Shown piece by piece: positions 1-64,000 of a stretch of DNA of 64,000 nucleotides. Origin of the DNA: Ochromonas danica. Taxonomy: Eukaryota > Sar > Chrysophyceae > Chromulinales > Chromulinaceae. Both the position numbers and the translations under genes were made by a program. Location: positions 24,893-88,892 of the forward strand of contig VKHL01000119.1 in assembly GCA_015146655.1 (NCBI GenBank). Reading direction: 5' to 3'. The notes below the pieces were generated by a model, which did not search any database, was not told where the DNA came from, and worked only from the letters and a program-made list of their open reading frames with translations. Numbering within the stretch: position 1 is the stretch's first letter; every line of letters begins with the position of its first letter.

Positions 1-2401
1 TGCCTCCTCCCACCAAGGCTGCTCTCCCAACCATTGATTGGGAGAGTGCTGGCTTGATCAGCTCTTTGAGAGCAGTCTTCACGGCTGCTCTTCAAGCTGC
101 CTTCCCTGCTGATCTCCTTGGGCTGGAGAGTAGTTTGATCACGGCTAACGTAATCCGATGCAATAATCCGGCATTTGGTGATTTCCAATGCAACAATGCC
201 ATGGCTTTAGCAAAAGCTTTCAAGACCAATAGCCGCTACAATGGTAAGAGAATGTTTATGAATAGACTGGCAGCTTTCTCTGTTTTCTTCTCTGGTATGT
301 ATTGTGATGATTGGCGATGATGTTCAATCAACCATCCGACCTTTGACTTCTACTCAAAGATCACAATGTGGACAGCATAAACCTGACTGAGCCAATCTGT
401 ATGGGCATTTGTGATCTGTATTCTACAAGTATGTGTTATGGTATTGTGAATCAGCTCGTTGATGCGAAATTTGGCACTTTATCGGAAGTAGTTTGCGCTA
501 GCTTGCGGCTACATATACTGTCGACCACCCTGTGGTACTGAGAGCTGTGACTTGATTGAGTATTTGTTTGTAGTACATGGAGTTGTTTTGGAGTTAACTG
601 TTTATTTGTTTGTGTGGTAGGTCCGCTCTCACCCAGCGCGATTGCTGAGCGCATTATCCAATGCTTGCCGGAGAATCCACTGATTGCTTCTGCTGTCGCT
701 GCTCCGAATGGCTTCATCAACATCCACGTTTCTGTGCAAACCATGGTTGAAAGCCTTTCTGCTGTGGTTCAGAAGGGAATTCTTCCTCCTGCCTTGGCCA
801 AGAGAAGAGTTCTCGTGGACTTCTCCTCGCCAAACATTGCAAAGGAGATGCATGTTGGTCATCTTCGATCGACCATCATTGGGGACTGTATTTGTCGTTT
901 GTTGGAATTTGTTGACTTCGAGGTGTTGCGCACTAACCATGTAGGAGATTGGGGTACGCAATTTGGGATGCTTATTACCTATTTGTTGGAGGCTTATCCC
1001 AACATCTTGGACATTGCTGATCGTTATGCTGCTGGTGAGACGGTTGAAGCCTACGCTGCTGACTCATTGGCGGATACAGAAGTGATCAACATCACCAATT
1101 TGACGGGTATTTACAAGGCGTCGAAGAAGAAGTTCGATGAAGACCTTAACAACTTCAAGGAGCGATCGCGCCTCAATGTTGTAGCCCTCCAGTCTGGTGA
1201 TCCAACTTGCAACAAGATTTGGAAACTACTGTGCGATATCTCTCGTATCGAATTCGAGAAGGTGTACAAATTACTGGATGTTGATATTAAAGAGGTGGGT
1301 GAAAGCTTCTACAATCCTTACATCCCCCATGTCATCGATGAGCTGGAGAAGCAAGGCTTAGTATTTGAAGATCAAGGAATGAAAGTCATCAAGCTGCCTC
1401 ATTTCACCATTCCTTTGATTCTCCGCAAGTCTGATGGTGGTTATGGTTACGACTCTACTGATATGGCGGCACTGAAGTACCGTATGTTCGCCATCGATCG
1501 TGATTGGATAATTATCCTCACGGATGCTGGTCAAAACACCCATTTCGAAATGTGCTTTGACGCTGCCAATACTGCTGGATGGGTGGACAACGATCGCAAT
1601 ATCATTTACCAACCAGTCAGTCCTCCATTAACTGGAACGGTGGACCCTGCCAATCCTTACGTGATTCGCAACGACATTAGGAAGAGATGTCGTCTTGATC
1701 ATATTGGTTTCGGTGTGGTCTGTGGGGAGGATGGAAAGCGTTTCAAGACTCGGTCGAGTGATACAGTGCGTCTTATTGACTTGTTGAATGCGGCCCGCGA
1801 CAAGATGTATGACTCTCTGATGGATCGTGTTAAGGAGGGCAAGAGTACTTTCGTTGTCACTCCTAATGATGATCCTGAGTACAAGGACCCCGAACTCTTG
1901 GCTGCGGCATCATGTATTGGTTATGGTGCGGTGAAGTACTTCGATCTGAAGCAACATCCCAGTACCAACTACATCTTCAACTATGATCGCATGTTAGACA
2001 CCAAGGGTGACACGGCCGTCTATCTGATGTTTGCCTATGTTCGCTTGGTTTCTATTTTGCGCAAAGCAGAACAGGAGAGAGGTTTACAGATGGCAACCAT
2101 CATTTCCGAAGCTCAGTCTGTATTGACTCTCGATCATCCCGCTGAACGAGCTTTGGCTTTTGAGTTGTTACAGTTTGGTGATGTTATTAAATCTATTCTT
2201 CAAGACTTGTTGCCCAACCGCCTTTGTGACTACTTTAAGGAACTTTCGGTGAAGTTTACCGACTTCGTGACTCGATGCCATGTGTTGAATGCTCCCGAGG
2301 AGAAGTTGACGAAGTCTCGATTGGTGTTGTGTGAAGCTACTCGCCGTGCTTTGGAGAAGGTCTTCTACTTGCTCGGCATTAAACCTCTCGAGAAGCTGTA
2401 A
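1..2401 (+). CDS. RARS: Arginyl-tRNA synthetase (5' end outside window)
   Basis: Class I aminoacyl-tRNA synthetase that charges tRNA-Arg. Two exons are visible: 1-243 (reading frame from base 3) and 621-2401. The intron 244-620 begins gtaagag and ends gtag; joining gives an in-frame Gly codon. The first exon contains the N-terminal Add1-type motif DFQCNNAMALAKAF. The second has the HIGH box as HVGH within the SSPNIAKEMHVGHLRST region, the KMSK-equivalent DGKRFKTRSSDTVRL, and an anticodon-binding C-terminal domain ending in a taa stop. The absence of a canonical KMSK is normal for this enzyme. The intron hosts a candidate snoRNA (309-397). The start codon and probably some N-terminal residues lie upstream of the window. 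Confidence 0.95.
309..397 (+). ncRNA. Candidate intronic C/D-box snoRNA (RARS intron)
   Basis: Lies on the sense strand inside intron 244-620. Bases 309-315 (GATTGGC) pair perfectly with 391-397 (GCCAATC), forming a 7-bp terminal stem. Immediately inside the stem are a C box ATGATGT (317-323, 6 of 7 to RUGAUGA) and a D box CTGA (387-390) abutting the 3' arm. This is kink-turn geometry: stem, three bulged bases GAT, then GA opposite GA. The 89-nt length suits the class. A second CTGA directly precedes the D box. I could not recognise an rRNA target for either guide segment, so this is a structural call only. Confidence 0.55.
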
Positions 2402-2783
2402 AAAGGGTCTAAGGGATTAGCTTCCTTCCTTGATGTACTTATAAATAGCGGTTAGTAGCTATGAATGCTCTGTTTGTAATATAGTTTAATCATTCTCATT
2501 CTTATTTATAGTCTTACACGCAACCTTAAATCCCCTGCCACTTTACGTTTACTCATCCCTAACTTCCCTAATCATCTAACTTTCTTATTTATGGTGTACA
2601 CAGCCTTAACTCTAACATTCGATGCGCAGTGCATTGTCCCCTGCCACTTAATGTGTGTGTGTGTGAAGGAAAAACAGTTTTTCAGCGAAACAGTTTCAGT
2701 GGGGCTGGATGTCATTTCTCTTTTCATTGTTTCAATTTTGATTTCCCTGCAGGTCTATTGTAAGAAAGAGAGGAAGAGAGAGA
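2402..2783. other. Spacer between RARS and the RAD54-like gene
   Basis: Presumed 3' UTR of the synthetase and 5' UTR of the next gene. It is AT-rich with a short gt run near 2653. I see no gene or RNA signal. Confidence 0.5.
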
Positions 2784-5700
2784 ATGAGACGATCGTTAGC
2801 ACCCTCACAACGAAAGGACTCTTTAGGAACACCTGCTTCATCACGTCCTATGGAATGCTCTGTAAATAATATCAATCCTCTCCACTCTCTGTTGAAATCG
2901 AAAAGTGTAGTGAAAGTGGGTGTTTCTTCAGTCAATCTTTCAAAGACTGTCTCCCCAAATGGTGGGTTACAAAACCTTTCTGCATTACTTAAGAAACCTT
3001 TCAAAGTACCAGAAGGATGTGAAATCACTGAGAGGTGAGTGTCAGTTGTTGGTGTCATCATACCGTACGTAGTCCTCAACATGTGAAGGACAGGGGAGGG
3101 GAGGGGAGGAAGGACACTTGGAATCATTTGAATGAAGTGTGTATTCTTTAATAATTAACCTGTGAATTCCTTCATGCTAACTAGGACATTAGAGTTGCGG
3201 AAGACAAGACGTCTAGGACCACCAAAGCAATATCAAGTTGTTAAACCTGGTGATCTCTCAGGCCTGATTCGTGTGAGTGGTTTGGTGGCAGCTCCCATAG
3301 AGGAAGGTGATAATGAGGAAGAGGAGTTACCAACTACCTCAAGTAACCTCCCTCCTTTCGAACCTTTGGTATTGTGGCAAGATGTCAATGATCCCGAGAA
3401 TAAGATTGAGGTGATACCAGAGCTGGCATGTAAACTACGTCCTCATCAACGAGAGGGAGTGCAATTCTTGTTTGAATGTACCATGGGACTACGAGGTTTT
3501 GATGGTGAAGGATGTATTCTGGCAGATGATATGGGTTTAGGAAAGACGTTGATGAGCATTACCCTGCTTTGGACACTATTGAATCAGGGCTTTCGAAAGG
3601 GAGAGTCAGCAGTGAGGAAAGTTGTTGTTGCTTGTCCAACATCTTTAGTAGGCAATTGGGACAATGAGATTCGTAAATGGGTTGGTGATCGTTGTCCAAC
3701 CTTTGCAGTGAAATCTGACCCAAAGAAGATGATCAAAACCTATTTACAACATCGTGGCAAGGGTGTGTTAATTATCTCCTATGAAACGCAACGGTTGTAC
3801 TCCAAGATGTTTGAGAATACATTAAAACCTCTGCATAACAATATAGGTGGTAATTGCTGTGATTTATTGATTTGTGATGAAGCACACAAGCTTAAGAATG
3901 CGGAGTCAGGTTTGGCGAAAAGTTTGACCTTGTTACCTGCAAGAAAGCGTATTTTATTATCTGGCACACCCATGCAGAACGAACTGACCGAGTTCTTTAA
4001 TATGGTAAACTTCTGTAACCCAAACGTGCTTGGAACACTTTCGGAGTTTAGGAAAAGGTTGGACTAATTGTAACTTGCGGAGTTTTATGGACTTAGTTAA
4101 TAATGAGTTGTGTTTTGTTTAGATATGAACGACCGATTCTAGCTGCTAGAGAGCCGGACGCCTTGGAGTCAGAGATATCCGAAGCGAATAAACTCCAGAA
4201 AGAATTGTCAACAATAGTGAATGAATTTATTTTGAAAAGAGGCAATATCCTTAATGCACAACATTTGCCGCCCAAACTAGTCCAGTTCGTATGTTGTAGG
4301 CCAACACCACTCCAACTCCAACTCTACGAGACCCTTCTCAACAGCAAAGAGATTCGACATATTCAAGAGGGGAAGCAAACTAATACATTGAATTGTATTC
4401 GTCAGTTGATTAATATTTGCAGGTCGGTGTGTTCCCATAACTCTTTTTCCTTTTTGATTACCTGTCTCTAATATGCTTTGATTGTAATAGTCATCCGAAG
4501 TTAGTATTGGATACTTATAATCGCAAAATCGCAAGTAATGAACCTATTGATGATGATTTACGTGCTTTGGTACAAGCATTGCCTCCTGAGAAAACAAGTG
4601 GTCATGGCATGTCCTCTATTGCTCCTAAACGACCTCATGACACTAAATCAGGAAAACCTCCTTCTGGTCAGCATAATAACAGTGGCTTAAGTGGATATGT
4701 CGATCCAGAGCAAAGTGGCAAAATGTTCACGTTATTCAAGATGATGCAAACAATGCGCATTTTGAAGCCTTCTGAACGTATCGTCATCGTTTCAAACTAT
4801 ACCCAAACACTTGATTTGATTGAATTTCTTTGTAAGCAAGCAAATTGGCCATTTCTTCGTTTGGATGGAACTGTTAGTTCAACAAAGCGTACTAAATTGG
4901 TGGATGAGTTCAACAATCCACTAAGTAATAGTTTTGCCTTTTTGCTCTCATCCAAAGCTGGTGGATGTGGTATAAATCTCATTGGTGCAAACAGATTAGT
5001 GCTATTTGATCCTGACTGGAATCCAGCATCTGATAAACAGGCAGCAGGTCGAATTTGGAGAGAAGGACAGAAGCGACGCTGTTTTATCTACCGCTTTATG
5101 TCCACCGGTACAATCGAGGAGAAGATTATTCAACGGCAATTGAGCAAAGAAGGATTGGCTGATATTGTTGATGACAAAGAGCAAGTGAACTGTATTTCTA
5201 CTGAAGAATTGAAGCAATTATTTACTATTCGTGCACAAGAAACACACTCAGATACTCATGACACGTTGAAATGTAAACGTTGTACACATATGGTGAACAA
5301 CAAAGCAACCAAAGCATCTAAAACAAAGACACTCAATAGTGCTCAAATCGAAGCCTGTCTGGCTTTTCTAGAGAAGTTTGAAGAGAATACTCTGATGGAA
5401 TCGTTATCCTATCAGCGCAGAGAGATAAAACGAGCACTAGAAAATGGTACAGGAAACCTAACCGAAGCGACATTGACTAACGTCCTACCATTTCACGACC
5501 AGATAGACAAGTTAAAGATGTTATTACAAGATCAGACATTTGCCAACTTAACAGCCTACAGTAGGAAACAACGAGAGGTATTCATGGCTATAGAGGAGCA
5601 ATTACAAGATGCTCGAAAGAACAAACTATTACCATCCAATGGCTCATCATTGAATAATAGCAACAAAGAAAATGCTGATGGGGTACCGGAGGAGACGGTA

Positions 5701-7553
5701 GAGAAAATAGATTGTACACTTGCAGAGATCTTTGCTCCGAGCTTTAGTATCTATTCTGAACTAATCAAGCAGTGGACAGATTTAGTACCCAATCTTGTAT
5801 CATTAGTTGGTGTGGAAGAAGATGCTTCAGATAAGATGGATGTATGCCCTGACTGTAATGAGAGCGGTGCAAATAGAGATAGTAATAGCTCTGGACCTTC
5901 TGCAACCTTTGTAGAACAAGTTGGTTGTCCTGAAGATACCGATATTAACAATTGGAGTCATCATTGCAGTGTTTTAACATGTGATGATGATTTGCTTTGC
6001 AGTGCATTTGGAGATACTGAGGATGCATACATATCCTTTGTCTTTGGTCTAGAGGTTAACTTTTCATTGCTTGAGCTTCGTGAAGCTCAAAACAGAGAAG
6101 AAGTTGAACGTAAGAAAGCAGAGCAACAACAAGCTTTGTTAGAATTGAATAGACGCAGACAAAGGCTTCGAGAAGGAAAGCCTGCCGAAAGCGATCAAGA
6201 AGGAGAAGGGGAATTAGATTCTGCATCTTCTGTCAGTGAAGGTCGTTGTGATACTAGCCGTAAAGGCAAAGGTGGAAAGAAAAGAAAGAAGCAGTCTGAT
6301 CTATCCGATGTTATATCTCTTAATGATGTTAATGAGACAGAAGATGAGGAAGTTGATGAGCTGGGAGGATTTCTGGATGCTCTTGACCGCGTCGATAATC
6401 GTTTGATACACAAGGAAGCAATAATACCTGACAGTCCTAAGCAATCTGTAGAGGCTGAACGAAAGAAAAATCGTGCCGTCAAGAAAAGTAAGCACACGAC
6501 GGAGGACATTGCGATGAATGTCGAGCAACCTTCCTGTCCTGACCCCAACGAGGGACTCATTGAAGAGGTGATTTTCAAAATGATGACTGAACCAGATCTA
6601 TTTCTACATGATGATCTCATTCACATGACCAAGCTACAAAAGAAAGGCAAACTTGATCTATCTAATTTTCAAGCATTATGGAAGATGATGAAGAAACATA
6701 ACAATAACTGGCGATTAGTTTCTGCGTACAATGATACCATGGATATTTTCACTCGTACCGCTGGTTTGAAAGCGACGAATTATTGTTCATTTACTCGTCT
6801 ACAGGATTATTTTGTTGGTGAACAAGAATTGCTTAAGTTTATCTTCCATCAAGCTATGGTACGGAATCTTGATACCATTGCAGATGAATTGCAGATCTTA
6901 ATAAGTCGTTATGAGCACCAATGTCAAAACAAATCTTCGGCTCCTTCTCAGACCAACACTGCCTTTAGCTCTGGTGTTGAAGATGTAGTGAAGCCACATG
7001 ATACCACACACACGAGGATAAAGAAAATTCCCAAAAAGAATAAGATATTCAGCGATGATGAAGATGAAGATGAAGCTCCTGTGGTTGTAGAATCAAAGAT
7101 CCAGAAACGAAGGCAAGTGTTTGCAAGTGATGATGAAGATGAAGATGATCACGTCGTTTCTAATTATAAATCACCCGAAGATGAAAGGCCTTCTGCGTTT
7201 GATAGTCTAAGGAAGGCCACAACTTCCGTGCCTATATTAGCGCGAAGTCCAGAAGAAGTTGTGTATACTTACTCTCAGGATGAATACTTTGAAGAGCCCG
7301 ACGCAGGATCCTTTGGAAATGCAGCAGTAGATCATCACAAAGACACGCAAGATACCAACATGCAAGATAGTCAACAGAGTGAGAGTAATGTGAGGAAGAT
7401 GTGGGTTTGTGCGGTTTGTACGTTACATAATCCAAGAAATAAGAGGAAATGTGTTGCATGCGGGTAAGAGCATTGTTTTTTTCTCTACAACTATCATTCT
7501 CATTTACTGTTTTTCTTAGAGCGGAAAGGAGAAAGGCGGATGGGTTCAAGTAG
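2784..7553 (+). CDS. RAD54-like SNF2 ATPase with C-terminal RanBP2-type zinc finger
   Basis: Predicted DNA translocase for homologous recombination or chromatin work. Exons: 2784-3034, 3185-4057, 4123-4422, 4491-7463, 7520-7553; total 1476 residues. Helicase motif I is DDMGLGKT (about residues 199-206), motif II DEAH (about 315-318), and SGTPMQNELTEFF follows. The C-lobe has DWNPASDKQAAGRIWREGQK. After the core, SDTHDTLKCKRC resembles the RAD54 C-terminal signature. A long acidic, Lys-rich extension follows, then a RanBP2 finger with Cys pairs C-x2-C and C-x2-C near the end. The final exon is inferred: exon 4 would stop at 7465-7467 exactly over a gtaagag donor. A 56-bp intron ending cttag adds ten residues (AERRKADGFK) and a tag stop, in line with the other short introns (65 and 68 bp). 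Orthology to RAD54 is inferred from the core. Confidence 0.85.
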
Positions 7554-8371
7554 ACACCCCTCATATATAGGCACCCCTGCAGAGTTTTATCCCCTGCTAT
7601 ACATGTTCTAACTGTTAACCATGAAATATGCAGTCTCATAAGTCAACTGAACATTAGACCCAATCCTCAATGTCTCATATCGATAACCAAAGCACTGTGT
7701 TGGTGCATACATCACTGTAGTCGTGTTCATCATTCTTTTTCTTCCATTTTTGACGTCAAATCTCGAAGCACTACCTTAGAAGGGAAGTTAAGATGGTGTC
7801 TGCACACTGTGCACTGTACACTGTACAGCAGAGGTGAGATCTCCAGATTTCTGCCATTTGGCCCGGCGTGGGAGATGTGGGAGGACTGTTGCACACTGTG
7901 TGTGCTGTGTGTGTGCTGTCTGTGTCACTGTGCACTCACTGGCTGTGTGTGGGGGGCAGCACTGTGGCGCGTAGGGCGTGTGGGCAGCAAGAAAGAAGAT
8001 TGATAGTCTGCCATATTGCTTTACTTCTTGGGTGCGTAGATCTCTGCACCCTGACATCCCTACCTTCTCACCTTCACTCTCACTCTCTCTGTCTCATTCT
8101 TATTCTATTGCAAATCATCACCAATCTTTACTTGGTGCTTTGATTCTATCTTCTTTTATCCAACTTTTGTGTGAAAAAAAGAAAGAAGACCAGTAGAATT
8201 TGACGGTTCGCACTAAACACCGCCAATAACTTTGTCAAGAAAACTTTTTTTTGACCTATTGACCTCCATATATATTTTCATTCTTCAATACTTTTTACTT
8301 GATTGGATCTATAATATCCAATCAAAACCGATCTTCTTCGTTAGCTGTTAGTGGAATACTACTTTAGTGTG
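7554..8371. other. Intergenic region, likely kinase promoter
   Basis: Positions 7798-7960 hold a dense cluster of TGTGC/GCACA and ACTGT words in both orientations. Two T- or A-rich stretches follow (8170-8260). Small ORFs here are low-complexity and not supported. Confidence 0.4.
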
Positions 8372-9415
8372 ATGGACGTAGCTTCACCCGCCTTCGATCA
8401 ATATCATAATGGAGCACCGCTAGCTGATCCCGAACCATTTCCCAATCCTGTTATTCGTCGATGCCTTGTAAAGAGATTCAAGATTCGTCTGGCAGAGAAT
8501 ATCGTGGAAGCCAAACCCGTGCTTGAGACTGCCTCGGGACATTTCTACGAAATTGGATCTACTTTAAAAAAGGCCATCTTCGGTCAAGTAATTCATGCAA
8601 TCTTATTAAAACGTGATGAAAGTTTAGCACCTGATACAGTCTTTGACCGAACAGCTGAACAGATGGCAATTAAGATCTACTCCAAACGAGTACTTCGATC
8701 TTTGCAAGGCAAAGTTCAGGAAAATCCACTCATGGAGATTACAGCCATGCAGTTTGTTGGACCTGATCATCCCAATGTCATGGGCCAGTTAGAATGTTGT
8801 ACAGATGAAGAGAATATTTACTCCATTATGCGTTATTGTCCAGGTGGGGAGTTGTTTGATTACATCGATGAAAATGGTCCAATGAGCAATGAGCAGGCAA
8901 GAAACATGTTTCGTCAGTTACTGTCAGGTTTGGAGCGACTCCATGCGTTAGGAATAGGACATCGAGATATGTCGTTAGAGAATGTTCTATATGATGGGAA
9001 TCAGACCTATATTATCATTGATTTTGGAATGTGTTTGAGATTACGTTTTGAGCCTTCCTGCCAGCGGTTTTGTTACATTCGCAAACAAGTTATTTGTGGA
9101 AAAAAGAACTATATCGCTCCAGAGGTTTTACGGGAAGACGCGGTCTTTAACCCATTGCTTTGTGACATTTGGGCTTTAGGTATTATTTTGTTTATTGCTA
9201 TTACGGGTGTTCCCCCCGTGGACAAAGCGACAAGAGCAGATGAGCGGTTCAACATGATTTGCAATAACCGTCTTCAGGAAATGTTAGATACTTGGGGAAT
9301 AGAAGTCGATCCTTCTGCTGTTGATCTCATTCAACGGATTCTTAGACCTATTCCTGAAGAACGCCTTTCTATTGAGGACATGCGAAGACATCCTTGGATG
9401 TTAGCTCAAAGTTGA
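8372..9415 (+). CDS. Ser/Thr protein kinase (CAMK-like)
   Basis: Single exon, 347 residues from the ATG at 8372; the in-frame region upstream has no ATG. The kinase domain spans nearly the whole protein: catalytic Lys in MAIKIYSK (about K101), acidic hinge region YCPGGELFDYI, catalytic loop GHRDMSLENVL (about D199), DFG at about 217 followed by MCLRL, and the P+1/APE segment KKNYIAPEVL. It ends soon after the domain with the subdomain XI Arg (IQRILRPIPEERL) and HPWM. There is no regulatory domain. The glycine loop is atypical (GSTLKKAIFGQV), but the catalytic residues are complete, so activity is expected. The substrate is unknown. Confidence 0.9.
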   Translation: MDVASPAFDQYHNGAPLADPEPFPNPVIRRCLVKRFKIRLAENIVEAKPVLETASGHFYEIGSTLKKAIFGQVIHAILLKRDESLAPDTVFDRTAEQMAIKIYSKRVLRSLQGKVQENPLMEITAMQFVGPDHPNVMGQLECCTDEENIYSIMRYCPGGELFDYIDENGPMSNEQARNMFRQLLSGLERLHALGIGHRDMSLENVLYDGNQTYIIIDFGMCLRLRFEPSCQRFCYIRKQVICGKKNYIAPEVLREDAVFNPLLCDIWALGIILFIAITGVPPVDKATRADERFNMICNNRLQEMLDTWGIEVDPSAVDLIQRILRPIPEERLSIEDMRRHPWMLAQS

Positions 9416-10366
9416 GTAGAAAACCTTGCGCTAGTTATTTGTTGAGTACTCTATCATCATCCAGGCCCATGGTCAAAGTCCAGTATTACCATGAAAACCT
9501 TAACATCGTTGTCTACACCGAAAGATCTGTCGTGGGGTCTGCTGGAATTAAATAAAAAGGAAAGTACAAAAGATATTTATATAAAAAAGCAAAAATGTTC
9601 GTATCGCAAAGGAAGTGTTAATGACAGACACTATAGACTATTTGTTATGGCTTCACTCTGCCAGCCTGAATTATTAGTTGGTTAGGCTTCTTTCGTCATC
9701 ATCATCATGTAATGAAGTCCATCTTCGAAGCGAAACCATAAGAGAGTTTTGAAGTGGACAAGCAACCTACAAAAATGATTGTGTGCTTGTTGTTACCTGC
9801 TTAATGTGTTGGCTGTGCTGGATGGTGAAGATAAAGACAATGTGACTCAAAAGATGAAAAAAAACAGAAAAATCGAACTGATTGGCTGAAGATGCTTTCG
9901 CAAAGACAATTTATGCGACACGACAGATGAATGGAGGGAAATGATGATAAATGGGTTTTTTTGCTTTTATAGACGATATCAAGTAGCTGTTGAATTTTCT
10001 TAATTCAAAGGGGTGTAATTCAAGAAAATCCCTTCAATAACCCAACTTGAATTCATTAATCACTACACTACACATTGTTTGGACTTAATTGCAATTAGCC
10101 TTTTTGTCTCCATTATAATCGCACTTGGTTGTGTGATCACATTTGCTACGATCACATTGCAATCACATTACAAATTATTAATTACAAAGTTAATTACAAA
10201 ATTAATTAATTAACTCACAACCACAAGCACAAAAAATCAAAAATACGAACTTTCGATATTTCGAAAGTCCGAAACCTTCCCCAAACTGACCTGGGCGGGT
10301 GGGAAGATACTCGAAGCGCCTGGCAATAAGTGATTTTCATCTTGATTTCATTTCTATTTCAAAGCG
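9416..10366. other. Intergenic region with an 8-bp inverted repeat
   Basis: AT-rich spacer of 951 bases. Positions 10249-10268 form a perfect inverted repeat, ACTTTCGA-tatt-TCGAAAGT, about 100 bases before the LIM start codon. It could be a cis-regulatory site; no other gene signal is visible. Confidence 0.4.
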
Positions 10367-11848
10367 ATGAGTAAGAGTAGTGCATCTTTAGCTGCATTAA
10401 TTAAATCCCGTTCTGCCTTAATTAGTAGTGGAGGTGGGCCACCCGCCTTTGTCCGCGAAGCAGAAGCTGTTCCTCCTAGTCCTTCTTCCTCTACCCCCGC
10501 ACCCGCAGTCATCTCTCCTCCGCTCACCCCAACAGCTGCTAGCACTTCTGGGAAAGAAGCATCCGCTAAAGCAACACCTCCAGTTAAGTATACTCCCAAG
10601 GTTGCAGCTTTTTCTGCTGCCCCGAAATGCTTGATTTGTGAGAAGACAGTCTATAAGATGGAGGAAATTGTTGCTTTGGGTGAACACTGGCATGATAAAT
10701 GCTTTACTTGTGGTGGGAAAAATAAAGATGGATGTGGTAAGATCTTGAAGCGAGATGGTTATGTCGATCATGGTGGAATGCCCTACTGCACGCCATGTTA
10801 CAACAAACTCTTTCGCCCTAAAGGCTACTTTGGAAACACTTTGAACACTGACTATGGACCATCTCCTCTAGAGGTTCGTGATGAACCTGTTGTTGCCAAG
10901 GTAGCTTCTCCCGTGGCTGCAGTCTCTCCATCCAGTGGACCACCAGCTCCCTTCGCCAAACCCGCCCCACCCGCTGTTGCGTCCAGACCTGCCGGACCCG
11001 CTCCGGCACCTGCACCTGCACCTCCCTTAACCCCTCCTGGTCCAGCAGGCCATGCTCCAGCTGCTGCGAGGACCGCCTCTCCTCCTCCTGCTCCTAAACA
11101 TGTTCCTCCCCCTCCTCCAAAACATGCTCCTGCACTGGTTTCCTTGGAGACAATTATCAACCGAAGCGAAACTACTACTGCTCCACCACCACCACCCCCA
11201 GCTCCTCCTGCTCCCCCAGCTCCTCAAGCTCCTCCTGTAAAAGCTACTGCTCCTGCGGTTGCTCCAGCTCCTCCTGCTGCTAAACCTGCTCCGCCTGCAG
11301 CACCAGTTGTCCCTGCTCCCCCTGTAGCACCAGTTGTACCTGCTGCACCTGTAGCACCAGTTGTACCTGCTCCCAAATATACGCCAACCAACGATGCCAC
11401 GGTGCATTCCAATGTTGCTCCTAAGTGCACTATTTGCGGCAAAACAGTGTACAAGGTGGAGGAAGTTGTTGCTGTTGGACGCATTTGGCACGACAAGTGC
11501 TTCACTTGTGGAGGCAACAACAGTGATGGATGTGGCAAAGTCCTCTCGAGACATGGATACGTCGATCATGCCAATCAACCGTATTGCAATGCTTGCCACA
11601 AGCGCAATTTTGGTCCCAAAGGATTCGGATACAGCAACACGTTGAATAGCACGGGTATCGTTGCAAGTGATCTGGCCAACGTGAGTATTGGGGAAACGAA
11701 ACCTTCTCCTCCTCCTGTTCTTCCTGCTGCTACTTCATCAAAACCTGTTACTATTGGTGCTTCTACTCGTGCTGTGAAGGATTCAAATCTCTACAAAGAG
11801 GCTTCCTATGTTGGCAGTAATGATGAGGTGGATGAGAGCGAATGGTAG
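10367..11848 (+). CDS. Two-LIM-domain protein with proline-rich linker
   Basis: Single exon, 493 residues. LIM 1 (about residues 88-148) opens CLICEKTVYK and contains WHDKCFTCGG and PYCTPCYNKLF. LIM 2 (about 353-413) opens CTICGKTVYK and contains WHDKCFTCGGNN and PYCNACHKRNF. The two are very similar, suggesting internal duplication. Each is followed by a GNTLNT or SNTLNS tail and preceded by a KYTP motif. The roughly 200-residue linker is almost entirely Pro and Ala, typical of a flexible or SH3/profilin-binding spacer. LIM domains are protein-binding zinc modules, often cytoskeletal; the partner is unknown. Confidence 0.9.
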   Translation: MSKSSASLAALIKSRSALISSGGGPPAFVREAEAVPPSPSSSTPAPAVISPPLTPTAASTSGKEASAKATPPVKYTPKVAAFSAAPKCLICEKTVYKMEEIVALGEHWHDKCFTCGGKNKDGCGKILKRDGYVDHGGMPYCTPCYNKLFRPKGYFGNTLNTDYGPSPLEVRDEPVVAKVASPVAAVSPSSGPPAPFAKPAPPAVASRPAGPAPAPAPAPPLTPPGPAGHAPAAARTASPPPAPKHVPPPPPKHAPALVSLETIINRSETTTAPPPPPPAPPAPPAPQAPPVKATAPAVAPAPPAAKPAPPAAPVVPAPPVAPVVPAAPVAPVVPAPKYTPTNDATVHSNVAPKCTICGKTVYKVEEVVAVGRIWHDKCFTCGGNNSDGCGKVLSRHGYVDHANQPYCNACHKRNFGPKGFGYSNTLNSTGIVASDLANVSIGETKPSPPPVLPAATSSKPVTIGASTRAVKDSNLYKEASYVGSNDEVDESEW

Positions 11849-12591
11849 GTAAACCAGCTTTCTCTAAGTAGATACTGTAGCTCTCTTGCTCGTGACGACG
11901 ACTACTTTCCCTTGTTTCCAAACCCTTGTTGTTGTGGTGATGATGTTGTGAGAATGAGTATCTCAGTGGATTACTCAGTGAGACAGTCTTGACCCTTTTA
12001 ATTCTTTACATATTCTACCACAACTCGGTTGCTTTCTACTACAAATGATTCTCATGAGCTCTGCTCTTCTCTTCCTTCTTCTTTCTGGATAAATTAAATC
12101 AAAACATCAAACATGTTTACCACCCAGCTATCCTTCTCTCAACCCACTTAATTTGGAGTCTTCATCCTCCCCTCATTTTTGTCTCCATGAGATCGTTTGT
12201 CTTTCCATGGAATCCACCCAGTTTTTGGTGCCATGGAGTAATATAATGTAATGTAATGTGTGAGATTCTTAGAGTAGCGGTAATAATTGCCACGAAGACT
12301 ACTACAGTACTGTAACACAAAGTCTTAGTAATCTAATCTAATCTAATCTAATCTAATCTAATCTAATCTAATCTAATCTAATCTAATCTAATCTAATCTA
12401 ATCTACTGTAGAGCTAATACAATTCCAAACCAATTTTGTGAAGTTAAGCAATCGGCGCAGCTGCAACAATCGGAACATCCGCCATGTGTTGACTTATAAC
12501 CAGTGATTTCATAGATTAGACAGTGGAAAGTGCTACTTTTTCCACGGGGTTTGGTTTTCAAAGTTCTGTTGTTTTTGTTCTTCTTCACATC
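11849..12591. other. Intergenic region upstream of the FetB-FetA-like gene
   Basis: Contains the TAATC microsatellite (12328-12405) and otherwise no coding or RNA signal. Short words such as TAATGTAATG repeat near 12240. Confidence 0.4.
12328..12405. repeat. (TAATC)n microsatellite
   Basis: About 15 uninterrupted copies of the pentamer TAATC. Confidence 0.95.
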
Positions 12592-12619
12592 ATGATGGTG
12601 ATAATGATGATGACTACGG

Positions 12620-12651
<32 letters not shown>

Positions 12652-15088
12652 CAGGCAGTAGCAGTAGGAGCAGAGTCTGACTCTTCCACTACCACCCCTG
12701 TTGTTGTTGATAATAATAACAGTAATGGTGATAATAGTATTTCATATGGTGCTCCTCCTATTGGCACAGTGCGTCTCTTATTATCCACTTTAGGACCTAT
12801 TGCCTTCTTATTACTTTCTGCCTATTACAAGGTTGACCTTGAGAAGAAGATCTTACTTGGTCTTATCCGATCAACAATTCAATTACTTTTCTTAGGACAT
12901 GTTCTACTTCATGTTATCTTCACCTTAACTTCATTACCTCTCATTCTACTCTATCTCTTCTTAATGATTACTATCGCAGCATTAGAAGCTATTGGTAGAC
13001 AAGGTCGTACCTATCATGGACACTATCAAGATGCCTTTCTATCATGTTTGTTTAGTGGTGGTGGTGTTGGTCTATATGCTAACTTCATTGTCTTTCATCC
13101 CACTCCATGGTGGAAACCTGAAGTCCTTATCCCAACCTCTGGTATGATTATTGGTAACTCTGTGTCAGGTCCTGCTGTTGCCATTGAACGTTTATTAGCG
13201 GATGTCTTAGATCGTAAACATGAGACAGAAGTACGACTTAGCTGGGGGGCTACAGCATATGAAGCTGTGTTACCTATGGCACGATCTGCTGCACGTGCTG
13301 CATTACTACCTCAACTGAACATGCTTGCTATCATTGGTCTTGTTAGTATACCTGGTATGATGACAGGTCAACTACTAGGTGGTACTAGACCTAGTATAGC
13401 TGCAGAGTATCAATTAGCGATCTTGTTTCTATTAGTTACAACAAATGTCATATCAACATTAGTTTCGATTATCTTAGCATTAAGACATGGTGTATTTGAT
13501 ATGAAAATGCATAGATTAACACCACATAGGATTATTAAGAGAGAAGGAGGGAAGATGGAGATTGATCGTGTCTTATGGTCTATCTTATCTCAAGGATATC
13601 ATAATGTTACTAGCCTTTGCTTTGGTCGTCATGGTGGGAATGACATAGCAGCAGGAGGAGGAGGTGGTGGTGGTGGGGGGGGGAGGGGTGAATATAGTCA
13701 ACTAGATAATATAGAAATGTCACCTTTGAATGAAGGAGGAGGAGGAGGTCGTACAGGCTATCAAATCGAAACAACTACTACACGACCTTATGAGATCTTA
13801 GAAGAAGCTGTTGACTTACAACTTCATTTAGAACAAGTCAATGTATTAACAGCTGGACTGACTCTCTTTGGTGTCGATGGATTGTCTCTCATAGTGAGAC
13901 CAAATGAGATCATCACGTTAGAAGGACCATCAGGATTAGGCAAGACAAGATTGTTACGTGCTATTAGTCAATTAGATGAACTTCATGCGGGGTCATTGTG
14001 TTATGGTTCTAGTCAATGGTTCCATGCTATCCAGTCAGACAACAATAATAGCCTTGCCATGCCAAGCCAATGGACTGTACCGAAATGGCGATGCAGAGTG
14101 ATCTATGTACCACAGGTTAGTTAACACACCTCCTCCTCCTCCTCCTCCTCAGTTGTTGTTGTGATTGTTGCTATTGTCTAACGCTGTGTTGACACTGTTG
14201 ATCCCATTGTTAGGCTCTTCCACCATTAGATGGTTCTCCTAAAGATCTAATCAAAGTTCTTTGTCAATATGAATCACGACAATTAGATGGCCAGACACAA
14301 GTTGTTCTATCAGGTACATTATGCTATGCTATACTATGCTATGCTATGCTATACCTGTGTATATTAAACTATGCTGTGTTATGTTATACTATGTTATGTT
14401 AAGCTATACTATGTTATGTTAAACTATACTGTGCTACGTTATGTTACACTATGTTTACACTATTACTATGCTAGTCTATCTTATAGACTATGTTATACTG
14501 TACTATGTATGCTATGCTATGCTATGGTGTCGTCTGCTAATGACATGGGACACGTTGTATTCATGATTATGATTAGAGTTGGAAGAAGCTTGTCTAGAGT
14601 TGGAAGTAACTCTTGGCTTGAGAGAAGGATTGATGGACGAGTCTTGGGGGAAGATGTCAGGAGGAGAACGACAACGAGCAGCTATTGCTTGTGCTTTGTT
14701 GTTGGTACGAACAACTCCTAGAAGAGTCTTGTCATGCTTGCCATCCACTGGAGGAGGAGGTGGTGGTGGTGGTGGTGGAGGAGGAGGAGGAGGAAATGGA
14801 AGAAACCCGCTGTTTGTATCAGAGCAGCAGGAGGAGAAGGGGGAGGAGGAGGAGAGATGGAAGTCTGTTCGTGAAGCTGTTCTCCTACTAGACGAGCCTA
14901 CCGCCGCTTGTGATGTAGAGACGACACTTCGTGTAGAAGAAGCCTTGAAGAGAAGTGGAGCAGCGATTATCATGGTGACTCATGATGAGCGACAAGCGCT
15001 GCGCATGGCACACAGACGCATTCTGTTGACCTCCTCCTCCTCCTCTGCTGTGGCTGGTGCTAGTGCTTCACCTGCTGAATGTGTTTGA
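12592..15088 (+). CDS. FetB-FetA-like fusion ABC transporter (UPF0014 permease plus ATPase)
   Basis: One polypeptide of 711 residues. Exons: 12592-14115, 14214-14313, 14577-15088; the joins keep frame and restore the ATPase. The N-terminal half is a multi-span UPF0014/FetB membrane domain with RSTIQLLFLG, TSGMIIGNSVSG, and the signature IPGMMTGQLLGG. The C-terminal half is an ABC ATPase: Walker A GPSGLGKT (about 445-452), signature MSGGERQR, Walker B VLLLDEPTA, and switch His in VTHDE. In bacteria FetA and FetB, and in plants STAR1 and STAR2 (ALS3), are separate proteins; they are linked to iron export and aluminium tolerance. Here they are fused. The start is the first in-frame ATG after upstream non-ATG codons; an ATG microsatellite then gives a poly-Met leader. 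Gly runs interrupt the linker and the ATPase between signature and Walker B. Confidence 0.87.
14314..14576 (+). repeat. Repeat-filled second intron of the FetB-FetA-like gene
   Basis: Intron starting gtacatt and ending gattag, filled with variants of ATGCTATACT and ATGTTAAACTATACTGTGCT. The same words occur in the 24-bp array at 23112-23413, so the two share an origin. Confidence 0.75.
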
Positions 15089-15481
15089 AGGTCAAACACA
15101 CACACACACACACATCTTTACAATGAGAACTATTAGAACAAACAGTGTAATAGCAAACGTTTGATTTATTATTGTTGTTTTGATGTCATACTAATTGAAG
15201 CTTAACAAACTACAGTACAGTAGTACCCAACTCGCATTAATCGAGTTGAAATCCATTTTTCTCTATTAGAAAGTCCAATATTGTCAACACCTTGTTTTTC
15301 CGTCATCGAACCATTTTCAACCCCGCGCAACACACAAAGAGCAGCGAAGTTTGCTCAGTGAGGAAGAAAGGTTTCAACCCTATTAATACGAGTTTTGTAA
15401 TTATACGCGACAGGTCAAAATCCAATGGAAATTGTCGTGAACAAGAAGAAATCCAAATGGGATAGTCTATGATAGTAGACT
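15089..15481. other. Spacer between the transporter and GT47 genes
   Basis: Contains a CA run at about 15096-15113. No other feature is visible. Confidence 0.4.
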
Positions 15482-17638
15482 ATGACTTCTTCTATCTTCC
15501 TCTCTCTTCCTCTCCTTCTTCTCCTTCTTCTCACCCTTCAACAAGGGTTAGGAAGACTTCCCCGATATACAATCGATCCTTTTCTTCTCAAACTTGTCAA
15601 TGAAATGCTTCAATCTTGTAGTAGATCTACTACTAGTGGTAATAATGTCAACGTCTCCTCCTCCTCGGTCAGCTTCATCTTGTCAGACCTTCAACAACAA
15701 TCTGCTTATCATTACTCACGCTCTATGGAACTCTTTGCCTATCAATACTTTGTTGAACAAAGACATGCTAACTTGCATTACATCCCTTGGCATCAACAAC
15801 AACAGAAGGAGAATGATGGTAGCGACAACAATGTGTTGGAATTTGTGCCATTGTTACCACTTGACTGGCTGCGACAACGTCAACCAATAGCAGCAGCAGC
15901 AGCAGGTGGAGGAGGAGGTGGTGGAGGAGGTGGTAGTGGTAGTGGTAGTCAACCTCCTCCTGCTCCTCCTCCTGCTTGCTCTTACAAGACCTGGATAGAC
16001 CATCTAGTGACTGTGACTGACTATCTCCTTCAACGTGATCGACACCGTCTACTACCTCTCTTATCACCCAGTCAGGCTAGTACTACCAGTCTGAGCCCAT
16101 TAGCAGTGCTAACACATGCTAGACTACCTATCAAGTTTATGATAGCAGGAGGTGACTATCTACGAAGTCAATGGGCTAGTAACGGGTTAGAAACACAGCA
16201 GAGAAGAGGTAGTGTATGGCAGAAGGTTACCCTTCTGATTCAATCGTTAGTCATTGGTCATCCACAGAGATGGATGGAATGTCCAGATGTCTTTCGTAAA
16301 CCATTCAGATATGTTGTGGAGATGCCCTTTGTAGTAGGTCCACCTCCTCCTCCTCCTCCTCCACCACCTCCTCCTCCTCCTCCACCTAGTAGTAGTGGTA
16401 GTAGTAGTGGTAGTAGTGTGCGGTACTATCCGCGGATAGTGTTTGTAGGTCAAGTACCCCCTGAACTACCTCTTTACTATCAAGATGATCCAGATTGGCT
16501 ATGTTCGTTACGAAATACCTTATATCGAGTTAGTCTATTACGTAACGACACCCTCTTCGTTAACTTGACAACGCACACTCTGTTACACACAGGCTATACA
16601 GAGGTAGCAGCTCGACTTGACAAGGTACTACCAGTAGATCATGCTACCCTTTGTATCATCTTACCTGCGTCATCTCAGAGCTACAGCACCTCCTTGCTCT
16701 ACGAGGTAGTGCGGCGAGGGTGTGTGCCTGTGCTAGTGAGTGACTGGCTAGTACCCGCCTTTAGCTTTTTGTTACCTTGGCAACACTTTGCTTGGCGAGT
16801 ACTAGAGAAAGACTTGCGTGAACAGCCTGAAGTTGTGTTAAATCGATTGGTTGCCTTGTTGGGTAGTAGTGGTGGTGGTGGAGGAGGAGGAGGTGGTGGT
16901 GGTGGAGGAGAGGTAGAGAAGAAGAGGAAGCAAGCTGAACTTCATCGCCACTTGTTGAACTACCAGCCGGTGCACACCTCCTCGTCTATCTACCGCTACT
17001 ACCTCTCCTTACACAAACACCGCCCACAGCAGGAGGAGGAGGAGGAGAGGCAAGGGATGGTAGTGTTACCTCTGGACATGGCTATGCTGGAGATCTACCA
17101 CGCCTTGAGACAGCCAGACTACCACCTACCCTGCGAGAGGTACCACTCCTGCTACCACCCTCCTCCTCCTCCTGCTGCTGCTGCTCCTCCTCCACCATCT
17201 GCTAGCTCTAGCAAGAAGAAGACGACGAGTGGTAGCAGTAGTGGTAGTGCGGCCGCGGCGGTCTATCAAGTGCCCCCGCTAGCTCTCCCTCCCCCCGGCA
17301 CTACCCAAGGGGTGGCGCTACCCCCTCTACCACTACCTCTTCTACCTTCTTCAAGTAGCAGTGTGTGTCGATTGTCAGGACATGCTAAGATGGTCTACTT
17401 CCTGCAGTGCACACGTCTTCTCTGGCCGAGTGGTAAGACGGTACTAGCCTTCACTGAGGAGGAGCAGGAGGAGGAGGAGGTGCGCTACCTGCTAGCCTTC
17501 CACCACCTTCAGAGACCTGAAGGATGGAAGCCCTTCGTCTGGCCTCCCCTCCCTCCTCCTACCCATCCCTCCTCCCAGAAGGGGGTCTACCCCACGGGGG
17601 TAGTCGACCTGGACCAACTACCTCTACCTCTACCTTGA
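15482..17638 (+). CDS. Large exostosin-family (GT47) protein
   Basis: Single exon, 718 residues, starting at a clean ATG with a strong signal peptide or anchor (about residues 1-24, Leu-rich). The exostosin-type C-terminal donor-binding segment is seen as TLCIILPASSQ, then LYEVVRRGCVPVLVSD and LLPWQHFAWRV. GT47 enzymes transfer sugars in the Golgi to cell-surface glycans. Microsatellite-coded runs interrupt the chain: poly-Gly near 140 and 460, poly-Pro near 285 and 560. A C-terminal extension of about 150 residues (MVYFLQCTRLLWP onward) has no family I recognise. It belongs to the same superfamily as the 39-51 kb GT47 genes but is clearly divergent. Confidence 0.75.
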   Translation: MTSSIFLSLPLLLLLLLTLQQGLGRLPRYTIDPFLLKLVNEMLQSCSRSTTSGNNVNVSSSSVSFILSDLQQQSAYHYSRSMELFAYQYFVEQRHANLHYIPWHQQQQKENDGSDNNVLEFVPLLPLDWLRQRQPIAAAAAGGGGGGGGGGSGSGSQPPPAPPPACSYKTWIDHLVTVTDYLLQRDRHRLLPLLSPSQASTTSLSPLAVLTHARLPIKFMIAGGDYLRSQWASNGLETQQRRGSVWQKVTLLIQSLVIGHPQRWMECPDVFRKPFRYVVEMPFVVGPPPPPPPPPPPPPPPPSSSGSSSGSSVRYYPRIVFVGQVPPELPLYYQDDPDWLCSLRNTLYRVSLLRNDTLFVNLTTHTLLHTGYTEVAARLDKVLPVDHATLCIILPASSQSYSTSLLYEVVRRGCVPVLVSDWLVPAFSFLLPWQHFAWRVLEKDLREQPEVVLNRLVALLGSSGGGGGGGGGGGGGEVEKKRKQAELHRHLLNYQPVHTSSSIYRYYLSLHKHRPQQEEEEERQGMVVLPLDMAMLEIYHALRQPDYHLPCERYHSCYHPPPPPAAAAPPPPSASSSKKKTTSGSSSGSAAAAVYQVPPLALPPPGTTQGVALPPLPLPLLPSSSSSVCRLSGHAKMVYFLQCTRLLWPSGKTVLAFTEEEQEEEEVRYLLAFHHLQRPEGWKPFVWPPLPPPTHPSSQKGVYPTGVVDLDQLPLPLP

Positions 17639-17756
17639 ACACTACATCAACCACTACCTTATTAACGCTCTTATTACCTATATAGTCACTACTTCAGTAG
17701 TGCTACCCACTACTAGTATACTACACTAGCACTACCCACACTACCTCCTCTACCTC

Positions 17757-17905
17757 GTGCATCATATATACTGTATATTGTATATTGTATATATAAAGTG
17801 TATACTAGTATATAGATCTAATGTATATATACAGTGTATAACAGTACTGTATATACTGTACAAGTATAAGTATTGTATATACACTACACTATACAGTATA
17901 TACAG
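17757..17905. repeat. TATAC/GTATA low-complexity tract
   Basis: Many overlapping self-complementary words such as TGTATATAC and ACAGTATATAC; likely to form cruciforms, and not coding. Confidence 0.7.
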
Positions 17906-18058
17906 GCTCTCATCGGGGCGATGCAATGTCCACTTAAAGTTTACATTGCCGATGTGGGGGCGATTTGGCGATGCACCATTATTCTCACCGATGACTGTAA
18001 TCCTGGTAATGACAAAAGTGGGGACTTGACAAAAGAGTACTGAGTATACAAATGGTAT

Positions 18059-18143
18059 AGCCCCGCGCTGTCGTTTCACGCAATGTACTAGTAGTATTAC
18101 CACAGTTGCAAACTCTGAGAGTGTGAAACTATTGCGCGGGGCT
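18059..18143. repeat. Inverted repeat with GC-rich arms
   Basis: Arms AGCCCCGCGC (18059-18068) and GCGCGGGGCT (18134-18143) are perfect complements. Inside them, after four unpaired bases on each side, GTTTCAC (18073-18079) pairs with GTGAAAC (18123-18129). The loop is about 43 bases. Confidence 0.8.
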
Positions 18144-18160
18144 GGCAGTCGTCATATGGT

Positions 18161-18330
18161 CTACAACTTTTTTCGTTTTTCGGAGTTTCGGACGCGTTTC
18201 CGTAAAGTTAAAGGGGTATAAAGCGCGTTTCTGACCTTGTCTGCATACAGCAGATTAGTTTATTCCCCACCCTTTAGACCACACAACAGTTTTGAGTGTC
18301 CGAAACTCCGAAAAACGAAAAAAGTTGTAC
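18161..18330. repeat. Fold-back element with 32-bp perfect inverted repeats
   Basis: Bases 18162-18193 are the exact reverse complement of 18298-18329, separated by about 104 bases. The arms are AC-CTTTTTTCG-like and resemble sequence at 38724 and 63923. It lies directly upstream of a Myb/SANT-like gene of transposon type, so it may be a MITE or transposon end. Confidence 0.75.
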
Positions 18331-18430
18331 AGGACCATGGCTACAAATAACCGTGTGCATTCAGATTGCCGATTTCAGTCTCTCTCTGACTTGGAAATTT
18401 TCCTTTTCAGCCAATTTTCATTGGCCCGCA

Positions 18431-19288
18431 ATGGTAAATTGGACAGATAATCTTGTAACAAAACTTTTAGAGATTTTGCTTGAATTAAAAGCACAAAAAG
18501 AAATTTCTGAAGATAATTCTATTCATGCTACATCATGGAAGAAAATCTGGTTACTTTTCAAAGAGCATTTACCTGAGACAGAAGGGAGTAGTGAATGGAA
18601 AAAGGAATCACTCCAGAGTAAATTACAAAATCTAAAGATGAAATACACCGATCTCAACAAAATCTTGTCCTTTTCTGGAATGGAATGGGATGCAGAAAGT
18701 TGTAAACCAATTGCTTCTTCTGATTCTGTCTGGTCTGCTTATGTTGCAGGCCAAGCAGAAGCACAGAAGAAGAAGATGGAGTGGTACACAAAACATTCTT
18801 TCCCACATTATCTACTGCTGAAAGAGTTTTTCAGCGGAAGAAGTACAGCAACAACTGCTACTAGAGAGGAGGGCTCCTCCAGCAGGAGTAGTACCGCTGT
18901 AATGTCATCTGCAGAGCATTGTCCAGCAGAAAGTTCTACTACATCGACTACATCGACTAGTACTTGTAGTAGTAGTAGTAGAAAGCATAAGAAGAGAAAA
19001 TTAGAAGATCTTCTTCCTTCTCCTCCTCCTCCAACAACGACAACAACAACAACAGGAGAAGATGTTGTTGGACAGAGAGCACTAGACAAGTTCAAAGCCT
19101 CGTCACACTACATGGAATACGATGCAAGTAGAAGAATCCACATCAAGAGCATTCTATCGATGATTCCTGTCAAAGGAGCTGTAAACTGGGCGCTGCTCTA
19201 TGTCAATGCTGACGGAGAAGAGGAAGAAGCACTGACTCTTAGTGAAATAGCTGCGTTGAAGCTACCCAATACATGGCGGAGGGAGTGA
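18431..19288 (+). CDS. Myb/SANT-like DNA-binding protein (transposon-associated type)
   Basis: 285 residues from the ATG at 18431; the frame is open upstream but crosses the inverted repeat, so the later ATG is preferred. The N-terminal 120 residues match the Myb/SANT-like (Myb_DNA-bind_3) pattern: WTDNLVTKLLEILLE, LQSKLQNLKMKYTDL, a Gly-x-x-WD core (SGMEWDAES), a DSVWSAYV step, and the closing FPHYLLLKEFF. A Ser/Thr-rich middle with a basic KHKKRK stretch (possible nuclear signal) follows, then a C-terminal HYMEYDASRRIHIKS region without a known family. Such proteins often accompany PIF/Harbinger transposases. No transposase is seen nearby, so it may be a domesticated or stranded copy. Confidence 0.7.
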   Translation: MVNWTDNLVTKLLEILLELKAQKEISEDNSIHATSWKKIWLLFKEHLPETEGSSEWKKESLQSKLQNLKMKYTDLNKILSFSGMEWDAESCKPIASSDSVWSAYVAGQAEAQKKKMEWYTKHSFPHYLLLKEFFSGRSTATTATREEGSSSRSSTAVMSSAEHCPAESSTTSTTSTSTCSSSSRKHKKRKLEDLLPSPPPPTTTTTTTGEDVVGQRALDKFKASSHYMEYDASRRIHIKSILSMIPVKGAVNWALLYVNADGEEEEALTLSEIAALKLPNTWRRE

Positions 19289-19626
19289 TTTACCCACAAC
19301 ATCTGTTTAGCAATATTGTCTCTCCACATTTTGATTCCAGCAGCAGCATCATCGTCTTGTTCTTCTTCCGGTTGCTCTTCTTCTCCCTCTTGATGCTTTC
19401 TCTCCTCCTAGTTGTAAGTGGCCAATACAGCCCATACAATCTGTACTTGCTTGTCATATCGTAGTCGAAGCGGTTAGGAGGAGCACCACGGGTAATGATG
19501 CCTATTGTTCTTTCAATAACATTTCTTAAGCTGGAGTGCCTTGTTGAACAATAGGCTACATGTTAGTAGTAAGATGTGCACTGTAACTGTTGCGGTCTGT
19601 GTAGCTGTAGTTAGTTTGTTAAGTTA

Positions 19627-19678
<52 letters not shown>

Positions 19679-20155
19679 TGTGTGTGTTAGTGTAGTGTAT
19701 AGAGGATTCATTCCTAGACTAACTTAACTCTAACTTAACTCTAACGGTTAGACTAGTCTAGTCTAGGTATTGTAATCAGAGTGTGTGATCTATCTAGTCT
19801 AGTGTAGTGTAATATATCGTACATGTCAATAGTATAGTATGGATGGAACGCTACACTACACTACACTACACTACATTGAATTACACTACACTACTACATC
19901 CCCTACACTACACTGCACTATGTGTGTACTAACGGTCATGCGGAGAGGTAGTCAAGCTGCTACTATTAGATGACAGTCGATTAGTGGACAATATAAATAG
20001 TTGTTGTACTCTTAATACAAGCAGTAGCTGTTTGTGAGTAGTCCAGTAGCAGGAGGAGGAGGAGGTGGTGGTGGTGGTGGAGGAGGAGGAGGAGGAGGAG
20101 GGTAAGATAGATTAGTTATTTACAGCTAGAATAGAACAGATTAGTGGTAAGAGGT
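19289..20155. other. Intergenic region with microsatellites and a hairpin
   Basis: Includes an 11-bp perfect inverted repeat (19500-19510 with 19546-19556, GCCTATTGTTC), a GT run (19630-19689), CTAGT and ACACT repeat words (19740-19920), and a GGA run (20050-20100). No gene seen. Confidence 0.5.
19630..19689. repeat. (GT)n microsatellite
   Basis: About 28 GT units with one interruption (GTATGT). Confidence 0.95.
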
Positions 20156-20644
20156 CTACAGAGTACGTCTTGAAGTGGTAGTGGTAGCAGGAGGAGGAGG
20201 AGGGGAAGGCAGGTAGTCGTCATAGTAGTCCTCCTCCTCCTCCTGCTCCTCCATACCTCCTCGCTGGATGAAGTAAGCCATGAGGTCGATGAGGTTCTGC
20301 ATAGCTACCTCCTCCTCCTCCTCCTCCTGCTCCTGCTCCACTCCTCCTCCTCCTCCACCACCACCTCCTCCTCCTCCCCTCATCTCCGCTAACTCCATCT
20401 CCTCCACGAATAGCTCTCTGTCAAGCTCGACGAGTCCCTCGAGGGTCATGGCCGTTAGCCTTCGCCATCGCCTGGCCAGTCTAGCCGCAGCCTTGGCTAC
20501 CTCTTCGCACTCCTTGCAGTCCACCTCCTTGGCCAAGCTCTGCCTGGTTAGCTCACTCACGACAGCTTGAAGACGATCTTCACTTTGTTGTTGATAACGA
20601 CGAAGTGATGAAAGCGTTCGTTGGGTAGCAGCTGATGACTCCAT
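20156..20644 (-). CDS. Small coiled-coil protein, unknown
   Basis: 162 residues from an ATG at 20644. The first 90 residues are helix-forming and rich in Gln, Arg, Glu and Leu (LSSLRRYQQQSEDRLQAVV), with a Cys-Lys-Glu-Cys motif. A poly-Gly run, an acidic poly-Glu stretch and a Pro/Thr tail follow, all coded by trinucleotide repeats. It is divergent from the TTC29-like gene across a 414-bp region, which favours a real, co-regulated gene. No family recognised. Confidence 0.5.
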   Translation of the reverse strand: MESSAATQRTLSSLRRYQQQSEDRLQAVVSELTRQSLAKEVDCKECEEVAKAAARLARRWRRLTAMTLEGLVELDRELFVEEMELAEMRGGGGGGGGGGGGVEQEQEEEEEEVAMQNLIDLMAYFIQRGGMEEQEEEEDYYDDYLPSPPPPPATTTTSRRTL

Positions 20645-21058
20645 TTACTAGTGAGGGGGAAAGTCGGAAATAGGGAGGTTGAAGTCGACTTTACCGCTGT
20701 GGAAAATCGATATTTGGGGGTAGTGATATGAGGGAGGGGAAGTTGACTTTTGAGAGATTGAAGTCATCCTCTCTTCTTAGAAAAGTCGATCTTCCTCCTC
20801 ACAGAGAGAACATGAGATTGAAGGTGTGAGGCGGAAAAGTTTGAAAAAGAGAAGTTAAAGTCGATTTCACCGCTGTGGAAAGTCGATCTTCCGTCTGAGT
20901 GAGAGGGTGAAACGTGAAACGGTTTCTTCTCTCTCTCTGTCTCTGTCAGAGGAAAGATCGACTTTTCTAATCGTATAAGTGTACTTATATCTCCCAAAAG
21001 TCTACTTTCCCCCCTCTCTGTACCCTATCCCCATATACCCTATACTATCAAGTCTAAT
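20645..21058. promoter_or_regulatory. Probable bidirectional promoter with repeated AAGTCGA motifs
   Basis: Between two divergent start codons. The word AAGTCGA(T/C) or its complement occurs about seven times. Two longer copies, at 20681-20714 and 20856-20893, share the core ACCGCTGTGGAAA with a flanking GTCGA on each side. The block at 20655-20678 (GGAAAGTCGGAAATAGGGAG) recurs at 25892-25914 with two mismatches. Confidence 0.45.
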
Positions 21059-22885
21059 ATGGTAACAACAACAACGGCTAGTCATGCTTCTCTACCCAAA
21101 GAAGGAAGTCATCGTGTTCTAGTGGAGGCAAGATCTAGTCGACCTCTAGGAGAGATTAAATTTCATCGCAAGTACCCCTCCTCCTCCTCCTCCTCCACCT
21201 CCTCCTCCTCCTACCCGGCCACCAATCGAAATGACCCTGACAAAGCTACTATCACTGCTGCTACTATCGCAACAAAGATGCTTGTAGATGGCTATGTTCA
21301 AAGCTATGTTGACTTCTACCACCTCAGTCATCGCTATGAGACTACCACTACCACCGCAGGAGGAGGAGGAGGAGTGGAGCAGCAGGAGGAGGAGGTGGTA
21401 GTGGAGCAGCAGCAGCAGCAGGAGGAGGAGGAGGAGGAGGAGGGTAGTACTACCATGATCACTATCCCTCTACCTGACTTGCTCTTCCTACGCGATCAAC
21501 TCATTCAAGCAGAGGTAGCACGTCGTCGTGGTAACACTTCTCAAGTCTATGAAGCCTATAGTCTACTAGCTTCCTTCTATGTTGACCATCATGACCTCAA
21601 GACGTCATTCTTCTTCCATGAGAAATGTCTTGAAGTCGCTCAACTCACCAATGATCTTCGAGCAGAGATGGCAGCACATCATGCCTTAGGATGTCTTCAT
21701 CAGATGATGAATGATTATCAAGGAGCTAGACTATTACATGAGAAACATGAGTTATTAGCTTTGTCAATGGATGTAGTAGAAGAGGTAGCAAAGGCGAATG
21801 CAGAGTTATATAAGGTATACTTGTATCTAGCGGAGAAGTTAGAACAAGAGGAAGGAGGAGGAGGAGGAGGTGGTGGAGGTGGTGGTGGAGCAGGAGGTGA
21901 TGGAGGTGGTGGTGGAGGAGGAGGAGGAGGAGGTGGTGGTGGTGGTGGTGGAGGAGGAGGAGAGGCACTAGAGATGTATCATAAATGCCTTGAAGCTGCT
22001 AAGAAAAGTTGGCAAAAGTCTGCAGAAGCTGAAGCTAACGGTCGTATTGGTAGCTTACTACTCAGTCAACACCATGTTGAAGAGTCTGTTAGCTACTTGA
22101 AGCAGTTCAGCCAGCTAGCTGGTGATCTCGGCCATGCAGAGAGTCGTTGTCGTGCTTGTACCTCTTTGGCATTGGCTTATGATCTACTGGGACAAGAAGA
22201 GAAGGCCCTAGCAGAGCTAACACTCGTCCATTCCATCTCAGAACAAGCTGGGGACCTCTTCTTACAAGCACAAGCTTGTCGTGCATTGGGTACATTATAT
22301 AGTAAAGTGAAGAGAGAAGAAGCTGCTGTTACCATTTTACAGAAACACTTCTCATTGTTACGAACACTATTACAACAACACACTAACACTGCTACCTCTG
22401 CTACTAATAAGAAACCCTCCTCCTCCTCCTCCTCCTCCTCCACCTCCTCCTCCTCTGGAGAGGATGAGAAGAAGAAGGTAATCACTTCGATTGATATGGA
22501 CCTTGCTAGAGCCTATATTGGTATTTCGAAAGGTAATCTCATGTTAGGAAAGTATCTACATGCAATTGATGTTGATTTGACTGCTTTATTGGATTGGAAG
22601 CTAAATCGTACAGAATTGGTACTCATACCACCTGGTGGAGGAGGAGGAGGAGGAGGTGGTGGAGCAGGAGGAGGAGGAGAGAAGATGAAGTCTGCTACTT
22701 CGTCTGCTAAGATGAATAGTGGTAGTCGTGGTGGTGGTAGTGGTGGTAGTGGACTACCAGGTAGTAAAGGAGAAGGGAAGAGTCAGGAGGAGGTGGAGGA
22801 GGAGGAGGCTAGAGCAGCGGAGGGAGATCTACCTCTTGTCAATACCTCTCAAGATGGAGAAGAAGAAGACGCTGCTGACGTCTAA
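21059..22885 (+). CDS. TTC29: TTC29-like tetratricopeptide protein
   Basis: Single exon, 608 residues from the ATG at 21059. The N-terminal 130 residues are low complexity (Ser, Thr, Gln, Glu). From about residue 138 a TPR solenoid begins: RDQLIQAEVARR, YSLLASFYVDHHDLKTSFFFH, ALGCLHQMMNDYQGARLLHE, then after a poly-Gly insertion YHKCLEAAKKSW, SLALAYDLLGQEEKALAEL and ALGTLYSKVKREEAAV. The arrangement, with long EKCLEVAQ-type helices, fits TTC29, an axonemal protein linked to ciliary motility. Assignment rests on pattern, not on an alignment. The C-terminus is Gly/Ser rich and acidic. Confidence 0.65.
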   Translation: MVTTTTASHASLPKEGSHRVLVEARSSRPLGEIKFHRKYPSSSSSSTSSSSYPATNRNDPDKATITAATIATKMLVDGYVQSYVDFYHLSHRYETTTTTAGGGGGVEQQEEEVVVEQQQQQEEEEEEEGSTTMITIPLPDLLFLRDQLIQAEVARRRGNTSQVYEAYSLLASFYVDHHDLKTSFFFHEKCLEVAQLTNDLRAEMAAHHALGCLHQMMNDYQGARLLHEKHELLALSMDVVEEVAKANAELYKVYLYLAEKLEQEEGGGGGGGGGGGGAGGDGGGGGGGGGGGGGGGGGGGGEALEMYHKCLEAAKKSWQKSAEAEANGRIGSLLLSQHHVEESVSYLKQFSQLAGDLGHAESRCRACTSLALAYDLLGQEEKALAELTLVHSISEQAGDLFLQAQACRALGTLYSKVKREEAAVTILQKHFSLLRTLLQQHTNTATSATNKKPSSSSSSSSTSSSSGEDEKKKVITSIDMDLARAYIGISKGNLMLGKYLHAIDVDLTALLDWKLNRTELVLIPPGGGGGGGGGGAGGGGEKMKSATSSAKMNSGSRGGGSGGSGLPGSKGEGKSQEEVEEEEARAAEGDLPLVNTSQDGEEEDAADV

Positions 22886-23691
22886 CACTAACCTACTGCT
22901 ACTAAAGTCATCCTGCTGCTATCTGTGTGTGTGCGTTGTTGTTGTTGTGGTAGAGGTAGTGTCAGAGGTAGTGGTGTAGTCTGGTAGCATGTGTGTGTGT
23001 GTGTGACGGTGTGTCGACTGATTACTACAGTAGACTACAGTACCACTCCTCTCATCCCACCATTACCATTACCACTACACCTTATCATACCTTGTTACAC
23101 TATACTACCATGTTATGTTAAGCTATACTAGCTATGTAATGCTAAACTATACTAGCTATGTAATGTTAAGCTATACTAGCTATGTAATGTTAAGCTATAC
23201 TAGCTATGTAATGTTAACCTATACTAGCTATGTAATGTTAAACTATACTAGCTATGTAATGTTAACCTATACTAGCTATGTAATGTTAAGCTATACTAGC
23301 TATGTAATGTTAAACTATACTAGCTATGTAATGTTAAGCTATACTAGCTATGTAATGTTAAACTATACTGTGCTGTGTAATGTTAAGCTATACTAGCTAT
23401 GTAATGTTAAACTCTGTAAAGTTAATGGGGTGACTACTCTTACAAGTTAATTCAAAACAATACTAGCTACCCTTTCACTTCTTCACTCTTCCTTGCTTTG
23501 CTGACTAACGGCTAGTTTTCCATTCATCCCAACACACCACACAGTCTACTAGTCACACTGCTACTACTACTAGCACGCACACATGACACACACAGGGTAG
23601 TAGTTCTAGTCCACAGCTAGACAGTCAAGGCAAGGGTAGTCAAAGGTTAGTGTTTAGTCACAGAGGATACATAGCAGTATCATAGTCATTG
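22886..23691. other. Convergent spacer between the TTC29-like gene and HEMA
   Basis: Contains the 24-bp tandem array (23112-23413) and GT/GTT runs at about 22922-22990. No coding signal beyond the frame opened by the repeat itself. Confidence 0.5.
23112..23413. repeat. 24-bp tandem array
   Basis: About 12 copies of a 24-base unit containing TTAAGCTATACTAGC followed by TATGTAATG. Most variation is at one base (TTAAGC, TTAACC or TTAAAC), and one unit carries TGTGCTGTG instead. The unit is a multiple of three and lacks stops in one frame, so it fakes an ORF. Confidence 0.95.
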
Positions 23692-25497
23692 TTAGTCATT
23701 AAGTTGGAAAGCTTGTTGTACTTGTTGAATAGCAGCACGTGTTGCATCACCTTCCGTCTGTTGACGTAAATGACTCATTGGACCATGTAGTAACTTAGCT
23801 ACAATACCTTTCGTTACTTTTTCAACAATTTCCAAATCTTTTGCTGATAATGCAGCAAGTTTCTTCGCAGCTTTTGCCATTTCTTCTTGTCTTAATCCTT
23901 CTGCCTTCTCTTGTAACTTTGTAATCGTTGGAATTGCACCTAATGATTGTTGCCATAGACGGAATTTAGCTAATTCATCACGTAAGATGATTTCAGCTTC
24001 AATCATTTCACGACGTCGTTTAGCAGTATTACGTTCAACAACAGCTTTCAAATCATCCACATTATAACATCTTGCACCATCAACTAATGAACAATCAGGA
24101 TGAACATTACGTGGTACAGAAATATCAACAAATTGAACATGACCAGGTCGATTACGACCAATTAAAGCTTTTGCTAATGGTTCAGGATCAATAATTGTGG
24201 TAGTAGCAGCAGTAGAAGGATAAACAATATCACTTTCACGTATGACATTCCACATTTCATCCATTAATTTGAAATCTAATTTCAATTGTGGGAATTCATT
24301 TTGTAATTCAATCACACGTGCTGGTGAACGATTCACAATGGTTACTTCTTCTACACCTTGTGTTTCTAAATGAATTAATAATAATCTTGCCATTTTTCCT
24401 GCACCAATAATAGCAATTTTAGCATCTTTCATACCGGTTGTAATCTGGCAATCATCAACTAGTTTAAAAGCAGAAAATTCTGCTGCAGCTGAAGAGATCG
24501 AGACTGCACCTTTGGCAATACCTGTCTCTGAACGAACACGTTTACCAGCTGAGACAGCAGCATTTAATAGTCTGGATACAACTTTACCACCACTACCTGC
24601 TTCTTCTACACCATGTTCATATGCTTTCTTGACTTGTGCTAAGATTTGTCCTTCACCAACAACAAGAGAATCTAAACCTGCTGAAACACGTAATAAATGC
24701 CAAATTGCATCTTCACCACATAACATGAAGAGATTACGACGAAGTGTTTCTTCATCTAATGTTCCACCCGTATTTTGCTGTAAGAAGTCAATAGCATCAC
24801 GAATGACAGCATATTGATTCTCACCAGAGAGATAAATCTCAAAGCGATTACAAGTTGATAAGACAGAAGCTTCAGCAATGGAATCATATTCACATAGACG
24901 AGCAGAAGCATTATTCCAAGCATCTTCTGGGATTGCTAACTTCTCACGTACTTCAACACGTGCATTATGATGAGATAGACCTAAGACAATGACTTCTAAA
25001 GCATCCGTTGTTCTCTTCTTTTTCTTCTTGTCTTTGTTCGTATTCGTGGTACCACTTCCATTAGCACTACCACTACTAGAAGACAATGTGGAAGAAGTAG
25101 ATGGTCCGTCAGAGTCAATAGGTTGATCAGCAGTAACAAGATGATGTGTCATAGTCTGTGCATGAAGTTCCATGTTCATTAGACGTTGTAATTGTGGGAA
25201 ACGACGATAATACGTGGACATGGAGACTTCATCTCGTACACTACGACGACGACCACTACCACCACTACCTCTTGGGATCGTCAATGAAGTAGCCATGAGA
25301 GCAGTTGGTTGACTGAGTAAGTGACGAGCCATACGGAAAGGACATTTCCCAGTCTGGAAGGTCTTGGCAGAAGAAGCAGTTCCTTTAGGGGAAAGAGAAT
25401 AAGTTACAGGGTTTTGTAAGAGAATGATAACATGCAAAAGCATTAATCCCCAAATAAAGAGGTAATTAAAAAATGTTGACTTCGTAACAGAAAACAT
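23692..25497 (-). CDS. HEMA: Glutamyl-tRNA reductase, plastid type
   Basis: 601 residues; reduces glutamyl-tRNA to glutamate-1-semialdehyde, the first committed step of C5 tetrapyrrole synthesis. The start is the ATG at 25497; codons further upstream are non-ATG. The leader (about residues 1-35, FFNYLFIWGLMLLHVIILL) is a signal-peptide-like hydrophobic helix. It is followed by a Ser/Thr/Arg-rich segment, as in bipartite presequences for secondary plastids. Core: VLGLSHHNARVEVREKL, catalytic Cys in STCNRFE (about C216), GLDSLVVGEGQILAQVKKAY, the NADPH-binding IIGAGKMARLL, and the C-terminal dimerisation helix region. All expected parts are present. This gene is the main evidence for a plastid. 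Confidence 0.95.
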   Translation of the reverse strand: MFSVTKSTFFNYLFIWGLMLLHVIILLQNPVTYSLSPKGTASSAKTFQTGKCPFRMARHLLSQPTALMATSLTIPRGSGGSGRRRSVRDEVSMSTYYRRFPQLQRLMNMELHAQTMTHHLVTADQPIDSDGPSTSSTLSSSSGSANGSGTTNTNKDKKKKKRTTDALEVIVLGLSHHNARVEVREKLAIPEDAWNNASARLCEYDSIAEASVLSTCNRFEIYLSGENQYAVIRDAIDFLQQNTGGTLDEETLRRNLFMLCGEDAIWHLLRVSAGLDSLVVGEGQILAQVKKAYEHGVEEAGSGGKVVSRLLNAAVSAGKRVRSETGIAKGAVSISSAAAEFSAFKLVDDCQITTGMKDAKIAIIGAGKMARLLLIHLETQGVEEVTIVNRSPARVIELQNEFPQLKLDFKLMDEMWNVIRESDIVYPSTAATTTIIDPEPLAKALIGRNRPGHVQFVDISVPRNVHPDCSLVDGARCYNVDDLKAVVERNTAKRRREMIEAEIILRDELAKFRLWQQSLGAIPTITKLQEKAEGLRQEEMAKAAKKLAALSAKDLEIVEKVTKGIVAKLLHGPMSHLRQQTEGDATRAAIQQVQQAFQLND

Positions 25498-25608
25498 TTT
25501 TATTATTATTATTATTTTTTGGTTTTTGGGTTTCTCCGTTTTGATCAAAAAACAACGACAACAAATTCTCTTCTTCTAAAAATTATTGAAGAAAGAGTAG
25601 CAGTCAAA

Positions 25609-25639
<31 letters not shown>

Positions 25640-26239
25640 CAAGAGATAGGAATAAGAAGATGCAAGAAGAATGCAAAAGACTTCTTTCTTCTTCTTCTTC
25701 TTCTTCCTTCAAGCAATCAATTGTTACGCTCAAAGGCACTGCGAAGCGCAGCTTTGCACCTCAAGCAGGATTGCGGCTGCAACTCGGACCAAAGGCGAGA
25801 AAACTGAGTTATTAGTCGATTGAATGTATTCGAAAAGTCACTTACACTTCCCCCACCTCCTTTCAACCTCTTCGCTGAGCAGAAGGCGGAGGAGGGAAAG
25901 TCGGAAATATGGAGATGAAAGCAGCATAATGTTAATAGAGAAGTCGATATTCATAGAAGAAGGGTTATTAGATTGTTCTTAATCATCTTCTTTTCATATG
26001 ATGTCCTCATATTGCAACTTGCGGCATGGATCCTTCTCCATTGAGCACTATGAGAAGCTGTGGTATGCAATCCAGTTAACCTCAAGATTGGTTTAATTGG
26101 CAATAAGAAGAAATTTAATCTTAAAATGGTGATAACAGATGAATTAAGAAAGATAAGACAATCAGAACAAACATGTTCTATCATCTGTGCAACATATATA
26201 CAAAAATGCTACAAAATATGGCATATAATTCAAGCTCCA
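25498..26239. other. HEMA upstream region and spacer to the GT60-like gene
   Basis: Has a GA-rich run (25605-25640), a TTC run (25683-25710), and at 25892-25945 a copy of the GGAAAGTCGGAAATA block plus AGAAGTCGATATT seen in the 20.7-kb promoter. A 51-codon ORF at 25661 is unsupported. Confidence 0.4.
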
Positions 26240-29163
26240 CTAAATGCGTTTCAAGCCTCCTGTAAAGTACTTGTTGCGAGGCATGAAGGAGAAGAGAGAA
26301 CCTCCACAAAGCACATAGAAGGCCAAGAAGACAATAACAACAAATAAAGGAGCTACCACCAACACTAACTTCAGAGCTCGTTTGCCTACATGCTCTCGCT
26401 GCGGCTGCTCTTGACTGCCAGGTGGTAGAAGACGAATCTCCACATCATAGACAATATCTTCCAAAAAGGTATCCACAGCTTGAAATACCGACCACAACTC
26501 TTTGCCATAGTGCACATGAGCTTCATCTTCCTTTCCAGGATTGACCGAAGGATGTTCCTCGTTCCTGTCCACAACAACATCTCTAGGTGGTGCTATTTCA
26601 CCCTGGATGTCGGCAGAAGAAGAAGCATCGATAACTAATTTAGTGTAACTTGAAGAAGGATAACTGTTCAACATTGCATGATCAACCAGGAACGGCAGAT
26701 TTCGACCTCCACGAGTCGCCACTTCAGAAGCCAATCCCCAAACATCACCTGTAGAAACCTCGGGATCTATTCAATATAATGAAATCATTGTGAGGTGAGT
26801 TACAACACCGTACATCAAATGTAGCACATAAAATATAACAATAGATAGGCTTGTAAAGATATATCTGTCAGAATGTTGGGACCAGTCGTCGACATTATAT
26901 TTCAGGTGAAAGATGGTGATTGAGGTTGTGTGTTCCTCATCCAGATATATACTATACCATACCTACATATCGCATACACTGACAGAAAGATCAGTATTCT
27001 CACCTTCATCGTAGTGATAAGACACCCACTGCAAGGCTTTGCAACGATCAGCAACAACCTTACGATTCGACAGATCTATCCCTGTGAAGACTTGTAACTC
27101 TTTCCACGATCTCTTTGTACCCAATCCATAACGTGAAAGGTCTTGCAGAGCCTCTCTATTCCTTCCTTCTTCGCCAAGCAAGTATCGCACTCGTCGGAGT
27201 GTATTCTCATAGAGTTGGCGTCGATAGGGCGGATTTCGACCACGCGTTGACCATTCAGATGGGGCTATGACAGCATGCTGCTCGGTATTTACCAACGAAC
27301 CAAGTGCATCATATCGTTTCAGTGTTCCAGGTAATTTCTTCATCGTGTTCTGATAGTCATGATAGGCTAATACTTTAGATGGAGTATAAACATCGTATCC
27401 ATGAGTCCACAGCCTGAGAAACACAACACATTTAATTTCAAAAAACCGAATCACAAATATATGCAGAAGGGCACGTAATTGTTGGCAAGGGTGTTAAGCA
27501 CAAGTAGCACTCAGACTAACAGGAAACGTATCAGGAGAACAAGTCTCCAAACACTTTAGCTCATTGCTATTCACATCCCGTTCTCTCCAAGGATGCAGCA
27601 TACTACTGGAAATAGCCGGAAGTGTTACAAATCACGCTTGACTTCCTTTTAAAGCCAGCAATGACTTTCTACACGATAAGCTACGCCATATATTGTAGTA
27701 CAAGACCGGAGCAGATAACGAACGTACATATGAATAATCAAGAATTTGGTTGTCCTCACAGTGCTACTGTACTACTCTCACTCACAAGGTAAAATATACT
27801 TGATACAAAATGCTACAAATATGATTGTCTGTCAGAATGTTGGGACCAGTCGTCGACATTATATTTCAGGTGAAAGATGGTGATTGAGGTTGTGTGTTCC
27901 TCATCCAGACAAGCATAAATAGCATCCAGCAGCAATATACACACAGTTTAAACAGTTAACCCTACCTTGCAAATTTGACGAAATCATCTCCATCAAACAG
28001 ATATAAGAGATTAGGATCGTTCAAAGCTTTCTTTTCCGCATGACAACGTGAAAAGGCGAATGTCGAAGAGTACAGAGGAGCAAGCAGCGGAGAGGTCAAA
28101 CCCTTCGCCTCACAAGGCGGAAGATTGACTACCAATCCATCACTATAGAAGCAGCACATCACAAGCAACGAGTTAATCTCTTTTCCAATATAAACAAAAG
28201 AATAGGCATTATCATTCATTGAATAGGCAGTGGATCAGCTGGACAGATGACAGTCCGTCCAGGGGGTAAAACAAGCTGGTTTCACATCTCCCTCATTTTA
28301 AGGGTAGATCAAAGTGAGCTGAGTTGTGTAAGTATCCTCATTTCCACACGGTTTCATGTAATACGTAATACACAGAAAGGGTTTCATTATGCTCACCTAT
28401 TAAACTCAGCTTGGCAAAGATGTGGAACAGTATCACTATTCTGTGTTTTAGTCACAGCCGAAATGTCTGACGGTTGGAACGAAAGTACAGCATATTCATT
28501 ATTGATTGATGCAAACATTTCTAATGTTTCAACATCCCAATGTTCTACGAAGTCCATATGAGCATCAATTTGTAAGCAATACTCTTCCGTGCCATCAATT
28601 AAACTTGCTTGTAAATGCCGGGCATAATAAGGACCTCTTGCCATTTGATGTGTATATTCTAATACACGAAACTGTAGCTCCTTCTGTTTACAATATTGAG
28701 GATAAGCATGACAGAAATCTTGTAGACAGTGAAAACCATCTCCTTCGGTATGAATTTGTTGGACAATACCTGTATATCATATAGTAACATTTTGTTAATG
28801 GCATGGCATATCTAAAGGGAAGAGAGAGAGCAAGTAATGAGACTTACCAATTCGTAATCGATTTGGATACTTTGCCTTAGAGAAAAGATTAAATAAAGTT
28901 GTTGCACAACGTTGATCACGATAATGTGCAATTCCAACAAAGATTAATGAGGAAGGATCCTTCCAAGACTCAGAGAGAAGAGGAAGGGGTTGGTTAGGAA
29001 GGGACGGTGCTTTCCCATCCTCACTATCAACCGCGGGTCTGGAGGGTGGTGGTACCAGACGAATCACTCTGTCATAAGTGTTCAAAACGGGGTCATTTGC
29101 AAGCACTTGATAGCAATGATTTAGTAATCCAAGGATAATAGTAATCCATATAGAAAAGATCAT
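26240..29163 (-). CDS. GT60-like GlcNAc-transferase-type glycosyltransferase
   Basis: Five exons on the minus strand: 29163-28848, 28769-28397, 28142-27966, 27413-27004, 26748-26240; 594 residues with all joins in frame. N-terminal signal or anchor MIFSIWITIILGLLNHC. The catalytic domain follows the Dictyostelium Skp1 GlcNAc-transferase pattern (Pfam GlcNAc): SLIFVGIAHYRDQRCATTL, KYPNRLRIGIVQQIH, ARGPYYARHLQ, EEYCLQIDAHMDF with a D-x-H metal site, and LWTHGYDVYTPSKVLAYHDY. A second membrane helix lies near the C-terminus (VVAPLFVVIVFLAFYVL), unusual for a soluble Skp1 enzyme, so a Golgi or ER-membrane acceptor is more likely. Introns 3 and 4 each contain the same 82-nt snoRNA candidate. Confidence 0.85.
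26859..26950 (-). ncRNA. Candidate C/D-box snoRNA, copy 2 (GT60-like intron 4)
   Basis: Core 26864-26945 is identical over 82 nt to 27828-27909. On the minus strand: terminal stem ATATATCTG with CAGATATAT, C box ATGAGGA (6 of 7), D' CTGA, a C'-like ATGTCGA, and D box CTGA next to the 3' stem. TCACCATCTTTC upstream of D' is complementary to GAAAGATGGTGA of LSU rRNA. It lies in a sense-strand intron. Confidence 0.7.
27825..27912 (-). ncRNA. Candidate C/D-box snoRNA, copy 1 (GT60-like intron 3)
   Basis: Same 82-nt core as 26864-26945, but the stem extends with different flanking bases: TTGTCTG pairs with CAGACAA. The core is identical while the outer stem varies and stays paired, which supports an RNA structure. 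The D' guide predicts methylation of the middle A of GAAAG in the conserved LSU segment. Confidence 0.72.
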
Positions 29164-29592
29164 ACTATTGTGATAGGAAAGAAGAAGGAACAGGTTCGTT
29201 CGATGACTAGGAATGACAGTCGATGATTCACTTCCAACAGTTCTCTCACTCACACACTAGTTACTCTCTCTCTCTCTCTCTCTCTCTCTCGTGGTTCAGA
29301 TCTTCTATCTCTTCTCTTCTCTCACTCTAAATGAGAAGAAAGAATCTGATCGTGTGGAATCAATGAGTGAGTAGATGTATGATCGTATGGTAAGGATGAG
29401 GATTTGATTGTGTTTGTGGCGCTCATCGTCCAATGAAGCACCCGGAACCGGGACTGCACACAGTGGTCAAACACCTATTTTACCACTAGGCTTTTATTTT
29501 ACCCACTTTTGACTTCTCCCTCTCTGTTGTGTTGTTGTTGTGTTGGTCTGCTGGATTGAGCAAGAGAATAAACCAAAACAAAAAAGGAAACG
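29164..29592. promoter_or_regulatory. Divergent promoter region, GT60-like and NDUFB11-like genes
   Basis: 429 bases between divergent starts, with a TC run (29262-29291) on the GT60 side and a GTT run before the NDUFB11-like start. No specific motif recognised. Confidence 0.4.
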
Positions 29593-30206
29593 ATGAATAG
29601 TTTCATCCGCTTACCTCGTATTATTAGTAAAGTCCGACCATTGGTTGCTAGACAACAGCAGCAATCAAGTCGTTCTTTGGTTACCCGATCTCGCCGTGTT
29701 TCTAGTGGACATGGCGGTCATGGACATGGTCATAGCCAACCTGCTGGACCATATGATCCTCCTCATCATGCCACTGTCACTGACAAGGCTTTCCTTTTTG
29801 GCATTGACCCTGCTCATAAAACTGCTTCTGAAGGCTGGGAGACTATCACAGCCTTGACCTATCTGCTCACTGCCGGTGTCTTCATCACCATCTTCCTCAC
29901 ACGTGACACCGAAGCCTTCAGCGTAAGTCATCATACCTAACACTACATTTTTTACTAGTTTTTTCACTGCATTAATTTTTTTTGCTCATTTATTAATTTC
30001 TCTCTGTATATATATATACACCTGTGTGTGCGTATGTGCGTGTTTGTGTGTGTGGCATGGTGTAGACCTGGGCGCGTGCCGAGGCTTTGGCTCGTGAGCG
30101 TATCTTGGCCAATGGTGGAGAAGTGGAATTTGGCAAGTATTACTCGGGTCACACTTTCTCGGAGACGGAATTGGATAAGGTGCCTAAGAATGATTATGTG
30201 GCATAG
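29593..30206 (+). CDS. NDUFB11: Complex I subunit NDUFB11/ESSS-like
   Basis: Two exons, 29593-29922 and 30066-30206, 156 residues; the intron runs from gtaagtc to gtgtag, phase 0. The Arg/Ser-rich N-terminus (MNSFIRLPRIISKVRPLVAR) fits a mitochondrial presequence. A Gly/His stretch, one membrane helix (ITALTYLLTAGVFITIFLT), and the WARAEALARERI tail follow, the order seen in ESSS subunits of the complex I membrane arm. Short and divergent, so the family call is moderate. Confidence 0.6.
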
Positions 30207-30775
30207 ATTGACGGCTACAATAGCATTTCTGTAAACAGAAAGAACTCCAATTTCTCTTCTTTTGTCTAGATTACTACCAGGTTAGGGTGCGGTAGTCATG
30301 TCTGTTCTTCATACACTACCTCACTATACTATAATATCATACTACCACATCCTCTTCTATCTCCACTTTCCCTTTCTGTTGTCTTCATTGTTGCTTCTTC
30401 TATTCTCTCTTTACATTCTGAAGCATAAAGGTAGGATAGCAATCTTCACTAGAATTAACCTATATCTTGCACAAGATGAGAGAATATCGAATCTCTAACC
30501 AGTACCTCACTATACTAACTACTGTAGCCATATCATAGTGTGATGGCCCAATGAGTCATCTTAGTGTCATCTTTCTTATCATGTGACAGCAGTGAGTTCA
30601 ACATGCTATCCTCTTCAAAATGGTCGATTGCTGCCTTACTTACACGTGAGGAGGAAGCATGAGTCATCATCATACAAAGAAAACACTACAACAAAATGAC
30701 AAAGGGCTGGCTGGCTGGCTGGTATCATAGTCCCTTTAGCTGAGACCAAGGGATCTCTTCCAGGATCCATCCGAC
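30207..30775. other. Convergent spacer
   Basis: 569 bases between converging genes. Holds a GGCT run at about 30706-30722 and nothing else I can support. Confidence 0.4.
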
Positions 30776-33338
30776 TTAGAAGTCTTCAAAGGCGACTTGA
30801 GACAACCAATAATGAACTAAGGCATCCTGTTTCATCGCTTCCAAGACATAGTTATGCTTTGGGAGAGAGTAGATGGCTTGGATTAGCAGATCGACACTTA
30901 ATCCCCCATGAACAGAGAGATCCGCAAGACAATTGGGCCTCTGATTTGCAATGTCGCCTTGCTCTTCCATCGTGAGAAGTCGACGAAGCAGTTGCTGTGC
31001 TAAGGAAGGGGTGAGATCCAACTGGTTGATCAACTGTGTGCTCAGAGGAATGAAATGGATTATAGTAGCATTTCGATCATCTTTCAATTCTACATACAGT
31101 CCAACTAAGCTTTGTTGATTGTCGAAAGCAGGGAAATAGAGTTGATCTAGAACGATAGGACTGCTGTCTTTAGGACGGAATAAGGTATGATAAGGTACAG
31201 CCAGGATGTAATGCACACGCCGTTCTTCTCGTTCAATGTCTCCATCATTACCAACCACGAAGGCATCAGTTGATCGACCTATCGATGGAGGAGGAAGAAT
31301 AGAAGCATCAAGATCATTATCCAAGAGACTATTCGCACGAGGACGTGTAGAGACCACATTGGACTCTACAATATTAGCTCCACTACTACTACCACCACCA
31401 TTGGTTACTCCACTATTGCTACCACCCGCCAAGGCCACTAAATGGCGATAGACATGATCATGATAGTATTGTAAAAGCATATCGATGGAATTGTTAGGAT
31501 TCACAATATTGTAAAGTGGTTGGTTGGTATTGATAAGTCGATTTCCTCCATTGCCTGGACTACTCGAGTTACTACCATTACTATTGGCATTATTATTGGC
31601 TGCATAATATGATTGATAGCCAATATGCTTCCATCGCATGGTTTGTAGTTGGTCAAGGACAAGTTCTGTCCACTTCACCACACTGTGTAGATGCTCAGTA
31701 TGTATGGCAGTAGTGCTACCAGAGCCATCAGGAGCAATGGTAGATGTGGAAGTCGAAGCCTCCAAAACCAAAGGATGTGACAATGGGTCATCCACTAAGC
31801 CATCTTTGTCGTTGAGCTTAACCTTCTTCATAGAAGGTGGTGGCGAAAAATCTAAATCAAGACCACCATTCAGATTGTTACCAAATAAATTGCTGTTGCT
31901 AGTATTTGACGAAGTTGGGGGCGGAGGCGGTGGGGGAGGAGCATAGAGCACATTGTTAAAACTGGTCAAACTGGCATTACTGAGAGCATGCGGGAGAGTA
32001 GAGGAAGGAGGGATGGAAAGACCATGTCCATTGACTGGACCGCCTGCAGCACCATTGGTAAGTATCCCATTCATGTTATTAGCAGCACCATCTCGTAAAC
32101 GCTTTGTTCGTTTACTTTTCACTTCAATACCAATAGTCTCAGTTGAACCAATATTATTACAAAGAACATTCTTGGATAGATCAACAGAGATCTTAATTTT
32201 GAAAAGTTGTCGTTGATGATTCTTACTAATATCATTTATACGTACTTTGACTCGTAATTGACCTGTACTTTTATTTACCAGAAGATTTCCAAAACTATTG
32301 GTAGCATTTCCTTGTTGTCCATTAAGGTTATTTCCATTCATAGGTTGAGAAAGTGTAGACGGACCAGTATCAATTAATGTGAGCATGTTAGCCTTTTGGA
32401 CTACTTCTCCACTGAGATATAACAGTTGAATCACAAGAGGTACATCCAGTCCCAATACTTCCTTATCTGATTCATTTACTAATTTGATTAATAACTCAAT
32501 ACCATGATCTCTTCCACCTTCATCTTTATACCAGACATGTGAAGAGGATTTATCTGCACTGTCTGTATGTAAATCTGTCTTGACCAAAAGGCGTTGAGTG
32601 ACGACATAGAGTGGTTTACTTGTAAATAACAATAAAGCACCGTCTTCTAACAGACTATTCTGTTCTCCTAAGGTGCCATTGCCATTACGAAGGAGACTGT
32701 CAGGTGAAGCACTCCCACCCGTAAGCAAATGAACAGAATTTGGTGGCATGAGAATACGAATAACAAAAATACGATTAGCCGTTTGCAATGCCGCAGGTAA
32801 GAAAGTCAGAGAGAAGTCAACGAGTCCATCGGCATCGGCATAAACCTCAGGGGGAGAACAAGACTACATAGAAGAAACACAGCATCGTTAATGGACATTG
32901 CTGATGTAAAGAGATGCGAGATGCGACTTACAAAGATATTATGATTGGGTATTGTTGTATTATCATGTCCATTAAAAGCTACTTGTAATTGTAAAGGAAT
33001 CTTCTGTCTATACACCATAACAATAACAACAGATAAGTTAGAAGAGTGCAAGCATTAACATAGTGTATCACAGTACATGAGAGTGTAATACTAGTAGACA
33101 CTTACCCACGAATAACTTGTCCATGTCCATCAATCAGATATAACCTCGCATTAAAACTGTGGTTCAGGAATGGTTGATTAGGCAAGCTCGAAGCAAGTTG
33201 TAAGCTAAATGGTCCAGTATAGAACGTTGCTAGACTGGACGTTGCCAACGCAGATACTTTGACTCCATCACCAACACTTGGTAAAGCAGTAGATGAGGAA
33301 GATCCAGCAGCTGTCCCAAGCCGTGCAGGATGGATCAT
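30776..33338 (-). CDS. Uncharacterised 798-residue protein
   Basis: Exons on the minus strand: 33338-33106, 33007-32932, 32863-30776, all joins in frame. The first coding exon appears to begin at an acceptor near 33395, implying a non-coding upstream exon with a donor at about 33474. The N-terminal half looks beta-rich: FNARLYLIDGHGQVI, KIPLQLQVAFNG, FLPAALQTANRIFVIRI, then QLRVKVRINDISKNHQRQLF and a basic SKRTKRLR that could be a nuclear signal. Asn/Gly/Ser-rich linkers separate it from a folded C-terminal region (VHYILAVPYHTLFRPKD; ending AFEDF). I recognise no family. The middle resembles Ig-like transcription-factor folds, but this is weak. Confidence 0.7.
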
Positions 33339-34160
33339 AATGGATGCTATAGATGACAATGATGATGATGAAGGCTGATTACTAGCAGATCGTCTCCTGA
33401 ATGAATAATAATCAGTAGAATTCAAATTAAATCAAGTTGAAGACTTCCTTGCAATGGTCTGATCAGAGCATACCCGCAAGACAGCACGACACAGCACAGG
33501 TAGAGACACAACAAGCAAAGTAATTCGCTAACAGAGGAGGAAACCAAGAGCAGGTTGTCAACGAAATATGATATCAAACAAAGTAGAGGAACAACAAGAT
33601 AATATTCGCGGGACAGTGATAGGGTTTGTCTTTACTTCATAAGCTTATCTTCTCAATAGGAGAGGACTCAAATCAGTCAAGTCGCTCAGTCGGTCAGTCA
33701 GTCAGTCGTCGGGTAGAGATCAGCCAAGCTGTCAGTGGAAGGCCAAAGAGGCGAAGAAGGAGCAGATCACAGACGATGAAAGAGATGAAATCGTCTTCCA
33801 GGCATCTGCTTGGAAATTTCTTCTGCACAGCAAACTCACTCGCTGCACGGTTGTAAATACACAACCCCACGCAGCACAACAATATATTCCCTCAACTTGG
33901 TAACAACGGGGTGGAGCGAAAAACGGGTTGTCGACATTTTGAGTGGAATTGCTGAAATCGGGTTAAAACCTGAAGTTTTGCACTTTTACGCTGCTGTGCT
34001 CGCAGAGTGTTCATCTTGATCACGGGCATTTGATGGGGTGGTCCAAGGCAGTACAAGTCAACTGACTGGTGGGAATTTTTAAGCAAGTGACCGAAACTGT
34101 TCGACGGTGATTTGGTTGGGAGGTAACAATTGCCTTGCTAAAGCCACATCTACCAAACAG
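33339..34160. other. Spacer before the glycosyltransferase array
   Basis: Likely holds the 5' non-coding exon of the upstream minus-strand gene, and GTCAGTC repeats at about 33689-33710. No other gene seen. Confidence 0.4.
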
Positions 34161-35174
34161 ATGAAGCTGACTTTGTTCTCTTTGTTCATTCTAGCTCATG
34201 TGGTATTCTGCCTCGGAGGGAAAACTCTATGGTTTATGGCCACACAGACTGCTCATGCTTCATACCTTTCTTTCGTTAAAGCTGCACTAAATTCCATGTT
34301 GCTCCGGCATTCTGATCAGCTCTACCCTGTCCTTATGCTGGGTGGAGGAAGAACCCATCAAAATGTGACTCTACCCGATTGGCTGACCAAACTAACGAAA
34401 TCTGGCAAGATCCTCATTCTCCATCGTAACTTGACATTTGTGGATCAAGATGTCATCAACAAGTACCCCATTCTCAATCATCCCGCTTTCCTTCGTTTGG
34501 ATATTCCTACCATAGTGCCCGAGTTGGCTAAGACACTTCCTCGTTCTCTGAAGTCCAAAATAGACTTCGACTATGCTCTTTACACAGATTGTGACGTCTT
34601 ATTCTACCCTTCCTTCAACTTGAATGAGTTACCAAAGCCCAAAGTGATCTCACTAGGAGGAGAGATGACGAAAGATGAAATGGCTAATTCTGGTGTGCTT
34701 TACATGAACATAAAGGCCATGAGGAAGCATATGGCTGGCTTCATTGAGCATGGGAAGACAGCTAACTTCACATTCGATGTATATGATCAGGGCTATATAC
34801 TTTCTTATTTCAGAGATAAGCTTCACGTGGCAGAACTTCTTCCTGCAACTTTCAATTGGAAGCCCTATTGGGGGAATTCCAACAAGACTGCAATTCTGCA
34901 TTTCCATGGCCCAAAGCCAGGGCGTTCTGCTAATTGCTTTTCTAACATGGACAGCAATGGATGTGATAGTCCAATTGTGTCAAAATGTGTAGGGACGCGT
35001 ATATATGTGGACATATGCAAATACATCACGAACCTGTACCATGTTTCTTCGGATGATATGTCGCTCTCATATGCAAGTGCATTGAGATTATTTCATCACA
35101 TGGTCTCGTTGGATGTCACTCAGAAGCAGCAAATGAAAAAGCACAATTCTATTTATGGATCGTGGCTATATTAG
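34161..35174 (+). CDS. GT8-like glycosyltransferase, array copy A1
   Basis: 337 residues. Signal peptide MKLTLFSLFILAHVVFCLG. GT-A features: DxD in YTDCDVLF (D143, D145), NSGVLYMNIKAM, YDQGYILSYF, NWKPYWG, and HFHGPKP (about 247-253), the GT8 H-x-G-x-K-P type metal/phosphate motif. Predicted to work in the ER/Golgi lumen on secreted glycans; the sugar and acceptor are unknown. C-terminal Cys residues (NCFSNMDSNGCDS) are conserved in all copies and probably form disulphides. From 34424 on it is nearly identical to the broken copy A2. The segment around GGGRTHQNVTLP is shared only with A7, 26 kb away. Confidence 0.8.
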   Translation: MKLTLFSLFILAHVVFCLGGKTLWFMATQTAHASYLSFVKAALNSMLLRHSDQLYPVLMLGGGRTHQNVTLPDWLTKLTKSGKILILHRNLTFVDQDVINKYPILNHPAFLRLDIPTIVPELAKTLPRSLKSKIDFDYALYTDCDVLFYPSFNLNELPKPKVISLGGEMTKDEMANSGVLYMNIKAMRKHMAGFIEHGKTANFTFDVYDQGYILSYFRDKLHVAELLPATFNWKPYWGNSNKTAILHFHGPKPGRSANCFSNMDSNGCDSPIVSKCVGTRIYVDICKYITNLYHVSSDDMSLSYASALRLFHHMVSLDVTQKQQMKKHNSIYGSWLY

Positions 35175-36362
35175 TGCATTGTGGCAGCAGTTCTGAGGGA
35201 AGTGTTCATTAGAACCCTTTAGTCATTCAGTCCTTGATGTACAGTTCTTCCAGTTGTTAGCATATATGCACTGTCGTAGTTGCAAAAACTTGTTAGTATA
35301 CAACTTAGATCAGTAGATCGATATTGTTGTAGTAGTGGTTGTTAATCAATTTTAGAATGACACAATATAGGTCATGTAGCATATTTTTGGTATGGATTGG
35401 CCCTTTCCTGCTTGTCGGTTGTATATCGCGGCGAGGTTGATTGTTTCCATTTTCTCCATAGTCATGATATAATAACAGATTTTGTAACTGTAATTAGAGC
35501 CTGAATGCATAACTAAATTCACATTGCAATTCAAGTACGCAGTAAGGAGAAGGTGAATGACAAAGAGAAGATGAGGAAGAGTGAGGTAGAGATGGTCAAG
35601 AGTGAAAGGGAGAAGGAGGAGGAGATAGAGGCAGGTGTACATGACCATCCTTGTCCCGATGTTGTGGAGGGTGGGTGAGTATGGTGGTGGAGATGTTGTT
35701 ATGCGCAGAAGAGATGATAGAGGAAGCGTTGTCATGGAGGAAGAGAAGTTAAGTGTAGTTGTGAATCCCATGTGGGATTTCGATGTGATGTGAAAGGAGA
35801 TGGTAATAGTAGTAGAGCAGTAGTGAGGAGCAGCTTGGATGTCAGTTCCAATTCTACTCCTAATAATAGCGTGCATTGTTGTTCTCCATATATTTCTCCT
35901 GCTGCTTCAGCTTCTTCTTTGTCGTCATCTTCACCCCGTTCCTCCTCGCTGTGCTTCTCTTCGGGCGACTATGTGTTCCGAGTCGCTAATAAGAGGAGTA
36001 AGAGGGCCCCTAAATGGGGGTAGGTTGTAGTTAAGTTGGCGTTCCTTGATGAGGACAGCACCCCATCAGATTTTAACAATAAGAAACGCTGGTTATCATA
36101 ATGAGAGTAGGCCGCTACATCTTGGAAACAGGCTAAATCGGGGAATCTACCGTTGATTTTCAGTTAGTGTTTGTTTTTTCGCTGTCGCTGACCGCCGCTG
36201 GATTCCCATTCCCGTGAAGATAAGTTCACCACCTCTCCTAGTTTATTCATCATAACTAAAGGATTTAGAGCTTGTTTCTCTCTCTGCAAACAATCCTCTC
36301 CTAACAGACCCGTAACCGGGACACCGAGTCTTGTGGCATATCCAGAATTCATCCTCTAACCG
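35175..36362. other. Spacer A1-A2
   Basis: The A1 3' flank (35327-35540) matches the A2 3' flank at 38422-38550 (GTTGTTAATCAA, GAGGTTGATTGTT, AATAACAGAT), showing that the A1/A2 duplication included downstream DNA. ORFs at 35772-36023 and 36164-36352 are not supported as genes. Confidence 0.5.
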
Positions 36363-37332
36363 ATGGGCCTGACTTTGTTCTATTTGTTCATTCTAGCTCA
36401 TGTGGTATCATGCCTCGGAGAAAAAACTCTGTGGTTTATGGCCACACAGACTACGCGTGCTTCATACCTTTCTTTCGCCAAAGCTGCGCTCAACACAGTG
36501 TTCTGATCAGCTCTACCCTGTCCTTATATTGAGTGGAAGCCATCAAAATGTGACTCTACCCGATTGGCTGACCGAACTGGTCGAATCTGACAAAATCCTC
36601 ATTCTCCATCGTAACTTGACATTTGTAGATCAAGATGTCATCAACAAGTATCCCATTCTCAATCATCCCGCTTTCCTTCGTTTAGATATTCCTACCATAG
36701 TGCCCGAGTTGGCTAAGACACTTCCTCGTTCTCTGAAGTCCAAAATAGACTTCGACTATGCTCTTTACACAGATTGTGACGTCTTATTCTACCCTTCCTT
36801 CAACTTGAATGAGTTACCAAAGCCCAAAGTGATCTCACTAGGAGGAGAGATGACGAAAGATGAAATGGCTAATTCTGGTGTGCTTTACATGAACATAAAG
36901 GCCATGAGGAAGCATATGGCTGGCTTCATTGAGCATGGGAAGACAGCTAACTTCACATTCGATGTATATGATCAGGGCTATATACTTTCTTATTTCAGAG
37001 ATAAGCTTCACGTGGCAGAACTTCTTCCTGCAACTTTCAATTGGAAGCCCTATTGGGGGAATTCCAACAAGACTGCAATTCTGCATTTCCATGGCCCAAA
37101 GCCAGGGCGTTCTGCTAATTGCTTTTCTAACATGGACAGCAATGGATGTGATAGTCCAATTGTGTCAAAATGTGTAGGGACGCGTATATATGTGGACATA
37201 TGCAAATACATCACGAACCTGTACCATGTTTCTCCGGATGATATGTCGCTCTCATATGCAAGTGCATTGAGATTATTTCATCACATGGTCTCGTTGGATG
37301 TCACTCAAAAAGCAGCAAATGAAAAAACATGA
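36363..37332 (+). pseudogene. GT8-like copy A2, frameshifted
   Basis: Translation from the ATG at 36363 gives the family signal peptide and GEKTLWFMATQT. An 11-bp deletion relative to A1 at about 36503 then creates an immediate tga stop (36504-36506). The rest of the gene is intact in the shifted frame through 37332, with DxD and HFHGPKP preserved and few substitutions against A1. The break is therefore recent, and the copy can still donate sequence by gene conversion. A downstream start is conceivable but would lose the signal peptide. Confidence 0.85.
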
Positions 37333-38684
37333 TGCTTCTGTTCAAAGATAAGAGTGTGAAGTATTTATGGATCGTGGCTAATGCATTGTGGCAGCATTTG
37401 CGACGAAATTGCACCATTTAATCATCTATGCTTCAACAAATGCTTCTACTTTATGCATTCACCCGAGGAAACTGCTGTTGCGACGTTTTTCATTTTCACC
37501 ATTTTCGAAGAATTCTCAATGGCTACTTCATTAAATTCGCTGAAAGTTTGACCATATATTTGAATGGATATAGAAAACAGAGAAACGGCGTTTGCTGTGC
37601 AATATCTGCAATTGAAGCCTCAAAATTGAAATCTAAAAACGGTTTTTGAAATTCGTCAAAAACTGGGATATAGCAAGACACAGTCAACAATGAATCGTCA
37701 AACTGCGTCCGTTTGTAGTACTAGTCATGCTTTATCTCTGGTAAAAAAGGATTGCAGCCATGCCTCATAGAATGTCGAGCAAATGTCTGAAGAAGATCAA
37801 TGGACGCTGAGTGAATTACATAACTTTTAGTGTATTACACACATTTCCCGCGCACCAATACTACTTTAAAGGTCAGAAGTAAATAACCTTTTTGCATTTA
37901 AGAGACAAAAGACTTCTAACATTGACAATTGAGGGTACCCAAAACATGTAGCATATCCAACTGATGCCAACCATCTTTTTACCGCCAAATGAAAACAAGT
38001 TACACGACTGTAAATGGACTTGGAAAGAAAAACTAATATGATTTTGAAAACTGAATATCAGCATCATTATGCCTCATGCAACTAATCGATTTGGATACGG
38101 TGAAAAATGCTGAGTCTTGCTTCCAAAATAGCTTGTTTAACGTGAAAAGAGGGATCTTGATGAAGTTGTAGGAGTTTGAATACTCTTGATTTTTTTAATC
38201 AATTGGTGAAAGCACAATAGCAAAAAAGTGTTTTTGAATACTTTTTTTAATGAATATGTTCTTACTTAGATACTGAATCAAACGCAATTGAGATTATTGT
38301 ATAATATTAACTACATCAAAAGCTATCGACAATAAACATTTTGCCGCAATTTCGCTTTCCCCCCGCGATTGTGATAATAGTTGCATGTAATATTCATACA
38401 TATAGACCAATCGCTCAAATTTGTTGTAGTGTTGGTTGTTAATCAACCCTCGTGGTGAGGAGGTTGATTGTTCAGATTTTCTCCGTAGTCACGAACTAAT
38501 AACAGATCTTGTTACTGTAATTATAGCCTAACTACATTATTGCAATTGAAGTGCTGTATTCTCACAAATTGTATGGGATGGTGAAATAGTTGCTTTGATT
38601 GGACCTAAACAACATAGTATTCTTGATGGAACTCCAGTTTAGTAGGCGCTTCTAGCCGACAGCTGTTTTTGGCTTGGTTTGTGT

Positions 38685-38985
<301 letters not shown>

Positions 38986-39101
38986 AATCGAAGTCAAAGT
39001 CCGTTGATGGTCTATTAATAAATGTCGCTTTACCCATATATTCTCACACTCTGACATATAATTTAGCTTCTACCTTAATTAGAAGCATAAAATTTTTTAT
39101 T

Positions 39102-40250
39102 ATGCTATTCTCTTTCTGGATGTTGTCATTATCATTATTATCCTTCTTATTGTTATCTACTTACCTACCATCTTCTCTAGGTTCTTTGATATGGAATTTA
39201 GATCCAAATAAAATCATGCCTACTATTCTTGTCCTACCATCACCTCATAGCAATTCAATTTCATCTGCTGCTTGTGATCCTACCCGCGCCGGCGATCATG
39301 ATCAAGACCGACTCTTCTATTGTTTCTTTCTCTATCATTACTCCCATACTATCACAAATATCACATCCCATAGAAAAGCGGATTTTTTCTTCTTTCCTGC
39401 CATTGGTTCGAATAAACAATCTTCTTGGAAACAACTTGATGGATTTCTACATAATTTCACAATGAATCACCCTCTAGCACAAGAAGCTCATTTCAATCTG
39501 GATAAGACCTTCTGTGTTAACACTTTTCCCTTGGAAACATTTGGTTTACATCATATCAATGTGCTTCGATATGCACAAGATATTCATCATTTCCGATCAG
39601 ACTATATGCTCACTCCGAATGGTCGTGATGTCTTTATTCCCTATGTTACAGCGCCTCCAGCAAGATCCAACGATCTCATGATTAATGACGATCTGCTTGG
39701 TCGGCGCAAGCACGTGCTCATGGCTCCATTGCGGGAATGTCCTGGGCGTGGAGAGCTGTACCGTCTCTTCCGCACTCGACTCTATTCTCACCTGAAGTCA
39801 CTACATCTCGAGAAGGCTCTCATCTCGAACAATATGACGTCGGTGGAGTTCGATGAAGGGATGGAAAACTCTTTGTTCTGTCTGATCTTACCTGGTGATA
39901 CCCCATCAACGGCTAAAGTGTATAAGGCGATCTTCCGAGGTTGTATCCCCGTCATCTTCGTGAGCTTTCCAGCCCAGCTTCCTTTCTACCAATTTATTGA
40001 TTGGTCTTCTTTCTCTTTGATCTTCTACAAGGATGACATTAACTATCCTCGTAAGATCGATGGCATTGTTGAGACGATCTATAGTTTGAGTAGGAATGTG
40101 GATGAGTTGAAGAGAATGCGTGTTTCGATGGCTAAGCATGCAGTGTTATTTGACTACAGTCGATGGGAGTGGCCTAGTGTGTATCATTTGTCTCTATTGT
40201 CACTACAGGCAGTAGTTTTCCGTGGTAGCAAGTTGATGTCTAATAACTAA
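39102..40250 (+). CDS. GT47 exostosin-like glycosyltransferase, array copy B1
   Basis: 382 residues with a Leu-rich signal peptide or anchor (about residues 1-27). The exostosin-domain core is SLFCLILPGDTPSTAKVYK followed by RGCIPVIFVS (about residues 256-288), the nucleotide-sugar-binding part of GT47. Upstream conserved blocks are FYCFFLYHYS, FNLDKTFCVNTFPLET and NGRDVFIPYV. Predicted Golgi transferase; specificity unknown. N-terminally closest to B2, but its C-terminal segment (DDINYPRKIDG) matches B4 rather than B2. Confidence 0.8.
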   Translation: MLFSFWMLSLSLLSFLLLSTYLPSSLGSLIWNLDPNKIMPTILVLPSPHSNSISSAACDPTRAGDHDQDRLFYCFFLYHYSHTITNITSHRKADFFFFPAIGSNKQSSWKQLDGFLHNFTMNHPLAQEAHFNLDKTFCVNTFPLETFGLHHINVLRYAQDIHHFRSDYMLTPNGRDVFIPYVTAPPARSNDLMINDDLLGRRKHVLMAPLRECPGRGELYRLFRTRLYSHLKSLHLEKALISNNMTSVEFDEGMENSLFCLILPGDTPSTAKVYKAIFRGCIPVIFVSFPAQLPFYQFIDWSSFSLIFYKDDINYPRKIDGIVETIYSLSRNVDELKRMRVSMAKHAVLFDYSRWEWPSVYHLSLLSLQAVVFRGSKLMSNN

Positions 40251-40966
40251 AAATATCTTACAAAAACTATCTTAATAAAAATGTGTAACTAAACTTACAA
40301 GCGTTGTATGTGAAAAGTCTTAATGTTGATGTACTGCTATTTTCCCCAAGATATTCTCTGTGAAATACATATCTCTTTCATAGAGACCCACAGCAGCAGA
40401 CAAAGTGTTTGGGAAGGGTGAAAAGAAGAATGCATGAGGGTGAACAAACGCACGAATTGAAAACGTGACAGTGGTCGATCGATAACAGGCTAGTTTCGAC
40501 AAGAAGAAGCAACAAAGAGGCGAGAAGGAAGAAGAAGAGGATTTATCAACCTGACTCAGTGGATACTTAACTTGCTCAGAGAAAACTAAGTTTGGCATAG
40601 TAACTGGGCAATAATGACCGTTACTACTGCCTGTAATGAGATAATAACGGATAATGATCATATCATATATTCGACCACAGTGGAAGCAAACTGCCGTTCA
40701 GGTATTCGCGTGCTACTCTAGCACTTAAAAAGAAGCTCACATGTTAAACTCTGAAAGCGCGCATCTTTCATAAATATGCTTCATAGAGATTTGAGTAGCC
40801 GATACCGTCGGTCAGAAGTTCTGACCAAATTTATTTTTAATGCTGTCCAGCCCACACTATGCCATTATTATCGACTACTCCAGACAGCATCATCACTACT
40901 ACATCTAGCATCACCATACTCCAAACTTCAATCAGGCGGTATAGTATCTCAGACGATGAGATGTGA
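40251..40966. other. Spacer after B1
   Basis: No supported gene. The minus-strand ORF at 40320-40661 has no recognisable features. Sequence near 40920-40945 (CAAACTTCAATCAGGCGG) recurs at 46787. Confidence 0.4.
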
Positions 40967-41380
40967 TATAACCTCTCATAACCCAATGTCACCATCTACA
41001 AGAATACAGAGATATGTAGAAAGCTAACAGTAAAATGGTGTGAATGCATGCTAAGCTTGGGCAAGCACCAGCATGTGCAAGGTCCTACACATCTCTGTGG
41101 TCAAATAGGAATCAATCGCTCCCAAATCAAGACAAAGAGAACGCAAAATGACCACAGGTATAATGCCTCGATCGATTGTCTCCACCAATCTCTCGGGGAA
41201 GGCAATGAACCTCGTTTCGATCTAGAAGATTCTCTATCAAAGAAGATCTAATCAAATCAATTCAAAACCACTGCTTCCGATTGTCGACGAGAATAAACAA
41301 AACCCAAACCGCGTTCTTTTGGGTTTTCATAGCAATATACGACTTTGAAGTCCATTTCTATAACTTCTGGCTGACGGTCT
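40967..41380. repeat. Intergenic module M1 (upstream of A3)
   Basis: Shares ordered blocks with M2, M3 and M4: TATAACCTCTCATAACCCA, CAAGAATACAG, AAGCTAACAG, GACAAAGAGAACGCAAAATG, AATGAACCTCGTTTC, ATCAAAGAAGAT, and a TACGACTTT...CTTCTGGCTGA end. Likely the promoter-bearing spacer of the duplicated B-A unit. Confidence 0.7.
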
Positions 41381-41551
41381 ACCAGGCGATGCTCATTCTT
41401 TCTCATGTCGGCGGATGATTTGACCTGGTCTTTCAACAGCGGGGAGCTGGGGATTCGTGGTAACCTGCACCCTCCCCTGGTTGTCTTCCTACTCACATAA
41501 TGTCCCTCTGCCACAACCAAACCTCATTTGACCTGCTGTTTCAGCCACCAG

Positions 41552-42562
41552 ATGAAGCTGAATTTGTTCTCTTTGTTCATTCTGGCTAAAATAGTAGAGT
41601 GTGTTGGGAAAAAGACTCTGTGGTTTATGGCCACACAGACTACCCATGCTACATATCTTGCCTATATTAAAGCTGCGCTAAATTCTGTGTTGTTACGACA
41701 TTCTCATCAACTCTACCCTGTCCTTATATTGAGTGGAAGCCATCAAAATGTGACTCTACCCGATTGGCTGACCAAACTGGCCGAATCTGGCAAGATACTC
41801 ATTGTCCATCGTAACTTGACATTTGTGGATCAAGAGGTCATTCAGAAGTATCCTATTCTGAATCATCCCGCTTTCCTTCGTTTAGATATTCCTACCATAG
41901 TGCCCGAGTTGGCTAAGACACTTCCTCGTTCTCTGAAGTCCAAAATAGACTTCGACTATGCTCTTTACACAGATTGTGACGTCTTATTCTACCCTTCCTT
42001 CAACTTGAATGAGTTACCAAAGCCCAAAGTGATCTCACTAGGAGGAGAGATGACGAAAGATGAAATGGCTAATTCTGGTGTGCTTTACATGAACATAAAG
42101 GCCATGAGGAAGCATATGGCTGATTTCATCAAGCATGGGAAGACAGCTAACTATGAATTCGGCGCATATGACCAGGGCTATATACTTTCTTATTTCAGGC
42201 ACAAGCTTCATGTGGCAGAACTTCTTCCTGCAACTTTCAATTGGAAGCCCTATTGGGGGAATTCCAACAAGACTGCAATTTTGCATTTCCATGGCCCAAA
42301 ACCAGGGCTGTTAGCAGAATGTTTTGCATTCATGGACAACGATGGTTGTGATAGTCCAAGTATGGCAAAATGCGTGGGCGGAGCTGAAGTGTATTTACAC
42401 ATCTGCAGGTTTGGTAGAGACAAATGCCATGTCTCTATTCATGATATGTCACTCTCATATGCAAATGTGTTGAGAATTTTTTATCACTTGATCACCTTCG
42501 ATTCGGTTGATAAAGCCCATGTGCACTTGGCTGAGAGTTCCAATTGCAGATATCGTGGATGA
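41552..42562 (+). CDS. GT8-like glycosyltransferase, array copy A3
   Basis: 336 residues, same architecture as A1: signal peptide (MKLNLFSLFILAKIVECVG), YTDCDVLF, NSGVLYMNIKAMRKHM, YDQGYILSYFRHK, HFHGPKP. Bases 41877-42122 are identical to A2 and nearly so to A1, whereas the N-terminal region and the C-terminal MDNDGCDSPSMAKCVGG segment group with A4 and A7: a mosaic. Intact. Preceded by module M1 and B1, and followed by B2. Confidence 0.82.
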   Translation: MKLNLFSLFILAKIVECVGKKTLWFMATQTTHATYLAYIKAALNSVLLRHSHQLYPVLILSGSHQNVTLPDWLTKLAESGKILIVHRNLTFVDQEVIQKYPILNHPAFLRLDIPTIVPELAKTLPRSLKSKIDFDYALYTDCDVLFYPSFNLNELPKPKVISLGGEMTKDEMANSGVLYMNIKAMRKHMADFIKHGKTANYEFGAYDQGYILSYFRHKLHVAELLPATFNWKPYWGNSNKTAILHFHGPKPGLLAECFAFMDNDGCDSPSMAKCVGGAEVYLHICRFGRDKCHVSIHDMSLSYANVLRIFYHLITFDSVDKAHVHLAESSNCRYRG

Positions 42563-43014
42563 TATGCATAACGTGTATTCATTTTAATCATTTTGAGGGT
42601 CTCAAGAATATATTCTTGAGTTAGATTCACGATACAGGTCTTATAAGATTTGTTATTACTGTAATTGACTTACATGTTGTTTTGTTTAGCAATTGCCTTT
42701 AAAAAGATATCTTTTCCATTTTAGACAAATAGGGAGCCACTTCATTTGTGATATTAGGTTTGCAGGTAATATTCCAATTGCAGATTTTGCAGCTGATATG
42801 GTTAGAGTTTATAGCTGGTAGTCCACTGTCAGTGGGTAAGTGGGGAAAAGACATGTCAACGGCACCCCGAAAACGAATACCCCGAAACACGAAATGCTGG
42901 TACCCGCCCGCCAGGACCTTCCTCTTTTACCCGTCAATTCACACACTCAATTCATAACAATTTAGCTTCCACCTTATTTAGAAGGACAAGTCTTAGACTT
43001 TTATTATTATTATT
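42563..43014. other. Spacer A3-B2
   Basis: The first part is the conserved A-gene 3' flank. The last part (42961-42984) is the B-gene leader box TTTAGCTTCCACCTTATTTA, also found before B1. Confidence 0.5.
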
Positions 43015-44175
43015 ATGCTATCTTTCTGGTCGTCGTTGTTATTTTGTTTGTTGTCATTATTCTTATTATTTGCTTCGCTGCCATACTCTTTAGGCTCTTT
43101 GATATGGGAAGTAGAATATAACAATAAATTCATGCCCACCGTTCTTGTCCTGCCGCCCCTTCATACGGATTTAATTCCATCTGCTGCTTGCGATAATCCC
43201 ACCGTCCTGAGCGAGCACGATCAAGACATAGTCTTCTACTGCTTCTTTCTCCATCATTATTCCCGTTCTATTTTCACAAACATCACATCGCATAGGAAGG
43301 TTGATCTTTTCTTCTTACCTGCTATGGGTTTTAAGTATTCATTACCTTTTTGGCAGGAGCATGATGACTTTCTTCATAATTTCACGATGAATCACTCTCT
43401 AGCCAAGGAAACTAATTTCAATCTGGATAAGACCTTCTGTATTGACACTTTTCCATTGGAAACGGTCCATTTACATCACGTCAATGAGCTTCGATATGTG
43501 CAAGATATTCATCATTTCCGATCAGATTTTATGCTCACTCCGAATGGTCGTGATGTCTTTATTCCCTATTTAACAAAGCCTCCAGCAAGGTTTAATGATC
43601 TCATGAGTAATGACGATCTGCTTGGTCGACGGAAATACGTGCTCATGGCTCCATTGCGGGAATGTCCTGGGCTTGGAGAGGTGCGCCGTCTCTTCCGCAC
43701 TCGACTCTATTCTCACCTGAAGTCACTACATCTCGAGAAGGCTCTCATCTCGAACAATATGACGTCGGTGGAGTTCGATGAAGGGATGGAAAACTCTTTG
43801 TTCTGTCTGATCTTACCTGGTGATACGCCGGGTACTGCCAAAGTGTATAAGGCGATCTTCCGAGGTTGTATTCCCGTCATCTTCGTGAGCTTTCCAGCCC
43901 AGCTTCCTTTCTACCAGTTCATCGATTGGTCTTCTTTCTCGTTGATCTTCTATAAGGATGACTTGAACTATCCTGACAAGATCGATGGTATTGTGCAGAC
44001 GATCTATAACATGAGTAGGAATGTGGCTGAGTTAAAGAGGATGCGTGTTTCACTGGCTAAGCATGCAGTGTTATTTGACTACAGTCATTGGGAGTGGCCT
44101 AGTGTGTATCATTTGTCTTTATTATCGTTGCAGATGTTGAATCACCATGGCAGCAAGTTTATTACTAATAATTAG
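43015..44175 (+). CDS. GT47 exostosin-like glycosyltransferase, array copy B2
   Basis: 386 residues; signal peptide or anchor rich in Leu (residues 1-28, ending YSLGSLIW). Blocks VFYCFFLHHYS, FNLDKTFCIDTFPLET, NGRDVFIPYLT, then the exostosin core SLFCLILPGDTPGTAKVYK and RGCIPVIFVS. The N-terminal two thirds resemble B1. From about 43870 to 44085 the DNA is identical to B3 (DDLNYPDKIDGIVQTIYNM), pointing to conversion between B2 and B3. Full-length compared with B1, B3 and B4. Confidence 0.82.
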   Translation: MLSFWSSLLFCLLSLFLLFASLPYSLGSLIWEVEYNNKFMPTVLVLPPLHTDLIPSAACDNPTVLSEHDQDIVFYCFFLHHYSRSIFTNITSHRKVDLFFLPAMGFKYSLPFWQEHDDFLHNFTMNHSLAKETNFNLDKTFCIDTFPLETVHLHHVNELRYVQDIHHFRSDFMLTPNGRDVFIPYLTKPPARFNDLMSNDDLLGRRKYVLMAPLRECPGLGEVRRLFRTRLYSHLKSLHLEKALISNNMTSVEFDEGMENSLFCLILPGDTPGTAKVYKAIFRGCIPVIFVSFPAQLPFYQFIDWSSFSLIFYKDDLNYPDKIDGIVQTIYNMSRNVAELKRMRVSLAKHAVLFDYSHWEWPSVYHLSLLSLQMLNHHGSKFITNN

Positions 44176-44581
44176 AAAGTCTAACTATACTACTCTTGGA
44201 TGTCCCGCTGATTGGAGGACGGTTTGAATGTTTCGAGTTTGCTTTAAGTTAAATTGTTTGTTCATCTTCATCTTGTTCGACCTTTTCTTGGCAACTAGGA
44301 TAGATTATAACATTAATAATTAGGTCGTAGTATTATCCTTTATCGCATAGCATTTTAATATATAATAATAACGATTTCTTATAATTTGTTCGAAACACGA
44401 AAGACCGTTCCATGGAAGGCTTGGGGAGACACACGATGGGATGAGAAGATTCTACTTTCTCATTGTTATCATGGTCATCAAAATTCCCTTTCTAACTTCC
44501 TTCTTTTCCTTGTTTATTTTCTTCCTCCTTCTACTGAATTCTATTTCCTCTTCTCTCGGGATTTCAAACAACAACAATAAT
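44176..44581. other. Spacer after B2
   Basis: AT-rich, no feature supported. Confidence 0.4.
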
Positions 44582-45195
44582 AATATAACCTCTCATAACC
44601 CATAGTGAGCATCTGCAAGAATACAGAACATGTAGAAAGCTAACAGCAAATTTGTCACTGGATATTGACCCAAATTTGACTTTGAAAAAGCGATATACCG
44701 ACTTAAAGCAGCATTTCATTTACCATAAGAAGAGGTATGAGAATACGGCATAGAGATGATGTCATCCTTTCCTAGAGTGCTTTTCATCTCGGCAGAATCA
44801 GCTGCGATGAGCAAACCGCAGTCATTAAAGCTTCGACATGCACCGGCATTTGTAAGGTCCTCTGTAGATCTATGGTCAAAGAAGAATCAATTTCTCCTAA
44901 ATTAAGGCAAAGGGGACGCAGAATGATGATGCCTTGATCGATAGAACCAATTATCTCCATGAAAATGAAAATGAACCTCGTTTCCGATTAAGAATATTCT
45001 TGATCAAAGAAGATATAGTCAAACTAAGTAAAAAAATCTGCTTCAAATTGTTGAAATAGATACATCTTGAGTTATAAACATTTTCCTTGCACCAACATAA
45101 TCTGATCGATTTTGCTTGACTCACAATCGGTTTTGAGCAAGAGATTTTAATCACGATGTACGACTTTTAACTCTCTTTCTATCACTTCCTATTTC
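44582..45195. repeat. Intergenic module M2 (upstream of A4)
   Basis: Longest clear relative of M4 (52085-52715): AAAGCTAACAG, GAGTGCTTTTCA, AACCGCAGTCATTAAAGCTT, TCAATTTCTCCTAAATTAAG, TCTCCAT...AACCTCGTTTCC and TACGACTTTTAACT occur in the same order. Confidence 0.75.
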
Positions 45196-45314
45196 CAGTA
45201 AAAAGCTACGATTTCCACCAATATCACTGCTCCTGCACTGTTTCGATGAAGTGGTTTTGGTTGAAAGAAGCCTTGCCTCCAATCGCATCACCAAAACTCT
45301 GCTATGTCTGACAG

Positions 45315-46313
45315 ATGAAGATGACTTTGCTCTTTGTTTTGATTCTTCATCTTGTGGCAGAATGTGTTGGGAAAAAGACTCTTTGGTTTATGGCCACAAA
45401 AAATACCCATGCTTCATACCTTACCTACATTAAAGCTGCCCTGACCTCTGTGTTGCTACTGCGGCATTCTGATCAGCTCTACCCTGTCCTTATGCTGGGT
45501 GGAATCCATCAAAATACTGCTCTACCCGATTGGCTGACCAAACTGGCCGAATCTGATAAGATACTCATTCTCCACCATAAGTTGACATTTGTGGATCGAG
45601 AGGTCATTCACAAGTATCCCATTCTCAATCATCCCGCTTTCCTTCGTTTAGATATTCCTACCATAGTGCCCGAGTTGGCTAAGACACTTCCTCGTTCTCT
45701 GAGGTCCACGATCAACTTCGACTATGCTCTTTACACAGATTGTGACGTCTTATTCTACCCTTCCTTCAACTTGAATGAGTTACCAAAGCCCAAAGTGATC
45801 TCACTAGGAGGAGAGATGACGAAAGATGAAATGGCTAATTCTGGTGTGCTTTACATCAACATATCAGCAATGAATGAGCATATGGTTGGTTTCATTGAGC
45901 ATGGGAAGAAAGCTAACTTTGAATTCGGCGCATATGACCAGGGCTATATACTTTCTTATTTCAGAGATAAGCTTCACGTGGCAGAACTTCTTCCTGCAGC
46001 TTTCAATTGGAAGCCCTATTGGGGGAATTCCAACAAAACTGCAATTTTGCATTTTCATGGTCCAAAGCCAGCAATGTTTGCAGAGTGTTTTGCATTCATG
46101 GGCAACGATGGTTGTGATAGTCCAAGTATGTTGAAATGTATGACTGGAGCTGATCCTTTCCTAAATATCTGCAGGTTCGGCAGAGACAAATGCCATGTCT
46201 CTATTCATGATATGTCACTCTCATATGCAACTGCTTTGAGAATCTTTTATCACCTGATCACCTTTGATTTGGCTGAGAAAGCCAATCTGCACAATGGCGT
46301 GACCCACAGATAA
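45315..46313 (+). CDS. GT8-like glycosyltransferase, array copy A4
   Basis: 332 residues, signal peptide MKMTLLFVLILHLVAECVG. Catalytic signature YTDCDVLF, NSGVLYINISAMNEHM, YDQGYILSYF, NWKPYWG, HFHGPKP. The central DNA block through GTGCTTTACAT is identical to A1-A3, but it then diverges (INISAMNEHMVGF), marking the edge of a shared tract. C-terminal FMGNDGCDSPSMLKCMTGA groups with A5/A6. Intact. Confidence 0.82.
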   Translation: MKMTLLFVLILHLVAECVGKKTLWFMATKNTHASYLTYIKAALTSVLLLRHSDQLYPVLMLGGIHQNTALPDWLTKLAESDKILILHHKLTFVDREVIHKYPILNHPAFLRLDIPTIVPELAKTLPRSLRSTINFDYALYTDCDVLFYPSFNLNELPKPKVISLGGEMTKDEMANSGVLYINISAMNEHMVGFIEHGKKANFEFGAYDQGYILSYFRDKLHVAELLPAAFNWKPYWGNSNKTAILHFHGPKPAMFAECFAFMGNDGCDSPSMLKCMTGADPFLNICRFGRDKCHVSIHDMSLSYATALRIFYHLITFDLAEKANLHNGVTHR

Positions 46314-46566
46314 TGTTCCATTTATGATACTGTGGAATGAAGCGCATAATAAAGTGCATTCTGTTTAATGGTCAAGAACTTGTTTTTGTTTTAATTGTTA
46401 GATTTACGCTACAGAGATAATGTTTCGATTGCAGAGACCACAGCTGATATTGTTAGAGTTGTTAGAGACCAGATTTTTGTCAATCTGGTGGAGATTAAAT
46501 TTCAATGTGATGATGTGTGGTGCAGTCCATGTAATGATTAAGAGGCTTTCTAGAAGAGATAATTGT
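46314..46566. other. A4 3' flank
   Basis: Conserved A-gene 3' region with ATTGCAGA and GATATTGTTAGAGT words; no gene. Confidence 0.4.
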
Positions 46567-46669
46567 TTGTTGTTGTTGTGGTGGTGGTGGTGGTGGTGGT
46601 GGTGGTGGTGGTGGTGGTGGTGGTGGTGGTGGTGGTGGTGGTGGTGGTGGTGGTGGTGGTGGTGGTGGA
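46567..46669. repeat. (TGG)n microsatellite
   Basis: About 30 TGG units after a short TTG run; opens false ORFs in several frames. Confidence 0.97.
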
Positions 46670-46786
46670 TGCCTTTTTGGTTTTATTGTCGGTATTGATC
46701 CCAACCCATCCCATTGTCATCAGCACGGGATTCAGCTTCACCATGTGCTCGCTGATATTCCAGCACGTGCATTCTCAGCTGATCCA

Positions 46787-47040
46787 GTCCGAACTTCAAT
46801 CAGGTGGTATTCTCTCTCATAACCATATTCTTCCCTTCTTTTGGTAAATGAAATACTACTTAAGACAAAGGGGACGTAAAATGACCCCAGAGCTTGTGCC
46901 TTGATCGATAGAGCCAATTATCTCCACCAATATCCCAGGGAAGGTAATGAAAACGAACCTCGTTTCCGATCAGGAAGATTCTGAAAATATTCTCCATCAA
47001 AGAAGATGTAGTCTAATCAAATCAATTCAAACATCATCGT
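46787..47040. repeat. Intergenic module M3 (upstream of an A relic)
   Basis: Carries GACAAAGGGGACGTAAAATG, AGCCAATTATCTCCACCAAT, AACCTCGTTTCCGATCAGGA and TCAAAGAAGATGTAGTCTAA in the order of M1 and M2. Confidence 0.7.
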
Positions 47041-47135
47041 CTTTTGTATGAAGAATTTGGGATGGGGGGGGATCTGGACTGCTCTTACGTACACGTCACT
47101 GTTTATCAACAGCTTCGGACCACTCAAGCCAAACG

Positions 47136-47206
47136 AAGCAGACTGACTATGTTCTTGGTGTCGATTCTTGCTCTTGCAGCAGAATATGTTGAAGAAAGAC
47201 TGTGAC
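47136..47206 (+). pseudogene. Relic of a GT8-like gene start
   Basis: GACTGACTATGTTCTTGGTG through GCAGCAGAATATGTTGAAGA matches the signal-peptide region of the A genes (compare A4 at 45318-45385), with the start codon lost and indels. The rest of the gene is absent. It sits after module M3 exactly where an A gene is expected. Confidence 0.7.
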
Positions 47207-48557
47207 AGAAAATAACTTGATTTAATTTAGCTGCGCAAAACTCGTTTTATTAAAACAGACGTTTAATTTGTTGGTTGGCCATTATTCCACAAGTTTCCAC
47301 GTCATTCCACGTGGAGTTCCAGAGTTCGTCTGATAGAGAAAGCAAAAAGATCTCAACATCATCCACTTTATTTATTTTCAATCCTAATGCCCACGCATAG
47401 CAGAAAGCTGAGCACGAATAAATAACCCGTGCCATATGAATAGATAAATCACACAGAAGATTATTTAGTACAAGTGTACCGTACCTTCATTGATTTCGCT
47501 CTCTGAAGAAGTCAATACCAAGCATTGCCCGGAATTAGTTTGATTTGTTTTCGCGTCTGTGATATTTATATTTGTGGCTGTTTAGTGAGTGCAGACTCTC
47601 ATAGCTATCTATAATGATCCTTAAGGGCAGACCTGGGAGTACTGTGGCATGATCCAAGAGATAAGCTGTGTGATAGCGTGCAGTGTGATGTCTCTGCTAG
47701 TGGTGTGGGTGTGAGTGAGGAGAGCAATAAGACAAGCTGTGAGAATGTATTGCGACCTTTCCTCTTATGACAGCGTTTGAAATAGTTTCGTCCCCATCAA
47801 CACTTCGTGTGGCACGATCCCTGCCAGTATTTGGAATCTCACTTCTCTCCGAACTTTCAAGTTCGACCTCACTTCCTTATAAGGTCCCATTCGCTCGTCC
47901 TATGACTTGCCTTCCTTGGTGGCAATTTCCTGATGGCAAATTCAGCCTTTGTTGCTTCTCGTGTCATTTTTCTATGCAGGGCATGTGTTTGACCTGAGGG
48001 AGGGTGATTGTGTGTGTGTGTGTGGGGGGGGGGGGTTGTAGAAGTGGATGGGGGTTCTACGTGGTGTGATTAGGAGGAAGGAAATGATGGTTATCTTGTG
48101 TGTGGGTGAAGAAGATGACTGTAGGAGATAGATGGGGGTGTTCTTGACACCCAATAATCCAAATAAAATCCAAATCCAATATAAAAGGGATGACTGAAAA
48201 ATTGAGAAACGTTGTTGTTTTGATGACTGGGCGGGGCAAAAATGTTGTTGTTTTGGAGAGAAAAGCCTCCCCTCTTATGATTTTTCAGAGTCTACTTCCT
48301 CTCACATTTTAATAGAGATTGACTAAAGAAACAAAACTGGTGAATTCTTAGGCAAAAAAAGGAGTTCTACAACAATGGCCAAAAACGGAAAATGTACAGT
48401 TCCGAGTTTCACATCACGGCAACAACGGCAACAGGGTATGGTTAGGGCCACACCGCGTTTGTTGATAACGCTGCAACACCAAGCACCACTCCACTCCAAC
48501 ACCCCTCGGCTCGATGAAAGCAGGCCATTCACTTCCCTGTATTTTATAATTGGAGAC
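47207..48557. other. Spacer before B3
   Basis: 1.35 kb with a GT/G run at 48008-48038 and TC/AG-poor unique sequence. An upstream ATG at 48375 in frame with B3 exists but is not favoured. No gene supported. Confidence 0.4.
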
Positions 48558-49763
48558 ATGACGATTGTGAACTTATCATTCTGGATGTTCTGGTTGTTCT
48601 CGTTCTTATCTAGGTTGATGTCATGTTCAGCCAATTCAACAATATGGACAGTCAATCCTGACAAACTCTTGCCCTCTGTTTTTGTCTTGCCTTCTCCACA
48701 TGCAAAACACTTTTCTAAACTAGAATGTGATAAAATTGATGATATGCATGATCATAGCCATGATATTCTTTTCTATTGCTTCATTGTCTATCATTATCCC
48801 CGTGCAATCAAAACAATCAAATCGAATGAGGCGGTGGATCTTTTCTTTTACCACCTCAGTGGTGCACATAAGCCAGCCGTTTGGTATAAGTATGATCACT
48901 CCCCACACGTCCAAAAAGTCGCTTGGAATACGTATAATGAATTCCTTCGCAACTTTACAATGAACAACGCTCTGGCCAAGCAAGTCGATTTTAATCTCGA
49001 TAAGACCTTCTGTATTGATACCCACCCCTTAGAAACAGCGGTTGTGCACCATATAAGTGATGGCCTTCGATATGTGGAAGATATTCATCATTTCCGATCG
49101 GATAATTGTCTCACTCTGAATGGTCGTGATGTATTTATTCCTTATGTGGTAGTACCTCCGGCAACCTCAAGAGATCTCATGAGTAATCACGAGTTGTTTC
49201 TTCATCGCAAGTATGTGCTCCTCGCTCCATTGCGTGAAGCTGGTGGTAATTTGGAGCCTGAACGTCTCTTCCGCACTCGACTCTATTATCACCTAAAATC
49301 ACTACTTCTTGAGAAGGCTCTCATCTCGAATAACATGACACCGCCAGAGTTCGATGAAGGGATGGAAAACTCTCTATTCTGTCTGATCTTACCTGGTGAT
49401 ACCCCGTCAACGGCTAAAGTGTATAAGGCGATCTTCCGAGGTTGTATTCCCGTCATCTTCGTGAGCTTTCCAGCCCAGCTTCCTTTCTACCAGTTCATCG
49501 ATTGGTCTTCTTTCTCGTTGATCTTCTATAAGGATGACTTGAACTATCCTGACAAGATCGATGGTATTGTGCAGACGATCTATAACATGAGTAGGAATGT
49601 GGCTGAGTTAAAGAGGATGCGTGTTTCACTGGCTAAGCATGCAGTGTTATTTGACTACAGTCGATGGGAGTGGCCGAGTGTGTATCATTTGTCACTGTTG
49701 TCATTACAGGCGATGATTTCTGACAGAAAAGATTTACTTGCTGGTGGAAAACATTTGCATTAA
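48558..49763 (+). CDS. GT47 exostosin-like glycosyltransferase, array copy B3
   Basis: 401 residues from the ATG at 48558. This start is chosen because MTIVNLSFWMFWLFSFLSR aligns with the B4 leader; an in-frame ATG at 48375 would add 61 unconserved residues. Then SANSTIWTV, FYCFIVYHYPRAIKTIKSNE, FNLDKTFCIDTHPLET and the exostosin core SLFCLILPGDTPSTAKVYK with RGCIPVIFVS. N-terminal half closest to B4, C-terminal DDLNYPDKIDG segment identical to B2. It carries a 14-residue insertion (HVQKVAWNTYNEF region) absent from B4. Confidence 0.8.
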   Translation: MTIVNLSFWMFWLFSFLSRLMSCSANSTIWTVNPDKLLPSVFVLPSPHAKHFSKLECDKIDDMHDHSHDILFYCFIVYHYPRAIKTIKSNEAVDLFFYHLSGAHKPAVWYKYDHSPHVQKVAWNTYNEFLRNFTMNNALAKQVDFNLDKTFCIDTHPLETAVVHHISDGLRYVEDIHHFRSDNCLTLNGRDVFIPYVVVPPATSRDLMSNHELFLHRKYVLLAPLREAGGNLEPERLFRTRLYYHLKSLLLEKALISNNMTPPEFDEGMENSLFCLILPGDTPSTAKVYKAIFRGCIPVIFVSFPAQLPFYQFIDWSSFSLIFYKDDLNYPDKIDGIVQTIYNMSRNVAELKRMRVSLAKHAVLFDYSRWEWPSVYHLSLLSLQAMISDRKDLLAGGKHLH

Positions 49764-50318
49764 GCTCGTCTCTTCTATTGTACTGTGGTTTTGTTATGCC
49801 TTGTTGTATCTTTTTCGGCTGGTCATTATGAGCTTTTATAACTTTTCTACCTATCAAATTTCCTATGTTATCAAGCACATAAAGAACAGACCCTGCTAAT
49901 TAATTATCGCCAATGTAATGATGTACAAGTGCGAGTTTACGTTAATGTTGTAATTCCGGTATTTCTTACTTTAACTTTTCGCGCGCTTTCCTTTGTTTCA
50001 ATGTTGCTTTAAAGGTGGGGCAGGTTGACTATATGTTAATCTAATACATATGTGTTGTGTGTATCTGCAGTTTATTCAAAGCTTCTATATTTAACTGAAG
50101 CGGTGCAAAGGGGCATTGTGTGGATGGAAAGAGAGCAGCGAAAGCAACAACAGCCAGGAGCAGCAAACGGTGCAAAGGGGCGGCAAGAGTCCACACTTTA
50201 ACTTAACAACAACAACTGGCACTGCTGTTGCTGCTGCTGCTGCTCCTGCCACGTTTTCCTGGACAGCAACCAGACCTCAACACACCCAGCCATTCCTCCT
50301 TTTCAGCTTTGAATTGCA
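49764..50318. other. Spacer B3-B4
   Basis: 555 bases including a GCTGCT-type run at 50222-50250. No gene. Confidence 0.4.
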
Positions 50319-51500
50319 ATGACAATGACCTTGCCATTCTGGATGTTCTTCTTGCACTTGTTATTATCATGGTTGATGACATGCTCAGCCAATTCAACAA
50401 TATGGACAGTCGATTTTGATAAAATCTTGCCCACTGTTTTTGTCGTACCTTCTCCACATGCAAAACACTTTTCTAAAACCGATTGTAGAAAATTTGTCGA
50501 CATTCGCGATCATAGTCAAGATATTCTTTTCTATTGCTTCATTGTCTATCATTATCCCCGTGCAATCAAAACAATCAAATCGAATGAGGTGGTGGATCTT
50601 TTCTTTTACCACGTCAGTGGTTCATCTGAGTATCCACCAGTTTGGAACAATTATGATCACTCGTTGCACGACTTCACAGTGACCAACCCCCTTGCCAAGA
50701 AAGCCGATTTTAATCTTGATAAGACCTTCTGTGTATACACTCATCCCTTAATGCCGACGGCCATGCACCATATTGGAGGGCTTCGATATGTGAAAGATAT
50801 TCATCATTTCCGATCGGATTATATACTTACTCCGAATGGTCGTGATGTATTTATTCCTTATGTGGAAGTACCTCCTGCAACCTCAGGGAAAATCATGAGT
50901 AATCACGAGTTGTTTCTTCATCGCAAGTATGTGATCATGCACGCATCCTCCGGCAAATCTGATGGTAAATCTGAGGCTTACCGTCTCTACAGCACTCAGC
51001 TCCATTCTCACCTAAAATCACTATTTCTTGAGAAGGCTCTCATCTCGAATAACTTGAAATCGCCAGAGTTCGATGAAGGTTTGGAAAACTCTCTATTCTG
51101 TCTGATCTTACCTGGTGATACCCCGTCAACGGCTAAAGTGTATAAGGCGATCTTCCGAGGTTGTATCCCCGTCATCTTCGTGAGCTTTCCAGCCCAGCTT
51201 CCTTTCTACCAGTTCATCGATTGGTCTTCTTTCTCGTTGATCTTCTACAAGGATGACATTAACCATCCTCGTAAGATCGATGGTATTGTGCAGACGATCT
51301 ATAACATGAGTAGGAATGTGGCTGAGTTAAAGAGGATGCATGTTTCACTGGCTAAACATGCAGTGTTATTTGACTACAGTCGATGGGAGTGGCCTAGTGT
51401 GTATCATTTGTCACTGTTGTCATTACAGGCGATGATTTCTGACGGAAAGGACTTACTTTTGTCATCTTTAAGTCGCCATCAAAATCGTCTCTTCTATTGA
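50319..51500 (+). CDS. GT47 exostosin-like glycosyltransferase, array copy B4
   Basis: 393 residues; leader MTMTLPFWMFFLHLLLSW, then SANSTIWTVDFDKILPTVF, FYCFIVYHYPRAIKTIKSNE, FNLDKTFCVYTHPL, NGRDVFIPYVEV, and exostosin core SLFCLILPGDTPSTAKVYK with RGCIPVIFVS. One conserved block differs from the other three: where they have VLMAPLREC or VLLAPLREA, B4 reads VIMHASSGKSDG, so the acceptor side may differ. Its DDINHPRKIDG segment matches B1. Followed by module M4 but no A gene. Confidence 0.82.
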   Translation: MTMTLPFWMFFLHLLLSWLMTCSANSTIWTVDFDKILPTVFVVPSPHAKHFSKTDCRKFVDIRDHSQDILFYCFIVYHYPRAIKTIKSNEVVDLFFYHVSGSSEYPPVWNNYDHSLHDFTVTNPLAKKADFNLDKTFCVYTHPLMPTAMHHIGGLRYVKDIHHFRSDYILTPNGRDVFIPYVEVPPATSGKIMSNHELFLHRKYVIMHASSGKSDGKSEAYRLYSTQLHSHLKSLFLEKALISNNLKSPEFDEGLENSLFCLILPGDTPSTAKVYKAIFRGCIPVIFVSFPAQLPFYQFIDWSSFSLIFYKDDINHPRKIDGIVQTIYNMSRNVAELKRMHVSLAKHAVLFDYSRWEWPSVYHLSLLSLQAMISDGKDLLLSSLSRHQNRLFY

Positions 51501-52084
51501 GTTGTCTTAACTTTATTTTAGTATGTCTTCTTTTTATGTTTTGATCTATTTATAAGCTTTTAGGTTCCATTGTTGGTTTAAACATACCAACCTTTCATAT
51601 CTCCTATTGGCTTAAGCAGATGTTGAACATACACTTTGTTGTTAACGATCACTGATGTAAAGATCTACTGTATAATTTTACAACCAGTGTAATATTTCGT
51701 ACTATTGCTTACTTCTTGCTTTCCTTTCTTTTAATTCTTGTTTCAAAGTTGCAGCACGTTGACTTCATTTCTTTCATTTGGCTGGATCTAATGTAGTATC
51801 TACTACAGTCCAATCAGAGCTTATAAGCTCAGTTAAGCAGGTGTGCGACTCAAGACTCCTCGATGTTCAACATCACGCACTATAACAGGCTTATAGTCGA
51901 ATTGGGACGAGATGCCTTCATTACCTGTTGCAGCAAGCCATTCCCATTTCCACAGACAATAAACCTTGTGATAGACGGGCCAATAATGACTGGAAGCATA
52001 ACAGTTTTCAACTCGCTCAGTTTTAGAAACTGGCCAGGGATATTGTTTCCACTATTGTGAAGTTCATCTCATAATACACATTGA
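51501..52084. other. Spacer after B4
   Basis: 584 bases, no supported feature. Confidence 0.4.
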
Positions 52085-52715
52085 CTTACTGCAAACGAAG
52101 AAAGCTAACAGGAAAAGAGTCTGGGTGCAAGATGCATTAGCCACTGGATCGTGACTCAAATTATGCTTCGAAATAACGATATACTGACGTAAAGCAGTAT
52201 TTCATTCACCAAAAAGAAGAGGAGAGTATGGCGTAGAGATGAAATCATCCATTCCTTGAGTGCTTTTCACCTTGCAGAATCGGCTATGATATGCAAACCG
52301 TAGTCATTAAAGCTTGGGCACGCACCAGCAAAGTTCTACGTAGCTCCATGGTTAAAGGGGAATCAATTTCTCCTAAATTAAGACAAAGAGAACGCAAAAT
52401 GACCCCAGCTGATATCTCGATCAAAAGAATCAATTAGTCTAGTCATATTACACCAATATCTCGAGGAAGACAAAGAGAATGAACCTCGTTCCGATTAACG
52501 AGATTCTCCATCAAAGCAGATGAAATCAAATTAATACAAATCCGATTCAAAAATTGATGCATAATAAATTTGCATCAAAAGTTATCGACAAAAAGCACTT
52601 CCAGATTTGGGCACGAAATTCCACCGCCCGTGGAAAAACAAAATGAAACGCCTTTGAGGTTTTTCTATCACGAGATACGACTTTCAACTCAATTTATATT
52701 ACTTCTGGCTGATAA
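52085..52715. repeat. Intergenic module M4 without its GT8 gene
   Basis: Collinear with M2: GAAAGCTAACAG, ACGATATACTGACGTAAAGC, GAGTGCTTTTCACC, CCGTAGTCATTAAAGCTT, TCAATTTCTCCTAAATTAAG, AACCTCGTTCCGATTAACGA. It ends with the TACGACTTTCAACTC...CTTCTGGCTGATA stretch seen just before A3. No A-type coding follows. Confidence 0.75.
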
Positions 52716-52771
52716 GCAAAGAAAATTATGATCTGTTTGCTTTCATTATTTCTTATCTAGGCTTCCTACTT

Positions 52772-52988
52772 TGTGAAGAGAGAGAAGAAACAATGCGATG
52801 TGGTCAAGATTGGGGTGGGAGGAAGTGAAGAAGGTGGAGAGGGTGAGATAAAGTCTCCATCTTCCTCGTCATCTTCCTGTTTGCCTTGTTCCCCTTCTTC
52901 TTGTTCATGATGATGTGAATGGTTTTTATATAATCACTTGCTGAGCTACAACTAGTTTCCTCTTTTGAAGGAGTGGCAAGAAGACTTG
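52772..52988. repeat. 217-bp direct repeat, left copy
   Basis: From TGTGAAGAGAGAGAAGAAAC to GAGTGGCAAGAAGACTTG, matching 55804-56020 with about 15 differences and no length change. The two copies bracket the minus-strand gene at 53995-55350. Confidence 0.9.
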
Positions 52989-53994
52989 AGGCAATGGCAT
53001 CAAAGTGAGTGGCTGCCATGTGTGGCTGCTGTTGATGGAACGGGCGGAAATTGAAGAGGTGGTACGAACTGGCAGTGTGGAGGTCCTTCTATTGAAAGCC
53101 GCATCAGACAGGAACGTGGGAAAAGGAGGAGGGGGGGATCTATGAACATCTTGGAGGCAGGCAGATTGTTGCTTGAGGTCCGAGTGTTTGCTAATGTATG
53201 GATCGGTGTTATCTTATCTGTCTATTTTGATCGGCTTCAGCATCGCTTTGAAGACTTCTTTCCTTCTTGCCACTAAATCTATTACACAGCGGCTTGCCAA
53301 CACTTCTTTTCTTTGTTGCAGTCTGTCATTGTTCTTGGAATTTGGCGATGTCTCAACCTAGATTAGAGAGTCCAGTAACTGGCGAAGTTGTCTATTTTCT
53401 GGAGTTGAACTAACTAAATAGACCACCAGAAAAGAAGACCATGGGCTTTGCTGTGTTTTGTTGCTTGTCTCCGGGCCCAAAAGTTAATGTGCAAATAACG
53501 ATAACCATATAGGAAAATGTGATTTTATTCACATTCGAAGTGTTCCCATGAGGTGGAAATAGTCATCAATCTCTGCAGCAGCAGTACCTCTTATTAGTAC
53601 GTCTCTTTAATTACAGTTAAATTCTGCAAATCGGCTTAATTAAAACTCAAGCATTCATTTTCTACGGGTATCCTAATAGACTGTATGCAGGAAATAAGAT
53701 ACAACGTAAGAAACTATATTTCAGACAGACAGCAAAACTATTTGCACACATCTACTACTCTGGACCATAGCGCATATAATTACTCTGCTACTCTGGATAG
53801 ATTACACATTCACATTGAGTAGAATAGAGAAAAGCCTTCAATAAAAGCTCCACCACGACGTTTTGCTCTGTTTTTCGCTTTTGTCTCGCGGACTTGCTCC
53901 ATTCATTCGCCTTGGTAAAAGTGCGCATCATGATCAAAGAAAGACATGTGCAATTAGCAACGGAAGGGAGATTCTCATCTGTCTATATATCAAC
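52989..53994. other. Spacer with a relic
   Basis: About 1 kb; holds a short relic of the neighbouring gene (53358-53411) and otherwise no supported feature. Confidence 0.4.
53358..53411 (-). pseudogene. Short relic of the 53995-55350 gene
   Basis: The minus strand reads STPENRQLRQLLDSL, matching TPENEKVRQLLDCF of the intact gene, in the same orientation. Only about 54 bases remain. Confidence 0.55.
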
Positions 53995-55350
53995 TTACTT
54001 GGCATCTGAAAGAGAAAGGGTTTTTCCTCGTTGCATGACATACAAATGATATCTTGGAATCTTCTCGATGATATCCTTTTTTTGAAAACCTAAGGCTTGC
54101 ATGATCACTGTATTGGTCACCTTGTAATACGTACCATTCAGCGAATAGAATAAATGACTCCAGCCGTTGGCCCGAAACAATATGTTGCTGGGCAAGACCA
54201 GCATCTGATACAGCAGAGTGGCGGGCTGGCCGTACCAATCCAATGTTCGAGTGTGAATAGCCATATCTTTACATATACGAGAGTGACGTTTATAGGTAGA
54301 TTCTAAGCCTTCCCAGAAATAGGAGCTATTATTCACAAACTCTGAAAGTCCACATATCTTCTCATCAGACTTCGAACGATTGTTGAATGGGCGAGGGCAA
54401 ACAGAGGTAGCATTTGGTAAATCAAAATAGGCTATAATATATCTCTTGTCAACAGATGATCGCATGCAATCTGCAGGACGGTACACAGGCAACGAACCTA
54501 TCCATGCTTCAGCAAAGAATCGCCCAGTACCAATGCACCAATTATCATAAAACACGAAATCCTTTGGAGTGATGATGGTAGTAGAATTTTTGAGATGGGC
54601 AGGAACAGGGATTTTGAGTTTCTTGTAGGTATTGATCAAGAAAGTGGCATTCTTCCAGACCGCAGACGCGAACTCCTTTGGAGAGATGGTAGTAGAATTG
54701 GTGAGATGGGCAGGAAGAGGTATTTTGAGTTGCTTATGGGTGTTGATCAAGAAAGTGACATTTTTCCAGACCACAGCGGGGTCAATCAATTTGTTGATAT
54801 GATTGCAAGTTGACCACCAGAAGTTGCCAGAGTAATGGAGAAATGGGAGAGGGGCAAAGCGCATACCACAGGTGTCATAGTCATCGAGTACGGAAAGGCA
54901 GTCAGGTGATAGCACAAAACAGTCGAGTAACTGGCGAACTTTTTCATTTTCTGGAGTTGGGTGAAAGCTGCCCTTATTATGGAAATAGAGAATCTTCACG
55001 TCGCTACCAGAGCCAGCACCAGATGAAGAAGATTGCTTGTCATGTTCTTGGCAATAGTCGTAGACCAACTTTAAGGTCTGTACCTCATTGCCATGCCTGC
55101 CGTGATTCTTGTAGAGAGAATATTTACTGCCTGAGAAAGAGACATTTCGATTCGCGGAACCTACGACAGTGTAATAGATATGATCGAGATGGTCATAGAG
55201 ACCACTGTCATTGATGACCTTAGCTTGTGCATGCACAATGCTATTAAAATGAGTGCCACTTGTGAAGATGTGCCAGAATGCAATGGCCTTGCCCCAACAT
55301 AGTAATGGAAATGTTAAGAAAATTAGGAAAGCAACGATCCAAGCCGCCAT
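53995..55350 (-). CDS. Secreted glycosyltransferase-like protein, family uncertain
   Basis: 451 residues from the ATG at 55350; upstream codons in frame lack an ATG. Signal peptide or anchor MAAWIVAFLIFLTFPLLCWG. Conserved-looking blocks are ILYFHNKGSFHPTPENE, DTCGMRFAPLPFLHYSGNF followed by WWSTCNHIN, and VFYDNWCIGTGRFFAEAWIG. The GNFWW-type segment occurs in algal and viral proteins near glycosyltransferases, but I cannot name the family. Many N-glycosylation sequons (NVTF, NSTT, NNSS). Residues around VWKNVTFLINT repeat in tandem about 39 residues apart. The stop lies over a gtaagt, so a further small 3' exon is possible. Confidence 0.65.
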   Translation of the reverse strand: MAAWIVAFLIFLTFPLLCWGKAIAFWHIFTSGTHFNSIVHAQAKVINDSGLYDHLDHIYYTVVGSANRNVSFSGSKYSLYKNHGRHGNEVQTLKLVYDYCQEHDKQSSSSGAGSGSDVKILYFHNKGSFHPTPENEKVRQLLDCFVLSPDCLSVLDDYDTCGMRFAPLPFLHYSGNFWWSTCNHINKLIDPAVVWKNVTFLINTHKQLKIPLPAHLTNSTTISPKEFASAVWKNATFLINTYKKLKIPVPAHLKNSTTIITPKDFVFYDNWCIGTGRFFAEAWIGSLPVYRPADCMRSSVDKRYIIAYFDLPNATSVCPRPFNNRSKSDEKICGLSEFVNNSSYFWEGLESTYKRHSRICKDMAIHTRTLDWYGQPATLLYQMLVLPSNILFRANGWSHLFYSLNGTYYKVTNTVIMQALGFQKKDIIEKIPRYHLYVMQRGKTLSLSDAK

Positions 55351-55803
55351 GTAGATCTGCTTGAAATCCGGGCGCAAGTCTGAAGTCCGGCAAGCGCCAA
55401 ATTGCAAGTTCGTGGTTCTCCAATATGCGCGGGATTTGAAACCCAAAGTTAACTTAACAAATGATTAACTTAAGATGAGGAGCCAGGGAGGGGAGGCAGT
55501 GGTCATGGAGATGATGAATGAAGAAGGAAAGGAAAGTGTGGAAAAAGAGGAGGAGACGTGGACGATTGTAACATCCATAAAGAAATGGAAGTGACTACCT
55601 TGAGCGTTTACTCCTTAGGTTAAATTTTGGAAAACAATCGATCCAGCAGCAGCAGCAAGCATCGACAACCTGATCAAGACGATCTCTTCTTCTCCCCTTC
55701 CATCAAATCCATGCAGGAGGTGCTGGCTGACTTGAAACAATGCAAAGGTCAATTAACCAAGTCACATTATTTTCAAGCTTTCCTGAAAGTCTTTTCTGTA
55801 CCT
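55351..55803. other. Spacer with an ORF fragment
   Basis: An open frame from 55627 runs into the 217-bp repeat and stops at 55860. It encodes HRQPDQDDLFFSPSIKSM and LTKSHYFQAFLKVFSVP, which look protein-like but have no ATG or family, so it may be an exon relic. Confidence 0.3.
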
Positions 55804-56020
55804 TGTGAAGAGAGAGAAGAAACAATGCGATGCGATCAAGATTGGGGTGGGAGGAAGTGAAGAAGGTGGAGAGGGTGAGATAAAGTCTCCATCTTCCTCG
55901 TCATCTTCCTGTTTGCCTTGTTCCCCTTCCTCTTGTTCTTGATGATATGAGTGGTAGTTGTATAATGACTTGATGAGCTACTACTAGTTTCCTGTTTTGA
56001 AGGAGTGGCAAGAAGACTTG
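55804..56020. repeat. 217-bp direct repeat, right copy
   Basis: Partner of 52772-52988, same orientation. Confidence 0.9.
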
Positions 56021-56195
56021 CGCGAAGCTACAGATGTTATCCACGTCATTGTTTTAGCATTATGGATCATCAGTCATTGTTAGAAGAAAGGATTGGTGTG
56101 GCTCCCCTAAATATCGAGATGTGCCTTTCAAATTGCACATAAGACGTGCGCACCCAAAAGGCAACGAAAAGCGCAAAGATCTCATGGAAAATTGC

Positions 56196-56310
56196 GTGGA
56201 AGCCGTCAAAATGCAATTCTACCCGATTGGCTGACCACACTAGTCAGTGACTATGTTCCAATTGCAGGATGCATAAAGTGTCTTAGGTGTGGTCATTTTG
56301 AGGGCTTTTG
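56196..56310 (+). pseudogene. Internally deleted GT8-like relic
   Basis: GTGGAAGCCGTCAAAATG and TACCCGATTGGCTGACCA match the A genes around residues 60-75 (compare 41735-41785). The sequence then jumps directly to A-type 3' flank (TTCCAATTGCAGGATGCATA, TCATTTTGAGGGC). Most of the gene, including the catalytic centre, is missing. Confidence 0.7.
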
Positions 56311-56328
56311 GCTATCTACTCTTTTAAC

Positions 56329-57987
56329 GATAGAAAGGCTTTCTAGAACAGACAATTGTTAGATTTACCTTTCCATTCTTGTTAGGCTACAGATCTTTTC
56401 CGTTATTGTGATGGTGGATGCCTTTTTGCTTTTATTGTTGGTTGACAATTTGACAATTAATTAGCCTTGAAAAGAGATTTCTTTCTATTCCACTTTTGGT
56501 AACCAACAAAGCAAAAGTGTTATTCAATCAAACTGTAAACTATCAAAACATCAGATTGTCATAGTAAGGTTATGATTGTGGGTCGAGATCCTCTTAGACT
56601 TGTTTGGTGTTTATTGACTTGTTCTTGCTGAGAACTTGATTGGAGGGGTCAGTGGTGGACAGCGGAGTGACGCAGTGCAGCTGGTGCTGCTGCTCCTTCA
56701 CGCACTTCGCCACACCCCGCCACGCACCGAACCAACACCACAACAGAGGACGGACATCAACAACAAACCAGTGCCACACCTCAATTGGCCTGCTGTGACC
56801 GACAGATGAAGCTGACTTTGCTCTTTGTTTCGATTCTTCATCTTGTGGTAGGATGTGTTGGGAAAAAGACTCTGTGGTTTATGGCCACCGAAAATACCCA
56901 TGCTTCATACCTTGCCTATATTAAAGCTGCCCTGGCCTCTGTGTTACTGTGGCATTCTCATCAGCTCTACCCTGTCCTTATCTTGAGTGGAGGTGGTCAA
57001 CATGCTGCTCTACCCGAGTTGCTGACCAAACTGGCCGAAGCTGGCAAGATCCTCATTCTCCATCGTAACTTGACATTTGTTGATCAAGAGGTCATCAACA
57101 AGTATCCCATTCTCAATCATCCCGCTTTCCTTCGTTTGGAAATTCCTACAATAGTGCCCGAGTTGGCTAAGACACTTCCTCGTTCTCTGAAGTCCAATAT
57201 AGACTTCGACTATGCTCTTTACACCGATTGTGACGTCTTATTCTACCCCTCCTTCAACATAAATGAGTTACCAAAGCCCAAAGTGCTCTCATTAGGAGGA
57301 GAGCACACGAAAGACGAAATGGCTAATTCTGGTGTGCTTTACATGAATATAAAAGCTATGAAGGAGCATATGGCTGGTTTCGTCAAGCACGGGAAGAAGG
57401 CTAACTTCACGTTCACACGCGAGGCTTGGGAACAGAACTATATACTTTCTTATTTCAGAGACAAGCTTAAAGTCACTCAACTTCTCCCTGCAACTTACAA
57501 TTGGAAGGCTTATTGGGGGGATTCCAACAAAACTGCAATTCTGCATTTCCATGGCCCAAAGCCAGGTGCGTTTGCAGAATGTTTTGCATTCATGGACAAC
57601 GATGGGTGTGATAGTCCAAGTATGCTGAAATGTATGACTGGACCTGGTGCTTACTTGAATATCTGCCATTTCGCCAGAGACAAAGGCAAAGTCCCTTTTC
57701 ATGTTATGTCACTCTCATATGCAAATGCGTTGAAATTCTTTTATCGGATGATCACCTTAGATTTGACTGACAAAGGTCATGAGCACCTTGCCATGACGCA
57801 GAGATAAAGTTCCAATTGCAGATATTGTGGATGATATCCATAGAACGTATTCTATTTGATCATTGCGAGGCTATAAGAGCATTCTCCTGTATTAATTGTT
57901 AGATAATCGCGGCCTTGCAGTAATTGATGTACTTGTTGCTTCGTTCAACATTTACCTTTGAAGACGAGCTCCCTCCTTCTCCATTTT
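56329..57987. repeat. Segmental tandem duplication, left unit
   Basis: Contains A5 plus about 475 bases upstream and 180 downstream. The right unit 58108-59750 is nearly identical apart from small indels in the leader region (56655-56780). Confidence 0.9.
56806..57807 (+). CDS. GT8-like glycosyltransferase, array copy A5
   Basis: 333 residues; signal peptide MKLTLLFVSILHLVVGCVG. YTDCDVLF, NSGVLYMNIKAMKEHM, NYILSYFRDK, NWKAYWG, HFHGPKP. Differs from A1-A4 by LRLEIPTIVPE, GGEHTKDE, a two-residue insertion before NYILSYF (TREAWEQ in place of VYDQG), and a C-terminus ending in HEHLAMTQR. The mature sequence is identical to A6. Intact. Confidence 0.82.
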   Translation: MKLTLLFVSILHLVVGCVGKKTLWFMATENTHASYLAYIKAALASVLLWHSHQLYPVLILSGGGQHAALPELLTKLAEAGKILILHRNLTFVDQEVINKYPILNHPAFLRLEIPTIVPELAKTLPRSLKSNIDFDYALYTDCDVLFYPSFNINELPKPKVLSLGGEHTKDEMANSGVLYMNIKAMKEHMAGFVKHGKKANFTFTREAWEQNYILSYFRDKLKVTQLLPATYNWKAYWGDSNKTAILHFHGPKPGAFAECFAFMDNDGCDSPSMLKCMTGPGAYLNICHFARDKGKVPFHVMSLSYANALKFFYRMITLDLTDKGHEHLAMTQR

Positions 57988-58569
57988 TACCCAATGAGCA
58001 GCCTCATCATTTTTGAGGTTAGTTTCAGATGTAATGTTCCGGATTTGCAGATACCATGGTTGATATGGTTAGAGTGTAGTTCTGTAGTGTGGTACATTCC
58101 ATTTTATGATAGAAAGGCTTTCTAGAACAGACAATTGTTAGATTTACCTTTCCACTCTTGTTAGGCTACAGATCTTTTCCGTTATTGTGATGGTGGATGC
58201 CTTTTTGCTTTTATTGTTGGTTGACAATTTGACAATTAATTAGCCTTGAAAAGAGATTTCTTTCTATTCCACTTTTGGTAACCAACAAAGCAAAAGTGTT
58301 ATTCAATCAAACTGTAAACTATCAAAACATCAGATTGTCATAGTAAGGTTATGATTGTGGGTCGAGATCCTCTTAGACTTGTTTGGTGTTTATTGACTTG
58401 TTCTTGCTGAGAACTTGATTGGAGGGGTCAGTGGTGGACAGCAGTGCAGCTGGTGCTGCTGCTCCTTCACGCACTTCCTTGATTCCTTTGGACTTCGCCA
58501 CACCCCGCCACCCACCAAACCAACACCATAACAGAGGACAAACACCAATTGGCCTGCTGTGATCGACAG
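57808..58569. other. Spacer A5-A6
   Basis: 3' flank of A5 followed from 58108 by the duplicated 5' flank of A6; includes GCTGCT and CCACC-rich leader sequence close to the start. No further gene. Confidence 0.5.
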
Positions 58570-59750
58570 ATGAAGCCGACTTTGCTCTTTGTTTTGATTC
58601 TTCATCTTGTGGTGGGATGTGTTGGGAAAAAGACTCTGTGGTTTATGGCCACCGAAAATACCCATGCTTCATACCTTGCCTATATTAAAGCTGCCCTGGC
58701 CTCTGTGTTACTGTGGCATTCTCATCAGCTCTACCCTGTCCTTATCTTGAGTGGAGGTGGTCAACATGCTGCTCTACCCGAGTTGCTGACCAAACTGGCC
58801 GAAGCTGGCAAGATCCTCATTCTCCATCGTAACTTGACATTTGTTGATCAAGAGGTCATCAACAAGTATCCCATTCTCAATCATCCCGCTTTCCTTCGTT
58901 TGGAAATTCCTACAATAGTGCCCGAGTTGGCTAAGACACTTCCTCGTTCTCTGAAGTCCAATATAGACTTCGACTATGCTCTTTACACCGATTGTGACGT
59001 CTTATTCTACCCCTCCTTCAACATAAATGAGTTACCAAAGCCCAAAGTGCTCTCATTAGGAGGAGAGCACACGAAAGACGAAATGGCTAATTCTGGTGTG
59101 CTTTACATGAATATAAAAGCTATGAAGGAGCATATGGCTGGTTTCGTCAAGCACGGGAAGAAGGCTAACTTCACGTTCACACGCGAGGCTTGGGAACAGA
59201 ACTATATACTTTCTTATTTCAGAGACAAGCTTAAAGTCACTCAACTTCTCCCTGCAACTTACAATTGGAAGGCTTATTGGGGGGATTCCAACAAAACTGC
59301 AATTCTGCATTTCCATGGCCCAAAGCCAGGTGCGTTTGCAGAATGTTTTGCATTCATGGACAACGATGGGTGTGATAGTCCAAGTATGCTGAAATGTATG
59401 ACTGGACCTGGTGCTTACTTGAATATCTGCCATTTCGCCAGAGACAAAGGCAAAGTCCCTTTTCATGTTATGTCACTCTCATATGCAAATGCGTTGAAAT
59501 TCTTTTATCGGATGATCACCTTAGATTTGACTGACAAAGGTCATGAGCACCTTGCCATGACGCAGAGATAAAGTTCCAATTGCAGATATTGTGGATGATA
59601 TCCATAGAACGTATTCTATTTGATCATTGCGAGGCTATAAGAGCATTCTCCTGTATTAATTGTTAGATAATCGCGGCCTTGCAGTAATTGATGTACTTGT
59701 TGCTTCGTTTAACATTTACCTTTGAAGACGAGCTCCCTCCTTCTCCATTT
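58108..59750. repeat. Segmental tandem duplication, right unit
   Basis: Partner of 56329-57987; homology ends near CTCCCTCCTTCTCCATTTT, after which the two flanks differ. Confidence 0.9.
58570..59571 (+). CDS. GT8-like glycosyltransferase, array copy A6
   Basis: 333 residues; differs from A5 only in the signal peptide (MKPTLLFVLILHLVVGCVG), otherwise the same protein including YTDCDVLF and HFHGPKP. The near-perfect match over coding and flanking DNA shows a very recent tandem duplication or an assembly duplicate; the small leader indels favour a real duplication. Confidence 0.82.
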   Translation: MKPTLLFVLILHLVVGCVGKKTLWFMATENTHASYLAYIKAALASVLLWHSHQLYPVLILSGGGQHAALPELLTKLAEAGKILILHRNLTFVDQEVINKYPILNHPAFLRLEIPTIVPELAKTLPRSLKSNIDFDYALYTDCDVLFYPSFNINELPKPKVLSLGGEHTKDEMANSGVLYMNIKAMKEHMAGFVKHGKKANFTFTREAWEQNYILSYFRDKLKVTQLLPATYNWKAYWGDSNKTAILHFHGPKPGAFAECFAFMDNDGCDSPSMLKCMTGPGAYLNICHFARDKGKVPFHVMSLSYANALKFFYRMITLDLTDKGHEHLAMTQR

Positions 59751-60343
59751 TCATTTGAAAGCTCTCCAAAGGAAAGCTCTTCATTTGCGATAAGATAAGG
59801 TTCCGAATTTGCAGATACCGTAGTTGATATGGTTAGAGTGTAGTTCTGTCAATCTCGTGGAGATTCCATTTTCAATGCAATGCGTGACACATTGCATTGA
59901 CGGATTCTTTAACGATTGAGAGGCTTTCAAGAAGAGGATGCATGTTAATGTTATACTAGTATGTGTTGCTGTTTTGATATTTTTGTTGCATTTGACAAAT
60001 TGTCTTGAAAAGAGACCACCTTCTGTTCCAATCAAATTTTCAATTACTATTACTACTAACAAAATTTTCAACTATCGAATTGTCAAATAAAAATAGTAAA
60101 TTGTCAACCATAACTATCGAATATTAAGGTTATCTTCAGGGTGTTTATTGACGCCCGACAACTCCACAATGCCAGGAATGCGGTGCAGGTGGTGCTCCTG
60201 TTCCTGTTGCGCGGGCTTCACCACACCGCAACCGCGTTGTGAGCCAGCCAACACCGCAACAGGTCCAACATCAACAACCAACAACCAACAACCAACAACC
60301 GAACCGCCACACCCCAAATAACCTGCTGCTGTGACTGGCAGGT
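59572..60343. other. Spacer A6-A7
   Basis: A-type 3' flank to about 59750, then unique sequence with AACCAAC repeats at 60270-60300. No gene. Confidence 0.4.
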
Positions 60344-61303
60344 ATGAAGCTGACTTTGCTCTTTGTTTTGATTCTTCATCTTGTAGCTGGATGTGTTGGG
60401 AAAAAGACTCTGTGGTTTATGGCCACGGGAATTCCTCATGCTTTTCATCTTACTTACATTAAAGCTGTGCTAAACTCTGTGCTGCCGCGGCATTCTGATC
60501 AGCTCTACCCTGTCCTTATGCTGGGTGGAGGAAGAACCCATCAAAATGTGACTCTACCCGATTGGCTGACCAAACTAACGAAATCTGGCAAGATACTCAT
60601 TGTCCATCGTAACTTGACATTTGTGGATCAAGAGGTCATCAACAAGTATCCCATTCTGAATCATCCCGCTTTCCTTCGTTTGGAAATTCCTACAATAGTG
60701 CCCGAGTTGGCTCAAACACTTCCTTCTTCTCTGAGGTCCAATATAGACTTCGACTATGCTCTTTACACAGATTGTGACGTCTTATTCTACCCTTCCTTCA
60801 ACTTGAATGAGTTACCAAAGCCCAAAGTGATCTCATTAGGAGGAGAGATGACAAAAGTGGATATGGCAAATTCTGGTGTGCTTTACATGAATATTAAGGC
60901 CATGGGGAAGCATATGGAAGGTTTCATCAAACACGGGAAGAAAGGAAACTTTACATTTGAGGCATATGATCCGGGCTATATTATTTCTTATTTCAGAGAC
61001 AAGGTTCACGTGGCTGAACGTCTCCCTGCAACTTACAATTGGAAGCCCTATTGGGGGGACTCCAACAAAACTGCAATTCTGCATTTCCATGGCCCAAAGC
61101 CAGGTCTGTCAGCAGATTGTTTTGCATTCATGGACAACGATGGTTGTGATAGTTTAAGTATGGTGAAGTGTGTGGGTGGAGCTAAAGCTTACTTGAATAT
61201 CTGCAAGTTCGCCAGAGACAAAGGCAAAGTCCCTGTTCATGATATGTCACTCTCATATACTAATGCGTTGAAATTCTTTTATCGCATGATCAACTTGGAG
61301 TAG
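60344..61303 (+). CDS. GT8-like glycosyltransferase, array copy A7
   Basis: 319 residues, signal peptide MKLTLLFVLILHLVAGCVG. YTDCDVLF, NSGVLYMNIKAMGKHM, YDPGYIISYF (Pro replaces the usual Gln), NWKPYWG, HFHGPKP. A stretch of about 80 bases encoding GGGRTHQNVTLPDWLTKL is identical to A1, while LRLEIPTIVPE matches A5/A6 and the C-terminal part mixes A3 and A5 features. It ends 14-20 residues earlier than its paralogues through a tag stop after INLE. Confidence 0.8.
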   Translation: MKLTLLFVLILHLVAGCVGKKTLWFMATGIPHAFHLTYIKAVLNSVLPRHSDQLYPVLMLGGGRTHQNVTLPDWLTKLTKSGKILIVHRNLTFVDQEVINKYPILNHPAFLRLEIPTIVPELAQTLPSSLRSNIDFDYALYTDCDVLFYPSFNLNELPKPKVISLGGEMTKVDMANSGVLYMNIKAMGKHMEGFIKHGKKGNFTFEAYDPGYIISYFRDKVHVAERLPATYNWKPYWGDSNKTAILHFHGPKPGLSADCFAFMDNDGCDSLSMVKCVGGAKAYLNICKFARDKGKVPVHDMSLSYTNALKFFYRMINLE

Positions 61304-61683
61304 GCTGATAAATCCCGTGGCTGATAGATAACGTTCCAATTGCAGATATTGCTGATGATATGCATAATAGAGTGCATTCTGTTTTGATCATTTTGACGGT
61401 CTCTAGAACATACTATTGTGTTAATTATTAGATTTACGCTACTGGTCTCGTAATTTTGTTATTGCTGTAATTAATTTACTGGTTGTTTTGGTTAACACTT
61501 GCCTTGGTAAAAGGTTTCCATTTTTACCAAATAGGAAACAACCTCACTTTTGTGATATTAGGTTTGAAAATAATGTTCCAACTGCAGATATCGTAGCCAA
61601 TATGGGTAGAGTGCCGTTCTAGCTAATATGGTAATTTGATTTTAGGGGCTTGAGAGGATTGAGAGGCTTTCTATTTAGAAAAT
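61304..61683. other. A7 3' flank
   Basis: Shares AATTGCAGATATTG, GATGATATGCATAA and TCATTTTGA words with the 3' flanks of A3, A5 and A6. Confidence 0.5.
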
Positions 61684-61776
61684 AAGAATTTGACTCTGCA
61701 ATTTGGAGCACTGACCAAATCTCTGGAACTGCGCACTTTGGTGGTCTCACTTGAAGCAACGTATTCTGATGTTTAA
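61684..61776 (+). pseudogene. 3' relic of the GT2/GT92-like gene, opposite strand
   Basis: Translates to KNLTLQFGALTKSL then ELRTLVVSLEATYSDV and a taa stop, matching the last 30 residues of the gene at 62362-63609 (KNLTQRFRALSKSL, ELRDLVVSLEAKYSDV). The match continues about 15 bases past the stop. The copy is inverted, so an earlier tail-to-tail duplication is implied. Confidence 0.85.
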
Positions 61777-62361
61777 ATCAGCTTTCTACTTACGTGTGTA
61801 AGCGGCGCTATAATTTAGCCTTATCAAATATTGAACTCTCCAAAGGAGCGTTCATTACTGTCAACCTCTTCTACTAGCTATAGCAACTGTCGTCAACTGC
61901 TTCTTAGTTGTTCCATATCCGCAAATGAACGCAACCAACTATTATTATCAATAATTTAAGGTGTCCAATAATTTAAGTTATAAGTCTTCTTTATTGCTGT
62001 GGAATTCTCTGTCAAGCCTGTTCTATTGTGTGATATTGAACAGTGAAGCACAACTGCTTTAATTGAGTATAGCAGCTCTGAATGATACACATTACGGATT
62101 AGATCTACCCAAATGGAAGAAATCGATCTGCTGCATCTACGAAAAGTGGAGCAAGAGGAAAGTTATAGTGTGAAATATTATAGCGACAATTAGATCATTA
62201 CATGAGCGATCAATAATTACTAGGCATCTGCTTAAGCAAGTATGAGGTGTGGATATGTTAAAACAAATGAGTAAAAGAAGTTAGAAAATGTTACTGATGA
62301 TTTTCAGTTAGTTGAATGTTGTTCTTGCATGGATAGCAATGAATGCGAGTAGAAAACTGAT
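61777..62361. other. Spacer between the relic and the GT2/GT92-like gene
   Basis: 585 bases, no supported feature. Confidence 0.4.
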
Positions 62362-63609
62362 TTAAACATCAGAATACTTTGCTTCAAGTGAGACCACCAA
62401 ATCGCGCAGTTCCAGAGATTTGCTCAGTGCTCGAAATCGCTGAGTCAAATTCTTATAGTATGAACTTTCAAACCCTGATGGGTCTGTTATATAGATATAG
62501 TATTCAAGGACCTTGTGAGCACTTACAACGCCGCGATTTACTACGAGAGCAAGCTTAGCAATTTGTTGTTGCACCGTATCGCTTGGCGATATAAAACCGT
62601 GTGACAAGAGTGCCTTCTTAGAATTTTCAATATCCCCTTGCATGCAACCATAGTGGCCGTGTAGAATAGACAGGCCTGGCACATTTCGATAACAGGGCTT
62701 TCCAGGAGAACAAGATGCTCCAGGAGCAAGAACATTATCAAACTCAGAATGGAAATTTCCATTGTGGCCGCCCAAATCAATCGCCAACAACGAAGCTGTC
62801 GGATGAACAGTCTTATATGACGTGGGAACGAAACATGAATGAGAGAGTGAGACAAAGATAGGTCCACGATCGCGAACTGAGGGATCTTCACATAATGCTC
62901 TCTCTGGTATAGTCCTAGAGACAAAATTTATTTTCGCCATGACGCCATCATAGATGACTGCACTTAGGTTGTCCAGAACATTGTCAAACGAAATCTTCTG
63001 TTTCTCTTGATCATAATGAACCAAGAACTCATCAGTGTCCACCTTGATAATATAATCATAACGAAACACAAGCTCCTTAGTGGCGAGATCGGTTATCTCC
63101 TTCTCTAGAAAGTTCAGATTCGCATTTGTCTCGAAGAGATTCAATCCTTTCTTGTCTCGCATGGCGTGGAGGAAGTTGATGCACCGACGATCATTACTAC
63201 CGTCGAACACATACAAGTTCTTGAAGCCGAACTTGTCACCATGATAGAGCACCCAGTGCTTTATCAGGGGCCATTCATCCTTCGTCATCATAGTGAAGGC
63301 CACCACAGACAATCCTCCATGAGACTTCTTCCCCTCATAAAGTCCCTTGCTCACCCAATGGTCATAGGCAGAGACATTTTGAGTGATGACACTCTTACCA
63401 TAGTTAGCCATATAGAACTTTTCATCGAAGAGTTCAAATCTGCGATTGTGAGGATTGGCAAAATAACGATAAGGACGAGAGAAGTGCTGATCATGACTTT
63501 GATTCTGATTCAACAATTTTGATTTTTCTTTTGATTGACGATCTGTTACTATCTTTAAATCTGCTTCAACTCGAAGAAAGAACAAGAAGAGGAGGTAAAC
63601 AAACTTCAT
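62362..63609 (-). CDS. GT2/GT92-like glycosyltransferase
   Basis: 415 residues from the ATG at 63609; signal peptide MKFVYLLFLFFLRVEA. The domain pattern is that of Glyco_tranf_2_4 (Pfam PF13704) and GT92 proteins: VVAFTMMTKDEWPLIKHWV, YHGDKFGFKNLYVFDGSND, and the metal site VDTDEFL. Later blocks are GGHNGNFHSEF and LHGHYGC. Predicted ER/Golgi enzyme; donor and acceptor unknown. Oriented against the array and probably its right-hand member. An inverted relic of its 3' end lies about 600 bases beyond its stop. Confidence 0.85.
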   Translation of the reverse strand: MKFVYLLFLFFLRVEADLKIVTDRQSKEKSKLLNQNQSHDQHFSRPYRYFANPHNRRFELFDEKFYMANYGKSVITQNVSAYDHWVSKGLYEGKKSHGGLSVVAFTMMTKDEWPLIKHWVLYHGDKFGFKNLYVFDGSNDRRCINFLHAMRDKKGLNLFETNANLNFLEKEITDLATKELVFRYDYIIKVDTDEFLVHYDQEKQKISFDNVLDNLSAVIYDGVMAKINFVSRTIPERALCEDPSVRDRGPIFVSLSHSCFVPTSYKTVHPTASLLAIDLGGHNGNFHSEFDNVLAPGASCSPGKPCYRNVPGLSILHGHYGCMQGDIENSKKALLSHGFISPSDTVQQQIAKLALVVNRGVVSAHKVLEYYIYITDPSGFESSYYKNLTQRFRALSKSLELRDLVVSLEAKYSDV

Positions 63610-63724
63610 GTCAAGACTCTAGCTTGGAACGGTCAAAATAAAAGAATTGTTCATCATAGTTGTGGAACGGCAGCACCACAGTTGGCAGTTAGCGGTTAAC
63701 TTAACCAAGTACACTCGTTAGAAT

Positions 63725-63760
63725 TTTCGGTTTCGGTTTCGGTTTCGGTTTCGGTTTTCG
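63725..63760. repeat. (TTTCGG)n repeat
   Basis: About five copies of TTTCGG next to the MITE-like element. Confidence 0.85.
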
Positions 63761-63765
63761 GAGCC

Positions 63766-64000
63766 TGTAGAATGGCCGTTATAGCTCGCTTTTTACGACT
63801 TTTCTCTCATGAACATCTCCAAACGAAAAGGCCATTTATGCTGCTAAAAACAGACTTTTGCATTCTTTTCGTGTTCGTTTTGCATTGCACGGCAGTTTGG
63901 CCCGGCAAGTCACCCCTGTAACGTTTTTTTCGTTTTCGTTGGGAAAAAGTCTGTTTTTTGGAAGCATAAACGGTCTTTTCGGGATGGTCATCAGCAGACT
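63766..64000. repeat. MITE-like element, copies 2 and 3 (runs off window)
   Basis: 63770-63880 is the reverse complement of the 38731-38825 type (GAATGGCCGTTATAGCTCGC ... CAGACTTTTGCATTC). 63923-64000 is a forward partial copy (TTTTTTTCGTTTTCGTTGGG, AAAAAGTCTGTTTTTTG). Together they form a fold-back pair. Confidence 0.65.

What the first reader, a model, noticed from the sequence alone, without database searches (positions are those of the whole stretch)
34161..63609. Array of alternating GT8-like and GT47 genes with further glycosyltransferases
Seven GT8-like copies (A1-A7), four GT47 copies (B1-B4), a GT2/GT92-like gene and a secreted glycosyltransferase-like gene occupy 30 kb with almost nothing else. 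Two unrelated catalytic families co-amplified side by side suggests a two-step glycan pathway that diversifies together, for example for a variable cell-surface or scale/wall polysaccharide. Function is inference; the array itself is directly visible.
Basis: partly seen in the sequence, partly recalled or inferred. Interest (0 to 1): 0.85.

Follow-up and report, generated by a model that had tools for sequence, protein, structure and literature searches.

The report
Algal sugar-transferase array under gene conversion
A stretch of what is probably an algal genome carries two unrelated families of sugar-attaching enzymes that were duplicated side by side, and copies have swapped DNA so that the catalytic core tends to stay alike while other parts have drifted apart.

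Summary
The 29 kb contain six intact GT8-type genes (A1, A3-A7), one frameshifted copy (A2), a 70-base A relic, four GT47-family genes (B1-B4), one GT2-type gene (D), and a gene (C) of a glycosyltransferase-like family without a Pfam hit. A has no Pfam glycosyltransferase hit alone; in an alignment with 25 bacterial relatives, 22 of 30 members hit PF01501. A and B are unrelated. B1-A3 and B2-A4 are colinear B-spacer-A blocks, so the two families were amplified together at least once; A5/A6 and B3/B4 are single-gene tandem copies. Silent divergence is low over the catalytic core of both families. B codons 301-375 support a different tree from the rest of the gene (AU p = 0.006, limits chosen after the fact), so partial gene conversion is well supported in B, and in A for one pair. 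dN/dS is 0.3-0.6, with no sign of diversifying selection. My reading is a secretory-pathway glycan locus evolving by birth-and-death plus conversion of catalytic cores. A constant-donor, variable-acceptor system is possible but untested. Organism, expression, substrates and linkage in other eukaryotes could not be tested.

The parts
34161..35174 (+). A1, intact GT8-type gene, 337 aa, N-terminal signal-peptide-like segment
36363..37332 (+). A2, frameshifted copy closest to A1 (94% DNA identity)
39102..40250 (+). B1, GT47 (PF03016), 382 aa
40966..41287 (.). spacer repeat X copy 1, between B1 and A3
41552..42562 (+). A3, intact GT8-type gene
43015..44175 (+). B2, GT47 (PF03016), 386 aa
44583..45054 (.). 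spacer repeat X copy 2, between B2 and A4
45315..46313 (+). A4, intact GT8-type gene
46860..47031 (.). spacer repeat X copy 3 (partial), between A4 and B3
48558..49763 (+). B3, GT47 (PF03016), 401 aa
50319..51500 (+). B4, GT47-family paralogue, tandem copy of B3 (not itself scanned with Pfam)
52136..52551 (.). spacer repeat X copy 4, after B4
52767..52988 (.). 222-base repeat on one side of C, 94% identical to 55799-56020
53995..55350 (-). C, GT-A-like glycosyltransferase-like gene (HxKG ... HYSGNFWW family), 451 aa from the first methionine
55799..56020 (.). 222-base repeat on the other side of C
56190..56260 (+). relic of an A gene
56806..57807 (+). A5, intact GT8-type gene
58570..59571 (+). 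A6, intact GT8-type gene, protein 99.4% identical to A5
60344..61303 (+). A7, intact GT8-type gene
61682..61790 (+). inverted relic of the 3' end of D
62362..63609 (-). D, GT2-type gene (PF13704), 415 aa

Best explanation
This is a lineage-specific glycosyltransferase locus of a nuclear genome, probably of an alga with a plastid. Two unrelated families, a GT8 (A; retaining by recall of CAZy) and a GT47 exostosin (B; inverting), grew by duplication of a B-spacer-A block of about 3.8 kb and by single-gene tandem duplication (A1/A2, A5/A6/A7, B3/B4), with losses leaving relics. Partial gene conversion between copies keeps the catalytic core alike: in A roughly codons 81-190, which hold the DxD motif; in B codons 241-375, taken to be the C-terminal donor-binding half of the GT-B fold. 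The N-terminal part of B and both ends of A diverge. The enzymes most likely enter the secretory pathway and act in the ER/Golgi lumen on one glycan, with A and B adding different sugars. Shown: the families, the copies, one block duplication. Well supported: conversion in B, and in A for one pair. Inferred: secretory targeting, a shared pathway, a shared donor with differing acceptors, and a cell-surface or secreted polysaccharide as the product.
For: Families: B meets PF03016 (E 5e-21 to 2e-17, above cut-off, in the 3 of 4 copies scanned). A has 60 bacterial relatives among 84 pattern matches, best 1e-28; 22 of 30 members of an alignment of 5 window and 25 bacterial proteins hit PF01501 at E 0.01; its profile hits PDB 5gvv (deposited as glycosyl transferase family 8) 2.3e-15, LgtC 5.8e-10, Skp1 galactosyltransferase 2.4e-4. 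DxD, NWKxYW and HxHxxK columns are invariant in 30 of 30. A and B profiles are unrelated (hhalign probability 0.2%). Secretion: in the six intact A copies the N-terminus is by far the most hydrophobic stretch (15-residue mean 2.0-2.8 against 1.0-1.2 elsewhere), likewise the most hydrophobic in B1, B2 and C, barely in D; about 24 of the 34 bacterial frames printed begin within a few residues of the first strand, without it (counted by eye). Block duplication: B1-X-A3 and B2-X-A4 are colinear. Conversion: mean dS in A is 0.12 at codons 121-180 against 0.47 at 1-60 and 0.61 at 241-300; B2-B3 dS is 0 at 301-360 but 1.4-2.9 or saturated over 1-180. Longest identical run never reached in 2000 shuffles for 3 of 10 A pairs and 2 of 6 B pairs; with silent codons only, 1 of 10 (A1-A3) and 1 of 6 (B2-B3). 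B codons 301-375 reject (B1,B2)(B3,B4) (AU 0.006, KH 0.019), while the four other segments reject (B2,B3) (AU 0.0002-0.013). pS is lower at 241-375 than at 1-240 in 6 of 6 B pairs.
Against: Segment limits were chosen, and no test was corrected for the number of pairs, so p-values are optimistic. For A the silent-only test supports just A1-A3; the A1-A7 exchange suggested by all sites is not supported by silent codons (1083 of 2000 shuffles reach it). In one search codons 46-85 favour A1-A7 over A1-A3 (0.022) but do not exclude A1-A6 (0.07), and the A1-A3 grouping at 116-195 is only favoured (0.065). Heterogeneity of silent variation along A is modest (139 of 5000 shuffles). Pairs A4-A6 and A4-A7 show no clear core-specific reduction. 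The homogenised A segment covers only part of the donor site, and codons 191-255 are conserved in protein but not at silent sites. No segment has mean dN above mean dS, so nothing shows that the variable parts are selected for new acceptors. Secretion rests on a hydropathy average, not a trained predictor; for B3 (1.75) and B4 (1.71) the N-terminus is no more hydrophobic than an internal stretch (1.71). No expression, chemistry or eukaryotic comparison was available, and the AlphaFold model of A1 failed (pLDDT 34).
Confidence: 0.6

Rival explanations
1. Redundant copies: neutral birth-and-death raises dosage of two enzymes; conversion simply reflects where the sequences stayed similar enough to pair, and the variable parts drift under weaker constraint without new function.
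For: dN/dS 0.31-0.57 across pairs and no segment with mean dN above mean dS; one frameshifted copy and two relics; A5 and A6 almost identical.
Against: Six A and four B copies keep open frames and the DxD or exostosin core, and A1 differs strongly from the rest in its last 86 columns (pS 0.52-0.63, pN 0.29-0.36), which pure dosage does not need.
Confidence: 0.3
2. Low silent divergence in the cores reflects constraint on silent sites (codon use, RNA structure, overlapping gene) rather than conversion.
For: The low-divergence segments coincide with the most conserved protein segments in both families.
Against: Constraint does not change tree topology: B codons 301-375 group B2 with B3, flanks group B1 with B2 (limits post hoc). 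The only frame of 140 aa or more antisense to a B gene listed lies at the start of B3, not in the core.
Confidence: 0.05
3. Part of the array is an assembly artefact (haplotypes or collapsed repeats placed in tandem).
For: The A5/A6 unit repeats at 94% over 1.8 kb, and A2 carries a frameshift.
Against: Apart from A5/A6, and A1/A2 which was not in the test, copies differ at about 0.23-0.73 silent substitutions per site and have different neighbours.
Confidence: 0.08
4. The array makes a diversified surface glycan by pairing specific A and B copies as two-step partners, each B-A block being one pathway.
For: Colinear B1-X-A3 and B2-X-A4 blocks.
Against: Copy numbers are unequal (6 A, 4 B intact), A5-A7 lack a B neighbour, and 0 of 83 bacterial or viral A loci have a B-like neighbour.
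Confidence: 0.15

Closest known systems
Vertebrate UGT1 cluster (variable first exons, shared constant exons)
   Same: GT-B enzymes in a tandem array; donor-binding C-terminal half constant, acceptor-binding N-terminal half variable (PMC1885805, passages seen)
   Different: UGT1 keeps the donor half constant by sharing exons, and its authors found no prevalent gene conversion except in the dog; here each intact A and B copy is a complete single open frame, conversion is visible, and a second unrelated family shows a partly similar pattern
Trypanosomatid UDP-glycosyltransferase arrays (SCG/SCGR of Leishmania)
   Same: protist tandem array of glycosyltransferase genes with recombination between copies and no significant positive selection (PMC5853035, passages seen)
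   Different: one family, partly subtelomeric expansion; here two unrelated families interleaved at one locus
Exostosin-like genes of raphid diatoms (Seminavis robusta)
   Same: seven exostosin-like proteins conserved in raphid diatoms, linked by the authors to extracellular polymers, in a genome rich in tandem duplicates (PMC7335047, passages seen)
   Different: no interleaved GT8/GT47 array in the passages seen; whether our window is a diatom is unknown
GT8 and GT47 of green and red algae
   Same: algal members of both families (PMC3797821, passages seen)
   Different: the GT8s found there belong to the PGSIP6-8 clades and most GT8 and GT47 groups are reported missing; the A type was matched here only to bacterial and viral proteins, the collections searched holding no algae
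Bacterial and phage GT8-like proteins of the A type
   Same: same catalytic motifs; 19-34% identity over the alignment to A3, phage matches similar
   Different: mostly without a signal peptide, one A-type frame per locus and no B-type neighbour within about 5-6 kb

Membership tests
GT8 (PF01501) for A | match to the GT8 profile | tested here: met
   met through relatives only: A1, A2, A3, A5 and A7 alone have no glycosyltransferase hit at E 1; 22 of 30 members of the joint alignment hit PF01501, best 4.6e-12; the joint profile, mostly bacterial rows, hits GT8 crystal structures, the window-only profile does not
GT8 (PF01501) for A | DxD metal-binding motif and C-terminal HxxGxxKP-type motif | tested here: met
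   invariant columns D141, D143, H245, H247, K250 in 30 of 30; meaning of the motifs recalled
GT8 (PF01501) for A | GT-A fold | tested here: inconclusive
   model of A1 failed, pLDDT 34
GT8 (PF01501) for A | retaining transfer of a nucleotide sugar | not testable with these tools
   needs an enzyme assay
GT47 (PF03016) for B | score above Pfam's cut-off | tested here: met
   63.7-75.6 bits against 33.4 for B1, B2, B3; B4 was not scanned but is about 62-74% identical to them. PDB profile search gave only weak exostosin matches, E 0.06
GT47 (PF03016) for B | inverting transfer, GT-B fold | not testable with these tools
GT2-like (PF13704) for D | score above Pfam's cut-off | tested here: met
   34.7 bits against 27.5
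Known Pfam glycosyltransferase family for C | match to a Pfam glycosyltransferase family | tested here: not met
   no Pfam hit at E 0.01 in 23 of 23 alignment members; no credible PDB sequence match
GT-A-like nucleotide-sugar transferase fold for C | GT-A-like fold | tested here: met
UGT1-like constant-donor/variable-acceptor system | donor half constant, acceptor half variable | tested here: inconclusive
   silent and protein divergence fit for B in 6 of 6 pairs; for A only partly; which half binds what was not modelled, substrates untested

The most novel reading that the evidence does not exclude
Two unrelated glycosyltransferase families at one locus have independently reached a constant-donor, variable-acceptor state by core-directed gene conversion between complete genes. 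The locus would act as a reservoir of recombining enzymes that vary an algal surface glycan between strains, for example against viruses or grazers, without splicing or silent cassettes.
Probability: 0.15. Interest if true: 0.75.

Novelty: new variant of a known kind. Interest (0 to 1): 0.45.

Why it matters
Tandem glycosyltransferase arrays are known, but an interleaved array of two unrelated families in which silent sites point to conversion over the catalytic core is unusual. If strains differ in these copies, the locus would give a genetic handle on how algal surface glycans vary. It also places a GT8 subfamily, seen here otherwise only in bacterial and viral contigs (the collections searched hold no eukaryotes), and a glycosyltransferase-like family without a Pfam hit (C) in what is probably a eukaryotic secretory setting.

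Tried and rejected
Own-genome search: no genome is held for this window, so copy number elsewhere and the organism's name could not be found. Viral scans with the window-only A and B alignments found no relatives; the deeper A alignment found 23 loci. D had no relative in the phage records or in the viral scan. PHROGs and NCBIfam gave no meaningful hit for the seven proteins tried. PDB sequence searches with the window-only A profile, C, D and the C alignment gave only chance hits or none. AlphaFold of A1 from six close rows failed, so A's variable regions could not be mapped on a structure. Horizontal transfer of A from bacteria was considered and left open: in the tree the algal rows form one group on a branch of 1.75 changes per column, beside one long-branched bacterial row (support 84/75) and phage rows; the tool warns that long branches meet, and no eukaryotic rows could be added. 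Positive selection was set aside because no segment has mean dN above mean dS (single pairs within segments and single sites were not tested). Linkage of A and C: 0 of 80 C loci carry an A-type frame and 0 of 83 A loci a C-type frame. Paper searches listed no title or abstract reporting an interleaved GT8/GT47 array or conversion mapped to donor halves. This covers only the open papers held, and lists were capped (15 of 104 shown, 8 of 66); of five papers I saw passages only. Rows dropped before counts: A2 (frameshift) from all codon tests; A5 (near-copy of A6); only the A5-A6 pair was left out of segment means; 2 of 83 short A matches, A2 and A5 from the tree; 35 of 60 bacterial A relatives from the alignment; 58 of 80 viral C loci from that.
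Full report
What is there. (stop-to-stop frames, standard code) and searches give six intact A genes (A1, A3, A4, A5, A6, A7), four intact B genes (B1-B4), and C and D on the minus strand, in the order A1 A2 B1 A3 B2 A4 B3 B4 C (A relic) A5 A6 A7 D. The intact A and B genes are single open frames. A2 is broken: compared with A1 it has an 11-base and a 6-base deletion near its start and a 1-base insertion near its end, and the part matching the signal segment lies in a different frame from the rest. Relics of A (near 56190-56260) and of the 3' end of D (61682-61790) show turnover. Between the genes I found no Pfam domain (10 gap frames of my choice, 9 in the span), no tRNA and no Rfam match.

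What kind of genome. The window holds an arginyl-tRNA synthetase, a protein kinase, a LIM protein and a glutamyl-tRNA reductase. By eye, two frames look like one SNF2 helicase split by an intron, and the reductase has a hydrophobic N-terminus. Tetrapyrrole synthesis through that enzyme in a nuclear genome points to a plastid; a signal-like N-terminus suggests a secondary plastid. This is inference, and the species is unknown.

Family A. The window A proteins scanned alone (A1, A2, A3, A5, A7) hit no Pfam glycosyltransferase. A genome-collection scan found 84 pattern matches, of which 60 encode relatives, all in records titled as bacteria (that collection holds only prokaryotes). In an alignment of 5 window and 25 bacterial proteins, 14 columns are invariant, including the two aspartates of DxD, NWKxYW and HxHxxK. 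22 of the 30 members hit PF01501 at E 0.01, and the joint profile finds 5gvv (2.3e-15), LgtC (5.8e-10) and the Skp1 galactosyltransferase (2.4e-4). A further scan found 23 IMG/VR loci with relatives; the two I opened look like tailed phages (by eye). About 24 of the 34 bacterial frames printed begin within a few residues of the first strand (MKWYFA...), whereas the algal ones have about 19 mostly hydrophobic residues before KTLWFMAT (counted by eye, one printed frame, L006, being the wrong one): a likely secretory signal on a bacterial-type catalytic domain. The tree puts the algal rows on a branch of 1.75 changes per column and cannot decide the origin.

Family B. B1, B2 and B3 score 64-76 bits against PF03016 (cut-off 33.4); B4 is their paralogue. 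The PDB profile search gave only weak exostosin matches (E 0.06). GT47 has a GT-B fold (PMC9178029, passages); in GT-B enzymes such as UGTs the C-terminal half binds the donor (PMC1885805, passages). That this is B codons 241-375 is inferred from the position of the exostosin core, not modelled. A and B show no profile similarity.

How the array grew. B1-X-A3 and B2-X-A4 are colinear in four aligned pieces at about 3.6-3.9 kb offset. In a global alignment, gene bins are 77-94% identical, boundary bins 62-67% and spacer bins 34-63%, so in the spacer only X is convincingly shared. X, a repeat without a recognised protein, also occurs after A4 and about 640 bases after B4, upstream of C and the A relic, so one or two further B-X-A blocks may have existed; that is inference. 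A1/A2 (94%), A5/A6 (94% over 1.8 kb) and B3/B4 (84%) are single-gene tandem copies.

Conversion. Mean pairwise dS across A is 0.12 at codons 121-180 but 0.47 at 1-60 and 0.61 at 241-300; across B it is 0.20 at 301-360 but above 1 at 1-180 (one saturated pair left out of one B mean). Shuffling polymorphic columns, the longest identical run was never reached in 2000 tries for A1-A3, A1-A4, A1-A7 (3 of 10 A pairs) and B1-B2, B2-B3 (2 of 6). Using only silent codons of invariant residues, which removes protein constraint, A1-A3 (codons 118-216) and B2-B3 (306-369) remain at 0 of 2000, B1-B2 at 36 of 2000, A1-A4 at 140, and A1-A7 fails (1083 of 2000). Heterogeneity of silent variation along the gene was reached by 13 of 5000 shuffles for B and 139 of 5000 for A. 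Tree tests: B codons 301-375 support (B2,B3) and reject (B1,B2)(B3,B4) (AU 0.006, KH 0.019); codons 1-120, 121-240, 241-300 and 376-416 do the opposite (AU 0.0002-0.013 against B2-B3). In the A quartet, codons 1-45 reject (A1,A7) (0.004) while 46-85 favour it over (A1,A3) (0.022), with (A1,A6) not excluded (0.07). pS is lower at 241-375 than at 1-240 in 6 of 6 B pairs (95% intervals apart in 5, touching in B1-B2). In A it is lower at 81-190 than at 1-80 in 9 of 10 pairs, one of them by 0.01 only, and than at 256-341 in 7 of 10. Segment limits were set, and no correction for the number of tests was made.

Function. Pairwise dN/dS is 0.33-0.56 in A (15 pairs) and 0.31-0.57 in B (6 pairs): the copies are constrained, hence probably active, and there is no sign of diversifying selection at this resolution. 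The N-terminus is clearly the most hydrophobic part of every intact A copy and of C, less clearly of B1 and B2; for B3, B4 and D the contrast is weak or absent. The most economical mechanism is a set of luminal enzymes acting on one secreted or surface glycan. The similarity to the vertebrate UGT1 logic (constant donor half, variable acceptor half; PMC1885805, passages) is good for B and partial for A, and would be reached by a different route, since that paper found no prevalent gene conversion in UGT1. Protist arrays of one glycosyltransferase family with recombination are known (PMC5853035, passages), so the kind is known; two unrelated families interleaved, with core-homogenised copies, is the variant.

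Verdict. The array is real and unlikely to be mainly an artefact. Family labels stand, with A raised from 'GT8-like' to GT8 through its relatives. 'Co-amplified' stands for at least one block pair. 'Diversifies together' should be replaced by birth-and-death with conversion of the catalytic cores. The glycan product is unknown.

Noticed in passing
window 26240-29256 (-): Pieces of a further glycosyltransferase (PF11397, GlcNAc type, matched in the frames 26963-27493 and 28795-29256) just upstream of the array, apparently with introns.
   Followed up: partly
window 15479-17638 (+): GT47-like protein with long poly-Pro/Gly runs, 30.6 bits, below Pfam's cut-off of 33.4, 24-28% identical to B copies over about 63-108 residues.
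   Followed up: partly
window 12520-15088 (+): UPF0014 membrane domain followed in the same frame by the start of an ABC ATPase, with what looks like the rest of the ATPase in the next frame: possibly a fused FetB/FetA-type transporter (fusion judged by eye, names recalled).
   Followed up: no
window 52767-52988 and 55799-56020: 222-base repeats, 94% identical, flank gene C; no LTR-like ends seen by eye. Origin unexplained; they may mark how C entered the array.
   Followed up: partly
window 40966-41287, 44583-45054, 46860-47031, 52136-52551: Diverged repeat X, about 260 bases upstream of A3 and A4; could be a shared promoter region or a relic.
   Followed up: partly
window 38828-38983, 46578-46668, 12329-12405: Long microsatellites: (CA)78 at 98% matches, (GTG)30 and (TAATC)15 perfect, plus many poly-Gly/poly-Pro codon runs in neighbouring genes.
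   Followed up: no
L046 1879-7664: A bacterial contig (isolate YP1.bin78) carries an A-type GT8 with its own signal-like N-terminus beside frames that by eye look like other glycosyltransferases and methyltransferases; it is the algal rows' nearest neighbour in the tree, on a long branch. Resemblance to Dependentiae is my impression, untested.
   Followed up: partly
L141, L142: A-type GT8 genes lie among frames that by eye look like other glycosyltransferases and methyltransferases of tailed-phage-like contigs.
   Followed up: no
L061-L140: The C family (HxKG, HYSGNFWW, about 210 aa) is common in IMG/VR contigs, is sometimes one part of a much longer frame, and none of 23 members scanned has a Pfam hit.
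   Followed up: partly
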